Below, one piece after another: positions 1-64,000 of a DNA stretch of 64,000 nucleotides; position 1 is the stretch's first letter; the number at the start of each line of letters is the position of its first letter. The translations under genes were made by a program, and so were the position numbers. Below the pieces are notes generated by a model that had not been told where the DNA came from, did no database searches, and saw only the letters and a list, made by a program, of their open reading frames with translations. This stretch comes from Bdellovibrionales bacterium (GTDB lineage: Bacteria; Bdellovibrionota; Bdellovibrionia; Bdellovibrionales; Bdellovibrionaceae). The stretch is from the NCBI GenBank assembly GCA_005793345.1, contig SXSU01000137.1:1-64000 (forward strand), read 5' to 3'.

Positions 1-825
1 AATTACAGGTTTACCCATCTCGTTGCAAAGGGAAATTATTTGTTTTTGGCGTGCAGGTAATTGAGTCTGACCAACTTCAATTGCTAAATCTCCTCTGGCT
101 ACCATTACAATATCGCTTAATCTTACAATTTCCTCTAAATTATCTAATGCTTCTAACATTTCTATTTTAGCAACAATCTTAGCATTTGATTGTCTTTGCT
201 GAATAATATCTCTAAGTTTTCGTATGTCTTTTCCCTGTCTTACAAAACTTAAAGCAATACAATCTACATCATTTTTAAGACCAAACTCTAAATCTTCTAA
301 GTCTTTTTCTGATAAGCAATCCACTGCTAGTGAACCACCGGGTACATTCATACCCTTTCGATCTTTTAAAAGTCCTCCATAAATTACAGTTGCATTAATA
401 TCTTGGCCATTCACAGCGTCAACTCGTAACTCAAGCAGACCATCATCTAACAAAATTTTGGTTCCTTCTTTACAAGTTAAATGAAGATTCTTAAAATCCG
501 AAGGTATTAATCCTGGTTCTCCTATTAAATCTCGTGTTGTAATTGAAATCTTTTCTCCAGGAGTTAATAATATTGATCCATTTTTGAATTTACCAACTCT
601 TATTTTTGGTCCCTGAAGGTCTTGCAAAATAGTTACTGGAGCATTTAAATCTTTTGAAAGTTTACGTAATGATCTGATTACTTGAAGGTGATTTTCATGA
701 GTACCATGGCTGAAATTTAATCGAGCAACATTCATTCCGGCTCTAATAGTTTTTTCTAATGCCTCTTCACTTTGAGTAGAAGGACCAATTGTTGCAACTA
801 TTTTTACTCTTCGATCAGCTAACAT
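1..825 (-). CDS. pyk: pyruvate kinase, N-terminal 275 residues (3' end outside window)
   Basis: Converts phosphoenolpyruvate and ADP to pyruvate and ATP, the last step of glycolysis, in the cytoplasm. The visible part starts MLADRRVKIVATIGPST and contains the family blocks GMNVARLNFSHG (about 32-43), LQDLQGPKIRVG, the B-domain DDGLLELRVD, and MVARGDLAIE with the catalytic-site Asp. The protein runs off the left edge; the family is usually about 470 residues, so around 200 are missing. It follows a coiled-coil gene by 22 bp on the same strand and may be cotranscribed with it. The family call is secure from the motifs. Confidence 0.96.
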   Translation of the reverse strand, partial: MLADRRVKIVATIGPSTQSEEALEKTIRAGMNVARLNFSHGTHENHLQVIRSLRKLSKDLNAPVTILQDLQGPKIRVGKFKNGSILLTPGEKISITTRDLIGEPGLIPSDFKNLHLTCKEGTKILLDDGLLELRVDAVNGQDINATVIYGGLLKDRKGMNVPGGSLAVDCLSEKDLEDLEFGLKNDVDCIALSFVRQGKDIRKLRDIIQQRQSNAKIVAKIEMLEALDNLEEIVRLSDIVMVARGDLAIEVGQTQLPARQKQIISLCNEMGKPVI

Positions 826-847
826 AAATATTTCCTTAATTTAAATA

Positions 848-2515
848 TTAAGCTCTTTTTCTTAATCTTTCGGAAGTTTTTTGGACAAGTTCATTTAATT
901 CTTTTCTGTGTCGTTTATCAATTTCATCTAATTCATTATTGTGCGAATCTTTTAGTTGATTTAATAGATTCTCATTCCTGATGTTATCATTTTTCATTGC
1001 TAATTTATATGCTTTTTCTCTTTCATTCAATTGTTTATTATTTTCAATTTCCTGACGACGAAGTTCAGTTTCATAATAATCTTTCAATTCTTGAATTTTT
1101 CCGTTGTATTCTAAATTACTTCTATCAAGAGCAGAAGTAAGTTGTTTATTTTGGTCTCGCATCTTGTTAATTAACTTATTCTCTAATTCGGACCGTTCCT
1201 GAATATGATTTTCTCTTTCCTTATTTAATTTATCTTCAAAGTTTTGACGTATTAAATCTAATGTGTCAGAATAAAATTTTTGTAAGCGTTGCGTGTTTTG
1301 AATCATGTGTTCATTAGCAAGCTCAACACGAGAGTCAGTTTGCTGTTTTAAATGCAATTCTCTATCATTTGTTTCTGCTTTTATTTGGGTAAGTTGCTGA
1401 GATTGCTGAATTTTGGATAGACTTTTATCCCTTGCATTTTGCTCAGCCATTGTCCGAATTACTTTTTCTCGACTTTCTGTAGCGGCACCAAGTTCCTTCT
1501 GTACTGTTTTGTTAGATAAATCATGAAGGTTTTTGTTTTTTTCTTCTTCAATAGTAATTTGCTTTTGAAAATCTCGAATTAAATTTTTTCTTTCTAATTC
1601 AAAACCTCTATTTTGGTTTACATGATCAACAACTTTTTGGTTTTTAGAAAGAGAAATTTCATTTTTTAATCCTGTAATATTATTATTTATTCTATCAGTT
1701 AAAGTATCTCTAAATTCGGCTTGTCTTGATTCATACATTTTCTTATTTTTATTAAGTTCTTCTTTAAATTTTTCTTTATCTATGGCTTGCTCTGCTTTAT
1801 ATTCATCAGTCATAGATTTATGAATATTGGCATTAATAGCTTCTTGACTGTCTATTTTACTTTTAAAACTTGAAGTTAATCTATTTTTTTCAAATTCATG
1901 CTGTTGTTTTTGACGAAGTAATTCTGAATTATCTGTTTGTTTTACAATATTTAATTTATTTTGAATACTTTCTAACTTTTCTTGATAGATTTTTTTTTCA
2001 CTTTCTAAATTTTTTTTATTTTTTTCATTAATGTTATTTAATCTTGATTCGATTAACTCTTTTTTATCTTCTTTAGCCAAGTTTGAATAGTTTTCAAATA
2101 ATTGATCTTTGCTTCTAAGTTCATTCCGGAATTGTTCTTCTAATAATTTTTTTTGCTGCTCAGAAATAGACTTACTTCGATCGCGTTCACTAGTAAAATC
2201 AGATTTAAGTTGATTTAATGAGTAAGCATTCTCTTCACTTTTTTTCCGTATTTGTTTAGTGTAAAGATCTCTAATCTCTTGTGACTGTTTTTGGTGCTGC
2301 ATTTCTTGCTTTGTCATTCGGTCATCTATATACTCATTCATTTCTTTAATTTGTTCGCCTTGAGCATTTTTTATTTTCTCAAGCTCTTCATCATGAGATT
2401 CAACTAGATTTTTAATTTCCTTTTTATGTTTCTTATTGTTCTCAATTTCTCTATTGTTATATTCTTCACGTAATTTTTGAACAACATCATCTCGATCTCT
2501 ACCGATTGTGCTCAT
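848..2515 (-). CDS. large cytoplasmic coiled-coil protein, unknown function
   Basis: 555 residues, almost entirely charged heptad-like sequence rich in K, E, N, Q and R, with no signal peptide and no hydrophobic segment. The whole length is predicted helical coiled coil, so a filamentous or scaffold role is likely but unproven. The start ATG is fixed by a strong GGAGGAG site 5 bases upstream on the coding strand. It lies just upstream of pyk and may share its transcript. I do not recognise a named family; resemblance to myosin-tail or SMC-like proteins is compositional only. Confidence 0.85.
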   Translation of the reverse strand: MSTIGRDRDDVVQKLREEYNNREIENNKKHKKEIKNLVESHDEELEKIKNAQGEQIKEMNEYIDDRMTKQEMQHQKQSQEIRDLYTKQIRKKSEENAYSLNQLKSDFTSERDRSKSISEQQKKLLEEQFRNELRSKDQLFENYSNLAKEDKKELIESRLNNINEKNKKNLESEKKIYQEKLESIQNKLNIVKQTDNSELLRQKQQHEFEKNRLTSSFKSKIDSQEAINANIHKSMTDEYKAEQAIDKEKFKEELNKNKKMYESRQAEFRDTLTDRINNNITGLKNEISLSKNQKVVDHVNQNRGFELERKNLIRDFQKQITIEEEKNKNLHDLSNKTVQKELGAATESREKVIRTMAEQNARDKSLSKIQQSQQLTQIKAETNDRELHLKQQTDSRVELANEHMIQNTQRLQKFYSDTLDLIRQNFEDKLNKERENHIQERSELENKLINKMRDQNKQLTSALDRSNLEYNGKIQELKDYYETELRRQEIENNKQLNEREKAYKLAMKNDNIRNENLLNQLKDSHNNELDEIDKRHRKELNELVQKTSERLRKRA

Positions 2516-2882
2516 TAATCTCCTCCTGAGACTGAATTGAAACTTGTAATAATTTTATCATACATAATATGAATTTCTCTAGAAAATTCTGAAAATATGA
2601 CCTTTGACTTTATTTGATTAGTTGCTTTTGCAAATTATTATCAATAAGAAAATTTTTAAAATATTTTGAACTAGACTTAAGTAATACACTAATGTAAAAA
2701 AATTTTTATTTTAATTGTTGATGTTAATATTTAACTAATTCATCAAAAATGTAATTAAGAGTATTTTCTATTCACTGTATTAAAAAACAATTATCTAACT
2801 GAGTGTAGTTATAAGTCAATACAGTTCACTAAAGGAATAAATTAATTTATTGATTTAATTTCGGACTTAAGTGACTCTAAAA

Positions 2883-2909
2883 AAAAAGAGCAGATGGTCT
2901 GCTCTTTTT
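2883..2909. terminator. bidirectional intrinsic terminator hairpin
   Basis: Perfect 12-bp stem: AAAAAGAGCAGA, loop TGG, then TCTGCTCTTTTT. The A-run before and T-run after make it terminator-like on both strands. No coding gene ends next to it on either side: the coiled-coil gene starts leftward at 2515 and exonuclease III starts rightward at 3486. It may therefore end an unannotated RNA or an antisense transcript. Confidence 0.75.
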
Positions 2910-2974
2910 AAAAGTTGCGAACTAAAAATTCCGCGAACTTAATCGTGTGCAGTTAATTTGAAAATTCAACAATC

Positions 2975-3085
2975 AACGGCTAAAGCCAATAGAATATTTT
3001 GCATGCTAAAGCATATTTTATATAGGACTGAAAGGCAATTCCGGATTAAACCGGTACTCGTAATTATAAATTCGTCCTCATATTT
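2975..3085. ncRNA. possible structured RNA with TAAA-loop hairpins
   Basis: Three short hairpins with related loops follow one another: GGC-TAAA-GCC, ATGC-TAAA-GCAT (flanked by AT-rich complementary arms) and CCGG-ATTAAA-CCGG. The last is enclosed by AGGAC and GTCCT, which can pair. This density of stems is unusual in otherwise plain AT-rich sequence. I could not match it to a known riboswitch or small RNA class, so the strand and the function are unknown. Confidence 0.3.
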
Positions 3086-3144
3086 TAGACTGATTTTTAT
3101 CGATAATAAATTTAGATTATGGTGCAGGTAATTTTTTATGTGCG

Positions 3145-3274
3145 AATAATAATTTAAAATTATTGAGACATATCTTTTGCGATATACCGAAGATAATTTT
3201 GTGAGTTAAGATGATGCAGTTATATAAATTAATAAGCTAAAACAAATATTTATTATCGAATTCACGTTAATAAG
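3145..3274 (+). repeat. 130-bp degenerate repeat, copy 1
   Basis: Aligns along its length with 47561-47688. Shared blocks include AAAATTATTGAG, AGATAATTTT followed by GAGTTA, and AAGCTAAAACAAATATT. The left part is self-complementary (AATTATTGAG against the GATAATTTT...GAGTT block), giving a hairpin-capable head and an AT-rich tail. It lies 211 bp upstream of the exonuclease III gene and overlaps no ORF. Confidence 0.6.
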
Positions 3275-3485
3275 ACAAAAGTATTAAATCAATTATTAAT
3301 TGATTAACTATATTTAACTTAGGCAAAATATTTTGAAAATTATAATTGGAATTTATTATATTTAGATTTTCTAAAAGGAGGTAGATTTCAAAAACAACCT
3401 CATTAAAAAATTAGTTGGATCTGTTTGGTAAAAATGTGTTACTAATCAGATTTTAACATAAATATATATTTTTAAAAGGAGATTT

Positions 3486-4253
3486 ATGCGAATCGTTTCA
3501 TGGAATGTAAATGGTATTCGTGCATGTTATAAAAAAAATTTAATGGGATTTATTCAAATGGAAACGCCTGATGTTTTGTGTTTACAGGAAACAAAGGCGC
3601 TTATTGAACAAGTTGACGAGCCTGTAAAATTGCTGGGCTATGACAAAAGTTATTGGATGTCAGCAAAAAGAAAAGGATACTCAGGAGTGGCAACATTTTC
3701 TAATATTCCTCCCGTTGAAGTTAAACATGGTATAGGTATTGCCGAATATGATTCTGAAGGAAGAGTTCTTATTACAAGCTATGAAAAATTTGATATTTAT
3801 AACATATATTTTCCAAATGGTGGTTCTGGAGATGAGCGACATTTATTTAAACAAAATTTTTTGAAAGATCTTTATCATTTACTTAAAAATGAATTATCAA
3901 GAGGAAAGGAAATAATTGTCGTTGGCGATTATAATATTGCGCACCAAGAAATAGATATTTTTGATCCAATTAAATTTGTAAAAGAAAGCGGTTTTCTTCC
4001 TGAGGAACGAACTTGGTTTGATCGGTTTATAGAATTAGGTTTTGTCGATAGTTTTCGAGAACTAAATCCAAATTTAAAAAATAAATACAGTTGGTGGTCC
4101 TATAGAGAGTTTTCACGAGTTGGAAATCGAGGTTGGCGAATAGACTATATTTGCCTAAGTAAAGGTTTGAGAAAATATTTAAAATCGGCTGACATATTAG
4201 ATCATGTAGATGGATCTGATCATTGTCCAGTCAGGGCAGACTTTGAGTTTTAA
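3486..4253 (+). CDS. xth: exodeoxyribonuclease III / AP endonuclease
   Basis: A metal-dependent 3'-5' exonuclease and apurinic-site endonuclease of base-excision repair. The 255 residues hold the whole ExoIII set: WNVNGIRA at the N terminus, LCLQETKA with the metal-binding Glu, SGVATFS, NGGSGDERH, GDYNIAHQEID with the catalytic Asp/Asn, GWRIDYI and the C-terminal SDHCPV active-site His. Length is normal (about 250-270). The AAAAGGAGA ribosome site lies 4 bases before the ATG. Its stop overlaps the stop of the convergent lipoprotein gene (4250-4253). The gram-positive name exoA would fit as well as xth. Confidence 0.95.
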   Translation: MRIVSWNVNGIRACYKKNLMGFIQMETPDVLCLQETKALIEQVDEPVKLLGYDKSYWMSAKRKGYSGVATFSNIPPVEVKHGIGIAEYDSEGRVLITSYEKFDIYNIYFPNGGSGDERHLFKQNFLKDLYHLLKNELSRGKEIIVVGDYNIAHQEIDIFDPIKFVKESGFLPEERTWFDRFIELGFVDSFRELNPNLKNKYSWWSYREFSRVGNRGWRIDYICLSKGLRKYLKSADILDHVDGSDHCPVRADFEF

Positions 4254-4999
4254 TTTCCTATTAACTGTTGTAGTGAAGAGCCAATAGCGGCAGCATCTCC
4301 ATTGCCTGATGTAATTGCCGTTGAGAGAGTGCTGCAAAGATCTTTTTTTGAACTATCAATTTCTCCTGTGCAATTTGTTTGGTATGCAACTAAAGCAGTA
4401 CTCCCTAAGACGGTTGGAGAAGCATTTGAAACTGCTGATGCAATTTCTTGTGGAGTAGCTGATCCATCAAATAAATTTCCAGCTCCAACTTGAGTAGTAG
4501 CTGATGCGATAGAAGTTGCCATAGATGCAAACGATGAAATTAATATTAAACCAGCATTTTCAGATTTAATACAGTAGCTCTGAGTTTGTATTGCAAAATC
4601 TTCGTTGTTTTTTGCGGCTTCAGTTGCAGTACTTCCTGTTTTAGTTTTAAAAATTAAGACACTTAATATTGTTGCTGTTGGGTTTGTATTTGTTGTTCCA
4701 TTTTTTGTCATTCCATCAACAACATCTAGAATTTTAGTTGGACTTGAAAAGCCTTCTTGAATAAAGCCAGCGTTACATCTAATGAGATAAGATTCCTTGT
4801 TTTCAAGATTTCCCAACTTTGCTACACAATTATTAACATTTTCTTCACTATGAATAGTTAGTTTATCTAAACAAAATTGAGCATCCCCAATTTTATCACT
4901 GTCTGACTGGCCGCAAGATGTTAAAATGGCTATCATTAAAGTTATAATCAAATATGAATGTTTTAAGGATAAGTTAAAGAAAATATTTGAACAGTTCAT
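4250..4999 (-). CDS. predicted lipoprotein, unknown function
   Basis: 249 residues. The N terminus has a hydrophobic segment ending in the lipobox LTSC-GQ (Cys at about residue 29), so the mature protein should be lipid-anchored. The rest is Ala/Ser/Thr-rich with a few Cys residues (FCLDKL, NNCVAK, IRCNAGF, NCTGE, LCSTL) that could form disulphides. No named domain is recognised. It converges on the exonuclease gene and their stop codons overlap. Confidence 0.75.
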   Translation of the reverse strand: MNCSNIFFNLSLKHSYLIITLMIAILTSCGQSDSDKIGDAQFCLDKLTIHSEENVNNCVAKLGNLENKESYLIRCNAGFIQEGFSSPTKILDVVDGMTKNGTTNTNPTATILSVLIFKTKTGSTATEAAKNNEDFAIQTQSYCIKSENAGLILISSFASMATSIASATTQVGAGNLFDGSATPQEIASAVSNASPTVLGSTALVAYQTNCTGEIDSSKKDLCSTLSTAITSGNGDAAAIGSSLQQLIGN

Positions 5000-5256
5000 T
5001 TGATTTAAAACTCCTTGTTAATTCAAATTTTTATTAATAATCACTTCATGATTTTAATTGTAGATTGAATTAAAAATCAGAATTAGTAAAATATATATAT
5101 TATTGCAGCAATATTTAAATAAAAGTTCAATTTATTAACTTCTATTCAGACATAAGTCTAGATGTTGGACTCAAGTCTAGATCAAGAGTAACAAAAAAAA
5201 TATAAATGTAATTTATAACTTAGAGTAATAAATTTAGTTTAGGTCGGGTGTTGTAA

Positions 5257-6447
5257 ATGGATGAGGTCGTAATGTCTTCAGCAAACAAAATTAGAAAAAT
5301 TGATGCGGCTGAAATTTTAATAATAATTGGATTTTTTTTTCATTTTTTAAAAACTAAAAAGAGTAATATTTTTTGCAAAAATTTTACTATATTTTTAATT
5401 ATCTCAAATATTTTTGGTCTTGGATTTGAATCATCTGCAGAAGTTTATGGCTATTACCGAGGAACAAGATCATTAGGCATGGGTGGAGCCGACGTTGCAG
5501 TAGTAAATGACGAAACTGCACTTTTAGTAAATCCGGCAGCTCTTGGTAAACTTAGAGACCAATTTGGAACATTAATAGATCCTGAAATAGATTATGGTGA
5601 TAAATTAAATGGAATTAATAAAGCAAAAACAATAGGAAACTATACCAGTCTTGAAAAAGTGAGTGCAAGTCTTTTGGTATCTCCAGATACTCATTATCAT
5701 TACAAATCACAATTTTTCCCATCATTTGTATTACGAAATTTTGGAATAGGAGTTTTTAATAGTACTCAATTAGATGCGCGAATGAATTCTGATGGAACTG
5801 CTTTATCAACTCACTATTACAATGATCAATCTTTAATTCTAGGTTATTCTTTAAGATTTTTTGATGGCCGAATTAAAATTGGATTTAATGTTAAAGCAAT
5901 GAATAGAATATCTGTGGTGGGGGACATTGATCCTAATCAAAGTCTAGCTCTTAAAGATAATGCTAAGACAGGCTCTGCAATTGGAAATGATATTGCATTA
6001 GTGTTATCTGCGCCGTGGTCTACGCTTCCAACTATCACAGCCGTAATTAGGGATTATGGAGATACAACATTTAGAACTTCGAGTTACTCACTTAAGACTG
6101 ATGCGAGGCCAGATGTAATTTTACAAGATATTGATGTGGGGATAGCTTTTTTCCCAATTCATAATAACAGAACTCGATCTTCATTTACGTTTGAATATAA
6201 ACATTTAAATAAAGCAAATTTAGTTGTAGATAAAAACCAACTATATCATTTAGGGTACGAGTTTAATTTAGCAGATATTGCTTTTTTTAGATTGGGGATG
6301 AATGGAATTTATTGGACGGCTGGATTTGAGCTTTCATCAGAGCGTTTTCAATTTCAAATGGCATACTATGGAGAGGAAGTAGGATTATCAGCAAGTGCTC
6401 TAGAAGAAGATAGAAGACTTTCAGCTAAGGTGGCATATAGGTTTTGA
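5257..6447 (+). CDS. FadL/OmpP1-like outer-membrane beta-barrel protein
   Basis: Up to 396 residues. After a hydrophobic leader the mature part begins with RGTRSLGMGGADVAV and then NDETALLVNPAALG, the N-terminal signature of the FadL/PorV-like outer-membrane family (gly-rich hatch followed by N-P-A-A-L). The remainder alternates in the manner of beta strands and ends in aromatic-terminal YRF, typical for BamA recognition. The leader is unusually long with two hydrophobic stretches. A second ATG at 5272 has a better-placed GAGGT and may be the true start. It is followed 26 bp later by a second barrel gene, probably in one operon. Confidence 0.75.
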   Translation: MDEVVMSSANKIRKIDAAEILIIIGFFFHFLKTKKSNIFCKNFTIFLIISNIFGLGFESSAEVYGYYRGTRSLGMGGADVAVVNDETALLVNPAALGKLRDQFGTLIDPEIDYGDKLNGINKAKTIGNYTSLEKVSASLLVSPDTHYHYKSQFFPSFVLRNFGIGVFNSTQLDARMNSDGTALSTHYYNDQSLILGYSLRFFDGRIKIGFNVKAMNRISVVGDIDPNQSLALKDNAKTGSAIGNDIALVLSAPWSTLPTITAVIRDYGDTTFRTSSYSLKTDARPDVILQDIDVGIAFFPIHNNRTRSSFTFEYKHLNKANLVVDKNQLYHLGYEFNLADIAFFRLGMNGIYWTAGFELSSERFQFQMAYYGEEVGLSASALEEDRRLSAKVAYRF

Positions 6448-6473
6448 GGATTTTTTAATATTTTAGGAAAAAG

Positions 6474-7409
6474 ATGAAAATTAAAATCAAATTTAATATA
6501 GGTTCTAAAGTAATTTTAAAAAAGCTTATTGCTCAGTTGTTAATATTGTTGATTTCAAAAAAGTCATTTGGGCTGGTTATGGGGGCATCATCAATTTCAA
6601 GGAGCGGGATTGGGCATGCCAACGTGAATACATCTGATGCTCATTTCAACAACCCAGCATCCTTAGCGCATATTGATGGAGCATGGTTTAAAGTCATTAA
6701 TTCTAATTGGCAAAATTCCCTTTCACAGTCTGAAAAAGGGTGGTCATTTAATTTATTAGAGAACTCAGTTGAAACTGAGATTCCTATGGGAATTAGTTTT
6801 TCAAAGAGTGAATTGACTGAAAATGAAAATAAAATTTTGGAAAATACTTTTAATCTCAGTTTAGGTAACTTTATTTTTCCTCAGACTAGCTTGGGTATTT
6901 CGTATGAGTATAAATCTATGAAGGATTTTTTGTTGAACTCAAAAATAAATAGTTTTCACAAGTTTAATATTGGAATAATTTATACTACAAGTCCAAATTT
7001 AGGAATTTCACTATCTGCAGCTAATACAATTGGAAATGAAAATTTTGATTATGGATTAGGCATGACCTACCTCCTTGAGAAAAATTTAAAATATAATTTT
7101 GATTTTTCAACAAATCAAAATTATATTTCTTGGAGAAACTCATCAATGGGAGTGGTAGAGCAAAAGATTTTTTCAATTGGATTAGAGAATATGATTTCTG
7201 AATGGTTTGGCTGGCGATTTGGGGTTTCTCGTAAATATATGAGTTGGAACAAAAAATCTGAACCTTATTTAAATCCTGGTGTTGTAAATGGAATGGGAGC
7301 TGGTATAGGATTTAATGGGCCCAGGTTTCAAATAAATTATGGGTTGAATCAAGAATATGGAATTGTAAATTCAAAATCACAGAGTGTTGACTTCCTGTTG
7401 CCTTTTTGA
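6474..7409 (+). CDS. outer-membrane beta-barrel protein, FadL-like
   Basis: 311 residues. After a basic N terminus and a hydrophobic signal segment come MGASSISRSGIGHANV and SDAHFNNPASLAHI, a diverged form of the N-terminal hatch motif seen in the preceding gene. Alternating strand-like sequence follows and the protein ends in Leu-Pro-Phe. It probably sits in the outer membrane as a small barrel. The substrate is not evident. It shares the operon with the preceding barrel gene, and the pair may have arisen by duplication. Confidence 0.65.
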   Translation: MKIKIKFNIGSKVILKKLIAQLLILLISKKSFGLVMGASSISRSGIGHANVNTSDAHFNNPASLAHIDGAWFKVINSNWQNSLSQSEKGWSFNLLENSVETEIPMGISFSKSELTENENKILENTFNLSLGNFIFPQTSLGISYEYKSMKDFLLNSKINSFHKFNIGIIYTTSPNLGISLSAANTIGNENFDYGLGMTYLLEKNLKYNFDFSTNQNYISWRNSSMGVVEQKIFSIGLENMISEWFGWRFGVSRKYMSWNKKSEPYLNPGVVNGMGAGIGFNGPRFQINYGLNQEYGIVNSKSQSVDFLLPF

Positions 7410-7450
7410 TAGCTGTACTATTCACTGATAATTTAAAACTGGGAGTTAAA

Positions 7451-7597
7451 ATGGCTTCAAAGCACTTTGCCACAAGAATGAAAAGAAGACGTAAAAACGC
7501 AGCTCAAGGAAAAAAAAGAAAAGCTTCTTTGAGAACAAAAGGCACAACAAGATCTGAAAAAGATTTATTTGGAAATGTACTTTCAGCATCTAAGTAA
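7451..7597 (+). CDS. 48-residue very basic protein, unknown function
   Basis: Starts MASKHFATRMKRRRKNAAQ with GGGAG 5 bases before the ATG at 7451; an upstream in-frame start at 7406 overlaps the previous gene and has no ribosome site. About a third of residues are K or R, with an acidic-hydrophobic tail (SEKDLFGNVLSASK). The composition is that of a ribosome-associated or nucleic-acid-binding peptide, but I do not recognise the family. It is followed by a good intrinsic terminator at 7642-7678. Confidence 0.6.
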   Translation: MASKHFATRMKRRRKNAAQGKKRKASLRTKGTTRSEKDLFGNVLSASK

Positions 7598-7641
7598 TTA
7601 AATTTTCACTAAAAAATAGATTTCTTTATATTGTTAACTTT

Positions 7642-7678
7642 AGGTTTAGCTTTTAAAAAGCTAGGCCTTTTTGTTTTT
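7642..7678 (+). terminator. intrinsic terminator behind the small basic protein gene
   Basis: AGGTTTAGCTTTT pairs with AAAAAGCTAGGCCT (an imperfect stem of about 12 bp) and is followed by TTTTTGTTTTT. It lies 44 bp past the stop codon of the 48-residue protein, in the right orientation to end that transcript. Confidence 0.75.
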
Positions 7679-7761
7679 GGAAAATAACTCCATCGTTCAC
7701 ATTCTGTCCATGATTTAATATAATAATTTGTTCATCAAATAGACTTAACCAAAAGCGGTTT

Positions 7762-7903
7762 TTATGAAAACACAAACATAATTGTGGGTTTTCATAATAC
7801 GCGGTGATTGAATATAGCCCCCAACAAACAAGAAAATAACTGCTCGTGATTATGTCTGATATAATTGTGTAGCGATCAGACTTAATCATGAGCAGTTATT
7901 TTT
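7762..7903 (-). repeat. composite palindromic repeat B-C-A (copy 1)
   Basis: Three hairpin modules in a row: B (7762-7797, TTATGAAAAC...GTTTTCATAA), C (7800-7822, a degenerate GGGGTGATTGAAAATCGCCCC hairpin followed by AACAAACAAG) and A (7835-7900, a 66-bp palindrome with 26-bp arms). Module A ends 2 bp before the stop codon of the leftward tonB-like gene. Read in that gene's direction the order is A-C-B, as in the reference copy at 14550. Confidence 0.85.
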
Positions 7904-9002
7904 AATTTCTCTTAATATGAGCTCTTAACAAAGTTGGGGCCTCAACAGGGCCTCCTTTTAGATTCCATTCAAAAGGGACTTGTACCCATCCTTCTTGACC
8001 AGGATAAAATTTCCATTTTGCTAAGGCAGATTGAGATTTATAATCTAAAGATCTAAAACCCGAACTTGTTTTCATAGAAATTCGCGATACAGAGCCATTA
8101 GATTGAACAAAAGCATAAAATAATATAAAACCTTGCATACCTTTTACTCTTTCAGCAATGGAATATACTGGTTTTGGATTTCCTGGCATTTGTCTCAAAT
8201 CACTAAGGTTGCGAATTTTTGAACCTGCAACAAGTGCCTTTGGGTTTGAGTCTATTTTCGCTCCAGTATTGTAACTATTTTCTGAAGGATTATGAGTTTG
8301 CGAATTATTAGAGTAAGTACTTTTTAAATTTTTATTAATGGTATTTTTGCTAATTAAAGGCAGAGTTATTTTCTCTTTTGAGCGAGTTCCATTTGCATTT
8401 TTATACTCATTTGCAAGTTCTGAATCTGTAATTTTTAAATCGTGAGCAATTTGTCCTAATAGCTTTTTTTGTGATGATTTTTCATCATCAGACTCAATTT
8501 TTTGAAGGAATTCATCAAGATCTAAGGGTTGTTCTTGAGAATTATTTGAGGTAACCTTTGCTTGAGAATGTTCATTTTTTTCAAGTTCATCAGAATTTAG
8601 TTCGGGTGGAAGTGGGGTATTATCTGAGATATCCTCATCTTTAAATTCTAAATTAGCAAATTCTTCATTATTATCTTCAATGTTAGGGGGTATGCGCTGG
8701 TGTTTCTGATAAATATTTTCATCCTTAGTTTTTAATACTTTGTCTGTAATAGTTTTATTATTATTTAAGAGAGGCTTAGTTGGTAATGCGTTTAAATTTC
8801 CTAATGAATTATTTTGGGAAGAGATAATATTTGAGTTTTGAAGTTCAAACTCGATAGCGTTATCATTATTTTTTAAAGATCTTTGTGTGGTTTTTAAAAT
8901 AAAATTATTTAATAATAGAAATATAGACAAATGTATTGTAATTGAAAAAACAATATGTCTTGAGAAAAAATTATTAATAAAAGATGTTTTAGTGTAATAC
9001 AT
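7902..9002 (-). CDS. TonB-like protein (energy transducer or related)
   Basis: 366 residues: one N-terminal membrane segment (about 16-36), a long polar low-complexity periplasmic region rich in N, S, E and K, and a C-terminal TonB-type domain (about 270-350). The C-terminal domain contains VYSIAERVKGMQGFILFYAF, SNGSVSRISMKTSSGF, ALAKWKFYPG and VPFEWNL. In TonB systems this domain couples inner-membrane energy to outer-membrane receptors. The linker lacks the usual Pro-Lys repeats, so a TonB-paralogue role in another envelope machine is possible. No ExbB/ExbD genes are adjacent. Confidence 0.75.
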   Translation of the reverse strand: MYYTKTSFINNFFSRHIVFSITIHLSIFLLLNNFILKTTQRSLKNNDNAIEFELQNSNIISSQNNSLGNLNALPTKPLLNNNKTITDKVLKTKDENIYQKHQRIPPNIEDNNEEFANLEFKDEDISDNTPLPPELNSDELEKNEHSQAKVTSNNSQEQPLDLDEFLQKIESDDEKSSQKKLLGQIAHDLKITDSELANEYKNANGTRSKEKITLPLISKNTINKNLKSTYSNNSQTHNPSENSYNTGAKIDSNPKALVAGSKIRNLSDLRQMPGNPKPVYSIAERVKGMQGFILFYAFVQSNGSVSRISMKTSSGFRSLDYKSQSALAKWKFYPGQEGWVQVPFEWNLKGGPVEAPTLLRAHIKRN

Positions 9003-9537
9003 ATTAAGTATCTTTCTGAATCTAACTGAAGTTCAGAGTTATATAATATTAATTTATCAAAAAAAGATAAAATCTTTATTTGTCAAAGCTTCTAATTATT
9101 GCCTAATCTGTTCTTACAAGGCTTGCTAATACAATAATATAAGTTATTAATTGAGATTTAATATTACTTGAAGCGAAGCAGAGAGGACCTAATACGCAAT
9201 AAGTAACATTAAAATATCAGATTAAAACATAATATATGTCCTACGAAAATATATTTTTTAATTCTATCTTAGTGCTCTTGGATTAAAAAGTACTTGTGAA
9301 TTGTATTCAAGAAGTAAACAAAAAAAGTCATATACTACTTGAGAATTTATTTAAAAAAGTAAAAAATATATAATTAAAGTCTAAAACTAGGGTTCGTCCT
9401 AGATTTCGACTTTATAAAAAAAGCATAAGAGTTAGCAGCTAATTATGCAAAATATAAAATATAGTTGAGATATTACAACTAAAAAGAAACTAAATATAGA
9501 GAAGATTGATTTCCTAAATTGATTGAGGAGTAATTTT
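9003..9537. other. 535-bp intergenic region between divergent genes
   Basis: AT-rich, no convincing ORF. It must hold the promoters for the leftward TonB-like gene and the rightward BatE-like gene. The only clear structure is a long hairpin at 9375-9414. A ribosome site GAGGAG (9525-9530) belongs to the next gene. Confidence 0.5.
9375..9414. other. long imperfect hairpin in intergenic region
   Basis: TAAAGTC...GACTTTA forms the outer stem and CTAGG-GTTCGT-CCTAG the inner stem. With one T/C and one A/A mismatch the two are continuous (about 17 positions), capped by the 6-base loop GTTCGT. It lies about 120 bp upstream of the BatE-like gene. It could be a leader structure or a terminator of an upstream transcript; A-rich sequence follows it on the plus strand and there is no clear T-tract. 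Confidence 0.45.
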
Positions 9538-10314
9538 ATGAAATTTTATTCATTTCTGTTTTGCACAATAGTATTAATTACTGAATTTTGCTTTGGTTTA
9601 ACATTTGACGAAGGTGTTCTTGCTTATAATAATAAAAACTACATTGAAGCAAATTCAAAATTTGAAGAATTCTTAAAAAATGATCCCGATAATATAAATA
9701 CAATTTTTAATCTTGGAATAGTTAATATCCAAAATAATCAGTTAAGTAAATCGTTATATTATTTTAGACTACTGCAAGATAAATCTCCTAGAGAACCCGA
9801 TGTAGAAAGGGCAATTGAGTATATTGACAAAAAAATGGAGACAAAAAACTTTCAGAAGGAAACTACATTTCTTGAGGAAATAAATAATAAAGTTTTATAT
9901 TGGTTAACTGTACCTGAATTTTTAATAGTTCAATTGTTATTATCGCTTATTATTGGACTGTATATTGTTAGATTTGTTGCATATCGAATTAAAATTATTA
10001 GTATGGATGAAGATCCCCCCTTAATTTTGAAAAAGCATTGGGTGATGGTTTTTATTTTAATGGCAATTAATTTTTTCACTTTTATGAAACTTTTTATTGA
10101 TCAAAGAGAATTGGGGACCATAATTTATAATGGGAAGTTAATTTTAAAGTCTGGTCCCTCTATTTTGTCAGCAGATTTAAATGATATATATGATGGATTT
10201 GAAGTTAAAGTTTTACAATCATACAAAGGTTGGACCCAAGTTAGTTATCAAAATAATATAATAGGATGGGTAGAATCGAAATATCTCGCAATCCATAAGA
10301 ATAAATTTTTTTAA
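9538..10314 (+). CDS. BatE-like TPR and SH3-domain membrane protein
   Basis: 258 residues from the ATG at 9538, which has GAGGAG 7 bases upstream; a TTG start 15 bp earlier would overlap that site. Order of parts: signal segment, TPR-like helices (about 20-90, AYNNKNYIEANSKFEEFL), a membrane span (IVQLLLSLIIGLYIVRFVAY), a second span (WVMVFILMAINFF) and a C-terminal bacterial SH3 domain (about 190-250, ending GWVESKYLAIH). The same architecture is found in BatE of the Bat (aerotolerance) operons. No BatA-D or MoxR gene is next to it here, so its role is uncertain. Confidence 0.6.
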   Translation: MKFYSFLFCTIVLITEFCFGLTFDEGVLAYNNKNYIEANSKFEEFLKNDPDNINTIFNLGIVNIQNNQLSKSLYYFRLLQDKSPREPDVERAIEYIDKKMETKNFQKETTFLEEINNKVLYWLTVPEFLIVQLLLSLIIGLYIVRFVAYRIKIISMDEDPPLILKKHWVMVFILMAINFFTFMKLFIDQRELGTIIYNGKLILKSGPSILSADLNDIYDGFEVKVLQSYKGWTQVSYQNNIIGWVESKYLAIHKNKFF

Positions 10315-10349
10315 TTAATAAATTAAATTGGATGTTTGAGAATTTTTTA

Positions 10350-10488
10350 TTTTCTTGTTTGTTGGGGCGATTTTCAATCACCCCGTATTATGAAAAATAT
10401 AAACTTTAGTTTAGATTTTCATAATAACTGCTTATGGTTATGTCTGATATAATCGCGAAGCGATCAAACGTAATCTTGAGCAGTTTTT
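10350..10488 (+). repeat. composite palindromic repeat C-B-A (copy 2)
   Basis: TTTCTTGTTTGTT spacer, then C (10364-10384, GGGGCGATTTTCAATCACCCC), B (10388-10424) and A (10423-10488). It starts 36 bp after the stop of the BatE-like gene. Module A has the centre TATAATCGCGAAGCGATC, opposite in orientation to A in the reference copy, and its right arm has decayed. Confidence 0.85.
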
Positions 10489-10654
10489 CCAGATATTCTG
10501 AATGTGCAAGCCAATTTCTAGAAAGATTATTGCTTAATTCAAACGTTAGTCTGGGATTTATAATACTGCTCAATTGTCTGGAAGGGTTAAGAGATACTAT
10601 CTAATTTTATTTAAAAGTGTTTAAATAATAAAATGAATTTGTTTTTTTTTAACG

Positions 10655-10777
10655 CTATCATGAGCGGTCATATTATGGGGCGATTTAAAATAACGTCAAA
10701 TAAATATTTAATTAACTTGTAAATATTAAGGCTCATATAATCGCGAAGTATTCAGATTTACTAATTTGCAGTTAGTA
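10655..10777 (+). repeat. decayed fragments of the palindromic repeat family
   Basis: Pieces of the family can still be read: ATCATGAGCGGTCA followed by ATTATGGGGCGATTT (10658-10685), and GGCTCATATAATCGCGAAG followed by TTGCAGTTAG (about 10730-10775). They look like an older insertion of the same element in the gap before the cyclic-nucleotide-binding gene. The rest of 10489-10817 shows nothing else. Confidence 0.5.
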
Positions 10778-10817
10778 GGTAATAGAATTTTAATTTATAC
10801 TAGAATTTAGAGGAAAA

Positions 10818-11405
10818 ATGAAAGATTTTTGGGAAAATATATTTCATAAACAAACTAAAGAAACAAAAATATATGAAATTCTTAAAAATAATATATTATT
10901 TAAAGATTTAAGTTTTAAAGAATTAGAATTAGTATATGGCATAATGAATCCTCGACATTATAAACCTGGAGAGTTAATTTTCCATCAGGGCGATACCGGT
11001 GTTGGAATGTTTATAATTGTAAATGGAACAGTTAATATTTTCTTAGACGAAATAATTGAGAATCAAGAGTTGCGAAGAACTTTAATAACTAAGTTAAAAT
11101 CAGGAGATTTTTTTGGAGAATCATCTTTAGTAATTGATGGTGGACAGAGAAGTGCAACAGTTATTGCTAAAGAAGATTGTGAGTTATTAGGATTTTTCTA
11201 TCCTGATCTTAAACAAATTATCAATAAACACCCAGTAACAGGGACTAAAATATTATTTAGATTAGGTGAAGTGCTTGGGACTCGTCTACGAGAGACTAAT
11301 AAAAAAATTATTACTTTAATATCAGAGGTTTCATTTTTAAAAAATAAAAACATGGTGCAGGAAGAAAATAACAGTGGAAACGGTCAGCAAACTTATACTT
11401 CGTGA
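10818..11405 (+). CDS. cyclic nucleotide-binding domain protein
   Basis: 195 residues. A CRP-type cyclic-nucleotide-binding fold spans about 25-150: KPGELIFHQGDTGVGMFIIVNGTV, then SGDFFGESSLV and the phosphate-binding cassette end GGQRSATV with the Arg. There is no C-terminal HTH; a short helix-rich tail follows, so it is not a CRP-type transcription factor. It may act as a sensor subunit for its neighbour. Its 3' end overlaps the AI-2E-family permease gene by 32 bp, so the two are cotranslated. Confidence 0.85.
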   Translation: MKDFWENIFHKQTKETKIYEILKNNILFKDLSFKELELVYGIMNPRHYKPGELIFHQGDTGVGMFIIVNGTVNIFLDEIIENQELRRTLITKLKSGDFFGESSLVIDGGQRSATVIAKEDCELLGFFYPDLKQIINKHPVTGTKILFRLGEVLGTRLRETNKKIITLISEVSFLKNKNMVQEENNSGNGQQTYTS

Positions 11406-12432
11406 GAGAAAAATAAAGGTTTTATTTTTTGCAGCTCTAAATTTCCTTTTATTAGGAATTATATTTTTAGTTCCTTACTTATTGTTATCTGTTATTCTAT
11501 CAATAGTTATTTACTATATTTTACAACCTGTAGTTGATTATTTAGAAAATAAAGGATTGAAGCGATATTTAGCTTCAGGAATTCCGTTTCTGGGTTCTAC
11601 AATTATAATTGCCATATCTACAAATCATTTTTTACCAATATTAATTTCTCAAATAGATGATTTAAGTAAATTATCTCCAAGTTATTTAATTACTTTTAAG
11701 GAATTTGGAATCAGTTTAGAAAAAAAATTAAATCCATTTCTTCAATACGCTGGAAATGAAAATTTAATAGATAAGCTTCAATCATTTATTCTGGTGAAAG
11801 TTTCGGAATTTATGAATAAGCTCCCTGAATTTTTTTCAGGAGCATTAACAATCTTTTTTTTAACTCCATTTTTTGCTTTTTTTTTACTTTTAGACGGAAA
11901 ATTAGTTTATAGAAATTTTTTGCGATTAGTACCTAATCATATTTTTGAAACTATGATTCGAGTTAACCATGAAATTAATATTCAGATGGGGCAATTTATA
12001 AGGGCAAGATTAATAGAGTCAGTTTTGGTTGGGCTCATGATAATGGCGGGATTAAACCTTATTAATTTTCCCTATTCCTTATTGCTATCTATATTTGCAG
12101 CACTACTAAATCTAATTCCTTATATTGGCCCATTTATTGGGGCACTTCCAGCTATAATTCTAACATTTGTATCGCCGGAATTTTCAATACAGCTAAATAC
12201 AGTATTGTTAATATATTTAGTCACACAATTGTTTGATACAGTATTTTTGGTACCATTTTTAGTTGCAAAAATAGTTAATTTACATCCAGTAATTGTGGTA
12301 TTATCAGTTTTGATTGGGGCACAATTGTTAGGTATCATGGGAATGATCATCTCAATTCCAATTATGAGTATTTTAAAAATAATTTCTGAAGCAATTTACA
12401 AACACTTAACAGGTTTTAATTCATCTAGATAG
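11374..12432 (+). CDS. AI-2E family (PerM/YdiK-like) membrane transporter
   Basis: 352 residues with about eight membrane spans: two at the N terminus (VLFFAALNFLLLGIIFLVPY and the next), a soluble central loop (about 80-150), then spans ending in the family's IGPFIGALPAIIL and HPVIVVLSVLIGAQLLG motifs. The family includes AI-2 exporters and Na+/H+ antiporters; the substrate cannot be read here. Translation starts at a GTG inside the upstream cyclic-nucleotide-binding gene, which suggests that gene controls it. Confidence 0.85.
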   Translation: METVSKLILRERKIKVLFFAALNFLLLGIIFLVPYLLLSVILSIVIYYILQPVVDYLENKGLKRYLASGIPFLGSTIIIAISTNHFLPILISQIDDLSKLSPSYLITFKEFGISLEKKLNPFLQYAGNENLIDKLQSFILVKVSEFMNKLPEFFSGALTIFFLTPFFAFFLLLDGKLVYRNFLRLVPNHIFETMIRVNHEINIQMGQFIRARLIESVLVGLMIMAGLNLINFPYSLLLSIFAALLNLIPYIGPFIGALPAIILTFVSPEFSIQLNTVLLIYLVTQLFDTVFLVPFLVAKIVNLHPVIVVLSVLIGAQLLGIMGMIISIPIMSILKIISEAIYKHLTGFNSSR

Positions 12433-12531
12433 CTATGAAAAATTGATCGTAATTTGCTTTCACATTAACAACGTGCTGCGCATTTCTTACTTGTTTTGAC
12501 TTTCTATCTTTAAAAAAAGTAGATTTTTAAT

Positions 12532-13272
12532 ATGAAGAAATTACAAGTTATATCCCAAAAAAGAAGTATTAAAATAATTTTAAAAGCAATGTTGTGCATG
12601 ATCCTTTCATTTATGGTAGCTTGTGCGAGTTCAGATAAAAAAGATACAGAGAGTGCAGAGTATCTTTTTGAAAAAGCCCAGGAGCTAGTCAAGGATGAGC
12701 GATTTGAAGAAGCTATACGAAAACTTCAAGATATTAAAAATAAATTTCCGTATTCTAAATTGGCAGTAGATGCAGAACTATTAATCGCAGATTCATACTT
12801 CAATCAAGAATCCTTTCCTGAAGCTCAAGCTTCCTATCAATTATTTAAAGAACTTCATCCTAAACATATAAAAATGGATTATGTTACTTATAAAATAGGT
12901 CTGAGTTTTTTTAATCAGCTTCCTTCAACTATAGACCGAGATTTGAGTTTAGCTAATCAAGCTATTTCTACTTTTGAAATTGTACTGAAGGATTACTCTA
13001 AATCCGAATTCGTGCAGGATTCATTAAAAAAGAAAGTTGAATGCTTGAAAATGCTTGCAGAGAAGGAGATTTACATCGCAAATTTTTATTTTAAAAAAAA
13101 TAATTTTGATAGTGCTGTTAAAAGATATAAAAATTCTTTGTTAAAATTTGGAAATAGTGGATTTAATTTAGATTCTAAAAATAATGCCATCGAATCTGCT
13201 AAAAAAATTAATAATGAAGAATTGATCAAAGACTTTAGCTCAATTATAATAGAAGATAGTCATAAAAATTAG
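12532..13272 (+). CDS. bamD: outer-membrane assembly lipoprotein BamD
   Basis: 246 residues. Signal peptide with lipobox VAC-ASS (Cys at about 31), then five TPR-like repeats: AEYLFEKAQELVKDERFEEAIRKL, FPYSKLAVDAELLIADSYFN, and the BamD-typical third-repeat segment with DRDLSLANQAISTFEIVL. BamD is the essential lipoprotein that works with BamA to fold outer-membrane proteins. Length matches the family (about 240-270). It leads a TPR protein and hpt on the same strand, with 9-10 bp gaps, probably one operon. Confidence 0.9.
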   Translation: MKKLQVISQKRSIKIILKAMLCMILSFMVACASSDKKDTESAEYLFEKAQELVKDERFEEAIRKLQDIKNKFPYSKLAVDAELLIADSYFNQESFPEAQASYQLFKELHPKHIKMDYVTYKIGLSFFNQLPSTIDRDLSLANQAISTFEIVLKDYSKSEFVQDSLKKKVECLKMLAEKEIYIANFYFKKNNFDSAVKRYKNSLLKFGNSGFNLDSKNNAIESAKKINNEELIKDFSSIIIEDSHKN

Positions 13273-13281
13273 GAATTAATA

Positions 13282-14022
13282 ATGAGTGCTTACAATGATA
13301 ATCAGAAAGATTCTAAAGAACTTCTTTCCTTAGCTCGAAATAAGTTTATAGAAGGACTCTATCATGAGGCTGAGAATATTATTCAACAGATTTTGCCTCA
13401 TAATAATGAAATACCTGAAGTTTATCAAATGCTCGCAACTATTTATTATAATAAGGGACAATTCAATAAAGCCATAAAAACTTTTCGCAAAGCACTTGAA
13501 TTAGATCCGGATTATACAGATGCAAGTGTTGGATTATCAATTATATTAAATGATTTAGGCCGATATAATGATGCTCAAAAAGTTTTTCTTGATGCACAAC
13601 AACGACTAGATAAACGTAATCAAAAAAATGATTCTTATATTAATGATCGATTAGCTCAAAAATTTGAAGAAATAGCTGATCTTTGTTTTCAGACTAAGCG
13701 CTTTGCAGAGGCAATTGAAAATTTAGACAAAGCAGTAAACTTATCACCACAACGTAAAGATTTACCTTTAAGGATTGTCGACTGCTTACTTAAATTAGGT
13801 GAGTCCGATAAAGCATTTAAAAAGCTAAAAAATATAATTAAAGATGAACCTAAAAACTTACAAGCACGAAACAAATTAGCAGTTTTTTTATATAATAAAA
13901 ATCAAGTTGCTGAAGCCGTTCAAGAGTGGGAACATATTTTAAGTACAGATCCAAGGCATAGTGAAGCTAAGCGATATCTAAGAATTGCAAAAAATGCTGG
14001 AGTCACTGACGCTTCAATTTAA
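13282..14022 (+). CDS. tetratricopeptide repeat protein
   Basis: 246 residues made of about six TPR units, for example IPEVYQMLATIYYNKGQFNK and KAIKTFRKALELDPDYTDAS. There is no signal peptide, so it is probably cytoplasmic and a protein-interaction scaffold. It sits between bamD (9 bp) and hpt, whose ribosome site AAGGAG overlaps this gene's stop codon. The function cannot be read from the repeats alone. Confidence 0.85.
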   Translation: MSAYNDNQKDSKELLSLARNKFIEGLYHEAENIIQQILPHNNEIPEVYQMLATIYYNKGQFNKAIKTFRKALELDPDYTDASVGLSIILNDLGRYNDAQKVFLDAQQRLDKRNQKNDSYINDRLAQKFEEIADLCFQTKRFAEAIENLDKAVNLSPQRKDLPLRIVDCLLKLGESDKAFKKLKNIIKDEPKNLQARNKLAVFLYNKNQVAEAVQEWEHILSTDPRHSEAKRYLRIAKNAGVTDASI

Positions 14023-14032
14023 GGAGAACTTT

Positions 14033-14551
14033 ATGTCTATTGATAAAAACTCAATAATTCCATTTATGAAAAAAGACGAAATAGATAGTATTGTGAAATC
14101 TTTAGCAAAGAAGATCGAGCAAGATTATTTTGGAAAAGAATTAATTTTAATTTGTCCGTTAAGAGGCTCTATTCATTTTTTAACAGATTTATCCAAATTA
14201 ATTAAATTAAATTTGAAAATAGATTTTGTTCATCTTGCCTCAACTGAGAAGTCAGGATCTATTAAAATTATCAAAGACATAAGCGAAAATATAACTGGGA
14301 AACATGTTATAATAGTGGAAGAAATTATTGATACTGGAAAAACATTAAATTTTTTAAAAAATAGATTATTGGTTTCAAATCCTGCTTCTTTAAAAATTGT
14401 AACCTTATTAGATAAACCATCACGACGTGAGATTTCTTTAAAACCCGACTATATTGGAAAGTCGATTGATGATAGGTATGTTATTGGTTATGGAATGGAT
14501 TCGGAAGACTTAGGCAGAAATTATAGCGAAATATTATTTTTTAAGAATTAA
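14033..14551 (+). CDS. hpt: hypoxanthine phosphoribosyltransferase
   Basis: 172 residues. Adds the ribose phosphate of PRPP to hypoxanthine or guanine in purine salvage. The PRPP loop is VIIVEEIIDTGKTL (93-106), preceded by CPLRGSIHFLTDL and followed by the purine-end motif YVIGYGMD. The ATG at 14033 has AAGGAG 6 bases upstream and is preferred over earlier in-frame codons that overlap the TPR gene. Its stop codon is the first base pairs of a palindromic repeat (14550). Confidence 0.87.
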   Translation: MSIDKNSIIPFMKKDEIDSIVKSLAKKIEQDYFGKELILICPLRGSIHFLTDLSKLIKLNLKIDFVHLASTEKSGSIKIIKDISENITGKHVIIVEEIIDTGKTLNFLKNRLLVSNPASLKIVTLLDKPSRREISLKPDYIGKSIDDRYVIGYGMDSEDLGRNYSEILFFKN

Positions 14552-14757
14552 TAACTACTCATGATTAAGTCTGATTGCTTCGCAATTGTATCAGACATAA
14601 TCACGAGCAGTTATTCTCTTGTTTGTTTGGGGCGATTTTCAATCACCCCGTATTATGAAAATCCAAACTAAAGTTTGTATTTTCATAATAACTACTCATG
14701 TACTCATGATTAAGTCTGATTGCTTCGCAATTGTATCAGACATAAATGAGTAATTAT
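14550..14757 (+). repeat. full composite palindromic repeat A-C-B-A (reference copy)
   Basis: The most complete copy: A1 14550-14615, C 14629-14649 (GGGGCGATTTTCAATCACCCC, preceded by CTTGTTTGTTT), B 14653-14688 (TTATGAAAATCC...ATTTTCATAA) and A2 14687-14757. A2 carries an 8-bp direct duplication (TACTCATG at 14693-14708). A1 begins within the hpt stop codon. In A1 the arms start AATAACTACTCATGATTAAG and the centre contains TTGCTTCGCAA. Confidence 0.9.
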
Positions 14758-14866
14758 ATTCCTGAAAATTAAGTATAATTTAAATATCAGACAACTTATA
14801 ATTAAAAAACTTCTCTTGATTACAACTGATAAACAAAAAATCGATCAGATTTCATCACTAGTTTTT

Positions 14867-15226
14867 TTATTTTATTGGTTTTGGGATTTGTGTAACTTCT
14901 GGAGTTTGGCTTGGAGATGGTGATGTTGTAGGTAGTGATGCATTTAATCCGCTTGATGGATTGATTGGTAAGTCATCAACAACAGATTTTCGCGATTTAG
15001 AAGTGTACATTGCTAAAGAAATACAAGATATAGCAAATGCAATTGCAACCCATCTTGTAAATTTAACGACAAAGTCAGTGGTTCCAGTTGCGCCCAGTAA
15101 AGTGTTTGAGTTTCCACCTCCGCCTAAACCACCTAATCCGCCACCTTTTGAGTCTTGAATAAGAACCAAGAAGATAAGAACTAAAGTTATTAAAACGTGA
15201 ACAACTGTCAACACTGCTAGTAACAT
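14867..15226 (-). CDS. secG: protein translocase subunit SecG
   Basis: 119 residues. SecG is the third subunit of the SecYEG inner-membrane channel. The two spans are VVHVLITLVLIFLVLIQ and VVKFTRWVAIAFAISCISLA, separated by the diagnostic Gly-rich loop QDSKGGGLGGLGGGG then LLGATGTTDF. The C-terminal tail is Ser/Pro/Thr-rich and probably disordered. The ATG at 15226 has GGGAGG at a good distance; an upstream TTG would overlap that site. The name is secure from the loop. Confidence 0.93.
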   Translation of the reverse strand: MLLAVLTVVHVLITLVLIFLVLIQDSKGGGLGGLGGGGNSNTLLGATGTTDFVVKFTRWVAIAFAISCISLAMYTSKSRKSVVDDLPINPSSGLNASLPTTSPSPSQTPEVTQIPKPIK

Positions 15227-15349
15227 TTTAAGGCCTCCCAAAAATCATGATAACTTATAGCTTTATCAATATAGTTTCGCGCTGACAAGCCTCATCTCTA
15301 TTGAACAATTACATATTGGTTGCGCTGAGCATTATAGCGCTTAATTATT

Positions 15350-16279
15350 TTATGATGCGATATCAGAGAGGGCACTTTGGGGGTACATTCTTAAAGTGAC
15401 TCCAATAATCTGAGCAACAATTTGTGAAAATCGAATTTCTTGTTCGGAGATGGGTTCTCTATTTGGTGGCATACGAATTGTTAGTACTCCAAAAAAATCC
15501 TCGCGAGCAGTAAAAATTGGAGTAACAATCATTGAATTAAATTTTATATTGGCAAAGTATTTTTTGATTTCAGCCATTGTGGGATCTGAGTCTAAATTAT
15601 CTATTGCAACTGTTTTTCCAGTATTTATAACGGATAAAATTTCTGGGTACTTTCGTAAATCTAACATCCAAGGTCGATTATTAGAATCATCACTAGATGC
15701 TCTTACAATTCCTCGTCGGTGTGGTGCGCATTGGATAATTGAACAGCGAATACTTTTCAATGACATTGCTGTAATTTGAGAAATTTTAAATAGAGTTTCA
15801 TCTAACGAATCACTTATTGAAGACTGTTTAAGAAGTAGTTCTGTTAAATGCAAAAATAAATTTGCTCCTTCGTTTTCATTTATAACCTCCTTACTCTTGC
15901 GGGGAGGTTGAAGATGAAAAATAATTCTTGGTACAATCTCTTCAAGCTCAATTGGTTTGAGAAGGAAATCTGTAGCTCCTAATCGCATGCATTCTCGTAT
16001 ATTATCAACATTTGTTTGGTTTGAAATAACAATAATTTTTGTAGAGGAGTGACCATCAGTAACTAGAGGTTTATGTTTTGTTAATACTTGAAGTGCATTT
16101 AACTTGGGAAGCATCATTTCTAAAAGGGCGATTTGAGGTTTTTGAGATACTATAATTTTAAAAGCTTCTTGGCCATCAGAAGTAACGAAAACTTCAAAGC
16201 CTCTTTCCTCAAAAAATTTTTTAAGAGACATATTAAAGTTAATATTGTTATCTGAAATTAATAATCTTTGTGTCGACAT
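15350..16279 (-). CDS. pseudo-receiver (Glu at phospho-site) plus GAF domain protein
   Basis: 309 residues. The N-terminal CheY-like receiver (about 4-122) keeps D10, S86 and K108, but the usual phospho-accepting Asp is Glu (E54 in ALLEMMLP). The domain may therefore be locked or signal without phosphorylation. A GAF domain follows (about 150-300: ITAMSLKSIRCSIIQCAP, FFGVLTIRMPPN). There is no output HTH or enzyme domain, so it probably acts through protein contacts or ligand sensing. It stands alone between secG and a secreted protein gene with no histidine kinase nearby. Confidence 0.8.
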   Translation of the reverse strand: MSTQRLLISDNNINFNMSLKKFFEERGFEVFVTSDGQEAFKIIVSQKPQIALLEMMLPKLNALQVLTKHKPLVTDGHSSTKIIVISNQTNVDNIRECMRLGATDFLLKPIELEEIVPRIIFHLQPPRKSKEVINENEGANLFLHLTELLLKQSSISDSLDETLFKISQITAMSLKSIRCSIIQCAPHRRGIVRASSDDSNNRPWMLDLRKYPEILSVINTGKTVAIDNLDSDPTMAEIKKYFANIKFNSMIVTPIFTAREDFFGVLTIRMPPNREPISEQEIRFSQIVAQIIGVTLRMYPQSALSDIAS

Positions 16280-16395
16280 ATATTAAATGATCTAAAATAA
16301 AACAGAATTTATATATAAAAAAAATTAACACTAGACTTTAGTCTCTATCAGCTTGATTAAATAAAAAACACATGAGTCGTTTTCGAAATTAAAAT

Positions 16396-17745
16396 ATGCT
16401 AATTGTTATGAAAACTTATTTTTTATGTCTATTAATTTTAGTTTTAGATAAAAGTAGAGCCTGGTCATGTCCATCATTACAAAAAACACAACTTATCCAG
16501 GAAGAATTTCAATTGTTGCAAAAAAGTAATGTTGCATTGACAGAGGAGCAACTACATTCTCTAAAAGAAATTATTGAGCAAAATAGTTTAGTTCTTAAGG
16601 AAACAGAATGTTATGTTGAGTCATCCCAAGAAGTCTCACATTTAAATGATTTTTTATCACATCTCAAATTACAAGTATTAGATCTTCGATATAATATCTC
16701 TTTAAATAAAAATGATGAAATTAAACTTAGATTACTCAAATTAAGAAACACAATTAGTATATTATTAAAAAAACAGAACTATTTATCTAGAAGATTAGGA
16801 GCGAGTGTTCGATCATTATATTTAGATGAACTAGAGAGACTGATTCGGACCCAATCAAAACTTGTTTATGAGCAACTAGATGGGGTTCTTTGGGTTCCTA
16901 ATGTTGCTGATGATTTGCAGATTCAGTTTCATCAAAATGTCGAGCAAGTTAGGGGACAATTTAAAAAATTAAAAACCCCTAAACAACTAGCTGAATTTTT
17001 TGGTAAAAGGCCATGGAGACCTATTGCCCAAAACAAATCAAAACTTATTGATTTTTTGTCTGATTTAAAAATTAAAAAAAGTGAAAGTTTAGAGTCACAA
17101 TTGCTTTTTTTATTTTCATCTAATACAAATAATTTAAAATGGCAAAGTTCTGAGAAAAATATAAATTATTATTTAAATTATGTTTCAACACAATTGAAGG
17201 GTAATGTTTTTGTATCTGCTAAAAATATTTTAGAGCCTGTTATTGAAAAAGAATTACTAAAGTTAAAGACTGAGATGGGTTTGAGTTGGCAATTAATTAG
17301 TGGTTTAGCCGGAGTTCGAATCGAAGGGCATGGAGAGGAGTTAACAAGCTCTATTGATCTACTAGATCCTTTTTTATTGGAAAAATCTCAGATTGCTTAC
17401 AGTCAAATTAATAATCCATTAGGACGGTTGTACGAGTTAGTAATTTTAAAACAACTATCACAAATGTGGACTGATATTGATATTGTTCAATTAAAAACTG
17501 ACTTAAATAGAATTAGTTTATTAAAAACTAATTTGGCAGTTCAGAGTTACAAAGATAAATTCAAAAAATCACCAAAGCAAATTAATGATCTTATCACTAA
17601 AAAAATTATTGATATTGTACCTAGAGATTACTTTACAGGCGAGGTATTCAAATTCGATTTTGCTTCAATGAGAGTTTGGTCAGTTGGAGAAAACAAAAGT
17701 GATGAAAACGGATTTGGTGATGATATTGCTACAGAGATCAAATAA
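16396..17745 (+). CDS. secreted protein of unknown function with pseudopilin-like C terminus
   Basis: Up to 449 residues (ATG at 16408 is an alternative start). A hydrophobic segment YFLCLLILVLDKSRAWSC looks like a signal peptide. The middle is helical and charged. The last 60 residues contain YKDKFKKSPKQINDLI and then PRDYFTGEVFKFDF and RVWSVGENKSDENGFGDDI. This resembles the calcium-binding C-terminal end of GspG-type pseudopilins. There is no pilin N terminus, so this is a shared motif and not evidence for a pilin. Confidence 0.6.
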   Translation: MLIVMKTYFLCLLILVLDKSRAWSCPSLQKTQLIQEEFQLLQKSNVALTEEQLHSLKEIIEQNSLVLKETECYVESSQEVSHLNDFLSHLKLQVLDLRYNISLNKNDEIKLRLLKLRNTISILLKKQNYLSRRLGASVRSLYLDELERLIRTQSKLVYEQLDGVLWVPNVADDLQIQFHQNVEQVRGQFKKLKTPKQLAEFFGKRPWRPIAQNKSKLIDFLSDLKIKKSESLESQLLFLFSSNTNNLKWQSSEKNINYYLNYVSTQLKGNVFVSAKNILEPVIEKELLKLKTEMGLSWQLISGLAGVRIEGHGEELTSSIDLLDPFLLEKSQIAYSQINNPLGRLYELVILKQLSQMWTDIDIVQLKTDLNRISLLKTNLAVQSYKDKFKKSPKQINDLITKKIIDIVPRDYFTGEVFKFDFASMRVWSVGENKSDENGFGDDIATEIK

Positions 17746-17941
17746 CTGATAAATTCTTGTTTTGGGATTCTCATAATGAGAAATATAGTTAATGTAAAAT
17801 TTAAAACCTGTTATTTTAATATTTAAAACAATTAGATTGGTTTTTACATATTTTAAAGAATGAAGAGAGTTCTTATTTTATCTATTTCAAAATACTGTTA
17901 TAATAATATCATATTAATAAGTTAAAAATTGGGGATTGGAA

Positions 17942-19321
17942 ATGGAATTAAAATCTGTAAAGCACCAGTTAATCATTGTTGCAATTTCATCTCTTTTGGT
18001 GACGTTTAGTTTTCAGAATTGTGCTCAGAGAATAGATAGTAATACTCTTTTATCAACAAAAGAAAATCCAACTATTTTATCAGAGTCTATTTTGAATGAG
18101 GTGCCTTTTGCATTTGATATGAGAGTGAATGAAGTTGCATACATGAGTTGCTCGCATTCGGATGTAGATAAAACTGATAAAAATCATATGTCGAATCCTG
18201 AGTTTTTTACTTTTAAGGTTCAAGCTATTGGAGAGAATAATGGAGTTGGACTTCGTAAGGAATTTAAAACTTATTTGGTAGATAAATTTGGTGATCAAAA
18301 TTATCAAGTTGATAAAAATACGTTAGAAAGTGCATTGGTCGACGCTCCAAGTAATGCATTAGCTTCAGTGCAATTGGCGGTAAGACCACTTACTGATCCT
18401 GTAAAGTTAGTTGTGAATCTAAATTCGCCAACTTATATACCCAAAAATGGTACTGACTTTAGTTATTTTTTATCTCAAAGTCCTCTATATTCGGCATTAA
18501 ATTACGATCAAAATCTCAAACAAATTATGGATCTTTTTACTTTGCCATTAGTTTCTCGACTAAATTATTTTTTACAAAAAGAAACAGACCATACTCTTAG
18601 TGCTTCAATTAATTTTCACCATAGTTCAAATTATTTAGAGTTTACTGCGGAGACTGCTCGGACAGATTTTTCTAAAGGCCAAGGTTCAAATATTTTAACT
18701 ATTTCATATACTAATGATTTGAGAAATAGTGAGAACTTAAAAAATCCTTACTATTCTCGAACAACAAATTCTGATTCCAATAATAAAAGTCTTATTTGGG
18801 GAACGGGTTTAAAATTAGGTTTTTCTATGGAAGAGAGAGTTAATGGAATTGGATATTCAAATGTTTTAAATAGTGTAAGTGAGCTCGAGTTGCATAACGG
18901 ACAAACCCCCACTGGTGCAAAATGGGATTGTAATATTCGTTATCTTATCATTTCACCCTATGATAATGATGAAACTAATAGTGTTCAATTTCCTCACCCT
19001 ACTGATTCAACGAAAACGTTTAGTCGTTGTAGTAATCCTGTTGCAACTGCTGGTGGAAATTTAAATTCGGCTCAATTAAAAGAGTTGCAAATACTACAAA
19101 GATATTTACCTGCAACAGATTGGATTATTGATCCTATAAACAAATGCATTGTTCCTAATAAGGGGGTGGGGGACTGTTATCCGAATAGAAATCCAACCGG
19201 TGCCAATAGACAAGTAATGTATTATGGAGCAAATTCCAGTGAAAATTGTGGGGCTTCATTATCAAACTCAAATAAAGATTGTCCGGAGTTTATCAGTCTT
19301 TGTATAAGACAAGCTCAATAG
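17942..19321 (+). CDS. predicted lipoprotein with FQNC lipobox, unknown function
   Basis: 459 residues. The hydrophobic N terminus IIVAISSLLVTFSFQNCAQ ends in an unusual lipobox with Asn at -1. The mature part has several Cys (YMSCSHSD, KWDCNIRY, RCSNP, NKCIVP, GDCYPNR, ENCGAS, KDCPEF, SLCIRQ) and looks like a disulphide-rich extracytoplasmic protein. The ATG at 17942 follows a GGGGAT site. No named domain is recognised. It converges on the DUF3011 gene across a large inverted repeat. Confidence 0.7.
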   Translation: MELKSVKHQLIIVAISSLLVTFSFQNCAQRIDSNTLLSTKENPTILSESILNEVPFAFDMRVNEVAYMSCSHSDVDKTDKNHMSNPEFFTFKVQAIGENNGVGLRKEFKTYLVDKFGDQNYQVDKNTLESALVDAPSNALASVQLAVRPLTDPVKLVVNLNSPTYIPKNGTDFSYFLSQSPLYSALNYDQNLKQIMDLFTLPLVSRLNYFLQKETDHTLSASINFHHSSNYLEFTAETARTDFSKGQGSNILTISYTNDLRNSENLKNPYYSRTTNSDSNNKSLIWGTGLKLGFSMEERVNGIGYSNVLNSVSELELHNGQTPTGAKWDCNIRYLIISPYDNDETNSVQFPHPTDSTKTFSRCSNPVATAGGNLNSAQLKELQILQRYLPATDWIIDPINKCIVPNKGVGDCYPNRNPTGANRQVMYYGANSSENCGASLSNSNKDCPEFISLCIRQAQ

Positions 19322-19326
19322 AGGTT

Positions 19327-19387
19327 ACCCAATGCTGCCCAAATGGGCTTGTGTGTGCGATCTTTTTATATTTAAGCAGCATCGGGT
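19327..19387. terminator. cruciform-like inverted repeat between convergent genes
   Basis: ACCCAATGCTGC (19327-19338) pairs with GCAGCATCGGGT (19376-19387) with one mismatch. Inside the left half sits a second hairpin, GCCC-AAAT-GGGC (19337-19348), which competes for the same bases. It begins 6 bp after the stop of the FQNC lipoprotein gene and ends 20 bp before the stop of the convergent gene, so a bidirectional terminator is the simplest role. Unlike most of the window it is GC-rich. Confidence 0.6.
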
Positions 19388-19406
19388 ATAAGATTTTCTT
19401 TAATTT

Positions 19407-20096
19407 TTAGTACAAAAGTTTAAATTCTGCACGGCACCCTTTATCAACCCAAACTCCTCGATTACTTACTCCCCAGCTATAACCGCGAGTACATTCTGTA
19501 TTTGAGTTTTTTCTAACAAGAAAAGCATCTCTTATATATCTACCACTTGGTGATTCACATTCTACATATCTGTATGAGTTGCTGCTACAATTTATATACT
19601 CTTCATAAACTGGTGGGTTGTATGGAGGTTGCGGTGGATATGGATGTGGTGGACGAGGAGGTTGTGGCGGCGGATATGGTGGATGGTGCGGCGGATGGTG
19701 AGGTGGTGGGTATGGAGGCCGTGGCGGCGGGTACGGAGGGCGTGGAGAAACTGGAGGTCTATTATAATCTTCAAATAATTCTACTTGAAAATCTGCTTCG
19801 CATCCTCTGTCTACCCAAACAGAATCAAAGGTGTAACCCCAAGATTGTCCCTCGATACATGCTGAGTGTGATTGTTGAGAAATCAAATAAGCACGTGCAA
19901 TTCTCCCCATTGCTGGACAATTTTGATAATAATAGTTTCTGCTTGCACAATGAATTTGTACGTAAGGGCTTTGAGGTTGGAAGTCATTAAATCGACCTCC
20001 GCCAAAATCATGATTCAAAATTTCTGAATCAGCAAATCCTTGTGAAGCTGAAAATGTCAAAACTAAACTTGTTAAAATTGTTTTAATCAGTGTCAT
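19407..20096 (-). CDS. secreted protein with two DUF3011 domains and a Pro/His linker
   Basis: 229 residues. Signal peptide MTLIKTILTSLVLTFSASQG(FA), then two DUF3011-type domains: first about 45-105 (IHCASRNYYYQNCPAMG, WGYTFDSVWVDRGCEADF) and second about 170-228 (INCSSNSYRYVECESPSGR, WGVSNRGVWVDKGCRAEF). Between them lie about 60 residues of P, Y, H and R. DUF3011 domains are extracytoplasmic, Cys-paired modules. The ATG at 20096 has AAGGAGT 5 bases upstream; the ORF extending to 20207 runs into a palindromic repeat and is not the start. Confidence 0.8.
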   Translation of the reverse strand: MTLIKTILTSLVLTFSASQGFADSEILNHDFGGGRFNDFQPQSPYVQIHCASRNYYYQNCPAMGRIARAYLISQQSHSACIEGQSWGYTFDSVWVDRGCEADFQVELFEDYNRPPVSPRPPYPPPRPPYPPPHHPPHHPPYPPPQPPRPPHPYPPQPPYNPPVYEEYINCSSNSYRYVECESPSGRYIRDAFLVRKNSNTECTRGYSWGVSNRGVWVDKGCRAEFKLLY

Positions 20097-20175
20097 AGTA
20101 ACTCCTTCTGTAAACACAATTATGGTTAGAGCAATAATAAAGCCAAAAACAAAGGTGAATATTTGACACCATGGT

Positions 20176-20284
20176 AATACAGAGTGATTGAAAATCGCCC
20201 CCAACAAACAGGAAAATAACGGCGCATGATTTTGTCTCGCATATAATCGCGAAGCGATCAGATTTAATCATGAGCAGTTATTTT
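20176..20284 (-). repeat. composite palindromic repeat C-A (copy 5)
   Basis: C is reduced to AGAGTGATTGAAAATCGCCC (20181-20200), followed by CCAACAAACAGG, then A (20215-20282) with centre TATAATCGCGAAGCGATC. Module A ends 31 bp past the stop of the leftward murU-like gene, i.e. on its 3' side. The left arm has decayed slightly (AATAACGGCGCATGATT). Confidence 0.85.
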
Positions 20285-20314
20285 GTTTCTGGGATGAGAA
20301 TAATTTTTTTGATT

Positions 20315-21382
20315 TTAGAGAACTAATGTTTCATTTAAATTTTTAGATATTTGCTGTGTTGTATTTACAACTGAATTTTTAATGTTTGAATTTTGAAAAA
20401 TTTCACTATTTTTATTTAATACCAGGAAGCCTTCTACTACGGCATCTTTGTGGAGAGTGCTTGATTCATGTTTGAAGATTATTTTTTCGGGCAATTGATT
20501 TATAAGAATAAAATTGCCAAATTTATTCTCTAATATAGCATCATTGGGAAAATATTTTAATGAATTTGTTTTCCAAAAATTGAAAAAATCTACAAGATAA
20601 TTATTTTTTGAAGTTAACAAGTTTAAAGCTTTGTATGTTGCGATGAGATAATCTTTAAGATTTCCTGTTTCTTCCCATGAACAATTGATGTTATATGCGA
20701 AGACAGGTTTATTTTTTTTAATTGCAAGGCTTAGAACATCATATAAAATATTTGAATCAGATTTTATTTCATTTGCTTCTGCTGTGAAATCAAAAATTTC
20801 ATTTGATAAAATTTGCGTTCCTAAAAAATGTAAAGGCCTTAATTTTGGTATTGAATTGTTTGAAGACGCTGGGTTGGTTTTTCCAAAACCATAAACTTTA
20901 TTTGTTTCATCAACCCATATTGCTCCAAATTTTTTACCTGCCTCAGGATGATCAGTTGTTAATAGGAGAGATAAAGGCTTTAATTTTGTAAAAAAATTTA
21001 AATATTTTTTAAACTCTAAAGTTGATTCTGGTATTATAATTTCATCACCATTGCAAATTATAAAATGTTTTTCATTTTTAAGGAGATGGCGGGCAAAGTG
21101 AAGCCCTCCACCACTATTGAGTGGGGATTGAAATTGTACTTCGTTGGATTCCTCAATGGTTTCAAATTTCGATTTTACTTCTTGATTTTCAAAATCTAAT
21201 TTCATTTTATCAGCGAGATGGTAAGTATTATAAACTAGATTTTTTGCTCCCATTGAATGAAGTTGAAAAAGAGAGTAATAAAACATAGGTAGGCCAAGAA
21301 ATGGAATTGAAGGCTTGGGTATTGTATTTGTATAGGGTTGAAAGCGAGTGCCTTGACCGGCGGCTAGTATTAGGGCCTTCAT
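20315..21382 (-). CDS. murU: nucleotidyltransferase, MurU-like (MurNAc-1-phosphate uridylyltransferase)
   Basis: 355 residues. Sugar-nucleotide pyrophosphorylase fold: KALILAAGQGTRF (2-14) then TIPKPSIPFLGLPM with the catalytic Lys, FIICNGDEIII as the metal-binding Asp segment, and EETGNLKDYL near the C-terminal side. In Pseudomonas, MurU makes UDP-MurNAc from MurNAc-1-phosphate made by AmgK. Here the upstream gene is an AmgK-like kinase with an ATGA overlap, which supports the specific name. It is longer than Pseudomonas MurU (about 225), with roughly 100 extra C-terminal residues, so the substrate could differ. Confidence 0.75.
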   Translation of the reverse strand: MKALILAAGQGTRFQPYTNTIPKPSIPFLGLPMFYYSLFQLHSMGAKNLVYNTYHLADKMKLDFENQEVKSKFETIEESNEVQFQSPLNSGGGLHFARHLLKNEKHFIICNGDEIIIPESTLEFKKYLNFFTKLKPLSLLLTTDHPEAGKKFGAIWVDETNKVYGFGKTNPASSNNSIPKLRPLHFLGTQILSNEIFDFTAEANEIKSDSNILYDVLSLAIKKNKPVFAYNINCSWEETGNLKDYLIATYKALNLLTSKNNYLVDFFNFWKTNSLKYFPNDAILENKFGNFILINQLPEKIIFKHESSTLHKDAVVEGFLVLNKNSEIFQNSNIKNSVVNTTQQISKNLNETLVL

Positions 21383-22431
21383 TTGAGAAACTCTTTTTCA
21401 AAGTCAATTTGAGTTAGTTTATAATGTTCAAATAAAGTTAAAATGTTTTTATATTCAGGAAAAAGTTGAAGTGAAGATTGGACGGTATTAAGAGTTTGGC
21501 TTAAATATTTCAAATAACGAGCGTCATTTTTTAAAACATAAAAGCTTGCAAAGCTTCCAGCTGCCTTTAAGCAGCGTTGAATAGTTTGCAGCTCATAGAT
21601 ATAAGAAAAGTGCTCATAAGAAGCATCAATTGGAGTTATTTTTTTGGCTTCATTAAAATATTCTGCTAATAATTTTTTCTCTAACAATTCAGGAAAGTTG
21701 ACATATGAATCTTTAAATAAAGAAACTAAGTCATACTGTATGGCGCCTAAGCGAGCATCCTGGAAATCTATTATTCGAGTCTCATCATTTTTTATCATTA
21801 TATTTCGAGAGTGAAAGTCACGATGCTGTATATATTGAGGCTGCTCGTGCAATCGTTCAGCAATATTCTTAAAAGAAACATCAACTTGGTATTTATCTAG
21901 TTCTTGATTGGAGATTTTTAACAGTCCTATAAGTAAGTTCTTTTTGGTGTGTTGTAGCTCCCAATTCAGTTTTTCGGTATCAAAGTTCAATGTAAATGCG
22001 ATGCAATCACCTTTTGCAATAGTTGAATAAAATTGTATTTTTAATAATTCCTCGAGGGTTTTTTCATAATACGGAATATATTTTTCTTGCTTTTCTGTAG
22101 ACCAAAATTCTGTTTCTAAGGAGTGGTCACCTAGATCTTCTAGAATGACTAAACCATGTTGGGAGTCAAAATCTAGAATTTCAGGAACTTTAATTTTATT
22201 TAATTTAAAATATTTTTGAACATTAAAAAATGGGAAGTTTATTGAATCAAAGGGTTCCCAAGCCATTAATACATAAGATTGCTTTTTTTCGCATGTAAAA
22301 AATCTAAAATATTTTCTACTTGAGGCATCTCCAGTTAGTGATTCAATTGTAAACTTTTGATTCCTCAGAAATGAACTTATAAAAGCTAATAATGTTGAAT
22401 TTTCTCTTGACCAAGTATTTTGTGAAATCAT
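21379..22431 (-). CDS. amgK: AmgK-like anomeric sugar kinase (aminoglycoside phosphotransferase fold)
   Basis: 350 residues. Kinase fold of the APH family: SLTGDASSRKYFRF (31-44) as the nucleotide-loop signature shared with AmgK, LVILEDLGDHSLE, catalytic loop HRDFHSRN (203-210) and metal-binding IIDFQDARLGA (220-230). AmgK phosphorylates free MurNAc/GlcNAc at C1 in cell-wall recycling. It overlaps the MurU-like gene by 4 bp (ATGA) and its start overlaps the cti stop (TAATG), so the three are coupled. A general sugar-kinase role cannot be ruled out. Confidence 0.8.
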   Translation of the reverse strand: MISQNTWSRENSTLLAFISSFLRNQKFTIESLTGDASSRKYFRFFTCEKKQSYVLMAWEPFDSINFPFFNVQKYFKLNKIKVPEILDFDSQHGLVILEDLGDHSLETEFWSTEKQEKYIPYYEKTLEELLKIQFYSTIAKGDCIAFTLNFDTEKLNWELQHTKKNLLIGLLKISNQELDKYQVDVSFKNIAERLHEQPQYIQHRDFHSRNIMIKNDETRIIDFQDARLGAIQYDLVSLFKDSYVNFPELLEKKLLAEYFNEAKKITPIDASYEHFSYIYELQTIQRCLKAAGSFASFYVLKNDARYLKYLSQTLNTVQSSLQLFPEYKNILTLFEHYKLTQIDFEKEFLK

Positions 22432-24668
22432 TAGTTTAGCTCCAGCTGATTTAGATCTATTGCTCCTGCTTCAAGAGGATCTGTATTTAAAATGAAAGTA
22501 TTAAACCAATCATATACTGACCAGAAATTAGAATTAAACCGAGTTATTGCATATCTTTTTTTTAGATTTATCCATTTGATTTCACCAGGAGTAGATGTAT
22601 CTAAAATAATTTTTAAAAACTCATCTTTTTGTTCGAAATTTAGTTTTAAAAATACTTCAGGTCTATCACCTATAATTCCTTTTAAAATTATTAATGAATC
22701 CAAATTTGGGTTTCTGCCGTAATCTTGAACAAGAGCTATATCATTAAACTTATAATATTTTGTTCTTAGTAAAGTATAGGCCTCATCTTCAAATTGGATG
22801 TAGGTAATATTTGGAAGATGCTTAGCTAATGACTTTCTTTCATCAATTAATGCTTTTTCAAATGCAAGCTCCCACTCATTATACTTATCAGAAGGGTTTT
22901 TTATAAAATCATAATGATTATTAGTAATTTCTGGTTTGAGGCTGTTGTTGAGTAAATTTAAAAAGTTAAGAATATATTGGTTTTCATACGGTGATTTAGT
23001 ATGCTCTTGAATTTTTATATTGCTCTCAAAAAAACTTTCTTCAAATTGATTGTATAAAGACTGTCGAATATTTTTGGGGAAGAGTAATAAAAACCGCTCT
23101 TCCGCTTCTTTTCGATGTTCGGTCATTGCATCAAAAGTTGAAAGTTGATGAAGCGCGCTACCCCAAGGTTTAAATTCTACAACAAGATTATAATAAATTC
23201 TTTCAAAATTAGAATAATTTAAAAACCAAATTGTGTTGGGTTGCCCTCCAATAAAGCCTTTATGTACTGAAGCACTTTCTTCATGGCGAAAAATTGTAAG
23301 TAAAGCATTTTGTCTGTAGCCATCTCCATCCCAAATTGAATTTATATCATAATTAACGTCACTTGTAAGTGCAGATTTAGTTAAAACATTTATTGGATTT
23401 TTAATTTTAACCAGCGATTTCCATTCGCGTTTTAACTCAGGATCATCTAAAGTTTTATCGGCTTCAGGTTTTAAAAATAAAACCCAAAAATGATCTCGAA
23501 TAGCACTTGTTGCATTTAATCCAACACATACGGGTCCTTTTATCATTGAGTTAACTATCATATATGAGTTTTCAAGTAAAAACTTGTATCGATATTTTGT
23601 AGGAATATCTTTAAAGCGATCAAAAGGGTTATCTGAAAGTATGGGTAACTCTTGGTTAAGAATTTTTTTGGGTTTTGAAACTGACCATTGAGCATCTTCA
23701 ATTATATTTATCCAATTTATTTTATCCGCTTCACTAACTTCCCAGGGAATATGAGTTTTTTTAACTATGGATTCAGTCACTTTTTTCAGTCTATAAAAAT
23801 AAATTTTATCTTTAACTGGATCACTTGGACGTTCGGTTACAATTTCATCAACAGGAAATGGAGCCACTGTTCGGGAGCGCACGAGTTCAAAGAACTCATC
23901 ATTTGGAGTAGAATCGAAGTGAATATGAGCTAAGAAAGAGTGCTCATAAATGTATTTTATAAAAAGTTGAGCTTTTGGATTAGAATTATTGAGAAAATTT
24001 TCCCATTTACGGATGAGTTGTGGATTTGAGGGTAGGTTTAAGTTTGAAATAATTCTTGGGCTAGGGCCAACCGAACCATCTTGCGCCCAAGTTTTTATAA
24101 TATCAAGTTCATAATTTGAAAGTGGAGGTAATCCATATGGCATTCCAATATGAAAATTACCCTCACATGTCTTGGGTTCATTAAATTTTTTTAATGGCAA
24201 ACTTAAATTTTCAAAACCTGAGTCTAAGCGCTGTTTTGCAAATTGATAAATTAGGTTATGAGCCAAATATTCTTCACCTTTTAAATTATGGACAACGGGC
24301 TTGAAGCCCCTATCCCGCCATTCTGCAACTGTAGTTACGTCCTTAAGGCGAAAAGGTGTAGTTCCCAGTAATAAATCTGGAGGAAGTCTGGAGCCTCTTC
24401 GCATCCCTTCATAGGAAGTTAAATAAAGTGAGCAAGGCGCCTCTCCACACGCATGACAAGCGATACATCGTTTGTTAAAAATAGGCTGTACTTTTGAAGT
24501 GTAATAATCTTCATCGAGTGAACTTGTTAATTGTCCATCAAGTAATTCATAGAGTTGTGGTTTGCTAGAATCTAAAAAAGAATTTTTAGATTCAATGTGC
24601 GAACAACTTATAAAAAAAGTTATGAGTAATCCAAAAATTAAAAAAATAATTACAGTTTTTTTTCTCAT
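22431..24668 (-). CDS. cti: fatty acid cis/trans isomerase, lipoprotein form
   Basis: 745 residues. Cti converts cis-unsaturated membrane fatty acids to trans to stiffen membranes under solvent or heat stress; it is a periplasmic c-type haem protein. Here a lipobox (ISC-SH, Cys22) precedes the haem site CIACH (68-72) in VQPIFNKRCIACHACGEAPC. The family segment YEGMRRGSRLPPD follows, as in Cti. Length is close to the family's 750-770. It is the first gene of a tightly overlapping operon with amgK and murU, an unusual pairing of lipid remodelling with peptidoglycan recycling. Confidence 0.88.
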   Translation of the reverse strand: MRKKTVIIFLIFGLLITFFISCSHIESKNSFLDSSKPQLYELLDGQLTSSLDEDYYTSKVQPIFNKRCIACHACGEAPCSLYLTSYEGMRRGSRLPPDLLLGTTPFRLKDVTTVAEWRDRGFKPVVHNLKGEEYLAHNLIYQFAKQRLDSGFENLSLPLKKFNEPKTCEGNFHIGMPYGLPPLSNYELDIIKTWAQDGSVGPSPRIISNLNLPSNPQLIRKWENFLNNSNPKAQLFIKYIYEHSFLAHIHFDSTPNDEFFELVRSRTVAPFPVDEIVTERPSDPVKDKIYFYRLKKVTESIVKKTHIPWEVSEADKINWINIIEDAQWSVSKPKKILNQELPILSDNPFDRFKDIPTKYRYKFLLENSYMIVNSMIKGPVCVGLNATSAIRDHFWVLFLKPEADKTLDDPELKREWKSLVKIKNPINVLTKSALTSDVNYDINSIWDGDGYRQNALLTIFRHEESASVHKGFIGGQPNTIWFLNYSNFERIYYNLVVEFKPWGSALHQLSTFDAMTEHRKEAEERFLLLFPKNIRQSLYNQFEESFFESNIKIQEHTKSPYENQYILNFLNLLNNSLKPEITNNHYDFIKNPSDKYNEWELAFEKALIDERKSLAKHLPNITYIQFEDEAYTLLRTKYYKFNDIALVQDYGRNPNLDSLIILKGIIGDRPEVFLKLNFEQKDEFLKIILDTSTPGEIKWINLKKRYAITRFNSNFWSVYDWFNTFILNTDPLEAGAIDLNQLELN

Positions 24669-24706
24669 ACCCTATATTATATCTAGCAGTGAGAATTAAA
24701 AGCAAT

Positions 24707-25465
24707 TTATAAATTTAAATATAAGTCTATTGTTTCTTTTAAATAAGAATAGTCAATTGGCAAGCGATCTAAATCTATTGTATATATACCAAGTGTATTT
24801 AATTTCTCTTTTGAAAAGCTGTTCCAATTTTTATATTCTGATAATTCAGTATTATGAAAAATAATTACATGGGGCATTTGTTTTGACTTTGCCTGCCAGT
24901 TTTCTAAAATAAAATTAAGTTCATCATTATCAAGAGAATTTAAATCTAATGATTGCAAAATAATATTAGAAAGATCTTGAGAATCATTTTGAGTAATAGT
25001 GTTTTTTATCCACGGAATTGAACCTATGGCATTTAGTTTTTCTTGCAAATATGAAAGTACATATTGTGATCGAGTAGAGTTTGTTGATTTTATAAGAACA
25101 AATAATGGTTCATCATGGTGTAAGTTTTCTTCAAACTCAGGCAGTATTATTTTAGAAACTTCTTGTGATTGTGAATTAACACTCTTATGTAGATCTTTTG
25201 TCCATAGATCAACGTGAATTGAAAAATACAAGTCAATTAAGTGTTGTACTTGAGTGATTTCTGAATTTTCTAGATCCACACCGTTACGAATAGTTAATTG
25301 CCCATAACAAACATCTTTGTTAAGTACAGGAATTATTAAGTCTCCTTTGGTGGTTTTAATTGGCATATACAAGTTGTTATTTTCAAAGTTGGTGATGTTT
25401 ACAAGGTGGCTGAAACTTACTTTTTTTTGGAAACGCGATTTAATCATATCTTCCAATAACTTCAC
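24707..25465 (-). CDS. unknown protein with GAF-like N-terminal half
   Basis: 252 residues, no signal or membrane segment. Residues about 30-90 (KTTKGDLIIPVLNKDVCYGQ then LTIRNG and ITQVQHLIDLYF) resemble the second half of a GAF domain. The C-terminal half (PLFVLIKSTNSTRSQYVL, MPHVIIFHNTEL) resembles in outline a P-loop ATPase core that has lost Walker A and B residues. It lies between a sigma-54 activator and cti on the same strand, so a degenerate activator or anti-activator is possible. No family is recognised with confidence. Confidence 0.55.
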   Translation of the reverse strand: MKLLEDMIKSRFQKKVSFSHLVNITNFENNNLYMPIKTTKGDLIIPVLNKDVCYGQLTIRNGVDLENSEITQVQHLIDLYFSIHVDLWTKDLHKSVNSQSQEVSKIILPEFEENLHHDEPLFVLIKSTNSTRSQYVLSYLQEKLNAIGSIPWIKNTITQNDSQDLSNIILQSLDLNSLDNDELNFILENWQAKSKQMPHVIIFHNTELSEYKNWNSFSKEKLNTLGIYTIDLDRLPIDYSYLKETIDLYLNL

Positions 25466-25551
25466 ATTACACCTAATCCTAGTTAATGTATTTATTGATC
25501 AGCAATGTCAAAATCATTTTGACAAATCCCTTTGATCAATTTTAATTAAAC

Positions 25552-25614
25552 AACTGCTTATGATTATATCTGGAAAGATTACTTTCAACTCTGACTTAAT
25601 CATGAGCAGTTATT
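25552..25614 (-). repeat. palindromic repeat module A (copy 6, divergent centre)
   Basis: Arms AACTGCTTATGATTA and TAATCATGAGCAGTTATT are kept, but the centre is replaced by TCTGGAAAGATTACTTTCAACTCTGAC-like sequence with its own GAAAG/CTTTC hairpin. It lies 3' of the sigma-54 activator gene that ends at 25831 and 5' of the 252-residue unknown gene. Confidence 0.75.
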
Positions 25615-25773
25615 TCAGTTTTTATCATAATCGCAAAAAAATAAAATAAAATTGTGAGCTTAATAAAATTAAGTAAATGATATGTAAAGTAAATGAGCGA
25701 AGAGTGTATACAGAATTGACAAGGGTGAAAACTTTTTGTGAGTGTCGTGAATATCTTATTATTAAAATGCAAA

Positions 25774-25796
25774 CGGGGCACTTGTTAGCCGCCCCG
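25774..25796 (-). terminator. GC-rich hairpin behind the sigma-54 activator gene
   Basis: CGGGGC and GCCCCG (6 bp) enclose an 11-base loop. On the minus strand it is followed by GTTTGCATTTT, and it lies 35 bp past the stop codon at 25831. It is a reasonable terminator for the leftward gene; on the plus strand it is followed by A-rich sequence. Confidence 0.55.
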
Positions 25797-25822
25797 AAAA
25801 AATAAGAAAATAACTTTAAAAA

Positions 25823-25850
25823 TTGTTGTTTTAAAATTGTTGTTTTAAAA
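25823..25850 (-). repeat. 14-bp perfect tandem duplication across a stop codon
   Basis: TTGTTGTTTTAAAA occurs twice head to tail (25823-25836, 25837-25850). The stop codon of the sigma-54 activator (25831-25833) falls at the first unit, so the protein's last codons (KQQF) come from the duplicated unit. It looks like a recent slippage event that left the protein length almost unchanged. Confidence 0.75.
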
Positions 25851-27396
25851 TTTTGCGTTTATCTAAGCCGTATTTTTCGACTTTCATGATTAGTCCGGCT
25901 CTGCTGATTCCAAGCTCTTTTGCGAGTTTTGATTTGTTCCAGCCAGTTCTTCTTAAGCCTTCTCTAATCATATCTCTTTCAAGTTCTTCAAGGGCGTCTT
26001 TAAGTTTTCCTTGCAAGCGTGCGCCTTGAATTTTATTTTTTTCGGTCAACTCTAAGATTTTTGGAGACAATAATTCTTCAGAAACCTTCGTTTCGTCACC
26101 TGCTAATACAACAAGTCGTTCCATTTCATTTTGCAATTCTCGAACGTTACCTGGCCAAGTGTAATCATAAAGTTTTTCTAAAGCTTTTCTGTTTAGAATT
26201 TTTTTAACTGTTCCACCTTTTGATTCAACTGCTTTTTGTAAAAAGAATTCTGCTAATAATGGAATATCTTCTTTTCGCTCTTTTAATGAAGGCACTCTAA
26301 TATTAATAACATTAAGGCGATAATATAAATCTTCTCTAAATGTACCTTGCTCGACCATTTCTCTTAAATTTCTATTTGTTGCGGCAATTACTCGAACATC
26401 AACTTTTCGGAATTCTGTCGCTCCAACTGGAGTGAAAGTGCCTTCTTGTAATACGCGCAGTAGTTTAACTTGCATTTGTGGTGTGGTATCTCCAATTTCA
26501 TCAAGAAAGAAAGTTCCTTTGTCTGCAACTTCAAACAAACCTTTTTTATCTTTAATTGCGCCAGTGAATGATCCCTTGGTGTGACCAAATAATTCGGACT
26601 CAAGTAGACTATCCACAAACGCAGAACAGTTTTGAATTACAAAGGGTTTATCTTTGCGATGAGAATTAAAGTGAATACTTTTTGCAATTAATTCTTTACC
26701 TGTACCGTTATCACCTTGGATCATTACGGTGCTGTCAGCAACTTTGATTTTATCAAGTAATGAATATAGATTTTGCATTGGTTTAGATTTACCAATCATA
26801 TTGTCATATTTATATCGACTTCCAAGTTCTTTATTAAGTTCTTTAATACGATCTTCTCGTGAAGTTATTTCTTTGTGTAAAGTCATAATTTCTTGAACTA
26901 CTAAGTCACATAGTTCTTGAAAATGTTGTCTTTCAAGATCGTCTAAATTTTTAAACATTGAAAGACTTTTATCAATGAAATCTGCTGGGCACTGAAATGC
27001 TGCTAAACGATCTCGAACCTCATTGAGTTTTTGTGGAAAACTTGTGTCTTTAAAAAAGCCAATTGCGACCACACAACCCATAAAATCGTTTTCGATATTT
27101 ATAGGGAATACTCCGATATCATATCCAACCATTTCCCATTTTCTTATGGAAAATTTATTTTCTATGACTCGTAAGTCTTCGACTGCCTTGTTTACAACCT
27201 CAGAAAGGTTATTTTGACAAATTTCTTTGTTGAGTAAAAAGTGTGATGCTGGATTTTTTAATTGAAATTTTCCAGAGATCCCTTTGATTCTCCCTTTTTC
27301 ATCAGTGAATAAAAGATCAATGTTCCACCATGTGTTTAAAATTAAGCGTAATTTATCTATCACATGTATATGTTCAAAATCGTCCCAATTAATCAT
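25831..27396 (-). CDS. sigma-54-dependent transcriptional activator (GAF-like/AAA+/Fis)
   Basis: 521 residues from the ATG at 27396, which has GGAGG 8 bases upstream; an ORF start 33 bp earlier lacks such a site. Order: N-terminal GAF/PAS-like sensor (about 1-150), helical linker (about 165-200), AAA+ domain with Walker A GDNGTGKE, the sigma-54 contact loop GSFTGA, Walker B FLDEIG and the R-finger segment, then a C-terminal Fis-type HTH (SKLAKELGISRAGLIMKVEK). It remodels RNA polymerase-sigma-54 at enhancer-dependent promoters. The input signal is not known; there is no receiver domain. Confidence 0.93.
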   Translation of the reverse strand: MINWDDFEHIHVIDKLRLILNTWWNIDLLFTDEKGRIKGISGKFQLKNPASHFLLNKEICQNNLSEVVNKAVEDLRVIENKFSIRKWEMVGYDIGVFPINIENDFMGCVVAIGFFKDTSFPQKLNEVRDRLAAFQCPADFIDKSLSMFKNLDDLERQHFQELCDLVVQEIMTLHKEITSREDRIKELNKELGSRYKYDNMIGKSKPMQNLYSLLDKIKVADSTVMIQGDNGTGKELIAKSIHFNSHRKDKPFVIQNCSAFVDSLLESELFGHTKGSFTGAIKDKKGLFEVADKGTFFLDEIGDTTPQMQVKLLRVLQEGTFTPVGATEFRKVDVRVIAATNRNLREMVEQGTFREDLYYRLNVINIRVPSLKERKEDIPLLAEFFLQKAVESKGGTVKKILNRKALEKLYDYTWPGNVRELQNEMERLVVLAGDETKVSEELLSPKILELTEKNKIQGARLQGKLKDALEELERDMIREGLRRTGWNKSKLAKELGISRAGLIMKVEKYGLDKRKILKQQF

Positions 27397-27518
27397 AGAG
27401 AATACCTCCGTTAGATTTGTAATAATCATTTAAAAATCTGTCGAAGTTTCTATCGTCAACTTTTTTTACAAACATTAGGGCTTAGATTAAAATTCGGCCT
27501 TTGATCCAGGAGAAGTTC

Positions 27519-30428
27519 TTAGTAGTTTAGAAGAAATTTACCTGTTAAACTATCTTGGCATTTAATGATTTCATTGGGTGGACCTGCAAATACAATTTGT
27601 CCACCGCCAGAGCCGCCATCAGGACCAAGATCAATAATATGATCTGCTCCTGAGATTACATCCATATTGTGTTCAACAACAATTACACTACTACCAGCAT
27701 CAATAAGTTTATGCAGAATTCTCATTAACATATTAACTTCTCGAAAATGTAATCCTGTTGTGGGTTCATCTAAGATGTAGAGAGTTGATTTTTGTTGAAT
27801 TTGGCTGAGTTCCTTTGCAATTTTTAAACGCTGAGATTCTCCCCCACTAAGTGTGCCGGAAGATTGACCTAAGCGTAAATAATCTAAGCCTACTTCTTTT
27901 AAGAACGTTAGTGATTTTCTAATTTGTGGCTGATTTACAAAAAAATGTATGGCTTCATCAACAGTTAAGTTTAGAACCTCTAAAATATTTTTACCTTGAA
28001 AGGTAACTTCTAAAACATCTTCGATAAATTTTTTACCATCGCAGCTTTCACAAGGGAGATAAACATTATCCATAAACATCATTTCAACTTCTTCTACTCC
28101 AAGCCCCTTACATACAGGGCAACGTCCACCATCTACATTTAAGCTAAAGTGTCCAGGTGTAATATTGTTAAATTTTGCTCTCTCTGTATTAGCAAAAATA
28201 TTTCGAATGTAGTCATATATTTTTAAATAAGTAAGGCAATTACTCCTAATAGAGCGTCCAATTGGCGATTGATCTAATAGGACAACATTTTTAATGTATT
28301 CATGGCCCACTAAGGATGTAAACTCTTGAGTGGGTAAATATTCGATATCAAGTGCTCGCGCGAGGGCAGGGTAAAGAGTTTTTGTAACAAGTGTAGACTT
28401 TCCAGATCCACTAACACCGCTGACAACTACAAGACGATTTAGAGGAAAAGCAATATCAAGATTTTTTAAGTTGTGCCCCTTAGCTCCGTTCAAAGTTATT
28501 TTATATTTGTAATTATTAAGATCAACGGGGCGATCACTTCTTGCCGCCTTTAATTCAGATTTAGTTCTGTTAAAATACGGAACTGTGACGGAAGTTTTTG
28601 ATTTCCAAAAATCTGAGGTTGCTCCAGAGTAAATGACCTCACCACCCAAGTGGCCAGAGCCTGGCCCCATTTCTATAATGTGTGTACTGTTTTTTATGAC
28701 ATCATGATCGTGCTCAACGATGACAACAGTATTTCCATGTTCATTGAGATCTTTTAAAATAGAAATAAGTCTTTCATTATCTCGAGGATGTAGTCCAACG
28801 GTGGGTTCATCAAGAATGTAAAGAGTTTCCGATAGTGCCATTCCTAGTTGATGTGCTAAAAGTAATCTTTGATATTCTCCGCCAGAGAGTGTTCTGGTTT
28901 CGCGATCGAGAGTTAAATAATTGACTCCTACTTTCATTAAAAATTTTAGACGGGCTTTGAGTTGTAAAAAAATTTCTTCGGCAATTTCAAGTTCATTTTT
29001 TTTTAATTCAACGGTATTTATAAAATTAAACAACTGCTCAACTGTCATTTTGCAGAGATCAACAATTGATTGATTTCTAAAATAAATGGAACGAACCTCT
29101 TTTCGCAATCGACTTCCCTTGCAGTCGGGGCATTGAAATGGACTTCGATAACGTGCAATGAAGACTCGGACATGCATTTTATATTTAATCTCTTCGAGCA
29201 TTGCAAAAAGACCTTCAACACCCATGAAATCTTTAGAACCCTTCCAGATGATTTGTCTATGTTCTAGAGGTAATTCATCCCAAGGTAATTCAAGATCAAT
29301 ATTATTTTTACGACAGAATTTTATTAATTGTTTTTTGTCTTCGCTCGCACTTGGCATGGTAAAAGGCTGTAGTGCACCTTGAGCTAAACTAAGTTTAGGA
29401 TTTGGTATTACTTTTTTTTCATCAAGAGTTAAAATATTTCCAAATCCTTTGCAGGTTGGGCAAGCTCCATAGGGAGAGTTAAAACTAAAAAGTTTAGTAG
29501 TTTTATTTAGGGGGGTGTAACCGCAAATAGAGCAACATTCATCTTCACTAACTCGAAGTTGCTCACCGTCTACCGTTAAAATTAAAGCTCTTTTTGATTT
29601 TAAGTGATTATTTAATTTTAAGCTTGCTTCATAAGCTTGAGATAATGAATCAGAAAGACGTCCTTTTTCTTCTTCTTGAAATTGTAGTCTGTCAATTACG
29701 ACATAAAATAAATCTTTTGGAAGTCCTTGTTTAACGGCTTGTGGGTTGTTAATTTCGATAACTTCGCCTTCAAGTTTTTGTGCCAGCCCAGTCCCAAATG
29801 AATTAGTATTAGTTTCTATTTCAAGGTTGTTTGCTTTTTTCTTAGATTTTGATTTTGATTTTGAGTTTACCTTTAAAGCTTTAGTGGGAACAAATATTCG
29901 TAGATATGATTCTTGGACTAATAGTTCGTGGAGTTTTTTGTCATGAGCAACTCTACCTGTAGGATCTACTTCAACTAATAAATATCCTCTTTGATCCTTA
30001 AAATTCTTAAGAATTTTTACAGTGGCATCTGTTACAGTTTCACGTTCAGTTGGGTTATTATGTGTGGGACAGTAGGAGATTCCAATTTTTTCATAGAGTA
30101 ATCTTAAATAATCAATAATTTCAGTTGTTGTACCAACAGTTGACCTACTGTTTTTCACGGAATTTTTTTGTTCCAGGGCAATTGTGGGTGGAATATTTTT
30201 TATACCTTCGATATCAGGTTTAGGTGCTGTATTTAAAAACTGACGAGCATAATGAGAAAGGCTTTCTATAAATCTTCGTTGGCCCTCAGCAAAAAGAGTT
30301 TGAAATGCAAGAGAACTTTTACCTGAACCACTCGGTCCGCATACTACTGTGAATGATCCTAATGGAATTTCCACATCAATATTTTTTAAATTATTTTGTT
30401 TTACACCCCAAAGGCTTATATTATTCAT
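27519..30428 (-). CDS. uvrA: excinuclease ABC subunit A
   Basis: 969 residues. UvrA dimers find DNA lesions and load UvrB in nucleotide-excision repair. Both ABC modules are present: Walker A GPSGSGKSSLAFQT (about 31-44) and GVSGSGKSTLV, signatures LSGGEYQRL and LSGGESQRLKIA. Zinc ligands are CSIC...CPTC and CPVC...CESC. A Lys/Ser-rich stretch (VNSKSKSKSKKKANN, about 197-211) looks like a lineage-specific insertion in a loop. It starts 27 bp after PBP1A on the same strand, with GGAGA ahead of the ATG. Confidence 0.95.
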   Translation of the reverse strand: MNNISLWGVKQNNLKNIDVEIPLGSFTVVCGPSGSGKSSLAFQTLFAEGQRRFIESLSHYARQFLNTAPKPDIEGIKNIPPTIALEQKNSVKNSRSTVGTTTEIIDYLRLLYEKIGISYCPTHNNPTERETVTDATVKILKNFKDQRGYLLVEVDPTGRVAHDKKLHELLVQESYLRIFVPTKALKVNSKSKSKSKKKANNLEIETNTNSFGTGLAQKLEGEVIEINNPQAVKQGLPKDLFYVVIDRLQFQEEEKGRLSDSLSQAYEASLKLNNHLKSKRALILTVDGEQLRVSEDECCSICGYTPLNKTTKLFSFNSPYGACPTCKGFGNILTLDEKKVIPNPKLSLAQGALQPFTMPSASEDKKQLIKFCRKNNIDLELPWDELPLEHRQIIWKGSKDFMGVEGLFAMLEEIKYKMHVRVFIARYRSPFQCPDCKGSRLRKEVRSIYFRNQSIVDLCKMTVEQLFNFINTVELKKNELEIAEEIFLQLKARLKFLMKVGVNYLTLDRETRTLSGGEYQRLLLAHQLGMALSETLYILDEPTVGLHPRDNERLISILKDLNEHGNTVVIVEHDHDVIKNSTHIIEMGPGSGHLGGEVIYSGATSDFWKSKTSVTVPYFNRTKSELKAARSDRPVDLNNYKYKITLNGAKGHNLKNLDIAFPLNRLVVVSGVSGSGKSTLVTKTLYPALARALDIEYLPTQEFTSLVGHEYIKNVVLLDQSPIGRSIRSNCLTYLKIYDYIRNIFANTERAKFNNITPGHFSLNVDGGRCPVCKGLGVEEVEMMFMDNVYLPCESCDGKKFIEDVLEVTFQGKNILEVLNLTVDEAIHFFVNQPQIRKSLTFLKEVGLDYLRLGQSSGTLSGGESQRLKIAKELSQIQQKSTLYILDEPTTGLHFREVNMLMRILHKLIDAGSSVIVVEHNMDVISGADHIIDLGPDGGSGGGQIVFAGPPNEIIKCQDSLTGKFLLNY

Positions 30429-30455
30429 ATAATATTCTCCAACTTGTGGATTACA

Positions 30456-33149
30456 TTACTCTGAAAGATCCTGTTTGTAAAAATCTGTTTCTTCTTCTTT
30501 TTGTGAAGATGATGCTGTGGGTTCAGTCCCCTCTTTAAAAGCTTGTCGTACGATATTTCGTGAACTGCTTGTTGGTAGGGTTCCGGTTTTGTTATCAATA
30601 CTCGCAAAAACAATTCCATCAGGAACAGAAAATGTTGTTTCGGGAATGTTACGATGGGCGTACTGCATGTAAGGGAGCCAAATAGGAATAGCAGTCTTGG
30701 CGCCAACCTCACCAACACCAATTGATTTTTCTTGATCGAAGCCGACCCACACTCCAGTAGAAATTTGTGGTGTGTAGCCAATAAACCAGCCATCAAAGTA
30801 TTTACTGGTAGATCCGGTTTTACCAGCGACTTCACGTCCAAGTGAACGGGCACGTGTTGCCGTACCACCGGCTTCATCAATTGTAGATTTAAGTAGAGTT
30901 GTAATTAAGTAAGCAGTTTTAGGGTCAATTAACTGGTCTGGATCTTCAAAAAAAAGTGGTGGTTCTTTTGAAATTAACTTTTTTAATTCTTCATTTTCTG
31001 GTTCGAGTGCAAGTTTTTCTTTATTTTCTAGAAAAGCTTTTCGCCTTTTTTCAAATTCTTCTTCAATTGGGTTAATTTCAGATTCAAATCTTTCATCGAG
31101 AGATATGTTTTCTAATAGAACTTTATTTTCTTTATCAACGACTTTGTGAATAAGAAGGGGTCTGATTCTTTTTCCTTGTCTGCCAAAATGGGCAAAGGCT
31201 TTTGTCATTTCATAAAGTGTTACACTGCTCGAGCCAAGTGATAAGGTAAAATCTTTATTTAAGGGACTAAATATTCCAAGTCGTCTAGCATAATCGGCGG
31301 CCCATGAAACACCGATGTCTTCAATGATACGCACAGTAGGTACATTTAAGGATTTAATTAATGCATTTCTAAATAAGATATCTCCTTCAAAACTTTTCGA
31401 ATGGTTTGTTGGTTTCCATGTTTTTGTTTGAGGGTTATCACCATCTTTGGGATTATCTTGGCCTTCTTGATCTGATGCATTTACATTTTCTTCAAAAACA
31501 ACTGGAGCGTCGAGTATCGGAGTTGCAGCTGTGAATCCCTTATCAAGAGCAGAAGCGTAGACAATTGATTTAAAAGAAGATCCAGTTTGGCGAGTAGCTT
31601 GAGTGGTTCGATTAAACTCTGATTTTTCAAAATTTAATCCTCCAACCATTGCAATCACTTCTTGAGTATTTAAATCTAAACTCAATAAAGCTCCTTGTAC
31701 AACTGGGTCTTGTTCGAGTTTAAAAAGTGCAAAGCCATCTGTATTGGGAGCCTTACCTTTTTTGGATTTATTTTTTTGGAGTGCTAATTGATTAAGTCGT
31801 TCTGATGAAAACTCACTAGACTCGATTTTTACACTAATTACATCGCCCACACTAAATACTTCAGAGGGTTTAGTAACAATACTTGTTTCTGGTTTTTTTA
31901 GGGGATCTGGTTTTCGTGCCCAACCCATAGTTTCAATATCTATTAAACCTTTAACCTCAGGAGCTTGAACTTCTACTAAACCCCAAGAGTCATCTATTTT
32001 TGTAATTACGCCTTCTACAATTTGTTGAAGTTTATAGTATTCAGGTAATGACCCACTTTTTTTTGATTCTTGAATAATAGTCATTTTACCCTGGGCATCG
32101 ATTTGTCTAATTGGAGAGGCCTCAGCAAGTAGTATTTTTTTTTCATCTTCTAAAAATTTATTTTGCTCTTCAGGAGTTTTTAAATTTTTTAAAGGGCCTC
32201 GATAGCCTTGTCTTTTATCAAGATCACGAAGACCTTGTTCAACATTTTTTTGAGCTTCAATTTGCTTGTCATAATCTAACCCTGTATAAATTTTTAATCC
32301 ACTATCAAGAACTACTGACTCACCTAATTTTTTAATGAGTAACTGTCGTAAAGTTTCTAAGTAAAAAGGAGCAACGGTCTCATACTTTTCTTTAACATAA
32401 ACAGTGAGAGGTTGTTGAATTGATTTTTCCGTAGTTTGGTTATCAATATAACCAACTTCACTCATTCTTTTTAAAACATAAATTTGTCGTTCTTTTGCTC
32501 TCTTTGGATTTACAAGTGGAGAGTATGCGCTCGGTGCTTTTGGTAAACCTGCCAGCACGGCAGCTTCCGCAACAGTTATTTTTTCAATGGATTTGTGGAA
32601 ATATGTTTGGCTTGCCATTTCAACACCATATGCTCCTTGCCCAAAATAAATTTGGTTAAGATACAAAAAAAGAATGTCATCCTTAGATAAATTTTTTTCC
32701 ATTTTAAGAGCAAGTAACACATCTTTAATTTTGCGACTTAATGTTCGCTCGTTGGATAGCATTAAAGTTTTTGCCACTTGCTGAGTAATAGTCGAACCAC
32801 CTTGAATATTTTTTCCAGCTTTAATATTAGCGAGCATCGCTCGAGTTATAGCAATTAAATTTATTCCTTTGTGTTCATAAAATTGATCATCTTCAGCAGC
32901 TAAGAAAGCATGGACAACATGCTTGGGAATTTTTTCCATTGGAGTAAGGACTCGGCGTTCTCTACTGAATTCACCAATTTTCTTTTGATCACTACTATAG
33001 ACACTTGAAACAAGTAAAGGTTGATAATCTTTAATTGTAATTAATGTTGGAAGTGATTGGTTTATTGATATTACAAGAAAAGTAACTCCACCCACACATA
33101 AAATAATAAACGATACAATAAAAATTAGAATTTTATATTTTAAAGACAT
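30456..33149 (-). CDS. mrcA: penicillin-binding protein 1A (bifunctional class A)
   Basis: 897 residues from the ATG at 33149 (a TTG 21 bp upstream is the alternative). One N-terminal membrane anchor, then a GT51 glycosyltransferase (about 45-220: FLAAEDDQFYEHKGINLIAI with the catalytic Glu, IQGGSTITQQVAK). An OB-like insert follows (VVEGVITKIDDSWGLVEVQA), then a transpeptidase with TGSSFKS (nucleophile Ser, about 525), KSLNVPTVR (SxN motif) and GKTGSTSKYFDGWF (KTG motif). It polymerises and cross-links peptidoglycan outside the inner membrane. All catalytic motifs are intact. It is followed by uvrA in an apparent operon. Confidence 0.94.
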   Translation of the reverse strand: MSLKYKILIFIVSFIILCVGGVTFLVISINQSLPTLITIKDYQPLLVSSVYSSDQKKIGEFSRERRVLTPMEKIPKHVVHAFLAAEDDQFYEHKGINLIAITRAMLANIKAGKNIQGGSTITQQVAKTLMLSNERTLSRKIKDVLLALKMEKNLSKDDILFLYLNQIYFGQGAYGVEMASQTYFHKSIEKITVAEAAVLAGLPKAPSAYSPLVNPKRAKERQIYVLKRMSEVGYIDNQTTEKSIQQPLTVYVKEKYETVAPFYLETLRQLLIKKLGESVVLDSGLKIYTGLDYDKQIEAQKNVEQGLRDLDKRQGYRGPLKNLKTPEEQNKFLEDEKKILLAEASPIRQIDAQGKMTIIQESKKSGSLPEYYKLQQIVEGVITKIDDSWGLVEVQAPEVKGLIDIETMGWARKPDPLKKPETSIVTKPSEVFSVGDVISVKIESSEFSSERLNQLALQKNKSKKGKAPNTDGFALFKLEQDPVVQGALLSLDLNTQEVIAMVGGLNFEKSEFNRTTQATRQTGSSFKSIVYASALDKGFTAATPILDAPVVFEENVNASDQEGQDNPKDGDNPQTKTWKPTNHSKSFEGDILFRNALIKSLNVPTVRIIEDIGVSWAADYARRLGIFSPLNKDFTLSLGSSSVTLYEMTKAFAHFGRQGKRIRPLLIHKVVDKENKVLLENISLDERFESEINPIEEEFEKRRKAFLENKEKLALEPENEELKKLISKEPPLFFEDPDQLIDPKTAYLITTLLKSTIDEAGGTATRARSLGREVAGKTGSTSKYFDGWFIGYTPQISTGVWVGFDQEKSIGVGEVGAKTAIPIWLPYMQYAHRNIPETTFSVPDGIVFASIDNKTGTLPTSSSRNIVRQAFKEGTEPTASSSQKEEETDFYKQDLSE

Positions 33150-33191
33150 AGTATTATAAGTGTCTATCAATCAAGCTTATGAATCAACGAT

Positions 33192-34877
33192 TTATTTTTG
33201 AGTCAAAGTAACAGCTGATTGGGGTGGTAATAATATTTGGTTCAAATTTAAGTTTAAATTTGATGGTTTTGACTTATCAGTTTGCATTGACACTTTAAAA
33301 AGTTGATTTGTTGGGTTTCTTAAAACAACTGTCAATTTTTTGTTAGAATTTAAAAAAGTTAATGCATGGACTTGGAGTTGCGATTGAGATTTTAAATCTG
33401 ATTCAGTAAGTGATTCAGAAGGTAATAATTCATTTTTAACAACTTTTGAGTTGCTATCAATAAATGGACTTACTTGTTTAATAGCGTAATATTCTGGATT
33501 AAAAACGATATTTTTTTCTTTTGGATTCTTTTCTTCCGGCGAAATAGTAAGTAGTCCACGGCATCCTTCGCATCCGTTATTTCTAGGTCCACCTTTGTTA
33601 TCCAAGCAAAGATTCCAACCAAGTGATCCTCTTGAACCTGCTTGAATTGAGTCAAGTGTTTGTGTTTGCATCCACCATTGAAAATATTCGGAGTCATTGG
33701 GATGATTAAGGGTTCCTGAGCATTCGGTGTTTAAAATTGGAATGGCATTGTATTTTTTTAATAAATTAAGTTGCACTTCATAATTACCACCATAGCAATG
33801 AGTTGCAACGCCACCAATAAATGGATGTTTGTTTTCAAAAAGTGGTTTGAACCTATCAATAATTGTGTCTGCATTTTCCCAATTGTGATCATGGATTAAT
33901 ATTTTTGTTTTTATTTTATTTTTTGCAAATTGGGGAATTAAATTTTGAGTAATAAATGTAAACTGTTCTTTTTCATCCATATAGGTTTGAGCAAATCCCC
34001 ATTCAGATTTAGCATGAAAGATCAGAGGTTCATTTAAGATAGTTAAATATTTTAAGTTTATTTTTTTCTTGTTAAGGTAAGACAAAGTTTTAGAAATATA
34101 TTTTGCATAATCATCATAATGAATTGGAAGAAGTTGCCCTCCTTGTAATTTATTATTATCCTTCATCCACGCTGGAGGAGACCATGGTGAGCCAATATAG
34201 GTTAAGTTAGAATTTACCTTTTGAGCTTGTTTAATAAAGTCAATCTGTGCATCAAGTTTTGTAAAGTCTAATTTTTTAAATTCTGTATCCTTTTCACCTG
34301 AGGGAAGATCGTTGTATGTATAGTGTGTTGAAGAAAAATCATTACCACCGAGGGGGAGGCGAAGAATATTCAAATTTGCTCCACCTGATTTTTTGAATAG
34401 AGAATTGAAAAAGTCGTTGCGTTGTGAGGGCGCTAGTGATTTTAAGTTGGATAAGCAAGAATCAGTGATTGAGGCTCCGAAGCCTTCGATTTTATGGATT
34501 TCTTGATCTGTACTTATTTTTAAAATTACATCTGTAGTTTGATATTTTGTTTTTGAGACTGGATTTTCATTTTCATGTAATTTATCTTTTTGATTAGATT
34601 GTTCGGTGTTAGTAATATTGAGAAAATTGGCAGCGTCCTTTTCATCTGTGAAGTTTGAGAATTTTTTATCTTTGTAGATAGTGTAGTAATATTTAAAATT
34701 GCTTACGGGTGGAGTTGACGGAGTTGTTAGATTTTCAGCAATAGTTGGTTTCGTTGATAGTATTGAGAGATATAAAACGTTAAATATTATAATTTTAATT
34801 ATTTTACTTACGATTTGATTTATTTTTAACGTTAATTTTTTATTTGGCGAATTTAAATTTTTCACTTTTTGTTCCAT
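33192..34877 (-). CDS. secreted glycoside hydrolase family 30 enzyme
   Basis: 561 residues. N-terminal signal segment (IIIFNVLYLSILSTKPTIA), then a GH30 catalytic domain: IEGFGASITDSCLSNLKSL, LNILRLPLGGNDFS, YIGSPWSPPAWMKDN, the acid/base Glu in TILNEP (about 282) and the nucleophile Glu in NTECSG (about 384). A beta-sandwich side domain closes the C terminus. GH30 subfamily 1 enzymes cleave beta-glucosylceramide or beta-1,6-glucans; the bond cut here cannot be told by eye. It precedes PBP1A on the same strand. Confidence 0.87.
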   Translation of the reverse strand: MEQKVKNLNSPNKKLTLKINQIVSKIIKIIIFNVLYLSILSTKPTIAENLTTPSTPPVSNFKYYYTIYKDKKFSNFTDEKDAANFLNITNTEQSNQKDKLHENENPVSKTKYQTTDVILKISTDQEIHKIEGFGASITDSCLSNLKSLAPSQRNDFFNSLFKKSGGANLNILRLPLGGNDFSSTHYTYNDLPSGEKDTEFKKLDFTKLDAQIDFIKQAQKVNSNLTYIGSPWSPPAWMKDNNKLQGGQLLPIHYDDYAKYISKTLSYLNKKKINLKYLTILNEPLIFHAKSEWGFAQTYMDEKEQFTFITQNLIPQFAKNKIKTKILIHDHNWENADTIIDRFKPLFENKHPFIGGVATHCYGGNYEVQLNLLKKYNAIPILNTECSGTLNHPNDSEYFQWWMQTQTLDSIQAGSRGSLGWNLCLDNKGGPRNNGCEGCRGLLTISPEEKNPKEKNIVFNPEYYAIKQVSPFIDSNSKVVKNELLPSESLTESDLKSQSQLQVHALTFLNSNKKLTVVLRNPTNQLFKVSMQTDKSKPSNLNLNLNQILLPPQSAVTLTQK

Positions 34878-34900
34878 CCTTGGAATGATTATTATATTTG

Positions 34901-34936
34901 CTAATTTACTAATTTACTAATTTACTAATTTACTTA
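34901..34936. repeat. 8-bp tandem repeat (CTAATTTA)n
   Basis: About four and a half units of CTAATTTA between the stop of the coiled-coil secreted protein gene (TAA at 34934-34936, which is inside the last unit) and the start of the GH30 gene. Such a tract can change copy number by slippage and would then alter the spacing between the two genes or the GH30 leader. Confidence 0.8.
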
Positions 34937-36640
34937 TTTTGAACCTGTTTTTTCTTTTGTACTTGCTGTTTTACGTTTTGCATCTTTTTTTATTATATCA
35001 CATTCTTCAACTTCAGCTTTTGCTTTCTCATAAGGATCTCGAAATATTGCAACACCACCAAGCCCCATAAAGGTAGGTGTGAGGCTCGCAGATTGTCCAG
35101 CATTAATTCCAAACATCCCAACAGCTCCTGCATTGGTCATAGCACTCAAAACATTTTGTTGTTGAAGTTGCTGTTGTAATTGTTGAATATGATTATTTTG
35201 AGTCATTACATTTTGTGCTTCATTGTAAATTGCTTGTTGTAAGTTTGAGACTTGGCTTTTCTTTTCATTTAATTGAGCAGTTCCTTGCTCTGCTATAGAT
35301 TGGGTTTCGTATGTCATTTTATCATATTCTGTTTTTAGTTTATCTTGAAGTTGTTTTAAATCAGTTTTAGATTCACTTATATTTTTCTCTTTGCGTTCAA
35401 TTAATAAACTAAATTTTCGGAAATCGTTTTGATAAGCTTTATTATTTTCGCTCATGCATTTATCATATTTTGCATTTAAAGTCAGTTCAGCTGATGCTTT
35501 TGCATTAGATAATTGTTCAATTAAGGATTTTTTGTATTTCTCATAAGCCGATACGCCATCAAGATTATTATTTCCGTTGGCTTGTTCTTCATCTAACTTT
35601 GCTTTAAACTCTTCAAGTTTTTGTTCCATTTTGTCCTTTGCTTCTGCCAGGGCGCCTAAGTCTTTTTCTTTGTCATCACTTTGTTTGTTATTGCAATCAT
35701 CTATGTATTGAACAGTTAAGTTTTGCTGATCGATAACCATGTTAGCTAATTCCTTTTCAGCGATTATAATTTGATTATCTAGCACTTGAATTTCTTTTAC
35801 GAACTTTCGCATGTTTTCCTCAAATGCAAGTTGCTTTTGAATAAGTAAATCCGCTGTTTGCTGTTTCCCTTGTCGATATTCAGATATAGCACTTGCCATT
35901 TGATCTAAGGATTCTTTTTGGCTTCTATGAGCTTCTGATAAACTATCTTCAGCGTTTTGTAAATTATCATTAATATCATCAGTTGCATTAGTCATTTGTT
36001 CTTTTAATCTATCTTGTTGTTCACGTAAGCTTTCCCAATCAGTTCGTGTTTGTTGGCAAACATCTTTTTCTTTATCGTAGTTGGCTCCAATTGAACTACC
36101 GAACATGGACATATTCATTGCGGTTTGACCTCCAAAGATTCCTCCAAGCGCGGGAGCCATAGTTCCTAAAAAACTACCTGTATCATCATCAACCTCTAGT
36201 GAAGAATATTGACTGCATTCTGTAGATTTTTCCATGCAAATTTTAAGTGATAAATTACCAGGGCAAGCGTCGCTTTCTCTAATGTCACTTTCTAGATTTT
36301 TTAAATTTTCTCTGGCTTTGTCACATTCTAATTTTTCGTTCCCATTTAACTCTTTTTCTTTGAGTAACCGATCTAGTTCGCGATCTGTATCTTCATCTGC
36401 TATCGCTTTTTTGCAATTCTCTTCACTAAACCCTGCTAATGAGCGATCACATGATGTTTCTCGATAGGTTCTGGGGGCGATAGAATTTACTGTTGTTTCA
36501 GCTATTGCGTAGTTATTCACAAATAAAGTTATGAAAAAATTAAAATTCATAAATATAGAATTAAAAATAAGTAAATTTTTAAATTTTTTGACTACTATTT
36601 TGATAATACTGAACTTCGTATACGGCGAATGTGCGTTCAT
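34934..36640 (-). CDS. exported coiled-coil protein, unknown function
   Basis: 568 residues. A hydrophobic segment (FNSIFMNFNFFITLFVNNYAIA, about 26-47) looks like a signal peptide or anchor. Then a Cys-containing region (SCDRSLAGFSEENCKKAIAD, DACPGNLSLKICMEKSTECS), a hydrophobic Gly/Met stretch (MAPALGGIFGGQTAMNMSMF), and about 300 residues of coiled coil. A second Gly/Ala-rich hydrophobic stretch (MTNAGAVGMFGINAG) follows. It resembles other long exported coiled-coil proteins of predatory deltaproteobacteria in outline only; no named family is recognised. Confidence 0.7.
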   Translation of the reverse strand: MNAHSPYTKFSIIKIVVKKFKNLLIFNSIFMNFNFFITLFVNNYAIAETTVNSIAPRTYRETSCDRSLAGFSEENCKKAIADEDTDRELDRLLKEKELNGNEKLECDKARENLKNLESDIRESDACPGNLSLKICMEKSTECSQYSSLEVDDDTGSFLGTMAPALGGIFGGQTAMNMSMFGSSIGANYDKEKDVCQQTRTDWESLREQQDRLKEQMTNATDDINDNLQNAEDSLSEAHRSQKESLDQMASAISEYRQGKQQTADLLIQKQLAFEENMRKFVKEIQVLDNQIIIAEKELANMVIDQQNLTVQYIDDCNNKQSDDKEKDLGALAEAKDKMEQKLEEFKAKLDEEQANGNNNLDGVSAYEKYKKSLIEQLSNAKASAELTLNAKYDKCMSENNKAYQNDFRKFSLLIERKEKNISESKTDLKQLQDKLKTEYDKMTYETQSIAEQGTAQLNEKKSQVSNLQQAIYNEAQNVMTQNNHIQQLQQQLQQQNVLSAMTNAGAVGMFGINAGQSASLTPTFMGLGGVAIFRDPYEKAKAEVEECDIIKKDAKRKTASTKEKTGSK

Positions 36641-36996
36641 TTTTATCCCCCTTGTTTAATAGTACTTAATAGCAATTTTAGAGCCAAAGAATTTTCACTT
36701 CAAAAATATAATGGGCTAGTTTGATACATAATATGATTTATTGTAATACAGACTAGACTTAGATCTTACGAAAAGAGTTAAACTTTTTTTCAGATTCACC
36801 ATCAAAATTATTTATACTTACAATATTTGTTATGACTTTAAATACCATTACAGAATTTTGATATTTCGAACTTTACTAATAACTAGAGCGCGTTGGCTTT
36901 TGGTCTTTAACTTTAAATAGTGGAGTAATTTATCATCTCATAATTTAGATCTAATTTGAAACAAAACAAACGATGAAGCATCACATACACGTTTAA
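36641..36996. other. 356-bp intergenic region
   Basis: AT-rich sequence between the start of the exported coiled-coil gene and the stop of the ATPase gene, both on the minus strand. I see no ORF, no strong hairpin and no copy of the repeat families in it. Confidence 0.5.
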
Positions 36997-38430
36997 TCAG
37001 TTATTGATCAAGTCATCAAACGAAATCATTTTATGAAAATAATCTTCGCAGCTATCTTTTGTTTTATTACTCATTTCGCCTTCATAGATTAAAACTGTTT
37101 TTATAGCTGAACGTCTTGGTAACTGGATGACCGCGGTTTTTTTTTGCACTTCTGTAATTACTGAAGAATCAATTTCTTTTCTGCATTTAAATTCGCAAAT
37201 ATAAAATACGTTGAGATTTGTGTGTATCAAAAGATCAATTTGACAAGCCCCTTTGTTGGTGGTTTTTTTTCGTTGAAAATAGGGAGCCATAGATATTATT
37301 TGTGTGTTATTTAAATCCAAATGCTTCAAGATAAGATCTCTGTTTTGTAATAGCAAGTTTTCAAATTGTAAGCCAACGATTGAATTCCAGTTTTTTAATT
37401 CAGATAAAGATTGTATTACCTTTCCACCTTTTAGAATATAATTTTTCTTTGGTTCAATATAATTTAAATAAAAGCGGAGATAATTATCTTTCAATCTAAG
37501 GTGACTTAACTTTGAAGGTGAACCATCAGGATTAAAATAGTAATCACGGCTTATAAATCCAGAAATCTCTAAGATGTGAATTAGTTTTGTCAGATGGCTG
37601 TCTTGTGACCTTTTTAATTTTATAGCCAATTCGCTCGGAGATAATTTTTCATTAAGGCATAATCTAACTATTCTTTCCAAAGATTCGGAATGGCGTTTAA
37701 AAATCTGAATAAAAATTTTATCAAATTCACTAAATAGAATTCCGCTTTTGTTAAAACACATTCGGATTAAATTTTGTTCTGCGGTTTGACTTTTGAGGAT
37801 CTCTTCTAGGTATTTAGGAACTCCGCCTGTTACTGATAAAATTTGAATGGCTTCAAATGTGCTCGTGCTAAAGTTATTTTGTTTCCAGAATTCTTTAATC
37901 TCTTTAATTGATAATTCTTCAATTTGCAATTGTAAGGATATTCTGCCTTCGAAGCTGGTATTTTTTAGAATATTATCTTCGATCCATGATGAGACAGATC
38001 CGCAGAGAACCATGACTAGTTTATTATTTTTTTTAAACTTCGTGTCCCATGCGTCTTTTAGTTGAACTGCAAATAAGGGATCGTCCTGGCTCATCCAAGA
38101 AATTTCATCTAGTAATATCAATGTTTTTCCATTTTTAGTTTTTTCAGCAAGCGCCTGAAAGGCTTCATTCCAACTTTCGAAGTGTTCTTTTTTTGAATTG
38201 AAATGTATACTTAATTCCTCAGCGAAATGTTTAAGCTGATCAGTTTTGCCTGCCTTTAAATCTGGACCAAGTCCTTGTATTGAAATAAAACTTTTAAAGT
38301 GTTTACCAAATTCAGAGATGAGAGTACTTTTTCCAATTCTTCTACGCCCCATAATTGAAACAAGACTAGAAGTTTTTTTTTCTGTGAGCATTCGGAGTTC
38401 TTTTAATTCTTTACTTCGACCTATAAACAT
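36997..38430 (-). CDS. ATPase_2/DUF234-type AAA ATPase
   Basis: 477 residues. N-terminal archaeal-type ATPase_2 domain: FIGRSKELKEL, Walker A GRRRIGKST (28-36), Walker B LILLDEISWM and GGVPKYLEEIL. A winged-helix segment follows (SELAIKLKRSQDSHLTKLIHILEISGFI). The C-terminal DUF234 domain carries a PD-(D/E)xK-like nuclease signature (CQIDLLIH then YICEFKCRK, about 395-420). The family is scattered across bacteria and archaea and its role is unknown. Two near-identical palindromes sit 44-135 bp upstream. It is probably horizontally acquired, next to a toxin-antitoxin pair. Confidence 0.87.
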   Translation of the reverse strand: MFIGRSKELKELRMLTEKKTSSLVSIMGRRRIGKSTLISEFGKHFKSFISIQGLGPDLKAGKTDQLKHFAEELSIHFNSKKEHFESWNEAFQALAEKTKNGKTLILLDEISWMSQDDPLFAVQLKDAWDTKFKKNNKLVMVLCGSVSSWIEDNILKNTSFEGRISLQLQIEELSIKEIKEFWKQNNFSTSTFEAIQILSVTGGVPKYLEEILKSQTAEQNLIRMCFNKSGILFSEFDKIFIQIFKRHSESLERIVRLCLNEKLSPSELAIKLKRSQDSHLTKLIHILEISGFISRDYYFNPDGSPSKLSHLRLKDNYLRFYLNYIEPKKNYILKGGKVIQSLSELKNWNSIVGLQFENLLLQNRDLILKHLDLNNTQIISMAPYFQRKKTTNKGACQIDLLIHTNLNVFYICEFKCRKEIDSSVITEVQKKTAVIQLPRRSAIKTVLIYEGEMSNKTKDSCEDYFHKMISFDDLINN

Positions 38431-38473
38431 ATAATGAGCCTTTGAATTTATGGTATTTTTAGATTATCACAAA

Positions 38474-38511
38474 CTTACCGGCAAATGCAACAAGATAGAT
38501 TTGCCGGTAAG
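38474..38511. promoter_or_regulatory. palindrome 1 upstream of the ATPase_2 gene
   Basis: CTTACCGGCAAAT and ATTTGCCGGTAAG are perfect 13-bp arms around a 12-base centre (GCAACAAGATAG). The unit recurs at 38528 with a 54-bp period. It is likely a protein-binding site in the ATPase promoter region or the end of a mobile unit. Confidence 0.7.
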
Positions 38512-38527
38512 AAAAAAATATTTCAAA

Positions 38528-38565
38528 CTTACCGGCAAATGCAACTACATAGATTTGTCGGTAAG
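38528..38565. promoter_or_regulatory. palindrome 2 upstream of the ATPase_2 gene
   Basis: Second copy of the CTTACCGGCAAAT palindrome, right arm with one change (ATTTGTCGGTAAG), centre GCAACTACATAG. It shares the left flank AAA with palindrome 1 and part of the centre, so the two form a direct repeat of inverted repeats. Confidence 0.7.
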
Positions 38566-38743
38566 ATATTATTGTGAAAAATTCAGAGCGATTGAAGATG
38601 GTCTGGGGTCTGTGCTTCATAAAGTAATACCAAAAAATCTTAAAATAGACTTGTAAAAATACATAAATGAAGTTATTATTAAAGATAGCCTGTTTGTTAG
38701 GAGTAAATTATACGGATAACTATAATGGAATTAAGGAGAGATT

Positions 38744-39151
38744 ATGTCTGTTATTTTATTAAATCTATTATCTCAATTAAGTGACCCAAAAAAAGAAGTG
38801 GCACTTATTCGAAAAGGACTTAATATTAAAACAGTTGAATCGTATTTGGATAAAGAAGGTTTTATCTTAAAAGACATCTTAATTCGTCTTGATATTTCAT
38901 CCTCAACTTATTTTGCAAAAAAGAAAAAGCAAGAACCTTTAGATGTTCACAGCTCAGAGAAATTAGTTAGGTTGATTCAGGTGATGGTAAATGCATCGCG
39001 TATTTTGGGTGAAGAAAAAGCAAAGAAGTGGATTTATCTTAAAATCCCCTCACTGGGGAATGAGCTACCTATTAATTTACTTGATACAGAAGCTGGACAT
39101 CAGTTGGTTGAGCAAACACTATTGCAAATTGAGCATGGGGTTTACGGTTAG
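38744..39151 (+). CDS. antitoxin, Xre/MbcA/ParS type (DUF2384)
   Basis: 135 residues. The N-terminal half is an Xre-like helical region (IRKGLNIKTVESYLDKEGFI, LKDILIRLDISSSTYFAKKK) and the C-terminal half is the MbcA/ParS toxin-binding domain (about 65-130: SEKLVRLIQVMVNASRILGE, IPSLGNELPINLLDTEAG). It is followed after 3 bp by a RES-domain toxin gene, the standard Xre-RES arrangement. It should bind and neutralise the toxin and repress the operon. GGAGAGATT precedes the ATG. Confidence 0.9.
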   Translation: MSVILLNLLSQLSDPKKEVALIRKGLNIKTVESYLDKEGFILKDILIRLDISSSTYFAKKKKQEPLDVHSSEKLVRLIQVMVNASRILGEEKAKKWIYLKIPSLGNELPINLLDTEAGHQLVEQTLLQIEHGVYG

Positions 39152-39154
39152 AAT

Positions 39155-39616
39155 ATGGCAATTTGGTATAGAGTACATCATGATAAAAATGAGAAAAATG
39201 TTTTTTCAGGAGACGGTGGGCTATATGTTGCGGGTCGATGGAGTTTCAAAGGAACTAAAGCAATTTATTGCTCCCAGTCCATTGCGCTAGCTACCTTGGA
39301 ATGGCTTTGTCATAATGGACTTTCGGTATCGGAGTTTGATTATTTTAGATATTCAATTGAAGTTCCAGAAAATTTAATTATTAAACCTTCAAAGTTAAAA
39401 TTACCAAAAGAATGGAATTTTACTCCAGCTACCGACGAAGCTAGAATTTTTGCGACAAAAGAGTTTATCAGTGTTGGTAAGTTCTTGGGGATGATTGTTC
39501 CTTCGGTTATGGTGCCTGAAGAGAATAATCTGATAATAAATCCTTTGCATCCGAAGTTTAATAACATTGCTTCTAGTATTAAAAGATTAGGTTTCTTTAA
39601 AGCTCCTACTAGATAA
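39155..39616 (+). CDS. RES-domain toxin (NAD+-depleting)
   Basis: 153 residues, typical RES length. Conserved RES residues are visible: R6 (WYRVHH), R28 (GRWSFKGTKAIYCS), Y38, E49 (ATLEWL) and S117 (MIVPSVMV). Known RES toxins hydrolyse or phosphorolyse NAD+ and halt growth until neutralised by the Xre partner just upstream. All key positions are kept, so it is probably functional. A decayed palindromic repeat follows immediately after its stop. Confidence 0.9.
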   Translation: MAIWYRVHHDKNEKNVFSGDGGLYVAGRWSFKGTKAIYCSQSIALATLEWLCHNGLSVSEFDYFRYSIEVPENLIIKPSKLKLPKEWNFTPATDEARIFATKEFISVGKFLGMIVPSVMVPEENNLIINPLHPKFNNIASSIKRLGFFKAPTR

Positions 39617-39618
39617 CA

Positions 39619-39670
39619 AAATAGCTGCTCATGATTAAGTCTGATCGTTAACGCAATTTTATATTTTATG
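39619..39670 (+). repeat. palindromic repeat module A, half copy (copy 7)
   Basis: AAATAGCTGCTCATGATTAA followed by GTCTGATCG gives the left arm in the same orientation as the reference copy, directly behind the RES toxin gene. The right arm has decayed into AT-rich sequence (GCAATTTTATATTTTATGAC). Confidence 0.7.
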
Positions 39671-39746
39671 ACTTATTAAACCAAAAATACATCAGGTAAA
39701 AGTATAATTCGATCACTTATTTTAACAGATTTTGTCGTTCATCAAT

Positions 39747-39945
39747 TTATTCTTGAGAAGATCTTCGGGTGTTTGACCCAACTCTTAAGTAGACACCTTT
39801 TATTGACCCTTCGTTTTTAATAAAAAATGGAGGATCTGAACCAGGATAAACTTTGATAGCGACGAAATTTACTCGCCCTTTGTTCAATGTCTATCTCAAT
39901 GTCAAAGTCCAGAAATGATCTAGAAATATTAATAAACCGTTTCAT
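39747..39945 (-). pseudogene. remnant of an AlbA_2 (Schlafen-type) DNA-binding protein gene
   Basis: Read on the minus strand, 39872-39747 encodes a run of 41 codons ending in a stop: VNFVAIKVYPGSDPPFFIKN then GSIKGVYLRVGSNTRRSSQE. This matches the end of AlbA_2 domains (substrate strand, then giYiRvGs.t...). The preceding 24 codons (MKRFINISRSFLDFDIEIDI...) are in another frame. No helicase or C-terminal part remains. It appears to be the broken remnant of an accessory gene beside the toxin-antitoxin pair. Confidence 0.5.
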
Positions 39946-40004
39946 GGTGATACACTTTTTAATATTTTCTCTCACTCTACTTTAAATTCGTATATACTAC
40001 TAGC

Positions 40005-43000
40005 ATGACGTTAAATTTGAATAAGTCTAAAATATATATTAATATGATTAATACTGTTATTGGTTTTAAAACAATAATTATTAGCCTAATATTTTTAACA
40101 ATTATAAATTGTAATAATGCAAAAATAAATGTGAGCTCACTAGGAACACAGTCTAATGGTGTAAAGCTTAAAAATTCTGATTACATTATCGATGATCTGA
40201 CTCAAGTTTCATATACAGGAATTTGTTCTAAAGATACAATCTCAATTTCATATCGCTTGGATGAAGAAAAAGAGTGGACTAAAATTACACCTCTTGTTGG
40301 AAATATAGAATGCGAGTCGAAACAGACGTTTGATTTGAATTTAAATTTAAACTTAGACTACATTAAAACTTTACCGAGTTTTGCACAAAATTTTTTAAAT
40401 ATAGGTCCGAAGTTTAATATTTATATTCGAGGTGAGACAACAAAATATTATTCAGATGAGGCTATTTTAATTGTATATCAAACTAAAAATTTTCCAGTTG
40501 CTTTTACAAATGAAGTATCTGCATTTATGGCAACAGATTCTCTAAAATTCACAATTGATCCAAATTTTACAAAAGCAAGTACTTACTTATATAAGTTTGG
40601 AGAAGTTACCACTCTAAACTGCAGTGATCCACTTGGTTACCAAGTTGAACCACTTGATGTTTCAACCAATCCTAATATAATTTTTACTACAGCAAAAGAT
40701 GGAATGTTTGGTCTTTGTATAATTGGCCAAAAAAATAAAAATACAATTATTTCATATGATTTTGCAGACAAAATTACTTGGGCTAAAGATTCATCTCCCC
40801 CACTAAAAGCAAATCAATTAACTTGGAATACAACTTCTCCCACAAAAGAAAATATGGTTTCGATCAGTTGGAATAATAGTACTGGCGAACAGAAAAATCT
40901 AGATTTGAAATCTCAAGTGATATACTTGTATTCTGATGCGAGCTGTTTTACTCAAGCAAAAGAACCGATTATAATAGATACACCTAATATTTCTTCCTAT
41001 CTCTTTGATGGATCTTTGCTAGATGGCACGATATATACTTTTAAAATAACCTTGAACGATAACTTTTCAAATAGTGCTGAAAGCGATTGTTCTGCACCAT
41101 TAATTATTGATAGAAAGCCTCCGCAAATTTCATCTACAAATCCTTCGGTAACCTTCGTTAATACTTTAAACTCTTCTGTAAGTGTAAATTATAATGAAGT
41201 TTTATCTGCAAGTTCAATACCTGATTTAAGTAAATTTTCATTAATTTGTAATAATCAAGATTTAAATACTTCAACTGATCATCCGATTACATCTATTGTT
41301 TCAATTGTCGTTCCATCATCAAACCAACAACCTTCATTTACCCAATTAATTATTTCATTCAATAATCCTAATTTTGTCGAAGGAGAAAATTGCAACTTAA
41401 CAATTGTAAATGATGGTATCGAAGATATAGCAAAAAATAAAGTGCCAGTTGGAACTGTATTTGCAAAATCTTGGTCAATAACTGGTAACCCAACAGTAGT
41501 TTCTATTAGTTCTATCACAAACTCTGGATCATACAAATTTGGATCATCTATATATTTTAAGATAATTTTTTCAAAATCAGTGAATGTAAGTAATTCATTT
41601 CAGTTGAAATTAAATATCGATTCGAATTCATATGCAACTTGTAATGCAGGTACAAATTTAACTGAAATTAATTGTTCATATTCAATATCTTCGTCCGATA
41701 ATATTTTACGACTTGATTATAGTGATGTGAATGCAATTAAACTTGGCGCTTCTACAATAATTGGAAAGGCAAATTCACTTCCTGCATATATTACACTACC
41801 TGATACTCAGAGCTCATCAGATGGTTTATTTGCTGCTAATATTTCTTTAGATAATACAGTTCCAATATTAAGTGGTTTAACTAATTCTAGCACTCCTGTT
41901 AAATCAAAATCTTGGGAGTGGTTTTGTTATGATAATGTAGATACAAGTTGCCAAGTAGAATATTATATCGACAATAATCCTACTGGGTCCAACGCTTTTG
42001 TTGCCGCCCCTTCTGTAACTGTTGGAACTGTGACATCAGGAACAGTATTTCAAAATTCTGGTAATGGAAATTATTATCTTCATATTCGAGCGAAGGACCG
42101 AGCTTCAAATGTATCAGGCCAAATTAATGTGCTTGCAACATTAGATAACCAAGCTCCAAACATTTCAGGATTGAGCGATTCTGCAATAGCAGTTACAGGT
42201 GGAACATGGAACTGGACTTGCAGTGATAATGTTAGTTCTTCCTGTACAATGAATTATCTTATAAATGATGATTCTAGTACGGTAAGTGGTTTAGTAAATA
42301 GTATAATTGGAAGTAATGGATCAGCCTCGCAAGTTATAGGCAATGGAACATACTATTTACATATTGAGGCTGTAGATGAGGCTGGGAATGCAACATCAGT
42401 ATTACATAAATACAAAATTTTAGATAATCAACCTCCAGTTTTATCTGGGCTAGCAAATGATTTAACGCCAACTAAATCTAAAACATGGAATTGGGAATGC
42501 TCTGATAAAATAAATGGTTCATGTTTTATATATTATGTGATTGATCAAAATTTAGATACAACTTCTAATTTAAATTCAGTTCAAAGTGGGGCTAAAGGGA
42601 GTATTACTCAAAATAATGGCGACTCAAATTATTATCTTCATATCTTTGCACAAGATGGTTTGGGAAATAAAACAGATATTTCCCATTTTTCAGCAGTCTT
42701 AGATAATACTGCAAATTTTAATTTAGGAGCTTTGGGTTTTCGCGACGGTGAAGTTTCAAGCGGAGATCATAGTACACCAGTTTTTTCCAAAAGTGCAAAT
42801 TTACCTGAACTTAATTTAATAGTTCAATATGGATATACAAATAGTGTTTTAAATTGTCTATCAATGTTTGATTCTCAAAATGCAACTGTGAGTGGATTCG
42901 ATTTTAGTTTTGCTTCAATTTCAACTACAAATAGTTTAAGTTATTTTACGAAATACTGGGGATGTTTATCGGTTCAAGATCAGGCAGGTAACAAAGAAGT

Positions 43001-44273
43001 AACTAACGGTGATGGTTTTGAAACTTGGCCAGTTAATGTTTCAAAACCTGTTCAAGTTGTTAATCAAGTTTTTAGTGGAGGCAACTTACCTGTAAATACT
43101 CCAAAACTAAAACATGTTAAAAATGGATATTCTATGAGTACTTCTAAAGACGGTAAAGTTTTAGTTGTAGGAGATCCCGAATGTACATTTTCAAATTTAA
43201 GTAACGCTGGTTGTATTGATATATACACTTTTGATGGAACCAACTGGATTTATAGCTTGAGCTCAGGGGTCTTGAACTCCGGTGATAATTTTGGTCAGTC
43301 AGTAGCAGTAGATTGTACTTCTGTAGCTTTAGATAATACTTGTACTGGAACTCAATATAATTTGGTCGTTGGTGCCCCTAATAATGGAAGTGGATATGTT
43401 TATTTCTATTCTTTTGATTTGTCTTCGCCAACAACACTCACTTATTTACGAAAAGTAATTGGAGAAAATAATGGTGATAAATTTGGTCAATCGGTTGCAA
43501 TGTCAACTTACTTTGACGAAAGTGATTCAATTTCTAGAAATTTAATTTTAATTGGCGCCCCTGATTATGGTTCTAACTCAGAAGGTAAAATTTATATAGT
43601 TCAAGATATGGGTTTAGCGCCTATAAGTTTTAAAACGATTACAGGATCAGCAAGTAGAGAACAGGTTGGTTTATATTTAGGATTAGATGAGAATCAATTA
43701 ATTTATTACAAAAATGGAAGTGCTACGGATGTATATGTTGTTGATTATGACATCAAAAGTGATGCTCTAGTTAATTTAAAAAAATTAAATAGTTCTGCAA
43801 CTGGCTTATCTAGTGTAAGTATTATTAAAAATAAATATGCAGCATTTGGTATGGCGGGATCAAATTCTCTTAGAATTTATAAATACAATAACTCTATTTC
43901 TCCTCCTGCTTACGAAAATACTACAGGTAAATTCTTGACAATTGGATATGGGTCTTATGGAATAGGTTTTTTAAACTTAGGAACATCTTTAAAACTCTTA
44001 ACATGCAATAATTCAAATTTGTGTTTAGTCGCATCTGATTCTTTAGCAAGTAAAGTATATATTTTTGAAGATACAAATAATGATAATTCATGGGTAACTT
44101 TAAAAAACTCAACTCCATTTTTAAATGGAAGCTCCTTTAATATTGATAGTAAACATGGATTAGGTTTATCTTTAACTTCTGGTGGTGGAAAAATCCTTAT
44201 CGGTTCACCAAACTATCAATTAAAAACTGATGGCACTTCAATTGGATATTGGAGTTCATTTCCAATACCTTAA
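40005..44273 (+). CDS. giant lipoprotein with Ig-like repeats and FG-GAP-like propeller
   Basis: 1422 residues. Basic N terminus, hydrophobic segment and lipobox IINC-NN (Asn at -1). Then beta-sandwich domains, and three tandem repeats of about 95 residues (about 615-900), each opening with LDN.aP.lSGL and containing W.W.C.D and GNGNYYLHI-type strands with paired Cys. From about 1040 come FG-GAP-like beta-propeller blades (GKVLVVGDP, NLVVGAPNNGSGYVYFYSF, LILIGAPDYGSNSEGKIYIV). It is likely a surface adhesin. No good ribosome site is seen; an ATG at 40044 is an alternative start. Confidence 0.8.
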   Translation: MTLNLNKSKIYINMINTVIGFKTIIISLIFLTIINCNNAKINVSSLGTQSNGVKLKNSDYIIDDLTQVSYTGICSKDTISISYRLDEEKEWTKITPLVGNIECESKQTFDLNLNLNLDYIKTLPSFAQNFLNIGPKFNIYIRGETTKYYSDEAILIVYQTKNFPVAFTNEVSAFMATDSLKFTIDPNFTKASTYLYKFGEVTTLNCSDPLGYQVEPLDVSTNPNIIFTTAKDGMFGLCIIGQKNKNTIISYDFADKITWAKDSSPPLKANQLTWNTTSPTKENMVSISWNNSTGEQKNLDLKSQVIYLYSDASCFTQAKEPIIIDTPNISSYLFDGSLLDGTIYTFKITLNDNFSNSAESDCSAPLIIDRKPPQISSTNPSVTFVNTLNSSVSVNYNEVLSASSIPDLSKFSLICNNQDLNTSTDHPITSIVSIVVPSSNQQPSFTQLIISFNNPNFVEGENCNLTIVNDGIEDIAKNKVPVGTVFAKSWSITGNPTVVSISSITNSGSYKFGSSIYFKIIFSKSVNVSNSFQLKLNIDSNSYATCNAGTNLTEINCSYSISSSDNILRLDYSDVNAIKLGASTIIGKANSLPAYITLPDTQSSSDGLFAANISLDNTVPILSGLTNSSTPVKSKSWEWFCYDNVDTSCQVEYYIDNNPTGSNAFVAAPSVTVGTVTSGTVFQNSGNGNYYLHIRAKDRASNVSGQINVLATLDNQAPNISGLSDSAIAVTGGTWNWTCSDNVSSSCTMNYLINDDSSTVSGLVNSIIGSNGSASQVIGNGTYYLHIEAVDEAGNATSVLHKYKILDNQPPVLSGLANDLTPTKSKTWNWECSDKINGSCFIYYVIDQNLDTTSNLNSVQSGAKGSITQNNGDSNYYLHIFAQDGLGNKTDISHFSAVLDNTANFNLGALGFRDGEVSSGDHSTPVFSKSANLPELNLIVQYGYTNSVLNCLSMFDSQNATVSGFDFSFASISTTNSLSYFTKYWGCLSVQDQAGNKEVTNGDGFETWPVNVSKPVQVVNQVFSGGNLPVNTPKLKHVKNGYSMSTSKDGKVLVVGDPECTFSNLSNAGCIDIYTFDGTNWIYSLSSGVLNSGDNFGQSVAVDCTSVALDNTCTGTQYNLVVGAPNNGSGYVYFYSFDLSSPTTLTYLRKVIGENNGDKFGQSVAMSTYFDESDSISRNLILIGAPDYGSNSEGKIYIVQDMGLAPISFKTITGSASREQVGLYLGLDENQLIYYKNGSATDVYVVDYDIKSDALVNLKKLNSSATGLSSVSIIKNKYAAFGMAGSNSLRIYKYNNSISPPAYENTTGKFLTIGYGSYGIGFLNLGTSLKLLTCNNSNLCLVASDSLASKVYIFEDTNNDNSWVTLKNSTPFLNGSSFNIDSKHGLGLSLTSGGGKILIGSPNYQLKTDGTSIGYWSSFPIP

Positions 44274-44461
44274 TCAAATCTAGTTTAATTTGGAGTGATT
44301 CAAGAATCATCTAGCCTATATTCAAGAAATTTTTATAAATTTCAAACGCACTTTTTTTTACGACCATTGTCTAACTTTCGTTTTCAAGCTAAGGTTTTTG
44401 TCATTTTTGACGATAAGAAAATATATAAAATTAATTTCTGAAGAGTTGGAGATCAGTTGTA

Positions 44462-45808
44462 ATGAAAATAGATATTAAACCCGATGTGTTTGATACTTTT
44501 GTGGATCCGGTTTGTATTATTGGATCAGATCTAAGATCGGTGTATTTTAATCCAAGCTTTTCAAATTTAATTGAAGAGTCATCAATTGCAGCTGTTAAAA
44601 AAAAACCAGTTACAGATTTTATCACGCTCGAAGATTTTGATTGGGAAAGGTTAAAGTTAGCTTGTAAGGCCTATTTAGATTCACCAATCAGAGAAGTGAT
44701 ATATCGAACCAAAAATCATACAGGAAAAGTGCAGTTAGCTTGGAGAAGTGTAAAGGATTCTAATGGAGATTATAATGTATTAATATATTTTCGAGATGTT
44801 TCTCTAGAAGAAACTTTAAGTCGAAAATACAAAGAGGAATTATCAAAAAAAGAAGAAACTATTAAAGCACTTGATCAGCATTTATTTCAAGTTTCATTGA
44901 TTAGAGACGTTTTGCAAAGAACAAATACCTTTGATGATCCATTAGTTATGTTGAGAAATCTATATTCGCATTTAATTGGAATTTTAAATATTGATTTTGC
45001 ACTTTATTTTAAACAAGAATTTAAAGGTGGACCATTGCAGTTACTTGCACAATCTGATAATGGTACAATTGTTGGTAGAGATGTTAGAAATTACTCTGAA
45101 GAAATAAAATCTAAACTTAGTAAAGAACAACATTATAATGAAATATTAGATAATTATTTTTGGATTGATTTTCATTATAAGGACGATAGTGAGTTAGAAA
45201 AATATTTTGTTTTTGTAAAAAATAAAGAATTTACTTATGATGAACAAAACTTACTTGAAACATTAAGTGAGCCGTTAAGTTTTTCATTAGATAATCGGGA
45301 TTTATTTAAAAAAGCGATGACTGACGAGATGACGGCACTTTATAATCACCGTTATTTTAAAGTAAGATTAGAAAGTGAAATTCGAGATCATGCAGATCGT
45401 AAAAAAACATTAGGATTACTTTTATTAGATATAGATCATTTTAAAAAATTCAACGACACTTACGGACATTTAACTGGAGATAAAGTTTTAAAAGAAGTAG
45501 CATCATGTATAAAAGACATGTGTCGTTCAACTGATGTGCCTGCAAGATATGGCGGAGAAGAGTTTGCATGTATCTTGCCGGATATTGCCAAAGATGATAT
45601 CATGACTATTGCAGAAAGAATTCGCAAGGGAATTGAAAAAACTTTAATTCAAACTGATGAATTTGGAGTATTGAAAGTTACAGCAAGTATTGGGATCTCA
45701 CATTTCCCTAAGCATGGAGATACAATTAAAGGTTTAATTTCGTCTGCTGATTCGGCTTTGTATGAAGCTAAACGTGCTGGGCGAAATAATTGTAAAATTA
45801 AAAACTAA
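44462..45808 (+). CDS. diguanylate cyclase with PAS and GAF-like sensor domains
   Basis: 448 residues: N-terminal PAS (about 10-110, VCIIGSDLRSVYFNPSFSNL), short coiled coil, GAF-like domain (about 150-280), GGDEF domain (about 285-448). The catalytic signature is GGEEF (about 364-368) with the substrate helix DEMTALYNHRYF. An RxxD inhibitory site (RSTD) lies exactly five residues upstream of GGEEF, so product inhibition by cyclic di-GMP is expected. It has no membrane segment and should be cytoplasmic. It converges on the next lipoprotein gene with overlapping stops. Confidence 0.95.
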   Translation: MKIDIKPDVFDTFVDPVCIIGSDLRSVYFNPSFSNLIEESSIAAVKKKPVTDFITLEDFDWERLKLACKAYLDSPIREVIYRTKNHTGKVQLAWRSVKDSNGDYNVLIYFRDVSLEETLSRKYKEELSKKEETIKALDQHLFQVSLIRDVLQRTNTFDDPLVMLRNLYSHLIGILNIDFALYFKQEFKGGPLQLLAQSDNGTIVGRDVRNYSEEIKSKLSKEQHYNEILDNYFWIDFHYKDDSELEKYFVFVKNKEFTYDEQNLLETLSEPLSFSLDNRDLFKKAMTDEMTALYNHRYFKVRLESEIRDHADRKKTLGLLLLDIDHFKKFNDTYGHLTGDKVLKEVASCIKDMCRSTDVPARYGGEEFACILPDIAKDDIMTIAERIRKGIEKTLIQTDEFGVLKVTASIGISHFPKHGDTIKGLISSADSALYEAKRAGRNNCKIKN

Positions 45809-46428
45809 CATTTTTTATTTTTTAAATTAATAATTATTTTCCGAATAAAATTTTTAAAGCTTATCGCGTGATCTCCACAGATATCATATGAGTGAGAACA
45901 TTCAGAAGTTTTTTCTCCCAAATTAAAAACTTCCCGTTCAAATAAGAATTTAGCATACGGCATTTTATATTTCAGATCACATTTATTATTCAATAAATCT
46001 TCATCGCTTGCCATTTGTGGTTCACAGAGTTGCATTATATTTAGTAAATTTGTTAATTCTCGTCTTTCAACTTCTTGTAAGCAAAATTTTGTTTTTAATA
46101 ATTTTTCAGTGACATCAAATGCTTCAATACGACCACTTATTGGATCAAGATGAAGACTGAATACATCTGGACGATATATTTTATTTTTATCAGTCATGAG
46201 TTCATTATTTAAAACATTATAAAATATAATAGATTTTACGTCAGTTAATTTGATACTCAATGGTTTTGTTATACTTACAGGCTTTACTGGTTCAGATACC
46301 ATAATTGTTAAATCTTTTTTAGATGAATTGGTAAAATGTCCACAATTTTGAAATAAATAAAGTAATGTCAACAGAGCCAGTAAAGTCACTAGCTTTGCAA
46401 ATTTAATAAAAATAGATTTAGTCATCAT
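45805..46428 (-). CDS. predicted lipoprotein with FQNC lipobox, unknown function
   Basis: 207 residues from the ATG at 46428, which follows GAGGTGAG; a GTG 9 bp earlier lies inside that site. The signal ends LLYLFQNCGHF with Asn at -1 of the lipid Cys, the same unusual lipobox as the protein at 17942. The mature protein has several Cys (FCLQEV, LCEPQM, KCDLKY, ECSHSYDICGDH). No domain is recognised. It converges on the GGDEF gene; their stops overlap by 4 bp. Confidence 0.7.
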   Translation of the reverse strand: MMTKSIFIKFAKLVTLLALLTLLYLFQNCGHFTNSSKKDLTIMVSEPVKPVSITKPLSIKLTDVKSIIFYNVLNNELMTDKNKIYRPDVFSLHLDPISGRIEAFDVTEKLLKTKFCLQEVERRELTNLLNIMQLCEPQMASDEDLLNNKCDLKYKMPYAKFLFEREVFNLGEKTSECSHSYDICGDHAISFKNFIRKIIINLKNKKC

Positions 46429-46600
46429 TTTACTCACCTCGTAGTATCATTTAATCTCATTTGTGAGAAATTTAAAAGTTAAAATTGACAATAAGTGTAT
46501 CTGACCAAGTAAAACTTTTATTTGTTATTTTTAATTGACGATCTTGCATACTCAAAATGGTAAGCCAATTGTTGTCATCTAATGACATGGGAGCATTTTT

Positions 46601-47521
46601 ATGAACTCAGGAATATTTAAAAATATTATTTATTTTATTTGTATTAACCTTTTCAGTTTTTTAATAGTATCTTGCAATTCAAGATTTGGAAAAGTGAATG
46701 TAACTGACTCGATTATATCAAATCAAAAAGATAAGCAAGTGAGAGTTTTAGAAGGAACTAATAGTGAAATATTAAGTTATCAGACTTTAAAGGATTCTTT
46801 TTTTAGTCAGTATTGCACAGAATGCCATAGTTCAGATAAAGGAATAATAGCATATGGAGTTGATCTCGATGACTATAAAAGTGTTAAACAAAATATAACT
46901 AATATATTTAGATCAGCGATTATAGAAAAAAGAATGCCATTGGGAGGAACAGTTTCTGAGGGTGAACTTGCTTTATTAAAAAAGTGGATTGATGAAGGTG
47001 CAATAGAATTTCCTCCTTCTGAATTACCTCCAGCTCCTAATTATACACCAGAACCAAATCTAACACCATCACCAATTCCAATGCCTTCTGATAATCCTGA
47101 TCCTAATCTTCCAATCCCAACTCCTGTCATAACATCTATGCCTATACCCACAGAATTACCTGATCAAACTCCAGTTCCAACATCAACGCCAACGCCAACG
47201 CTAATTCCATCACCAGATCCAGATTCAAATATTTTGGAACCTACATTTAGTTCGATTGAAAAAAATATATTTAATAAATCTTGTAATTTTTGTCATAATG
47301 AAAAGGACGCAAAGCTTTATGCAAAAGGAATTATTTTAACAAAGGACGGTATTTTAAATTCTAATCGTCCATTAGTTAAACCTGGATTTCCTGAAGAAAG
47401 TATTCTTATTAATGCCATTTCAAGAGCTGATAATAAACGTATGCCCCCTTTTGGAATGACGCCACTTACTGTTGAGCAAATAGATATTATAAAAAAGTGG
47501 ATACTGGATGGAGCAAATTAA
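46601..47521 (+). CDS. lipoprotein with two c-type cytochrome domains
   Basis: 306 residues. Signal peptide with lipobox VSC-NS, first haem-binding CTECH (about 72-76) with distal Met in KRMPLGG. A Pro/Thr-rich linker of about 70 residues follows (PTPVITSMPIPTELPDQTPV is typical). The second haem site is CNFCH (about 228-232) with Met in KRMPPFGMTP. Each half resembles the Planctomycete-type cytochrome C domain found beside Cti-like or PQQ enzymes. It should transfer electrons in the periplasm. It follows the divergent FQNC lipoprotein gene. Confidence 0.88.
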   Translation: MNSGIFKNIIYFICINLFSFLIVSCNSRFGKVNVTDSIISNQKDKQVRVLEGTNSEILSYQTLKDSFFSQYCTECHSSDKGIIAYGVDLDDYKSVKQNITNIFRSAIIEKRMPLGGTVSEGELALLKKWIDEGAIEFPPSELPPAPNYTPEPNLTPSPIPMPSDNPDPNLPIPTPVITSMPIPTELPDQTPVPTSTPTPTLIPSPDPDSNILEPTFSSIEKNIFNKSCNFCHNEKDAKLYAKGIILTKDGILNSNRPLVKPGFPEESILINAISRADNKRMPPFGMTPLTVEQIDIIKKWILDGAN

Positions 47522-47560
47522 ATTTTGTTTTTAGCGCAGTGAATTTTTTTAAGAACAAGG

Positions 47561-47688
47561 AATAACTCAATAAAATTATTGAGGCCTACCTCTGCAATAA
47601 GCCGCAGATAATTTTTTGAGTTATGACGATGGAATTATAAAAATTAACAAGCTAAAACAAATATTAATTATCAAATTCGTGTTTTAAG
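47561..47688 (-). repeat. 130-bp degenerate repeat, copy 2
   Basis: Aligns with 3145-3274. The head is self-complementary: AACTCAATAAAATTATTGAG against GATAATTTTTTGAGTT. The tail AAGCTAAAACAAATATT runs into the 3' end of the recombinase gene; the last codons (TRI and stop, 47671-47682) are encoded by the repeat. On its other side it is 40 bp from the stop of the cytochrome gene. Confidence 0.6.
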
Positions 47689-48576
47689 GGGATGATATTT
47701 ATTTATAGTATTTGAAAGTTGATCCAAGGTTAAGTGGGTATATTTTTCTGTTGCTTGAAGAGTTGAGTGACCGAGGAGTTCTTGTAGAGCTCGAAGATCT
47801 GCCCCACTTTGTAATAAATGCGTTGCATAGCTATGTCTAAGAGCGTGAGGGTGTAAAGGCTTTAATAGCCCAGCAAGAGCACCTTGTTTACGTACCATAG
47901 AATAAGCAACTCTCTGGTTAAGTGGCTTATCTCCCCATATATAATTTTTTTGCGATATTTTTGAGTTTAATACTAATTTTAGTTTATTTAAAATTTCAAA
48001 ACATAATTTAGGTAAAATTATAACTCTTTCTTTATTACCTTTTCCAAGAACTAGGAGCTTTCTTTGCTGAAAATCAAGATCGCTCCATTTTATATGACAG
48101 GCCTCTGATATTCGAAGTCCACCTCCATATAATAAACATATTAGTACATTTGTTGTTAAATTATGAGTGGAGCTTTGGATTAAAAATATTGCTTCGTCCA
48201 CTGAAATAAAATGTGGAATTTTTTGTGGAACTTTAGGAGATTTTATTTTTTCAAAAAGCGGTGAAATTAGATAATTTTTTCTGTAAAGCCATTTAAAAAA
48301 AGCTTTAATAGTAGCAGATTTGCGATTACGTGATGCAATACTTAGAGATCCCCAACTTAATTGGGCTTGTTTAGCTTTGAAAAGTAAAAACTCTTCAATG
48401 TTTTTAAATGTTGTAAGTTCTTTTTTATTCTTTACTTCAACTTGATAAAAAACTTGTTCTAGATCTTTACTATAACTTTTCAAAGTTAAGGGGCTTTTTT
48501 GATCAATAGTTTCAATTTCATAAAAATATTTTTTTTTCCAATCAGTTATTAAGCTTAAATATTCTTTGTTGATCAT
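47671..48576 (-). CDS. xerC: tyrosine recombinase, XerC/XerD-type
   Basis: 301 residues, the usual Xer length. N-terminal SAM-like core-binding domain, then a catalytic domain with all active residues: R154 (GGGLRISEA), K179 (LGKGNKERV), H244 and R247 (HPHALRHSYATHLLQSGAD), H270 (ELLGHSTLQ) and the nucleophile Y279 (EKYTHL). Xer enzymes resolve chromosome dimers at dif. Whether this is XerC, XerD or an integrase-like paralogue cannot be decided here; no dif-like site was found in the window. Confidence 0.88.
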   Translation of the reverse strand: MINKEYLSLITDWKKKYFYEIETIDQKSPLTLKSYSKDLEQVFYQVEVKNKKELTTFKNIEEFLLFKAKQAQLSWGSLSIASRNRKSATIKAFFKWLYRKNYLISPLFEKIKSPKVPQKIPHFISVDEAIFLIQSSTHNLTTNVLICLLYGGGLRISEACHIKWSDLDFQQRKLLVLGKGNKERVIILPKLCFEILNKLKLVLNSKISQKNYIWGDKPLNQRVAYSMVRKQGALAGLLKPLHPHALRHSYATHLLQSGADLRALQELLGHSTLQATEKYTHLTLDQLSNTINKYHPLKTRI

Positions 48577-48626
48577 AATTAAATCTTATAAGAACTGAAC
48601 TTACATTGATTGCGAAATTTGAGTTA

Positions 48627-48661
48627 TTATGAAAATACAAACTTTAGTTTGGATTTTAATA
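48627..48661. repeat. solitary B module of the palindromic repeat family
   Basis: TTATGAAAATACAAACTTTA then GTTTGGATTTTAATA; the same hairpin as in composite copies at 7762, 10388 and 14653, here without A or C. It lies about 50 bp before the start of the leftward recombinase gene and so is one of the few pieces not behind a 3' end. Confidence 0.75.
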
Positions 48662-48812
48662 TTTCAGTTAAAGAGTGTAACTCTTGTGAAAAAAATTCAT
48701 TTAATTTTACTTTTGTTTATGAATTTATAAACTTAAATTTATTAAATAATATTATATAGATAGTTATCATTTAGAAATGCTAAAAATATAAACATTTAAA
48801 TTTTTTACTTGC

Positions 48813-48894
48813 TGTATTTACAAAAATACATTATATTGCAACGCATTGTAAATTTATGCGCAGTATAATTTTTCTTAATGAGTATTGTACTGCG
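48813..48894 (+). promoter_or_regulatory. palindrome and leader hairpin before the second sigma-54 activator
   Basis: TGTATTT-ACAA-AAATACA (48813-48830) is a perfect 7-bp palindrome, operator-like. CGCAGTATAAT (48859-48869) pairs with ATTGTACTGCG (48884-48894) with one G-T pair around a 14-base loop. The second stem lies 45 bp before the ATG at 48940 and could be a leader structure controlling expression of the activator. Confidence 0.5.
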
Positions 48895-48939
48895 TGTGTT
48901 TTGCATTTTCAAGAATTGTTCTTATGAAAGGTAGTACGT

Positions 48940-49998
48940 ATGTCTATAAATCTCCCTCCGCTCAGTTCAGGGTCTCAAACTCCATTACAACCACAAACTT
49001 GGAATAATCAATCATCATCTAAAGTGATTGAATCTAAAACTATAGTTTATGGTTCAGAGGTTATGAAAAATTTAATGAAAGTCATCGAGCGTGTTGCTCC
49101 ATCAAACGCTAATATTTTAGTTCTAGGTGAATCTGGAACAGGAAAGGAATTACTAGCTCATGCAATTCATGAGAAGAGCTCTAGGGCAAATAAACCCTTT
49201 GTAGCTATTAACTGCGGTGCACTCCAAGAATCACTTTTAGAAAGTGAATTATTTGGACATGAAAAAGGATCATTTACTGGTGCCATAAATAAAAAAACTG
49301 GCCTAGCTGAAATTGCAAATGGTGGTTCGTTATTTTTGGATGAAATCGGTGAGTTAACACCAGGAATCCAAGCTAAACTTTTAAGATTTATACAAGAAGG
49401 TGAGCTTTATCGTGTTGGTGGTAAAGAGCCAATCAGAGTTGATATTCGTTTAATAAGTGCAACAAACAGAAAGCTTGAAGCAGATGTAGCTCAAGGTCGC
49501 TTCAGAGAAGATTTGTACTATAGAATAAATACAATTGCTATTAAGACTCCTGCTTTACGTCAAAGAAAAGAAGATATCCCTTTATTGATCAATCACTTTT
49601 TAAGTTCTGGTTCCCATGCATTTTTAGGTCGAGGTCGTCAAGTGAGTGAAGATGCTTTAAAGTTAATGGTAAATTATGACTGGCCAGGTAACATAAGAGA
49701 GCTTCAAAATATTTGTGAACGTCTACAAATTTTAAGCGATGGACACACAATTATGGTTAATGATATTCCAGAAAATATCCGTAACCCACAAACTCGAATT
49801 CATATGGATGAGTACGATCCAAGCTTAGCTTTACACGAATTAGAAAAACGGTTTATCTTAAAATCTCTACATCATTTTAATGGCAATAAAACTCAGGCTG
49901 CAAATGCTTTAGGTATCACAATTAAAACGTTATATAATAAGCTTCATGAGTATGGTGAGTTTGATAAGTTTGCCGTATATCCAAAAGGTGAAATTTAA
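48940..49998 (+). CDS. sigma-54-dependent activator lacking a receiver domain
   Basis: 352 residues. Instead of a receiver or sensor it has about 35 polar residues (MSINLPPLSSGSQTPLQPQT...), then the AAA+ domain: Walker A GESGTGKE (63-70), loop GSFTGA, Walker B LFLDEIG, RxDxR-type segment FREDLYYRIN. A C-terminal Fis HTH follows (KTQAANALGITIKTLYNKLHEYG). Activators of this short form are usually controlled by expression level or an anti-activator. It follows an unusual hairpin leader. Confidence 0.93.
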   Translation: MSINLPPLSSGSQTPLQPQTWNNQSSSKVIESKTIVYGSEVMKNLMKVIERVAPSNANILVLGESGTGKELLAHAIHEKSSRANKPFVAINCGALQESLLESELFGHEKGSFTGAINKKTGLAEIANGGSLFLDEIGELTPGIQAKLLRFIQEGELYRVGGKEPIRVDIRLISATNRKLEADVAQGRFREDLYYRINTIAIKTPALRQRKEDIPLLINHFLSSGSHAFLGRGRQVSEDALKLMVNYDWPGNIRELQNICERLQILSDGHTIMVNDIPENIRNPQTRIHMDEYDPSLALHELEKRFILKSLHHFNGNKTQAANALGITIKTLYNKLHEYGEFDKFAVYPKGEI

Positions 49999-49999
49999 T

Positions 50000-50049
50000 T
50001 TAAGCTAATAAAAGCTAATTTAAGTTAATCTAAGCAAATCTAAGCAAAG
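50000..50049 (+). repeat. degenerate 10-bp tandem repeat, five units
   Basis: Units TTAAGCTAAT, AAAAGCTAAT, TTAAGTTAAT, CTAAGCAAAT and CTAAGCAAAG run head to tail, starting just past the stop of the sigma-54 activator (49996-49998) and ending where the palindromic repeat A begins. It is probably slippage-prone filler. Confidence 0.6.
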
Positions 50050-50051
50050 CA

Positions 50052-50118
50052 AATTACTGCTTGTGATTAAGACTGATCGCTGGCGCGAATGTATCAGGCA
50101 TAATCATAAGCAGTTTTT
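50052..50118 (+). repeat. palindromic repeat module A (copy 8) overlapping the lgt 3' end
   Basis: AATTACTGCTTGTGATTAAG, centre containing CGCTGGCGCGAATG, and right arm TAATCATAAGCAGTTT. It lies behind two convergent genes. Its right arm is read as the end of lgt on the minus strand: the codons for KTAYDYA and the TGA stop (50094-50096) come from the repeat. Confidence 0.85.
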
Positions 50119-50948
50119 TTATGTTTTACTATTAAAATTAAATTGGATATACTAATTAAAATTAATAAAATGCTTATAACAGATGAAATTGATGTCCCCA
50201 AAACTAACGAACCTCTAAAATCACCTCGAAAGTATTCAAGAAATAATCTTGCTAATCCGTGCATAGTTAACCAAGAAAAAAATATTACTCCAGACAATTT
50301 AAATTTTGATCTTATAGAAGAAGTTATAGTTAAATTTACTTTTGAATTTAAAGCTATATGATTATCAAATTTATTTTTTTCAAATTTAAATAAGATGGCC
50401 ACAATAATTAATTCAAATAGAGAAGCATAAAGCTGTGTTGGGTGTCTACTGATGCCATCATTTAAAGCGTGATTGATCATTGACCATGGAATTATACTAG
50501 TATTAACAGGTTTTCCATAGCAGCATCCCGCAAGGAAGCAACCCAGTCGGCCAACAGAATATCCAAGAGCTATTAGGGGTGAAAAAAAATCAGCCCATTT
50601 AAGGAAAGTATCCTTTTTAAATTTTAAAAATATTATAGAGCTAAAAACTGCGAATATAAGTCCACCATAAAATACAAAACCACCGTGGAAAATATTAAAA
50701 ATTTGTAATGGGTTAGATAAATAAATTTGCGGATACTCAAATAAAATATGACCTAAACGTCCCCCAATTAAACCAGAAATTAATATTATAAGGGATAAAT
50801 CTAATCCCGTTTTTAAATTAAGATATGCAAATCTTTCGGAACCTAATCTTTTATTTGAAATTAATAAAATTAAAATGCAATCCAAACTTATTATTAGCAA
50901 ATAAGTTGGGATTGCAAAAAGTTCTGAAATTTTTAAAATAGGATACAT
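50094..50948 (-). CDS. lgt: prolipoprotein diacylglyceryl transferase
   Basis: 284 residues with about seven membrane spans. Lgt moves diacylglycerol onto the lipobox Cys of prolipoproteins in the inner membrane, which fits the many lipoproteins here. Motifs: GGRLGHILFEYP, NIFHGGFVFYGGLIFA with the essential His, GRLGCFLAGCCYGKP with the essential Arg, and RHPTQLYASLFE. The C terminus is unusual: its last residues (KTAYDYA) are encoded by an inserted palindromic repeat. It lies 4 bp downstream of a PfkB-kinase gene. Confidence 0.92.
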   Translation of the reverse strand: MYPILKISELFAIPTYLLIISLDCILILLISNKRLGSERFAYLNLKTGLDLSLIILISGLIGGRLGHILFEYPQIYLSNPLQIFNIFHGGFVFYGGLIFAVFSSIIFLKFKKDTFLKWADFFSPLIALGYSVGRLGCFLAGCCYGKPVNTSIIPWSMINHALNDGISRHPTQLYASLFELIIVAILFKFEKNKFDNHIALNSKVNLTITSSIRSKFKLSGVIFFSWLTMHGLARLFLEYFRGDFRGSLVLGTSISSVISILLILISISNLILIVKHKKTAYDYA

Positions 50949-50952
50949 TTAA

Positions 50953-51867
50953 CTAGGGATGTTTTGTTGATTGCTCAAAAAAACGAAGTCTTTGAATCAT
51001 ATCGTCTTTTGTAATTTGTGATAACTTAGTTAACCCAAAACCTTCAACTGTAAAACTAGCTAATACTGATCCATAAATACAAGCCCATTTTAAATTGATA
51101 GTGTTTAATTCAAAATTCGTTAAACTTGATAGATATCCATAAAAACCACCTGCAAAAGTATCCCCAGCTCCCGTTGGGTCGACAACATCTGCAATAGGTA
51201 CTGCGGGTAACATAAAAAATCCATCTGGACCTGCTAATACAAAACCATACTCGCCACGTTTAACAACAACATATTTGGGTCCCATTTTTAATATTTCTTT
51301 TGAAGCAGAAATAGCATTTGAACAACCTGTTAATAATTTTGCTTCACCTTCATTCAATAAAACTGCTGGAAGTTTTTTAAGTAAGTTTAGTAAAGAAGGT
51401 TTTTTAATATTTATCCAAAGATTCATTGTATCGGAAGCAACAAACTTAGGATTTTTAACTTGCTCTAAAACTTTGATTTGCAAATCAGGATCTATATTTG
51501 CAAGAAAAACAAATTCTGAATTTTGGTAAAGAGTTGGGAGGACGGGGTTGAAACTTTCAAAAACATTTAAATCAGTTTTTAAAGTTTTTGCTTCATTCAT
51601 GTCGCCTTCATAAAATCCTGACCAATGAAATGTTTTTCCATGCGCCTTTGTCATACCAGATAAATCAACACCTCGCTTTGCTAAAAGATCAATGTCTGTT
51701 TGATTATAATCTTCACCAACAACTCCAACCACTCGAACAGGTGAAAGTAATGATGCTGCAACAGAAAAGTAATTTGCAGATCCTCCCAAAGTTTTTTCAA
51801 CTTTTCCAAATGGAGTTTGAATACTGTCGTAAGCAAGGCTACCAACAACTAAGATATGATTTTTCAC
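50953..51867 (-). CDS. PfkB-family carbohydrate kinase
   Basis: 304 residues. Ribokinase fold: N-terminal GSLAYDSIQTPFG and TLGGSANYFSVAASLL (first PfkB signature with the substrate Gly-Gly), and C-terminal DPTGAGDTFAGGFYGYLSS with the catalytic Asp and anion hole. The enzyme phosphorylates a sugar or nucleoside; the substrate is not evident. It is upstream of lgt, 4 bp apart, in an apparent operon with the cupin gene before it. Confidence 0.92.
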   Translation of the reverse strand: MKNHILVVGSLAYDSIQTPFGKVEKTLGGSANYFSVAASLLSPVRVVGVVGEDYNQTDIDLLAKRGVDLSGMTKAHGKTFHWSGFYEGDMNEAKTLKTDLNVFESFNPVLPTLYQNSEFVFLANIDPDLQIKVLEQVKNPKFVASDTMNLWINIKKPSLLNLLKKLPAVLLNEGEAKLLTGCSNAISASKEILKMGPKYVVVKRGEYGFVLAGPDGFFMLPAVPIADVVDPTGAGDTFAGGFYGYLSSLTNFELNTINLKWACIYGSVLASFTVEGFGLTKLSQITKDDMIQRLRFFEQSTKHP

Positions 51868-51928
51868 TAATTTCTCCTTTTAAAATTTTTTATCTATTAT
51901 TTTGAAATATTATAAAACAAATTTTGAA

Positions 51929-52231
51929 TTAAAATGGTTTTGATCCATATAGAGTGAGAGCTCCAATGGATTGAGTAAAGTGTGAATGTTTTGTATTTGC
52001 AGCAATATCAATACGATCACCAGCTCTAAGCATAAGTTGAGTACCCCCAACATTAAAAACCAACTCACCATCTACTACAATTCTAACTTCACCAAATGGA
52101 TGCCTGTGTTCTTGAATTTTAAAACTTGGCTCAATTTTTTCTTCTTTGAACTCGATACCTTCAGCTTGGAGGATAAGCTTTAATTGTTCTAAGGTAGGTA
52201 GAGTTGCTGCTTGCCAACGTTGTATTAACAT
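51929..52231 (-). CDS. small cupin-domain protein
   Basis: 100 residues, a single cupin barrel. Metal-ligand motif 1 is EHRHPFGEVRIVVDGEL (two His and Glu), motif 2 is GDRIDIAANTKHSHF. Small cupins of this type often bind a metal and act as sugar isomerases or sensors; the substrate is unknown. It lies 61 bp upstream of the PfkB gene on the same strand. Confidence 0.85.
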   Translation of the reverse strand: MLIQRWQAATLPTLEQLKLILQAEGIEFKEEKIEPSFKIQEHRHPFGEVRIVVDGELVFNVGGTQLMLRAGDRIDIAANTKHSHFTQSIGALTLYGSKPF

Positions 52232-52250
52232 ATCAAGTTTATCCTTAAAG

Positions 52251-52270
52251 AGTTTGTATTTTCATAATAA
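52251..52270. repeat. half B module of the palindromic repeat family
   Basis: AGTTTGTATTTTCATAATAA equals the right arm of module B (compare 14671-14690). It lies between the divergent cupin and methyltransferase genes. The left arm is absent, so this is a remnant. Confidence 0.55.
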
Positions 52271-52323
52271 GTTATATTAGTTCAATTGCAGGAGCGTAAT
52301 GTCAATAGAGAGGAGCCTGCGTT

Positions 52324-52965
52324 ATGGATTGTCCGCTGTGTTTAAAGCAAACAATTGATCCTATTCAGTTAAAAAGAAAAGAGTATGGGCTCTGTACTAA
52401 TTGTGATTTATTATTTTTATTACCTCAGTTTCATTTATCAGAAATTGAAGAATTTAAAAGATATTTAAGTCATAATAATGATGATAATGATGTTAAATAC
52501 AAAGAGTATTTATTAGAGGGAGTTAAATTTGCCGTTCAATTTTTTTCTAGCTTTTCTGGAAAAAAAGTTTTGGATTTTGGTTCTGGAAAATCTAAATTAA
52601 CAGCGCAATTATTTGAGGGTTTTGGAGGGGTTGCTCAATTATATGATCCTTATTTTTATAAAGAGATTCCTAATGATAAATTTGATTGCGTATTTGCATG
52701 CGAAGTGGTTGAACATTTTCGGAGACCAATTGATGGATTTAATATGATGAAAAGTTTTTTAAATTCAAGTGGAGTTTTAGTTGTTCGAACCCAACTAAGA
52801 CCGTCCCTAGGTGAACTAAATGAATGGTGGTATTTAAGAGATCAGACTCATGTCTCGTTATATAGTAATAAAACTTTAAGTTGGATTGAAAGGACTCAAG
52901 GGTTAAAATTAATAAATATAAACAAAGATTTGTTTGCGTTCCAACTTTTGGATAATTTAATTTAG
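52324..52965 (+). CDS. class I SAM methyltransferase with zinc-ribbon N terminus
   Basis: 213 residues. N-terminal Cys4 knuckle (C3, C6, C24, C27), then a Rossmann methyltransferase: motif I VLDFGSGKSKLTAQL, acidic post-motif ACEVVEHFRRP and GVLVVRTQLRP. The architecture resembles methyltransferases that act on zinc-binding rRNA or sugar substrates, but the target is not known. GAGGAG precedes the ATG. It is followed by a parvulin gene 10 bp later. Confidence 0.85.
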   Translation: MDCPLCLKQTIDPIQLKRKEYGLCTNCDLLFLLPQFHLSEIEEFKRYLSHNNDDNDVKYKEYLLEGVKFAVQFFSSFSGKKVLDFGSGKSKLTAQLFEGFGGVAQLYDPYFYKEIPNDKFDCVFACEVVEHFRRPIDGFNMMKSFLNSSGVLVVRTQLRPSLGELNEWWYLRDQTHVSLYSNKTLSWIERTQGLKLININKDLFAFQLLDNLI

Positions 52966-52975
52966 AAAATATAAT

Positions 52976-53254
52976 ATGGTAAAAAAAATTAATGTAAGTC
53001 ATATTTTATTAACATATGAATATGAAGCAAAAGATATATTGCGTGCACTCAAAGAAGGTAAAAGTTTTGAAGATCTTGCGCAGAAGTATTCAAAATGCTC
53101 CTCTGCAGAGAACGGAGGCAACCTGGGTGATGTGCCATTGTCGAGATTAGACTCTGACTTTGCAGAAGCAGCAATGGCTCTTGCAAAAGACTCTGTTACA
53201 AAAGTTCCAATCCGAACCAAATTTGGATATCATATTATAAAACGAAATAAATGA
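52976..53254 (+). CDS. ppiC: parvulin-type peptidyl-prolyl isomerase
   Basis: 92 residues, a single parvulin domain without signal peptide. Motifs: VSHILLTYEYEAKDIL, FEDLAQKYSKCSSAENGGNL then GDVPLSRLDSDFAEAAMAL and RTKFGYHIIKRN. It catalyses cis-trans rotation of prolyl bonds in the cytoplasm, like E. coli PpiC. It is complete and close to the length of that enzyme (93). It is 10 bp behind the methyltransferase gene. Confidence 0.93.
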   Translation: MVKKINVSHILLTYEYEAKDILRALKEGKSFEDLAQKYSKCSSAENGGNLGDVPLSRLDSDFAEAAMALAKDSVTKVPIRTKFGYHIIKRNK

Positions 53255-53267
53255 TTCATTTATTTTA

Positions 53268-53969
53268 TTATAAAACTCTGGATATAAATTTTTGAACCAA
53301 TGGCGCAACTTGTAGTAGGGCTTTTGTTTCACTTACTAGTTTGGCTCTATTCATAAGTTCATAATTATTATAATCCGTATTATCTTTGGTAATTTCTGCA
53401 GTCTCAGTAACAACTGAAGTAAAAGGAACTACGTTTGTTCTTGTATCTAATAATAAGACCTCAAGGGATGTTATCCCTTTTGCTTTTTCACTATCAAACC
53501 ACTGAAATTTCCAATCCCCATAGGATGCGGGTTTGATAATGAGTAGTGCATCAGCTTGTAGTAGCACAGCAGCCTGACGTAAACTTGTTAACGTTATGGG
53601 TTTTGCGATCATTACTTGAGGCATAGGTATAATTGATTGTACCTTTTCTCCCCAATTGGATTTGTCATAAAGTTTTTCTGATACTTCTTGGCTGATAGTT
53701 TGATAATCTATTCCTTCGTAGGAATCAGATAGCTTCACAATTGCAATATTAATTTTTTTAGGAAAGGTAATTTTACTTGAAAGAATTTTTTGAACAGCAT
53801 CTTCTGAGAGTGGTTCATTTGCATTTAGAAGTGATTGAGTTAAATTAGGTTTCTTTTGATATTCTTGTGAAGACATATATTCATAATCTTTAGATTTCTG
53901 AGATGAGGCACACCCGATTAATGATAAAATGGAAATTAAGAAAATTGATTTGATAAAATTAGTGATCAT
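53268..53969 (-). CDS. predicted lipoprotein, unknown function
   Basis: 233 residues. Signal peptide FLISILSLIGCASS with a canonical lipobox (IGC). The mature part is soluble, with strand-helix segments such as KINIAIVKLSDSYEGIDYQT, ALLIIKPASYGDWKFQWFD and SLEVLLLDTRTNVVPFTS. No transmembrane segment follows. It converges on the parvulin gene (14 bp apart). No family is recognised. Confidence 0.75.
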   Translation of the reverse strand: MITNFIKSIFLISILSLIGCASSQKSKDYEYMSSQEYQKKPNLTQSLLNANEPLSEDAVQKILSSKITFPKKINIAIVKLSDSYEGIDYQTISQEVSEKLYDKSNWGEKVQSIIPMPQVMIAKPITLTSLRQAAVLLQADALLIIKPASYGDWKFQWFDSEKAKGITSLEVLLLDTRTNVVPFTSVVTETAEITKDNTDYNNYELMNRAKLVSETKALLQVAPLVQKFISRVL

Positions 53970-54114
53970 TTAAACTCCAAAATTTTTAAATTAATTTTCC
54001 AGAAATAATTTGTTAAACTATTACTAATGTCAACTTTAAAAAATTATAGTAAAAGCATTTGATCTAGTTTGAATATGGGCAAGAAATGTAATATCAAAAT
54101 TTCACTCACCCCAA

Positions 54115-54190
54115 ACAAACAAAAAATAACTGCTCGTGATTATGTCTGATATAATCGCGAAGCGATCAGGCTTAATCATGAGCAGTTATT
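54115..54190 (-). repeat. palindromic repeat module A with C remnant (copy 9)
   Basis: CCCCAAACAAACAAAA is the remnant of C plus spacer (from about 54109), then A at 54125-54190, 66 bp with near-perfect 26-bp arms and centre ATAATCGCGAAGCG. It ends 19 bp past the stop of the leftward SEDS-like gene, on its 3' side, in the same orientation relative to that gene as copies 1 and 5. Confidence 0.9.
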
Positions 54191-54208
54191 TTTAAATACG
54201 AATTTAGA

Positions 54209-55348
54209 TTAAGCGAAACTCGAAATATTTCGTCGCTTACCAGCGGCTAAAATCATCCCTATCATAAAGAAATGAGCAACCATGAGTGAACCACCGTAAC
54301 TTAAAAATGGTAAATTCACACCTGTTTTGAAAGCTGGTGTAAATCCTAAATTTGAATTTATTCCAAAAAATATCTCAATTGCAAAAAGTGATGCACATAT
54401 CATAGAGGTAGATTTTAACCATCGATTTTTTATTTTATTTGTAATTTTAAAAATCCGAGCTACGAAGGAAGCAAGAATCATAACTACAATTGCTGAAGCT
54501 ATAAAATTCATGCGACTTATTCCAGAGATTATAAAATCGGTATGTCTTTCTGAATTAATTATTGAACTTAATTGTTCATTATTTTGGAACACATTTCGAC
54601 TCCCAAAAAGTAATGCAAAAGTTCCAACTAATCCAATGATAACTAGGTTTGAATCTTTGATTTTAAAACAATTCAATCCAAGAATACATGAGCCTAAAAT
54701 TAGAATTGCTGGAAATAAAGAACCAATGAATGAAAAATAGATGACTGGAATCAATACTAATAAGGGAGCTGTGAGATTATGATACTTATTTGGAAGTTTT
54801 TCTAAAATAGCAGGTATTGAAATTGCCATCATAACACTTGAGAGATCAATTATTTTTATGTGTAAACCCATTAAAGATAAATAAGGTTGCCCTTCAAAAA
54901 TTAATCCTGACCAGAGGGAAGCAAAGATTCCTAAAAAACCAATTAAATACAGAGATGAGACAAAGTTTACAATTCTACGGTAGGGTGATATATAAACAAA
55001 TGTCATTGCTATTAGCCCTACTAAGATCCAAGCAAACTGATTGTAAGACCATTTAAGTGTTATTAAAAAAAATTCTCCAAAAAAAATGAGAGCCACAACT
55101 AAAAATAATAAAAATTTATCAATTTTAGGTTTTGAAATAAGATTAAGTTTTTTACCTACTGAAAGTGGATCTCCCATTCGTTTTAATGCTTCAACTTCTG
55201 CTTCAATTTCAGACAAGCCGAAACTTTTTGCCATTTGTATATTCTCTTCAATATGAATTTTAAATTCTCTACTCACATCGTATCTTGCCTCTTTAAACTG
55301 AATTTGTTCAGTTACTTGATTTATATATTCTTCAATTTTAGTTTTCAC
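54209..55348 (-). CDS. HAAS-domain / SEDS (FtsW-RodA-like) fusion membrane protein
   Basis: 379 residues. The N-terminal 75 residues are a HAAS-type permease-prefix domain (FKIHIEENIQMAKSFGLSEI then AEVEALKRMGDPLSVGKKLN). About ten membrane spans follow. The SEDS signatures are HTDFI (269-273) with the Asp at the position of the glycosyltransferase Asp, and TGVNLPFLSYGGS near the C terminus. SEDS proteins polymerise peptidoglycan; this one also carries a HAAS domain, which elsewhere pairs with PadR regulators. A PadR gene is 14 bp upstream. The Glu pair that usually follows HTDFI is absent, so activity is uncertain. Confidence 0.8.
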   Translation of the reverse strand: MKTKIEEYINQVTEQIQFKEARYDVSREFKIHIEENIQMAKSFGLSEIEAEVEALKRMGDPLSVGKKLNLISKPKIDKFLLFLVVALIFFGEFFLITLKWSYNQFAWILVGLIAMTFVYISPYRRIVNFVSSLYLIGFLGIFASLWSGLIFEGQPYLSLMGLHIKIIDLSSVMMAISIPAILEKLPNKYHNLTAPLLVLIPVIYFSFIGSLFPAILILGSCILGLNCFKIKDSNLVIIGLVGTFALLFGSRNVFQNNEQLSSIINSERHTDFIISGISRMNFIASAIVVMILASFVARIFKITNKIKNRWLKSTSMICASLFAIEIFFGINSNLGFTPAFKTGVNLPFLSYGGSLMVAHFFMIGMILAAGKRRNISSFA

Positions 55349-55362
55349 TTGTTTACTCCTAA

Positions 55363-55686
55363 TTAAATGACAATTGCATCAACAGCATCTCTGAACGCAA
55401 ACCAATCTTGTTTTTTTTCTTTTAAATAGCTTCGTCCTTTTTTAGTCAGGCAATAATATTTTCTTTTTCGTGAACCATCTTCTCCAACCCACTCTGAAGT
55501 GACTAATTCTTTTTCTTCAAGACTGTGGAGAATCGGATATAGCGTTCCTTCTCGTAGCTCAAAAAGTCCACTGGATTTAAGCTCAAGCTCTTTTATTATT
55601 TCGTAGCCATACATTTGTTTTCGTGAAAGTAATTGCATGACCAAAGTCTCAGTGCTGCCCTTCAATAATTCTTTATCAACTGTCAT
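55363..55686 (-). CDS. PadR-family transcriptional regulator
   Basis: 107 residues from the ATG at 55686 (GAGGT upstream); the ORF extends further but without a ribosome site. Winged helix typical of PadR-s1: LVMQLLSRKQMYGYEIIKEL then LREGTLYPILHSLEEKELV and RKRKYYCLTKKGRSYL. It usually represses its own operon and the downstream membrane gene and is released by a ligand. It sits directly before the HAAS-SEDS gene. Confidence 0.93.
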   Translation of the reverse strand: MTVDKELLKGSTETLVMQLLSRKQMYGYEIIKELELKSSGLFELREGTLYPILHSLEEKELVTSEWVGEDGSRKRKYYCLTKKGRSYLKEKKQDWFAFRDAVDAIVI

Positions 55687-55691
55687 AATAT

Positions 55692-55761
55692 ACCTCGCAT
55701 ATCTATGCATAGTTAAACGATACTTTTGATTTGGCAACAATTTTTTTAAGTAATGCGAGGT
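55692..55761. promoter_or_regulatory. inverted repeats upstream of the PadR gene
   Basis: ACCTCGCAT (55692-55700) and ATGCGAGGT (55753-55761) form a perfect 9-bp inverted repeat 52 bp apart, and CTATGCATAG (55703-55712) is a 10-bp palindrome between them. PadR operators contain ATGC/GCAT-like half sites, so this is a plausible autoregulatory site. The left arm also contains the ribosome site. Confidence 0.5.
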
Positions 55762-55782
55762 GCATAAAGATCATTTAAAGAT

Positions 55783-56337
55783 CTAGATATCACCACTGAA
55801 AAAAACACAATTCCATTGTTTTACATTTTTGATTTTAATAACTTTATTTTTAAATTCGATTTGTTTAAATAGATCAATGAGTTTTGGTCTGATTTGAGTA
55901 TGAACACGCCAGAGTATTTTGTAGAGCTTTATTGTATAGGAAAGAGTTGCTTCGTTGCAATTTGCAGGTAGCTCTAATCGAGGTGTCCAAAGTGATTTTA
56001 TCTGCCTTTTCGTGCACCAAAGATAATGCCGCCAAATGGGAAAATCTACGAAAATAATTTTATCGGCCAGATGAAACCTACGTTGCATAACTTCATAAGT
56101 TCCAAATCCGTCAATGAGCCAGCTGTCCTCATCCGCTTTTAGATTAAGAATTCTGGTTGTCTCCAAAGTATCACGAATCTTCATTCCAGCCAGATACTGA
56201 ATGCTATCTACATGAGTGAGGGGAAGAGAATATTTTGCTGCAAGTGACTTTGCTAAAGTGGTCTTACCTCCGCCACCATTTCCAATTATTGCAATTCGTT
56301 TTAGATTTTTCACAATTTCAGTTAACATATTATTCAT
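55783..56337 (-). CDS. P-loop nucleotide kinase-like protein (topology modulation/FlaR type)
   Basis: 184 residues. Walker A GNGGGGKTT (19-27) in IAIIGNGGGGKTTLAKSL, then LPLTHVDSIQYLAG, WLIDGFGTYEVMQRR and IIFVDFPIWRHYLW. The pattern matches the adenylate-kinase-like family annotated as DNA topology modulation protein. The substrate is unknown and the name should not be read literally. It stands alone upstream of the PadR gene. Confidence 0.75.
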   Translation of the reverse strand: MNNMLTEIVKNLKRIAIIGNGGGGKTTLAKSLAAKYSLPLTHVDSIQYLAGMKIRDTLETTRILNLKADEDSWLIDGFGTYEVMQRRFHLADKIIFVDFPIWRHYLWCTKRQIKSLWTPRLELPANCNEATLSYTIKLYKILWRVHTQIRPKLIDLFKQIEFKNKVIKIKNVKQWNCVFFSGDI

Positions 56338-56469
56338 TGTTAGTCCAAAAATATAATTTGCAAATGAATCTAAATTTTAAGCCCTTTTATTTTAGGTTGA
56401 CTCAATAATTTACAATTTCAAATTACGAGTTGACAAGAGCTTATGGATAAATGATTCAAATGGATGGTC

Positions 56470-57216
56470 ATGATTAAAACTATCAAAAAAATTAATTCAA
56501 CTAATTTCAATTTCTCATATCGAATGAGTTTGTGTCTTATACAGATTACTTTAATATTTTTATATTTCCTAATAATTGCAGGTTGCTCAACAGTTTCAAA
56601 AACTACATACACCAATTCTTACAAATCTTGTCTGGCTGACAAGGAATTATACCAAGCACGTTCTGCAGAGCTGCAATCTATCGTAAAATCAGATCAAGAA
56701 GACCGTATTAATTTTGAAATGAAAACTTCTGAAGAACTCCAAGGAATGGCATCGCGAGATGTAGTTCGTAGGAAACGTGTTGGAGAAATATTTGGTGAAG
56801 GATGTTTACAAAGTGCTGCAGATTTTTCCGCAGCAGCTCTTATTTATCAGCACGGAGATGTCTCTGATCATTTTATGCAATCTTTTCTTTGGTCTAAGAG
56901 AGCTGTTGTGTTAGGAGATGCTAAGCAAAAAGATCTTAAGGCACTCGGAATTGATAGATATCTTGTGAATACAGGTCATAAACAATTGTTCGGTAGCCAA
57001 GCTACAAAAACTGACTTGTCTGCAAAAGGATGCTGGTGTCTTCACATGATTGAACCAAGTTTTCCAGAAAATCTGCGATTTGAGTTTTCAAAACGAACAA
57101 AAAAGGATTTTATAAATTGGGTTAGTTCTATGAATCAAGGGCAGGAATGTAAAAAGTTAGAATGTGAAGTCGAGCTGAAGCCGACGCCCAAGGGCACTAT
57201 TCTCGGATTTTGGTGA
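56470..57216 (+). CDS. lipoprotein with DUF6624-like domain
   Basis: 248 residues (an ATG 6 bp earlier is equally possible). Signal segment with lipobox IIAGC-ST, then DUF6624-type sequence: AALIYQHGDVSDHFMQSFL, WSKRAVVLGD, IDRYLVNTGHKQLFGSQA. The HGD motif and the final GSQ resemble the HGD...DR.L...GTQ pattern of this uncharacterised family. A Cys-rich tail follows (AKGCWCLHMIEP, CKKLECEVEL). It is followed 9 bp later by a protein with a carboxypeptidase-regulatory-like domain. Confidence 0.7.
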   Translation: MIKTIKKINSTNFNFSYRMSLCLIQITLIFLYFLIIAGCSTVSKTTYTNSYKSCLADKELYQARSAELQSIVKSDQEDRINFEMKTSEELQGMASRDVVRRKRVGEIFGEGCLQSAADFSAAALIYQHGDVSDHFMQSFLWSKRAVVLGDAKQKDLKALGIDRYLVNTGHKQLFGSQATKTDLSAKGCWCLHMIEPSFPENLRFEFSKRTKKDFINWVSSMNQGQECKKLECEVELKPTPKGTILGFW

Positions 57217-57225
57217 GGAGGAAAA

Positions 57226-57855
57226 ATGTTACAATATGGCAAAATAATAGTTAAAGGTATTGTGTCTGATTTTGAAGGCAATTTTTTGGAAGATGCTGAT
57301 GTCCATTTTCAAGATGAAAATTTTTCATCCCTATTTTCAACTAAAAGCGATAAAAGTGGTAAGTTTGAAATTAGTATTGATAATAGAGTATATAATTCAG
57401 TTTTTATTTGTAAGGACTATTCAACTAAAAATCTTGAATACTGGCACTGGAATTTCAATCCAATGACTTCACCAATTATTGAGGCTAAAATTGATGGATT
57501 GGAATTATATGGAATGAAAGCTTGGACGACTTTACCTGCTTACCCAGGATTAATTGTTTATTTTAGGCCAATGTCGTTAAAAAAATATAAATCATTAGAA
57601 CAGCCAGATAAAAATAGAGCCGCAATTATATATCCAGAACTTAATGAAAAAAATATTAAGGCAAAAATAAATGGTAATCCCTCACAAATATTGGGTTTAA
57701 ATTTTGTTAAAGAATTTATGGAAAACGAAAAGTTTATGGGTGCTTATTTACTCCACTTGTCTACTAAAAATATTACTGATGAAATTAAGACATTAAGTGT
57801 TCAAATCCAAGCTACAAAAACAAATGAGCGTGGGTTGGGATGTATTGACCTATAG
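57226..57855 (+). CDS. protein with N-terminal carboxypeptidase-regulatory-like fold, unknown function
   Basis: 209 residues. Residues 5-70 (IIVKGIVSDFEGNFLEDADV then FSTKSDKSGKFEISID) match the Cna-B/carboxypeptidase regulatory-like beta-sandwich. The rest is unrecognised. There is no signal peptide, which is odd for such a fold. GAGGAGG lies directly before the ATG. It is cotranscribed with the DUF6624 lipoprotein gene. Confidence 0.6.
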   Translation: MLQYGKIIVKGIVSDFEGNFLEDADVHFQDENFSSLFSTKSDKSGKFEISIDNRVYNSVFICKDYSTKNLEYWHWNFNPMTSPIIEAKIDGLELYGMKAWTTLPAYPGLIVYFRPMSLKKYKSLEQPDKNRAAIIYPELNEKNIKAKINGNPSQILGLNFVKEFMENEKFMGAYLLHLSTKNITDEIKTLSVQIQATKTNERGLGCIDL

Positions 57856-57879
57856 AAAAAATTTAAATTTAGTGTTTTA

Positions 57880-58770
57880 TTATCGATTAACTCCGTTACT
57901 TTTTTTAAATTCTTTAATTAAAAAATTAAACAAATACTTTTTCCGTTTGTCAAAAAAAGTTTGTTCGTGACAAATTAAATATAGAGGTTGGAGTTTTAAA
58001 TTTTCTTTAATTATCTTGGTTTGATTTTGAGCTATAGATTCTACTGCACTTCCAAAGGGAACAACACATAATAAGTCTTCATCAGCAACCATCTGAAGCA
58101 TAACAGAATGAGAATTTACACTTGAGCGAAATCTTACTCGCTTTTGCTCAGAGCGATTAAGATTCTTTTCTATGAATTGTTTGGTATAAGTGTCGTTTTC
58201 TCGATAGCAAATAAAATCTAAAAATTTTCTTTCTTCATACAAAAACTTTGATCTAGATGATTGCATTAGTACGGGGCGATCTTCAATAACTACATAGGCT
58301 TTTAATGTTTTACTATCACTAAGTTGATATACAAAGCCAAAATCTAGATTGCCTTTTAGAACTTCTTCACAAATATCTACCGAAGACATGAGAGTTGTAT
58401 GGATATCGACTTGTGAGTGAAGTTTTAAAAATTTTCTGATAATTGGCATTAATAAAATTTGCCCGGCTTCATGCATGCTTCCGATGCGAATGGTACCTGA
58501 AAGTGAATTACTTAATTCTTTTTGAATCATGATCAATTTCTTTATTTCATTAACTAATGGTGTAAGCTTTATTTTTAACTGAAGTCCTTCTTTTGAAAGC
58601 AGAACGCTTTTCCGACTTCTTATAAAAAGAGGGTATCCAAGACTTTCTTCAAGAAAGCGGATTTGGCGAGAAATTGAAGGTTGAGATGTTTTAAGCAGAT
58701 CTGCGGTTTCGCTGAAACTGAGATTTTCGGATAAAATTACAAAACTTTCTAGATAGTTCCAATTTAGCAT
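57880..58770 (-). CDS. LysR-family transcriptional regulator
   Basis: 296 residues. N-terminal winged HTH (FVILSENLSFSETADLLKTS then QPSISRQIRFLEESLGYPLF), followed by the periplasmic-binding-protein-like effector domain (GTIRIGSMHEAGQILLMPII through the C terminus). It lies divergent to the 2H phosphoesterase gene; the 170-bp gap contains TATATAACATTTATATA-type inverted AT repeats (about 58790-58815) that could hold its T-N11-A operator. It probably regulates its own gene and perhaps that neighbour. Confidence 0.92.
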   Translation of the reverse strand: MLNWNYLESFVILSENLSFSETADLLKTSQPSISRQIRFLEESLGYPLFIRSRKSVLLSKEGLQLKIKLTPLVNEIKKLIMIQKELSNSLSGTIRIGSMHEAGQILLMPIIRKFLKLHSQVDIHTTLMSSVDICEEVLKGNLDFGFVYQLSDSKTLKAYVVIEDRPVLMQSSRSKFLYEERKFLDFICYRENDTYTKQFIEKNLNRSEQKRVRFRSSVNSHSVMLQMVADEDLLCVVPFGSAVESIAQNQTKIIKENLKLQPLYLICHEQTFFDKRKKYLFNFLIKEFKKSNGVNR

Positions 58771-58940
58771 AAATTTCCTTTATATCATTTATGTATATAT
58801 AACATTTATATATTTAAATTGAAAATAAATAAAATTGAAATATAAGGCTGTCATAGTAATTTATTTAAATGGAATAAATTCGAGTGGGCATGAGTCATAC
58901 TTGAGTGAAGTCTCATAAATAAATGAATATGGAGAGTGAA

Positions 58941-59618
58941 ATGGATAAATTTTTTTTAATAATTATAATTGTAATTCTAAAAGTTTCTTTTTCTCAAGGA
59001 GTTATAGATCTACAAATTGAAAATAAGATTTTAAATAATAAAGAGTTAACATTCTATTCGCATCGTGGAGACGGTCCATACGATACAACACTTGCGATGA
59101 GTATACAGTATCAACCTGTGAAATTACTACGAGCAGAGTTATCAAAAGAATTAGAATACAATTTAAATTTTTTTAAACTTTGGAATCCTGAGGGTGAGGC
59201 CCATATTACAATTATCACTCCTGTCGAATATTTTAAAAACATAAAACGTTATTTATCTATAGAGCGTATTGAGGCCATTGCACAGGAAATGGGTGTTCAA
59301 AGTTCAGAATTTGAAATTCTAGGTTTAGGCCGTGGTGAAGCAGAAGTGAATCAACAACTTCAAGAAACGTATTTTATAATTGTACAATCTCCTAATCTTT
59401 TAAAAATTCGTCACCAGATTTATAATGAGTATTTAGCAAATGGTGGTCCTAAAGAGGGATGGAATCCTGATGATTATTATCCACATATAACAATAGGATT
59501 TTCTTTATGGGATCTTCATATCTCTGACGGTGTGTTTAAAGATGTAGAGCATTCACTCGATAAAAGATTCAACCTTAATATAGTAAATAATTTAGATACA
59601 CAAGGTGACCTCAAATGA
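58941..59618 (+). CDS. exported 2H phosphoesterase-like protein
   Basis: 225 residues from the ATG at 58941 with GGAGAG 5 bases upstream. Signal peptide FFLIIIIVILKVSFSQG. Two HxT motifs of the 2H superfamily: HIT at 88-90 (EAHITIITPVEY) and HIT at 182-184 (YYPHITIGFSLW). 2H enzymes cleave cyclic or 2',5'-linked phosphodiesters or ligate RNA ends; an exported version is unusual. It starts the group that runs to the right edge. Confidence 0.72.
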   Translation: MDKFFLIIIIVILKVSFSQGVIDLQIENKILNNKELTFYSHRGDGPYDTTLAMSIQYQPVKLLRAELSKELEYNLNFFKLWNPEGEAHITIITPVEYFKNIKRYLSIERIEAIAQEMGVQSSEFEILGLGRGEAEVNQQLQETYFIIVQSPNLLKIRHQIYNEYLANGGPKEGWNPDDYYPHITIGFSLWDLHISDGVFKDVEHSLDKRFNLNIVNNLDTQGDLK

Positions 59619-59667
59619 TGACTATGAGTTCATTGACGATTTAATTGAAACTTCATAATATGATCCC

Positions 59668-61158
59668 ATGTTTGGACGACCATTTGAAAATCTAGAAAAA
59701 GATTGGGTTATCATACCCAGTGACTTCTCATCGCTGAAAGGTAGTGAGGTCGATCAGGCTAAAGGGTTTCAAACCTTGTTCAACGAACATCGACATAGCC
59801 TCGAGGACGAACTTGGCTGTAAAATGGAATTTACAACTGATTCTAATGTCGCAGGACCACGTTGGCTGATTGGCCCAACAAAATGTAATACAGCGATTCA
59901 AATGTTAGATCATCCTATGCCATCGGGATCAGAGATCTTCTTGGATCGTAAAAGTAAGATTCTTATTTCGAATGGTTCAAACCCTGAAGAGGTAACGGAA
60001 AGCTTTAGTTATCTTCGTTCACTGGGTAAGTTTGAGGGTGGGCTATGGAAAATTGGAAGTTGCAAAAACTTAGATGATGCTATTTCACTTATTTACAATG
60101 AAGTTAAAATTACTTATCCCTCATTCGTTAATAAAAAGTTAAATTGGGAGAATATCTCGCAACACCACATGCCGCTTGTTAAGACCGCAAAAGATCCGAT
60201 TGCAGCGATGCAAAGATGGATATCTGAACTTAACGATGCACATACTTGGGTTAGACCTTTTCCTCCCCTTGGAACATTTCCATACGATTTAAAAATTGAA
60301 AATGAAAAAGCTTACTTTTATAGAATTTCTCAAAATTCATTAGCATGGGCACAAGGAGTAAGACCAGGATTTGAATTTATTTCTGATGACATTAAGGACT
60401 GGTCAGAAAGAACATCTGCGAGTCCACATGCAAAAGCATTTGTTATTGGGGCTCGGTTATTAGCAACTCCAATGACTACAACTAGGTATTTCGAAGCTAA
60501 ATCGCCTGAAGGAAAAATTATTACTTGGAATGAAAATCCTATTCTAGATCGATGGAGCCCTGTCGTAACTTGGAAAAAATTAAGTTCTGGAAACGGATAT
60601 TTAAGAATTGAGTCTTGGCGTTTAGGAAAAGGTTTGGAAGAGAAGATTGATGAAGCTTTTCAAGAGTTCAAAGATTCATCAAGACTGATAGTTGATTTGC
60701 GCGCCAACCCTGGTGGTAATTTTTTAATGGCACATAGATTTAGAAATCGCTTTTTAAAAAATGAAGGAACTATTGGTTGGCTTCAAAGTACAAACCATGA
60801 TGGAAAGCTTGGAGGAAAAGAAGCAATAGTTGGAATTCCCGCTCCTGAGAATCAACGATGTAATAAGGAAGTTATATTTTTAACAGACCCATTGACTTAT
60901 TCTGCCAGTGAAGATGCTCTCCTTGGGTTGCAAGACCAACCTCAAGTTAAAGTTATTGGTCAGCCATCTGGTGGCGGTAGCGGTCGTCCACGGGTCTTAA
61001 AACTTCTTGATGGTTATCGTTTAACAGTAAGTACATCTTTAACATTTGACTTGAATGAAAACTGCATTGAAGGAAATGGTATACCTGTAGATCAAGTATT
61101 TCCAATTTCCTATGATCCTGAAGAGTTGATTCAAGCCGCAGACAATTTTCGTTTTTGA
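59668..61158 (+). CDS. S41-family serine peptidase
   Basis: 496 residues. The C-terminal half has the S41 core: IVDLRANPGGN and TDPLTYSASEDALLGLQ with the nucleophile among S412/S414. A PDZ-like stretch precedes it (AWAQGVRPGFEFISD). No signal peptide is seen at this ATG, and an in-frame stop lies just upstream, so the start is firm but lacks a clear ribosome site. If cytoplasmic, this is unusual for the family. It precedes the NTase-GNAT gene by 18 bp. Confidence 0.82.
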   Translation: MFGRPFENLEKDWVIIPSDFSSLKGSEVDQAKGFQTLFNEHRHSLEDELGCKMEFTTDSNVAGPRWLIGPTKCNTAIQMLDHPMPSGSEIFLDRKSKILISNGSNPEEVTESFSYLRSLGKFEGGLWKIGSCKNLDDAISLIYNEVKITYPSFVNKKLNWENISQHHMPLVKTAKDPIAAMQRWISELNDAHTWVRPFPPLGTFPYDLKIENEKAYFYRISQNSLAWAQGVRPGFEFISDDIKDWSERTSASPHAKAFVIGARLLATPMTTTRYFEAKSPEGKIITWNENPILDRWSPVVTWKKLSSGNGYLRIESWRLGKGLEEKIDEAFQEFKDSSRLIVDLRANPGGNFLMAHRFRNRFLKNEGTIGWLQSTNHDGKLGGKEAIVGIPAPENQRCNKEVIFLTDPLTYSASEDALLGLQDQPQVKVIGQPSGGGSGRPRVLKLLDGYRLTVSTSLTFDLNENCIEGNGIPVDQVFPISYDPEELIQAADNFRF

Positions 61159-61176
61159 ACGAATGGAGTTAGTTAA

Positions 61177-62490
61177 ATGAAGTTTAATCGATCAAATCCT
61201 TATGATGTAGCAAAGAAATTATTAAAAGAAAAATATTCAGATGTAGACGTTGCCTTTATTGCCGGTTCATTTAATCGCGGTGAAGAAACGAACTATTCAG
61301 ATATTGATCTTGTTGTTGTATTTAAAAAAGTAGAAGTGGCATGGAGGGAATCCTTTATTTATGATGGATGGAATGTTGAAGTTTTCGCTCATGATCCTGA
61401 AACATTAAATTACTTCTTTTGGGAGTTTGATGCAAAAGACGGTGTGCCTGCTCTGCCATGTATGGTCTTAGAAGGTCAGTGTGTGCCAGTGGATCATCCT
61501 TTGGGATTTAATTTAAAATCACTTGCAGATCGAGTGTTAGTACAAGGCCCTCCAGTTTGGGATGATGAAACACTTAACTCATATCGTTATAGCATAACTG
61601 ATCTTATTGATGATCTCCGAGATCCAAGAAGTAAAATTGAAGCAATGGCAACAATTGGAAAACTTCATGAAACTTTAGGAAATTTTTATTTCAGGGCCAA
61701 TAATTGGTGGTCTGCCTCTGGAAAACATATACCAAGAAGAATTTTTAAACTTGACCCTGAACTTGGAAAACGATGGGCTGATGCCTTTGAAAAAAGTGAT
61801 ACAAGTGGAATCGAAGCGATTATTTCTTTAGCCGAAGAAATTCTCCAACCATTTGGTGGATTTTTATTTGCGGGATATAAAAGAATCTCAAAAAATGATT
61901 GGCGACTTAAGCTCCAATCTTTTCAACCAAAATCAGCACCCGAGACATCTGAATTCATTCTAAATAAAGAAGAGCGATTTATTGATCACTCTATTTTAGG
62001 CAAGATTGAAGTTCGTGTTGCAAATGATAATGATGTTTCTAAACTTAGATCACTTTTGAATTTGTCTTACAAAAAACTTCTTAATCAAGGATTAAATTAT
62101 AATGCCACCTTTCAGGATGATTCACTCACATTGGATAGTCTTCATGATGGAGGAAAGGTTTTTATTTTAGAATTGGAAAATAAAATTATTGGAACCATGA
62201 AAATGAAAAATTTCAATCAGGTTAGTACCTCGAGATGTTTATACATAAGTCGTTTTGCAGTTCTACCAGAAAAGCAATCTCTCGGACTTGGAAATCATTT
62301 ACTGAAATTAGCTGAGAGTATTGCTCGTCGAGAAGGTTTTACATGTATGCAACTCGACACTGCACAATCGGCAAAACAATTAATTGAGTTTTATCAAACC
62401 CAGGGTTTTAAAATTGTTAAACCAATTTATTATGATGGAAAGACTTATCTTTCTTGGGTCTTTCAAAAAAATCTATTAGGATTAACATGA
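61177..62490 (+). CDS. nucleotidyltransferase-GNAT acetyltransferase fusion
   Basis: 437 residues. N-terminal minimal nucleotidyltransferase: GSFNRGEETNYSDIDLVVVF with G30-S31 and Asp at 42 and 44. A helical middle follows (about 130-265, resembling the aminoglycoside-nucleotidyltransferase C-terminal domain), then a GNAT domain (about 273-437: YISRFAVLPEKQSLGLGNHL). Fusions of these two modifying domains are rare. Possible roles are nucleotidylation or acetylation of a small molecule, antibiotic or protein. Its stop overlaps the next gene's start (ATGA). Confidence 0.82.
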   Translation: MKFNRSNPYDVAKKLLKEKYSDVDVAFIAGSFNRGEETNYSDIDLVVVFKKVEVAWRESFIYDGWNVEVFAHDPETLNYFFWEFDAKDGVPALPCMVLEGQCVPVDHPLGFNLKSLADRVLVQGPPVWDDETLNSYRYSITDLIDDLRDPRSKIEAMATIGKLHETLGNFYFRANNWWSASGKHIPRRIFKLDPELGKRWADAFEKSDTSGIEAIISLAEEILQPFGGFLFAGYKRISKNDWRLKLQSFQPKSAPETSEFILNKEERFIDHSILGKIEVRVANDNDVSKLRSLLNLSYKKLLNQGLNYNATFQDDSLTLDSLHDGGKVFILELENKIIGTMKMKNFNQVSTSRCLYISRFAVLPEKQSLGLGNHLLKLAESIARREGFTCMQLDTAQSAKQLIEFYQTQGFKIVKPIYYDGKTYLSWVFQKNLLGLT

Positions 62491-63716
62491 AATCACCAAA
62501 AGACCTTATTTTAAATTCAAGTTACTTACGTGATCGAATGACTGAACTTGGAATTAAACAGTGGTGGTTGGCTGAACAGGTCGGTGTAGATAGAAAGTCT
62601 GTTGTTCGTTGGGTACAAGGTAAAGTAAAATCCATCCAACCTGAAAATGCTAAGGCCTTGGCATTTGTGCTAGAGTGCCAAGTTTCCGATCTCTGTCATT
62701 CTGATTCAGCCTCACAATTAGCATCTCCTGAGGATCAAAAAATCGCTGCTGAATTACTGGCTCAAAGTTCTTTGCTTGATAAATTAGGACCAATTGGCGA
62801 ATGGAATGTCATTGAAAGTTTACTAAAAGCTACGATATTACAAAACTTGCCATTAAATGTTCTTGGTCAGCTTTATAATCAACTAACAATTGCATCTTGG
62901 CGGCAAGGTAAAATTGACCAAGCAGAAATATATAATAAAAAAGCCTTAGAAATTGCAGAAAAACTTCAAGATAAAACAATAAAAGCTCAAGCACTTTTAA
63001 GTCAGGGTAATATTTTTTCTTGGAGAGGTAAAACGATAAAAAGTATCGAAACTTATCAAGCTTGTCTTCAATTTTCAAATTTTATTGAGCCTAAGATTGT
63101 TGCATCAATTTATTCTAATTTAGGAGCTGTTTACTACGAATCTGGATATTTAGATTTAGGTGAAGATTATGAAAAAAAGAGTATTGAGCTTTTTACTTTT
63201 CATGGAAATCCAATGAACCTAAGTATTTCTTTTGGTCACTTAGCCAGAATTTATTTACTCAAAAAAAATTACGACAAAGCTGAATCTTGCTCTGAAAAAT
63301 CAATATCATTAGCTAAGCAGGATGAATATCGGCGAGGAGTTTGTTTAGGAAATCTTTTATTATCAGAAATTTATGCGCGCAAAAATAAAGTCTCTGAAGC
63401 AAAAATAAATTTACAAATCGCTCTAAAAGGCTATCAAGACTTAAAAATTGAAGAAGGTCTTAATTATGAATTTGCTGGAAGAATTTCACGTCTTATCGGA
63501 GACCTTGAAAGTTCAAATACCTTCTTGGAAAAAGGGATTATTGTGTCGCAGTCATTTCCTATTGAGCAAGCAGGTGTCTATGTGGAACTCGCTTTTACCT
63601 TAAAAGCCATCGGCCAAATTCAAGGCTCTGAAATTGCGATAAAAAAAGCAATTGAGCTATATAATGAAACTGAATGCGTTTTAAAAGTAAAAGAACTACA
63701 GAGTTTCAAGTTCTAA
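62487..63716 (+). CDS. Xre-type HTH regulator with TPR domain
   Basis: 409 residues. N-terminal HTH (about 10-70: YLRDRMTELGIKQWWLAEQV then DRKSVVRWVQGKVKSIQ), followed by about eight TPR-like helical pairs. The arrangement resembles RRNPP-type regulators that bind small peptides through the TPR part. The ATG overlaps the upstream stop by 4 bp, and a small 41-codon ORF overlaps its stop (TAATG). Confidence 0.88.
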   Translation: MKSPKDLILNSSYLRDRMTELGIKQWWLAEQVGVDRKSVVRWVQGKVKSIQPENAKALAFVLECQVSDLCHSDSASQLASPEDQKIAAELLAQSSLLDKLGPIGEWNVIESLLKATILQNLPLNVLGQLYNQLTIASWRQGKIDQAEIYNKKALEIAEKLQDKTIKAQALLSQGNIFSWRGKTIKSIETYQACLQFSNFIEPKIVASIYSNLGAVYYESGYLDLGEDYEKKSIELFTFHGNPMNLSISFGHLARIYLLKKNYDKAESCSEKSISLAKQDEYRRGVCLGNLLLSEIYARKNKVSEAKINLQIALKGYQDLKIEEGLNYEFAGRISRLIGDLESSNTFLEKGIIVSQSFPIEQAGVYVELAFTLKAIGQIQGSEIAIKKAIELYNETECVLKVKELQSFKF

Positions 63717-63841
63717 TGTCACCTAAAGTCCCCCAATGTCCCTATCTTTTAAATTTAATCCAAAGTAGCATTCTGCCTGCTAGTTATAAAGAATATTTGA
63801 ATAAGATAATGTATATGAAAGGTGAAATTTATGACTTTTGA
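63716..63841 (+). CDS. possible 41-residue peptide gene coupled to the Xre-TPR gene
   Basis: Starts at the ATG of TAATG formed with the stop of the Xre-TPR gene and ends 11 bp inside the next gene. Sequence begins MSPKVPQCPYLLNLIQSSIL. It has no charged bias, a hydrophobic middle and one Cys. The tight overlap on both sides supports translation. Peptide-sensing TPR regulators often have a small peptide gene right behind them, but this one lacks an obvious export signal, so that role is only a guess. Confidence 0.4.
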   Translation: MSPKVPQCPYLLNLIQSSILPASYKEYLNKIMYMKGEIYDF

Positions 63842-64000
63842 CAACTTTATTAATCAAGCCTGGGATGATCATGTAACAGATTCTAAAGGAGTTGCTGCTC
63901 GCCTCGAAAAATGTATTGCGCTTTTAACAGATAATAATCAAATTCCTACATTGGTAAATCTAGCAACTCATGTTTACGGTGAACATCTTGGACAATGGAA
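63831..64000 (+). CDS. unknown protein, N-terminal 56 residues (cut by window edge)
   Basis: Begins MTFDNFINQAWDDHVTDSKG and continues AARLEKCIALLTDNNQIPTL. GGTGA lies 6 bases before the ATG. It has a helical amphipathic character, no signal peptide, and no recognised family in the visible part. It overlaps the 41-codon ORF by 11 bp and closes the visible part of the cassette. Confidence 0.7.
   Translation, partial: MTFDNFINQAWDDHVTDSKGVAARLEKCIALLTDNNQIPTLVNLATHVYGEHLGQW

Follow-up and report, generated by a model that had tools for sequence, protein, structure and literature searches.

Why should a 66-bp palindrome recur directly behind the stop codons of unrelated genes? The question is raised by a 64,000-nt stretch of bacterial DNA, analysed in full and referred to here as the window, in which a sequence-only reading had listed nine copies of such a palindrome (A), many accompanied by two further hairpins (C and B) in fixed order, nearly all behind a stop codon, and had proposed a REP/MITE-type element selected for, or targeted to, the 3' ends of genes. 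UvrA, encoded at 27519-30428 of the window, is at most 65% identical to proteins from the predatory Bdellovibrio, from Pseudobdellovibrio and from other Bdellovibrionaceae, which assigns the window to an uncultured bacterium of the same group. Its source genome is an uncultured Bdellovibrionales MAG of 3.96 Mb with 31% GC, at 83% completeness and 5% contamination.

The copies in the window are far from the only ones. A whole-genome search returned at least 107 matches to A, with 40 of 397 candidate places scored, and a profile search found 181 copies in 1.39 Mb, of which the 179 above the working score (about 13 per 100 kb) form 134 clusters. Extrapolation suggests some 400-500 copies of A per genome, a rough figure given that the 1.39 Mb consist of 34 contigs, some of which were picked because they carry matches. 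Outside this genome, none of the order's 140 other genomes, all from other genera, contained the repeat; a pattern scan covering 84,980 species genomes did not detect it, and searches of viral contigs, phages and plasmids yielded no copies of A. Within the window, no Rfam family scored above its gathering threshold. The repeat family is specific to one lineage of the Bdellovibrionales.

The full unit, about 137 bp long, reads, head first, AATAACTGCTCATGATTAAGTCTGATCGCTTCGCGATTATATCAGACATAATCACGAGCAGTTATT (A), TTCTTGTTTGTT (linker), GGGGCGATTTTCAATCACCCC (C), GTAT, TTATGAAAATCCAAACTAAAGTTTGTATTTTCAT (B) and AATAA. More schematically, AATAA is followed by CTGCTC, the 66-bp A hairpin and GAGCAGTTATT, and these lead through the linker TTCTTGTTTGTT into C, GTAT, B, TTTTCAT and a second AATAA. 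Hairpin C has the form GGGG..CCCC and hairpin B the form TTATGAAAA..TTTTCATAA; both stand beside many A copies. A shorter form consists of A, linker and C, and lacks B. Where units follow each other in tandem they do so with a period of 137 bp, neighbours being joined by one common AATAA, or, for the short form, of about 102 bp, and 40 of the 41 multi-copy clusters run head to tail on the same strand. AATAA thus forms both outer edges of the unit. At the head it is exact, as AATAAC, in 89 of 129 cases, and nothing upstream of it is conserved beyond AT-richness; where a right end stands alone, each of the five bases of the AATAA behind TTTTCAT is conserved at 82-89%, and conservation decays beyond. 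Neither outer end (AATAACTGCTC or TTTTCATAATAA) is an inverted repeat of the other, so the unit has no terminal inverted repeats.

All nine A copies listed for the window are recovered by the profile (E-values from 1e-20 to 3e-6), with boundaries shifted by a few bases. Its matches span 7835-7899, 10423-10487, 14551-14615, 14703-14756, 20215-20282, 25549-25613, 39621-39661, 50053-50118 and 54125-54190. The first, a full hairpin on the minus strand (7835..7900), has its head 2 nt from the stop of a TonB-C gene on the minus strand (7902-9002), and the linker, a degenerate C and B of the same unit continue on that strand at 7762..7834. The order A-linker-C-B, which is the rule genome-wide, is broken by the unit at 10362-10487: a linker remnant with C and B lies on the plus strand (10362..10425), its own A missing, and the adjoining A (10423..10488, minus) is inverted relative to C and B. 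A degenerate tenth A, absent from the earlier list, follows on the minus strand at 10711..10774 (profile match 10725-10774, E = 2e-6). On the plus strand, the A at 14550..14615 overlaps with its head the stop of a phosphoribosyltransferase gene ending at 14551 (TAATAAC); linker, C and B (14616..14690) separate it from the second, partial A of this tandem array (14691..14756, profile match 14703-14756, earlier listed at 14687).

Further along the window, an A from a subfamily with the tail arm GCGCCGTTATT (20215..20282, minus) has its head 33 nt from the stop of the gene at 20315-21382 and is continued by a linker and C but no B (20180..20214, minus). A solo A without linker or C is found at 25549..25613 (minus), and the head half of an A at 39620..39661 (plus) lies 4 nt behind the stop of a RES-domain gene (39155-39616). 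A lone B hairpin ending in AATAA occupies 48624..48661 (minus). The tail of the A at 50052..50118 (plus) extends over the final 24 nt of the minus-strand Lgt gene (50094-50948), so that the end of this protein is encoded by the element. The last A (54125..54190, minus) has its head 19 nt from the stop of an FtsW/RodA-family gene (54209-55348), with the linker and a remnant of C at 54103..54124 (minus). Altogether, about four or five of the nine listed copies have their head within roughly 20 nt of a stop codon.

Are the hairpins maintained as structures? A 140-nt unit folds into three hairpins with an energy of -56.8 kcal/mol, compared to a mean of -21.8 for shuffled sequence (z = -10.9). RNAalifold recovered only a weak consensus from the alignment of copies, and we therefore assessed the A and C hairpins by counting pairs instead. 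Across 49 divergent copies, which the counts treat as independent although, being related, they are not, 17 of the 37 base pairs in A and C have changed on both sides with pairing kept, versus 6.0 in shuffles and 7-11 when the pairing partner is slid along the sequence. A C-G/U-A switch near the apex, for example, divides the copies 24 to 20. Such compensatory changes argue for both hairpins, A as well as C.

Near-identical A copies sit in unrelated flanks and, taken together with the sharp edges of the unit and its restriction to one lineage, this indicates that the family is apparently mobile. One might alternatively imagine that recombination and local duplication, not transposition, distributed the repeat, a scenario to which the tandem periods of 137 bp and about 102 bp, the near-identity of neighbouring copies and the lack of a transposase would all lend themselves. 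We regard it as highly improbable, as there are 134 separate clusters, in both orientations, that share identical sharp edges in unrelated surroundings.

If the family is mobile, where does it come to rest? A simple gene model based on codons, with 1178 genes and 86% of the sequence coding, places not one of the 134 clusters inside a gene. For the 129 clusters with a neighbouring gene on both sides, a gene's 3' end is found on the head side in 71 cases and on the tail side in 51. The claim that nearly all copies follow a stop codon fails for the genome as a whole, where 33 of the 129 clusters lie between divergent gene starts, yet a marked excess at stops is real: head-to-stop distances pile up in a sharp spike, 28 of the 129 clusters falling between -4 and +1. 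In 18 of them the distance is exactly -4, and the gene ends with the TAA of AATAA as its stop codon. Taking noncoding AATAA sites without elements as the expectation, 21.7% of heads are observed at -4 to +1 where 7.5% are expected (p = 3e-7), and 14% at -4 where 5.4% are expected (p = 2e-4). Placement relative to gene ends is therefore non-random, and a roughly three-fold excess at stops persists over what AATAA sites would provide. The uniform orientation relative to the gene also holds up, in that copies close to a stop have their head turned toward it.

The spike at -4 offers a clue as to how this pattern may come about. The head of A carries stops in all three frames, so one could suppose that the element inserts blindly into gene ends and supplies a new stop codon wherever it lands. 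The three frames should then be used about equally, but 18 genes use the TAA of AATAA and only six a stop in either of the remaining frames. Nor were several of the proteins with a stop at -4 truncated. A scan for C-terminal domains, covering 10 of these 18 proteins, revealed in several of them domains that run almost to the end, including PYNP_C (to residue 428 of 447), DHDPS (281 of 292), peptidase M4_C (639 of 642) and a transporter domain (332 of 335). Both frame use and intact C-termini fit insertion at a pre-existing AATAA whose TAA was the natural stop. If AATAA is the target and its TAA the stop, the head has to face the gene, and the orientation bias is explained without recourse to selection. 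Simple arithmetic places element heads at about 12% of the stops formed by AATAA, at 4.5% of the remaining noncoding AATAA sites and at roughly 0.04% of coding ones. An AATAA target, then, explains the orientation of the copies and part of their excess at stops.

We therefore consider the repeat to be, more likely than not, a non-autonomous, hairpin-based mobile element that is present in several hundred copies in one Bdellovibrionales lineage and uses AATAA as its target. Such an element would insert at AATAA, or re-create it, in one orientation; at a gene ending in AATAA, insertion would keep the TAA stop and place the head of A against the gene. Copies inside genes would almost never be seen, whereas noncoding sites would tolerate them. 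Given this target and this tolerance, the stop-codon pattern would be mainly their joint effect, and any effect on termination a by-product.

Could the excess at stops instead reflect selection? The sequence-only reading had suggested that the element perhaps acts as a terminator or mRNA stabiliser, and one may picture a dispersed intrinsic terminator or 3'-end stabiliser, composed of the A hairpin and the U-rich linker UUAUUUUCUUGUUUGUU, that selection has kept at gene ends. A and linker together do have the form of an intrinsic terminator, a stable hairpin followed by a U-rich tract: A folds at -24 kcal/mol on average, and U makes up 0.70 of the 17 nt past the stem when read head to tail, compared to 0.47 in reverse. 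In the close cases, moreover, it is the head that points toward the stop. Canonical terminators look scarce in this genome, one crude detector placing them at 7% of gene ends and a second, equally crude, finding five against 6.8 in shuffled sequence.

However, copies at stops show no better preservation than the rest, be it in profile score (p = 0.32), hairpin energy (p = 0.23) or U content (p = 0.32). When copies are divided into thirds by profile score, which is a mere proxy for age, the excess at stops is the same in the youngest as in the oldest (8, 11 and 9 of 43 for young, middle and old). Because preservation is equal, and the excess equal across ages and already there in young copies, the excess seems to stem from insertion itself or from immediate tolerance. 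With 33 clusters lying between two gene starts and orientation already following from the AATAA target, we find a terminator or stabiliser maintained by selection unlikely. Judged from its sequence, the element may still affect transcription, even if unselected. A bolder version would have the element guided specifically to stop codons by a type of transposase not yet described, keeping the TAA while delivering a ready-made terminator, and serving as a main signal for transcript ends in a genome poor in canonical terminators; this we think very unlikely.

Mobility, AATAA as a pre-existing target and a transposase acting in trans are all things we infer, and several results count against the mobile-element reading. 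The residual three-fold excess at stops is one of them. In addition, joining flanks and searching the sampled sequence produced no clean empty site, so that AATAA could belong to the element rather than to the target. There is no replication-strand bias either, such as a single-stranded DNA element using the lagging strand would show, 71 of 131 being located on the G-rich strand as defined by GC skew (p = 0.38). Finally, the search for a transposase gene with matching ends turned up none in the 83% complete genome, where none of five Y1_Tnp matches has such ends. The candidates inspected were a pair of IS200-like genes, a RAYT-like gene in several copies and a decayed fragment, and we rejected them as cognate transposases since their ends are unlike A, B or C. 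An autonomous parent, carrying A and C at one end and B at the opposite one, was likewise absent from the sample, where only lone copies of B were encountered.

A more specific form of the mobile-element explanation would derive the family from single-stranded DNA transposition of the IS200/IS605 type, with AATAA as the left cleavage site and a Y1 transposase, lost or unsampled, recognising the A and B hairpins. In IS608 and ISDra2, a fixed short motif at the left flank is paired with a similar motif at the right end, and hairpins are subterminal. AATAA at both edges, the left-flank pentamer recurring on the right, and hairpins at the ends are reminiscent of elements derived from IS200/IS605, for which AATAA would be the putative target; the lack of terminal inverted repeats and the head-to-tail arrays point the same way. 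Unlike such elements, it comes with no cognate transposase and no strand bias, and we hold this particular derivation to be improbable.

How does the family compare to known bacterial repeats? REPs are palindromes of 20-40 bp with a GTAG or CGTC tag, and RAYT genes are flanked by them; in BIMEs, units alternate in orientation (PMC2817692, PMC3733652). In common with REPs, BIMEs and REPINs, the present repeats are high-copy, imperfect palindromes that are nearly all extragenic, confined to one lineage, and organised in modular clusters that are often near gene 3' ends (PMC3733652, PMC2817692); they share with REPs both a copy number above 100 (179 copies) and an extragenic position. But A measures 66 bp, it carries no tag (heads read AATAAC in 89 of 129 cases, tails GTTATTTTC), and spacing, although regular at 137 or 102 bp, is head to tail in 40 of 41 clusters rather than alternating. 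GTAG REP termini often supply a TAG stop codon (PMC3733652), whereas the AATAA edge provides TAA stops. No RAYT bounded by the repeat is found in the 83% complete genome, and we reject membership of the REP/BIME class on grounds of size, tag, alternation and flanked RAYT. What survives of the proposed REP/MITE-type element is thus a high-copy, mobile-looking palindromic family that is not REP by the published definition. The genome does encode a RAYT-like Y1 protein of 196 aa, whose gene exists in four or more copies (C104, C78, C55 and C76), with TTTTCATAAGGAATTGC at its right end bearing a faint likeness to the B end TTTTCATAATAA, and one could propose that this gene mobilises a true REP/BIME family and is its source. 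Yet none of these copies is bordered by A, C or B, and with the tag missing and the arrays running head to tail we deem this proposal improbable.

Other families offer partial parallels. The BOX element of Streptococcus pneumoniae is likewise a composite of modules (boxA, boxB and boxC) with a folded RNA (PMC3049150), a likeness of layout; its variable module is the one in the middle (PMC3049150), while the optional module here is B, at the end, and the unit is built of three distinct hairpins arranged as A-C-B. SPRITE, a pneumococcal element similar to a Rho-independent terminator, likewise has a long stem with an extended U-rich tract behind it (PMC3049150), but it has a single 18-bp hairpin where our unit has two more and AATAA borders. 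ERIC/RU-1, YPAL/RU-2, RUP and Correia-type MITEs are also non-autonomous, about 100-170 bp long, strongly folded as RNA and near genes (PMC2229807), but most of them are bounded by terminal inverted repeats, with a target duplication that is TA or variable, in contrast to the non-inverted outer ends and AATAA edge seen here. AATAA at both edges might be either a MITE-like target-site duplication or the end of the element itself. Overall, we judge the family to represent a known kind of bacterial repeat in a new version that is specific to its lineage.

A survey of REPs (PMC3733652) makes no mention of Bdellovibrio, and the present work adds a high-copy family of three hairpins for the Bdellovibrionales. 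A target that contains a stop codon represents a simple, countable way for a mobile hairpin to be placed at gene ends in one orientation, and the family allows insertion bias to be told apart from selection, which is usually unsettled for REP-like repeats. If termination were to hold true in RNA, the genome would provide several hundred natural insertions with which to test how mobile DNA rewires the ends of transcripts.

Among the aligned copies of A, the 66-bp palindromic hairpin that is one module of the dispersed element, a common subfamily is marked by the tail arm GCGCCGTTATT, as exemplified by the copy at window 20215-20282. The head of these copies is normal (CTGCTC), and several stem pairs are broken by the tail arm opposite it. 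The contigs surveyed exclude C16 and C18, whose available sequence consists of N only. Another A element (window 50052-50118) encodes the end of the gene for Lgt, prolipoprotein diacylglyceryl transferase (50094-50948).

A separate hairpin, CTTACCGGCAAATGC..GATTTGCCGGTAAG, is present as two side-by-side copies of 48 bp each between two divergent genes (window 38465-38566). Elsewhere, the gene at window 22431-24668 matches fatty acid cis/trans isomerase (CTI) in two stretches, with E 2e-134.

The Y1 transposase gene that resembles those of REP-associated tyrosine transposases (RAYT-like, 196 aa) is multicopy, and contigs of the same MAG are broken at its copies. These lie at C104:30933-31520, C78:9847-10287, C55:2-289 and C76:8973-9131, and also at the starts of C84 and C104, and the right end of the gene reads TTTTCATAAGGAATTGC.

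Finally, another repeat, about 125 bp long and likewise dispersed, bears no relation to A; its copies lie at window 3144-3268 and 47560-47683 and, on two further contigs of the MAG, at C129:111200-111323 and C73:97833-97957. One of them runs into the 3' end of a tyrosine recombinase gene (47671-48576). Beside an IS30-like/RAYT-like gene pair in L033 there is a motif similar to this repeat.

Follow-up and report, generated by a model that had tools for sequence, protein, structure and literature searches.

A PadR gene and a HAAS-SEDS fusion gene with a conserved predicted operator and a partly lost polymerase active site in a Bdellovibrionales genome

The locus described here lies on the minus strand of contig SXSU01000137.1, within the 64,000-nt stretch that we analyzed (hereafter the window), and comprises two genes separated by 14 nt. 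Its host is related to Bdellovibrio, a predatory bacterium. The first gene, padR (55363-55686, 107 aa, beginning MTVDKELLKGS), matches the Pfam PadR model (E 2.7e-25); the ORF finder starts it at a TTG at 55740, and homology together with the position of the predicted operator favors the ATG at 55686. The second gene (54209-55348, 379 codons, 379 aa) starts with GTG, carries an AGGAG 8 nt upstream, and encodes an N-terminal HAAS-type domain (residues 1-75; 55124-55348) fused to a SEDS domain (residues 76-379 plus the stop; 54209-55123). Downstream on the same strand, a long hairpin with a U-run (54118-54193) is the likely terminator: segment 54110-54215(-) folds at -33.5 kcal/mol (z -6.1), and the hairpin loop is too long for our simple terminator scan, which has no entry for it. 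Its presence suggests that padR and the fusion gene probably form a bicistronic unit. No Rfam match was obtained within the 64-kb window at gathering scores. Upstream of padR by 96 bp and on the same strand, 55783-56337 encodes a P-loop protein that resembles models named "DNA topology modulation protein"; no counterpart of this gene was seen beside the two other HAAS-SEDS loci found in Bdellovibrionota.

The C-terminal half of the fusion protein matches Pfam PF01098 (FTSW_RODA_SPOVE) above its cut-off (E 7.3e-15), and profile-profile alignment with hhalign against 47 canonical SEDS proteins aligns residues 73-376 (probability 99.7, E 2.7e-26). An AlphaFold2 model computed from nine family sequences (pLDDT 74.7, pTM 0.75) has four helices at the N-terminus, ten further long ones and, in ECL2, an element of three strands; its ECL4 region is poorly predicted. 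In a Foldseek search with this model, only RodA and FtsW chains were found below E 0.001, and VIA-align matched residues 73-376 to T. thermophilus RodA with a Z score of 29 (281 residues, 2.9 A), the runner-up fold being WaaL (Z 12) and all others scoring below 7. The agreement of profile and fold matches over residues 73-376 indicates that the SEDS domain is complete, including the N-terminal half missed by Pfam. The initial annotation had described a SEDS-type protein from the Asp of HTDFI and the TGVNLPFLSYGGS motif, and had held that a structure prediction without a SEDS fold would refute this; both motifs are present (at 269-273 and 342-354, respectively), and the predicted fold is that of SEDS proteins. 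The N-terminal helices (2-14, 19-42, 47-58 and 61-72) are modeled with pLDDT 80-91, and the HAAS-type domain carries a GxP motif, G59-D-P61. Over residues 17-68 the NCBIfam model perm_prefix_1, a HAAS-like permease prefix, falls just under its cut-off (27.5 versus 30 bits, E 2.1e-6), and it matches 12 of 13 family members (best E 1e-14), so that the HAAS assignment, also made initially, is borne out. By sequence, we found no convincing PDB relative of the HAAS part.

Like canonical RodA and FtsW, the SEDS domain has ten transmembrane helices, the ECL5 motif and the catalytic Asp of the HTD motif (H269-T270-D271, 54536-54544(-), equivalent to FtsW H295-T296-D297). Unlike them, it has lost active-site residues in a remodeled ECL2, in ECL3 and in a shortened ECL4, and it has gained a HAAS domain and a PadR gene alongside. 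To quantify these losses we used the positions at which substitutions abolish E. coli FtsW function (PMC8765783), mapping them twice, once in a joint alignment and once by adding the three Bdellovibrionota HAAS-SEDS proteins to a canonical-only alignment. In FtsW numbering, the window protein keeps D297, G371, Y379, G380, G381 and L198, and has Tyr for W138, Lys for Q147, Gly for P196 and Phe for G199; Q147K is itself non-complementing in FtsW (PMC8765783). Y242, R243 and R246 are without equivalent, the first two positions being occupied by Phe and Ala in the joint alignment and by a gap in the canonical-only one, and K133-R137 were left unused because the two alignments place them differently. 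The three Bdellovibrionota proteins all have Tyr at W138, Lys at Q147, Gly at P196 and Phe or Trp at G199, and lack R246. Across the wider set, position 138 is Trp in 47/47 canonical SEDS proteins versus 7/67 HAAS-SEDS proteins. The ECL4 segment preceding the Asp measures 28-35 residues in Bdellovibrionota versus 71-85 in canonical SEDS proteins and 58 in Listeria Lmo0421, a shortening of ~40 residues relative to the canonical form that removes the Y242/R243/R246 loop. It is at ECL4 that class B PBPs contact SEDS enzymes to activate them. Clostridial HAAS-SEDS proteins differ in that they keep R246 and a full ECL4 and mostly carry Asn or Glu in place of the catalytic Asp, which is retained in 30 of the 67 family members. 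Clostridial members without the Asp (mostly Asn there) evolve under purifying selection, with omega of ~0.2-0.35 and the HAAS domain usually the more constrained part.

The three Bdellovibrionota proteins, at only ~30% identity to one another, share the catalytic Asp, the whole ECL5 loop and a new ECL2 motif (GQPY, IK--DL). The persistence of Asp and ECL5 at this level of divergence suggests that something binds or reacts there. E. coli FtsW functions without the His and Thr of HTD (PMC8765783), and the visible HTD motif therefore makes catalysis look better founded than it is; with many other essential positions replaced or deleted as well, the two motifs from which the initial annotation argued guide poorly. 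FtsW mutated at its catalytic site could still bind lipid II (PMC8765783), so that lost catalysis does not imply lost binding.

Just upstream of the padR start lies the predicted PadR operator, a 23-bp imperfect dyad at 55689-55711 that is recognized on both strands. It was scored with a 21-bp matrix trained solely on 20 clostridial padR promoters (consensus TACATAGAATATCTAGGTATA), and reads TACCTCGCATATCTATGCATA on the plus strand (55691-55711) and TGCATAGATATGCGAGGTATA on the minus strand (55689-55709). Its scores of 19.4 and 16.5 are the top two on both strands of the 64-kb window, where the best non-overlapping site reaches 8.3, and none of 500 shuffles scored as high. Under the same clostridial matrix, the promoters of loci L006, L046 and L041 score 18.6-22.6 (0/500 shuffles each). 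The pattern TRCMTMG-N5-CKAKGYA occurs without mismatch a single time in the 3.96-Mb assembly (83% complete), at the padR operator, and one-mismatch matches are fewer than for a reversed-pattern control; the single exact match suggests that the regulon of this PadR is probably its own operon only. The initial annotation had noted inverted repeats ahead of the PadR gene. The gene and the repeat are both there, the latter with exact 9-nt arms 52 nt apart (ACCTCGCAT at 55692-55700 and ATGCGAGGT at 55753-55761), but as an operator this wide repeat is unsupported by the matrix: the conserved 23-bp site takes in the left arm only, and the distal arm is absent among the matrix sites scoring above 5. 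The 9-nt arms are probably not the operator, the distal one (55753-55761) being a possible accessory half-site.

The operator appears to follow the type of PadR. The window PadR is 64-68% identical to the PadR proteins of the two other Bdellovibrionota loci and 52-56% identical to clostridial ones; it is a clear PadR family member and, at 90.2 bits versus a curated cut-off of 101.8, ranks only as a near relative of TIGR03433, an acidobacterial PadR paralog family. At the promoters of the Bacillales and Listeria loci checked, the clostridial matrix found no site, consistent with a different PadR subtype there. A weaker form of the operator precedes two PadR genes of the phylum that adjoin other HAAS proteins, and the site thus seems tied to the PadR subtype rather than to SEDS. 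The genome of the window also encodes another PadR-HAAS pair, a classic one with a small membrane protein (G000:C74; L036, 1441-2357; HAAS Pfam E 2.8e-13), with no convincing copy of the 55689-55711 operator.

The initial annotation had regarded this arrangement as mainly a Firmicutes one, found here in a Gram-negative genome, and the genome counts agree. HAAS-SEDS genes occur in 37/238 genomes of a clostridial order and in 55/200 of a Bacillales order, versus 3/369 genomes of Bdellovibrionota (the window's own, G005 and G047), so that HAAS-bearing homologs do exist in this phylum and are rare. In total, 6/369 Bdellovibrionota genomes match the N-terminal 262 residues; of the remaining three, two pair a PadR gene with HAAS fused to a different partner (G038, G337), and in one the HAAS gene beside PadR is broken (G056). 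A contig scan with two narrow peptide patterns gave matches only in a Bdellovibrionaceae and in Firmicutes. In our set of 67 distinct full-length HAAS-SEDS genes, every member is immediately preceded by a PadR gene, and none of the canonical SEDS loci has one of its own. Three HAAS-SEDS genes of Firmicutes are each divided between two ORFs (L110, 1501-2835; L108, 1489-2849; L090, 1489-2878), perhaps through frameshifts or recent decay.

For phylogenetic reconstruction we used the SEDS part alone, leaving out the HAAS columns. In the resulting tree all HAAS-SEDS proteins, that of the window included, fall on one side of a branch with 100/100 support, apart from FtsW and RodA, and the three Bdellovibrionota proteins form one clade (100/99); a larger, quick tree agrees. 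Besides the fusion, the assembly encodes three canonical SEDS proteins, and a local origin, with HAAS joined to a resident Bdellovibrio-type SEDS protein, is rejected by the tree (AU test, P = 5e-5). Contamination by a Firmicutes contig is ruled out, since the same clade is present in two other assemblies of the order; it is also countered by the neighboring kinase gene, which is normal for the host family and 54-65% identical to a gene found in most relatives. The long branches of the three Bdellovibrionota proteins point to an old lineage rather than a recent transfer, and it looks as though HAAS-SEDS was either acquired long ago in this phylum or lost many times.

By this phylogeny and by its gene order, the window locus belongs to the known HAAS-SEDS/PadR family of the Listeria lstR-lmo0421 type. 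As in the Listeria sigC-lstR-lmo0421 operon (PMC6624303, PMC6686043; L043), a PadR gene is followed by a HAAS-SEDS fusion, and Lmo0421 aligns end to end with the window protein (24% identity, E 2e-25). The Listeria operon is auto-repressed, and LstR has hardly any strong targets outside it (PMC6624303), a state that is predicted for the window counterpart. The window locus differs in lacking an ECF sigma gene, and its PadR is of another subtype than LstR. Clostridial padR-HAAS-SEDS pairs (L047, L048, L080-L108) share its PadR subtype and its predicted operator. HAAS and PadR have been proposed to act as a signaling dyad, in which HAAS would pass a conformational change to PadR, and the fusion of HAAS to an FtsW/RodA/SpoVE membrane domain is among the fusions listed (example CAC98500.1) in PMC11237479; the HAAS domain of the window locus, with its standalone PadR neighbor, resembles the dyad as described there.

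We therefore suggest, with a probability of about 0.6, that the locus is an LstR/Lmo0421-type module made of an autorepressed PadR and a HAAS-SEDS receptor or pseudo-enzyme. Both genes would be co-transcribed from one promoter, which a single PadR operator overlaps, and with this predicted operator over its own promoter the pair would repress itself. The SEDS part retains its fold and, of the substrate cavity, one half (Asp271, ECL5); the remainder of the polymerase active site is gone, as is much of the loop by which class B PBPs activate SEDS enzymes. With so much of the active site lost, sensing or signaling becomes more likely than wall building. As a membrane receptor or pseudo-enzyme, the SEDS part might bind a lipid-linked precursor of the cell wall (lipid II or another) or a compound that targets the wall; the SEDS-derived membrane domain would thus supply the signal or effector, the cytoplasmic HAAS domain would relay it to PadR, and relief of repression would yield more HAAS-SEDS protein. 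Since the operon is the only predicted target of its PadR, the HAAS-SEDS protein must also be the output, and this would suit a receptor that protects or buffers in some way. Extended to Firmicutes and Bdellovibrionota alike, this becomes a more tentative proposal, to which we give somewhat less than even odds: HAAS-SEDS proteins may be pseudo-polymerases turned receptors, in which a lipid-linked wall precursor, or a drug interfering with it, occupies the SEDS cavity and HAAS signals this to PadR.

With Asp271 and ECL5 retained and a new ECL2 motif in common, the three Bdellovibrionota proteins might still carry out altered chemistry. The fusion protein could be an enzyme of changed specificity, its SEDS cavity and new ECL2 acting on another lipid-linked substrate (for instance as a transferase or hydrolase) in a dose set by PadR. 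The conservation of these elements would fit such chemistry better than decay, and the model also bears a weak resemblance to WaaL, an O-antigen ligase; however, the Asp is absent in 37/67 family members, which means that the family as a whole cannot share a role built on Asp-dependent chemistry, and we consider this explanation rather unlikely. Still less probable is the role first proposed for the window protein, that of a stress-inducible, active peptidoglycan polymerase backing up FtsW or RodA. A back-up function was once floated for Lmo0421 too (PMC6624303), and the SEDS fold, Asp271 and the ECL5 glycines and Tyr are all kept, but the window protein lacks the equivalents of W138, Q147, P196, G199, Y242, R243 and R246, each essential in E. 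coli FtsW (PMC8765783), its ECL4, the place of activation by the class B PBP, is ~40 residues shorter, and overproduced Lmo0421, the one relative examined experimentally, neither replaced the FtsW1 or RodA proteins nor changed antibiotic susceptibility (PMC6624303). We thus favor a sensor or pseudo-enzyme, acting within an autoregulated HAAS-PadR circuit, over a polymerase. That the gene is a functionless, decaying remnant of horizontal acquisition is very improbable: the patchy distribution (3/369) and the broken HAAS gene of G056 would suit it, but the ORF is intact and flanked by a predicted operator and a likely terminator, motifs are conserved across three proteins that are ~30% identical, and the HAAS-SEDS family is under purifying selection.

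The HAAS-SEDS/PadR architecture and its Listeria example are already published. Judged against the open-licence literature, what is new is the clade in Bdellovibrionota, in which ECL4 is shortened and ECL2 is new, together with the predicted operator shared across phyla and the family-wide tally of lost polymerase residues, with earlier mention elsewhere being possible; the passages of PMC11237479 consulted contain no discussion of this clade. These results bear on the role of Lmo0421, a SEDS protein unable to do the job of SEDS proteins: the residue loss throughout the family and the operator conserved across phyla point to a receptor or pseudo-enzyme, and the analysis names the residues and the 23-bp site relevant to that reading. 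If it is true, cells would read the state of wall synthesis via a repurposed polymerase, and one membrane protein and one regulator would make up a system that senses the supply of wall precursors. Relatives of the module within the phylum take other forms. In G056 (L041, 1-301), PadR and operator are intact, but stops close to the end of the contig interrupt the HAAS gene behind them. Two further genomes of the phylum have a PadR gene ahead of a protein in which HAAS is joined to a region of ~350 residues with no Pfam match (L040, 355-1791; L042, 1477-2784), and these two regions resemble each other.
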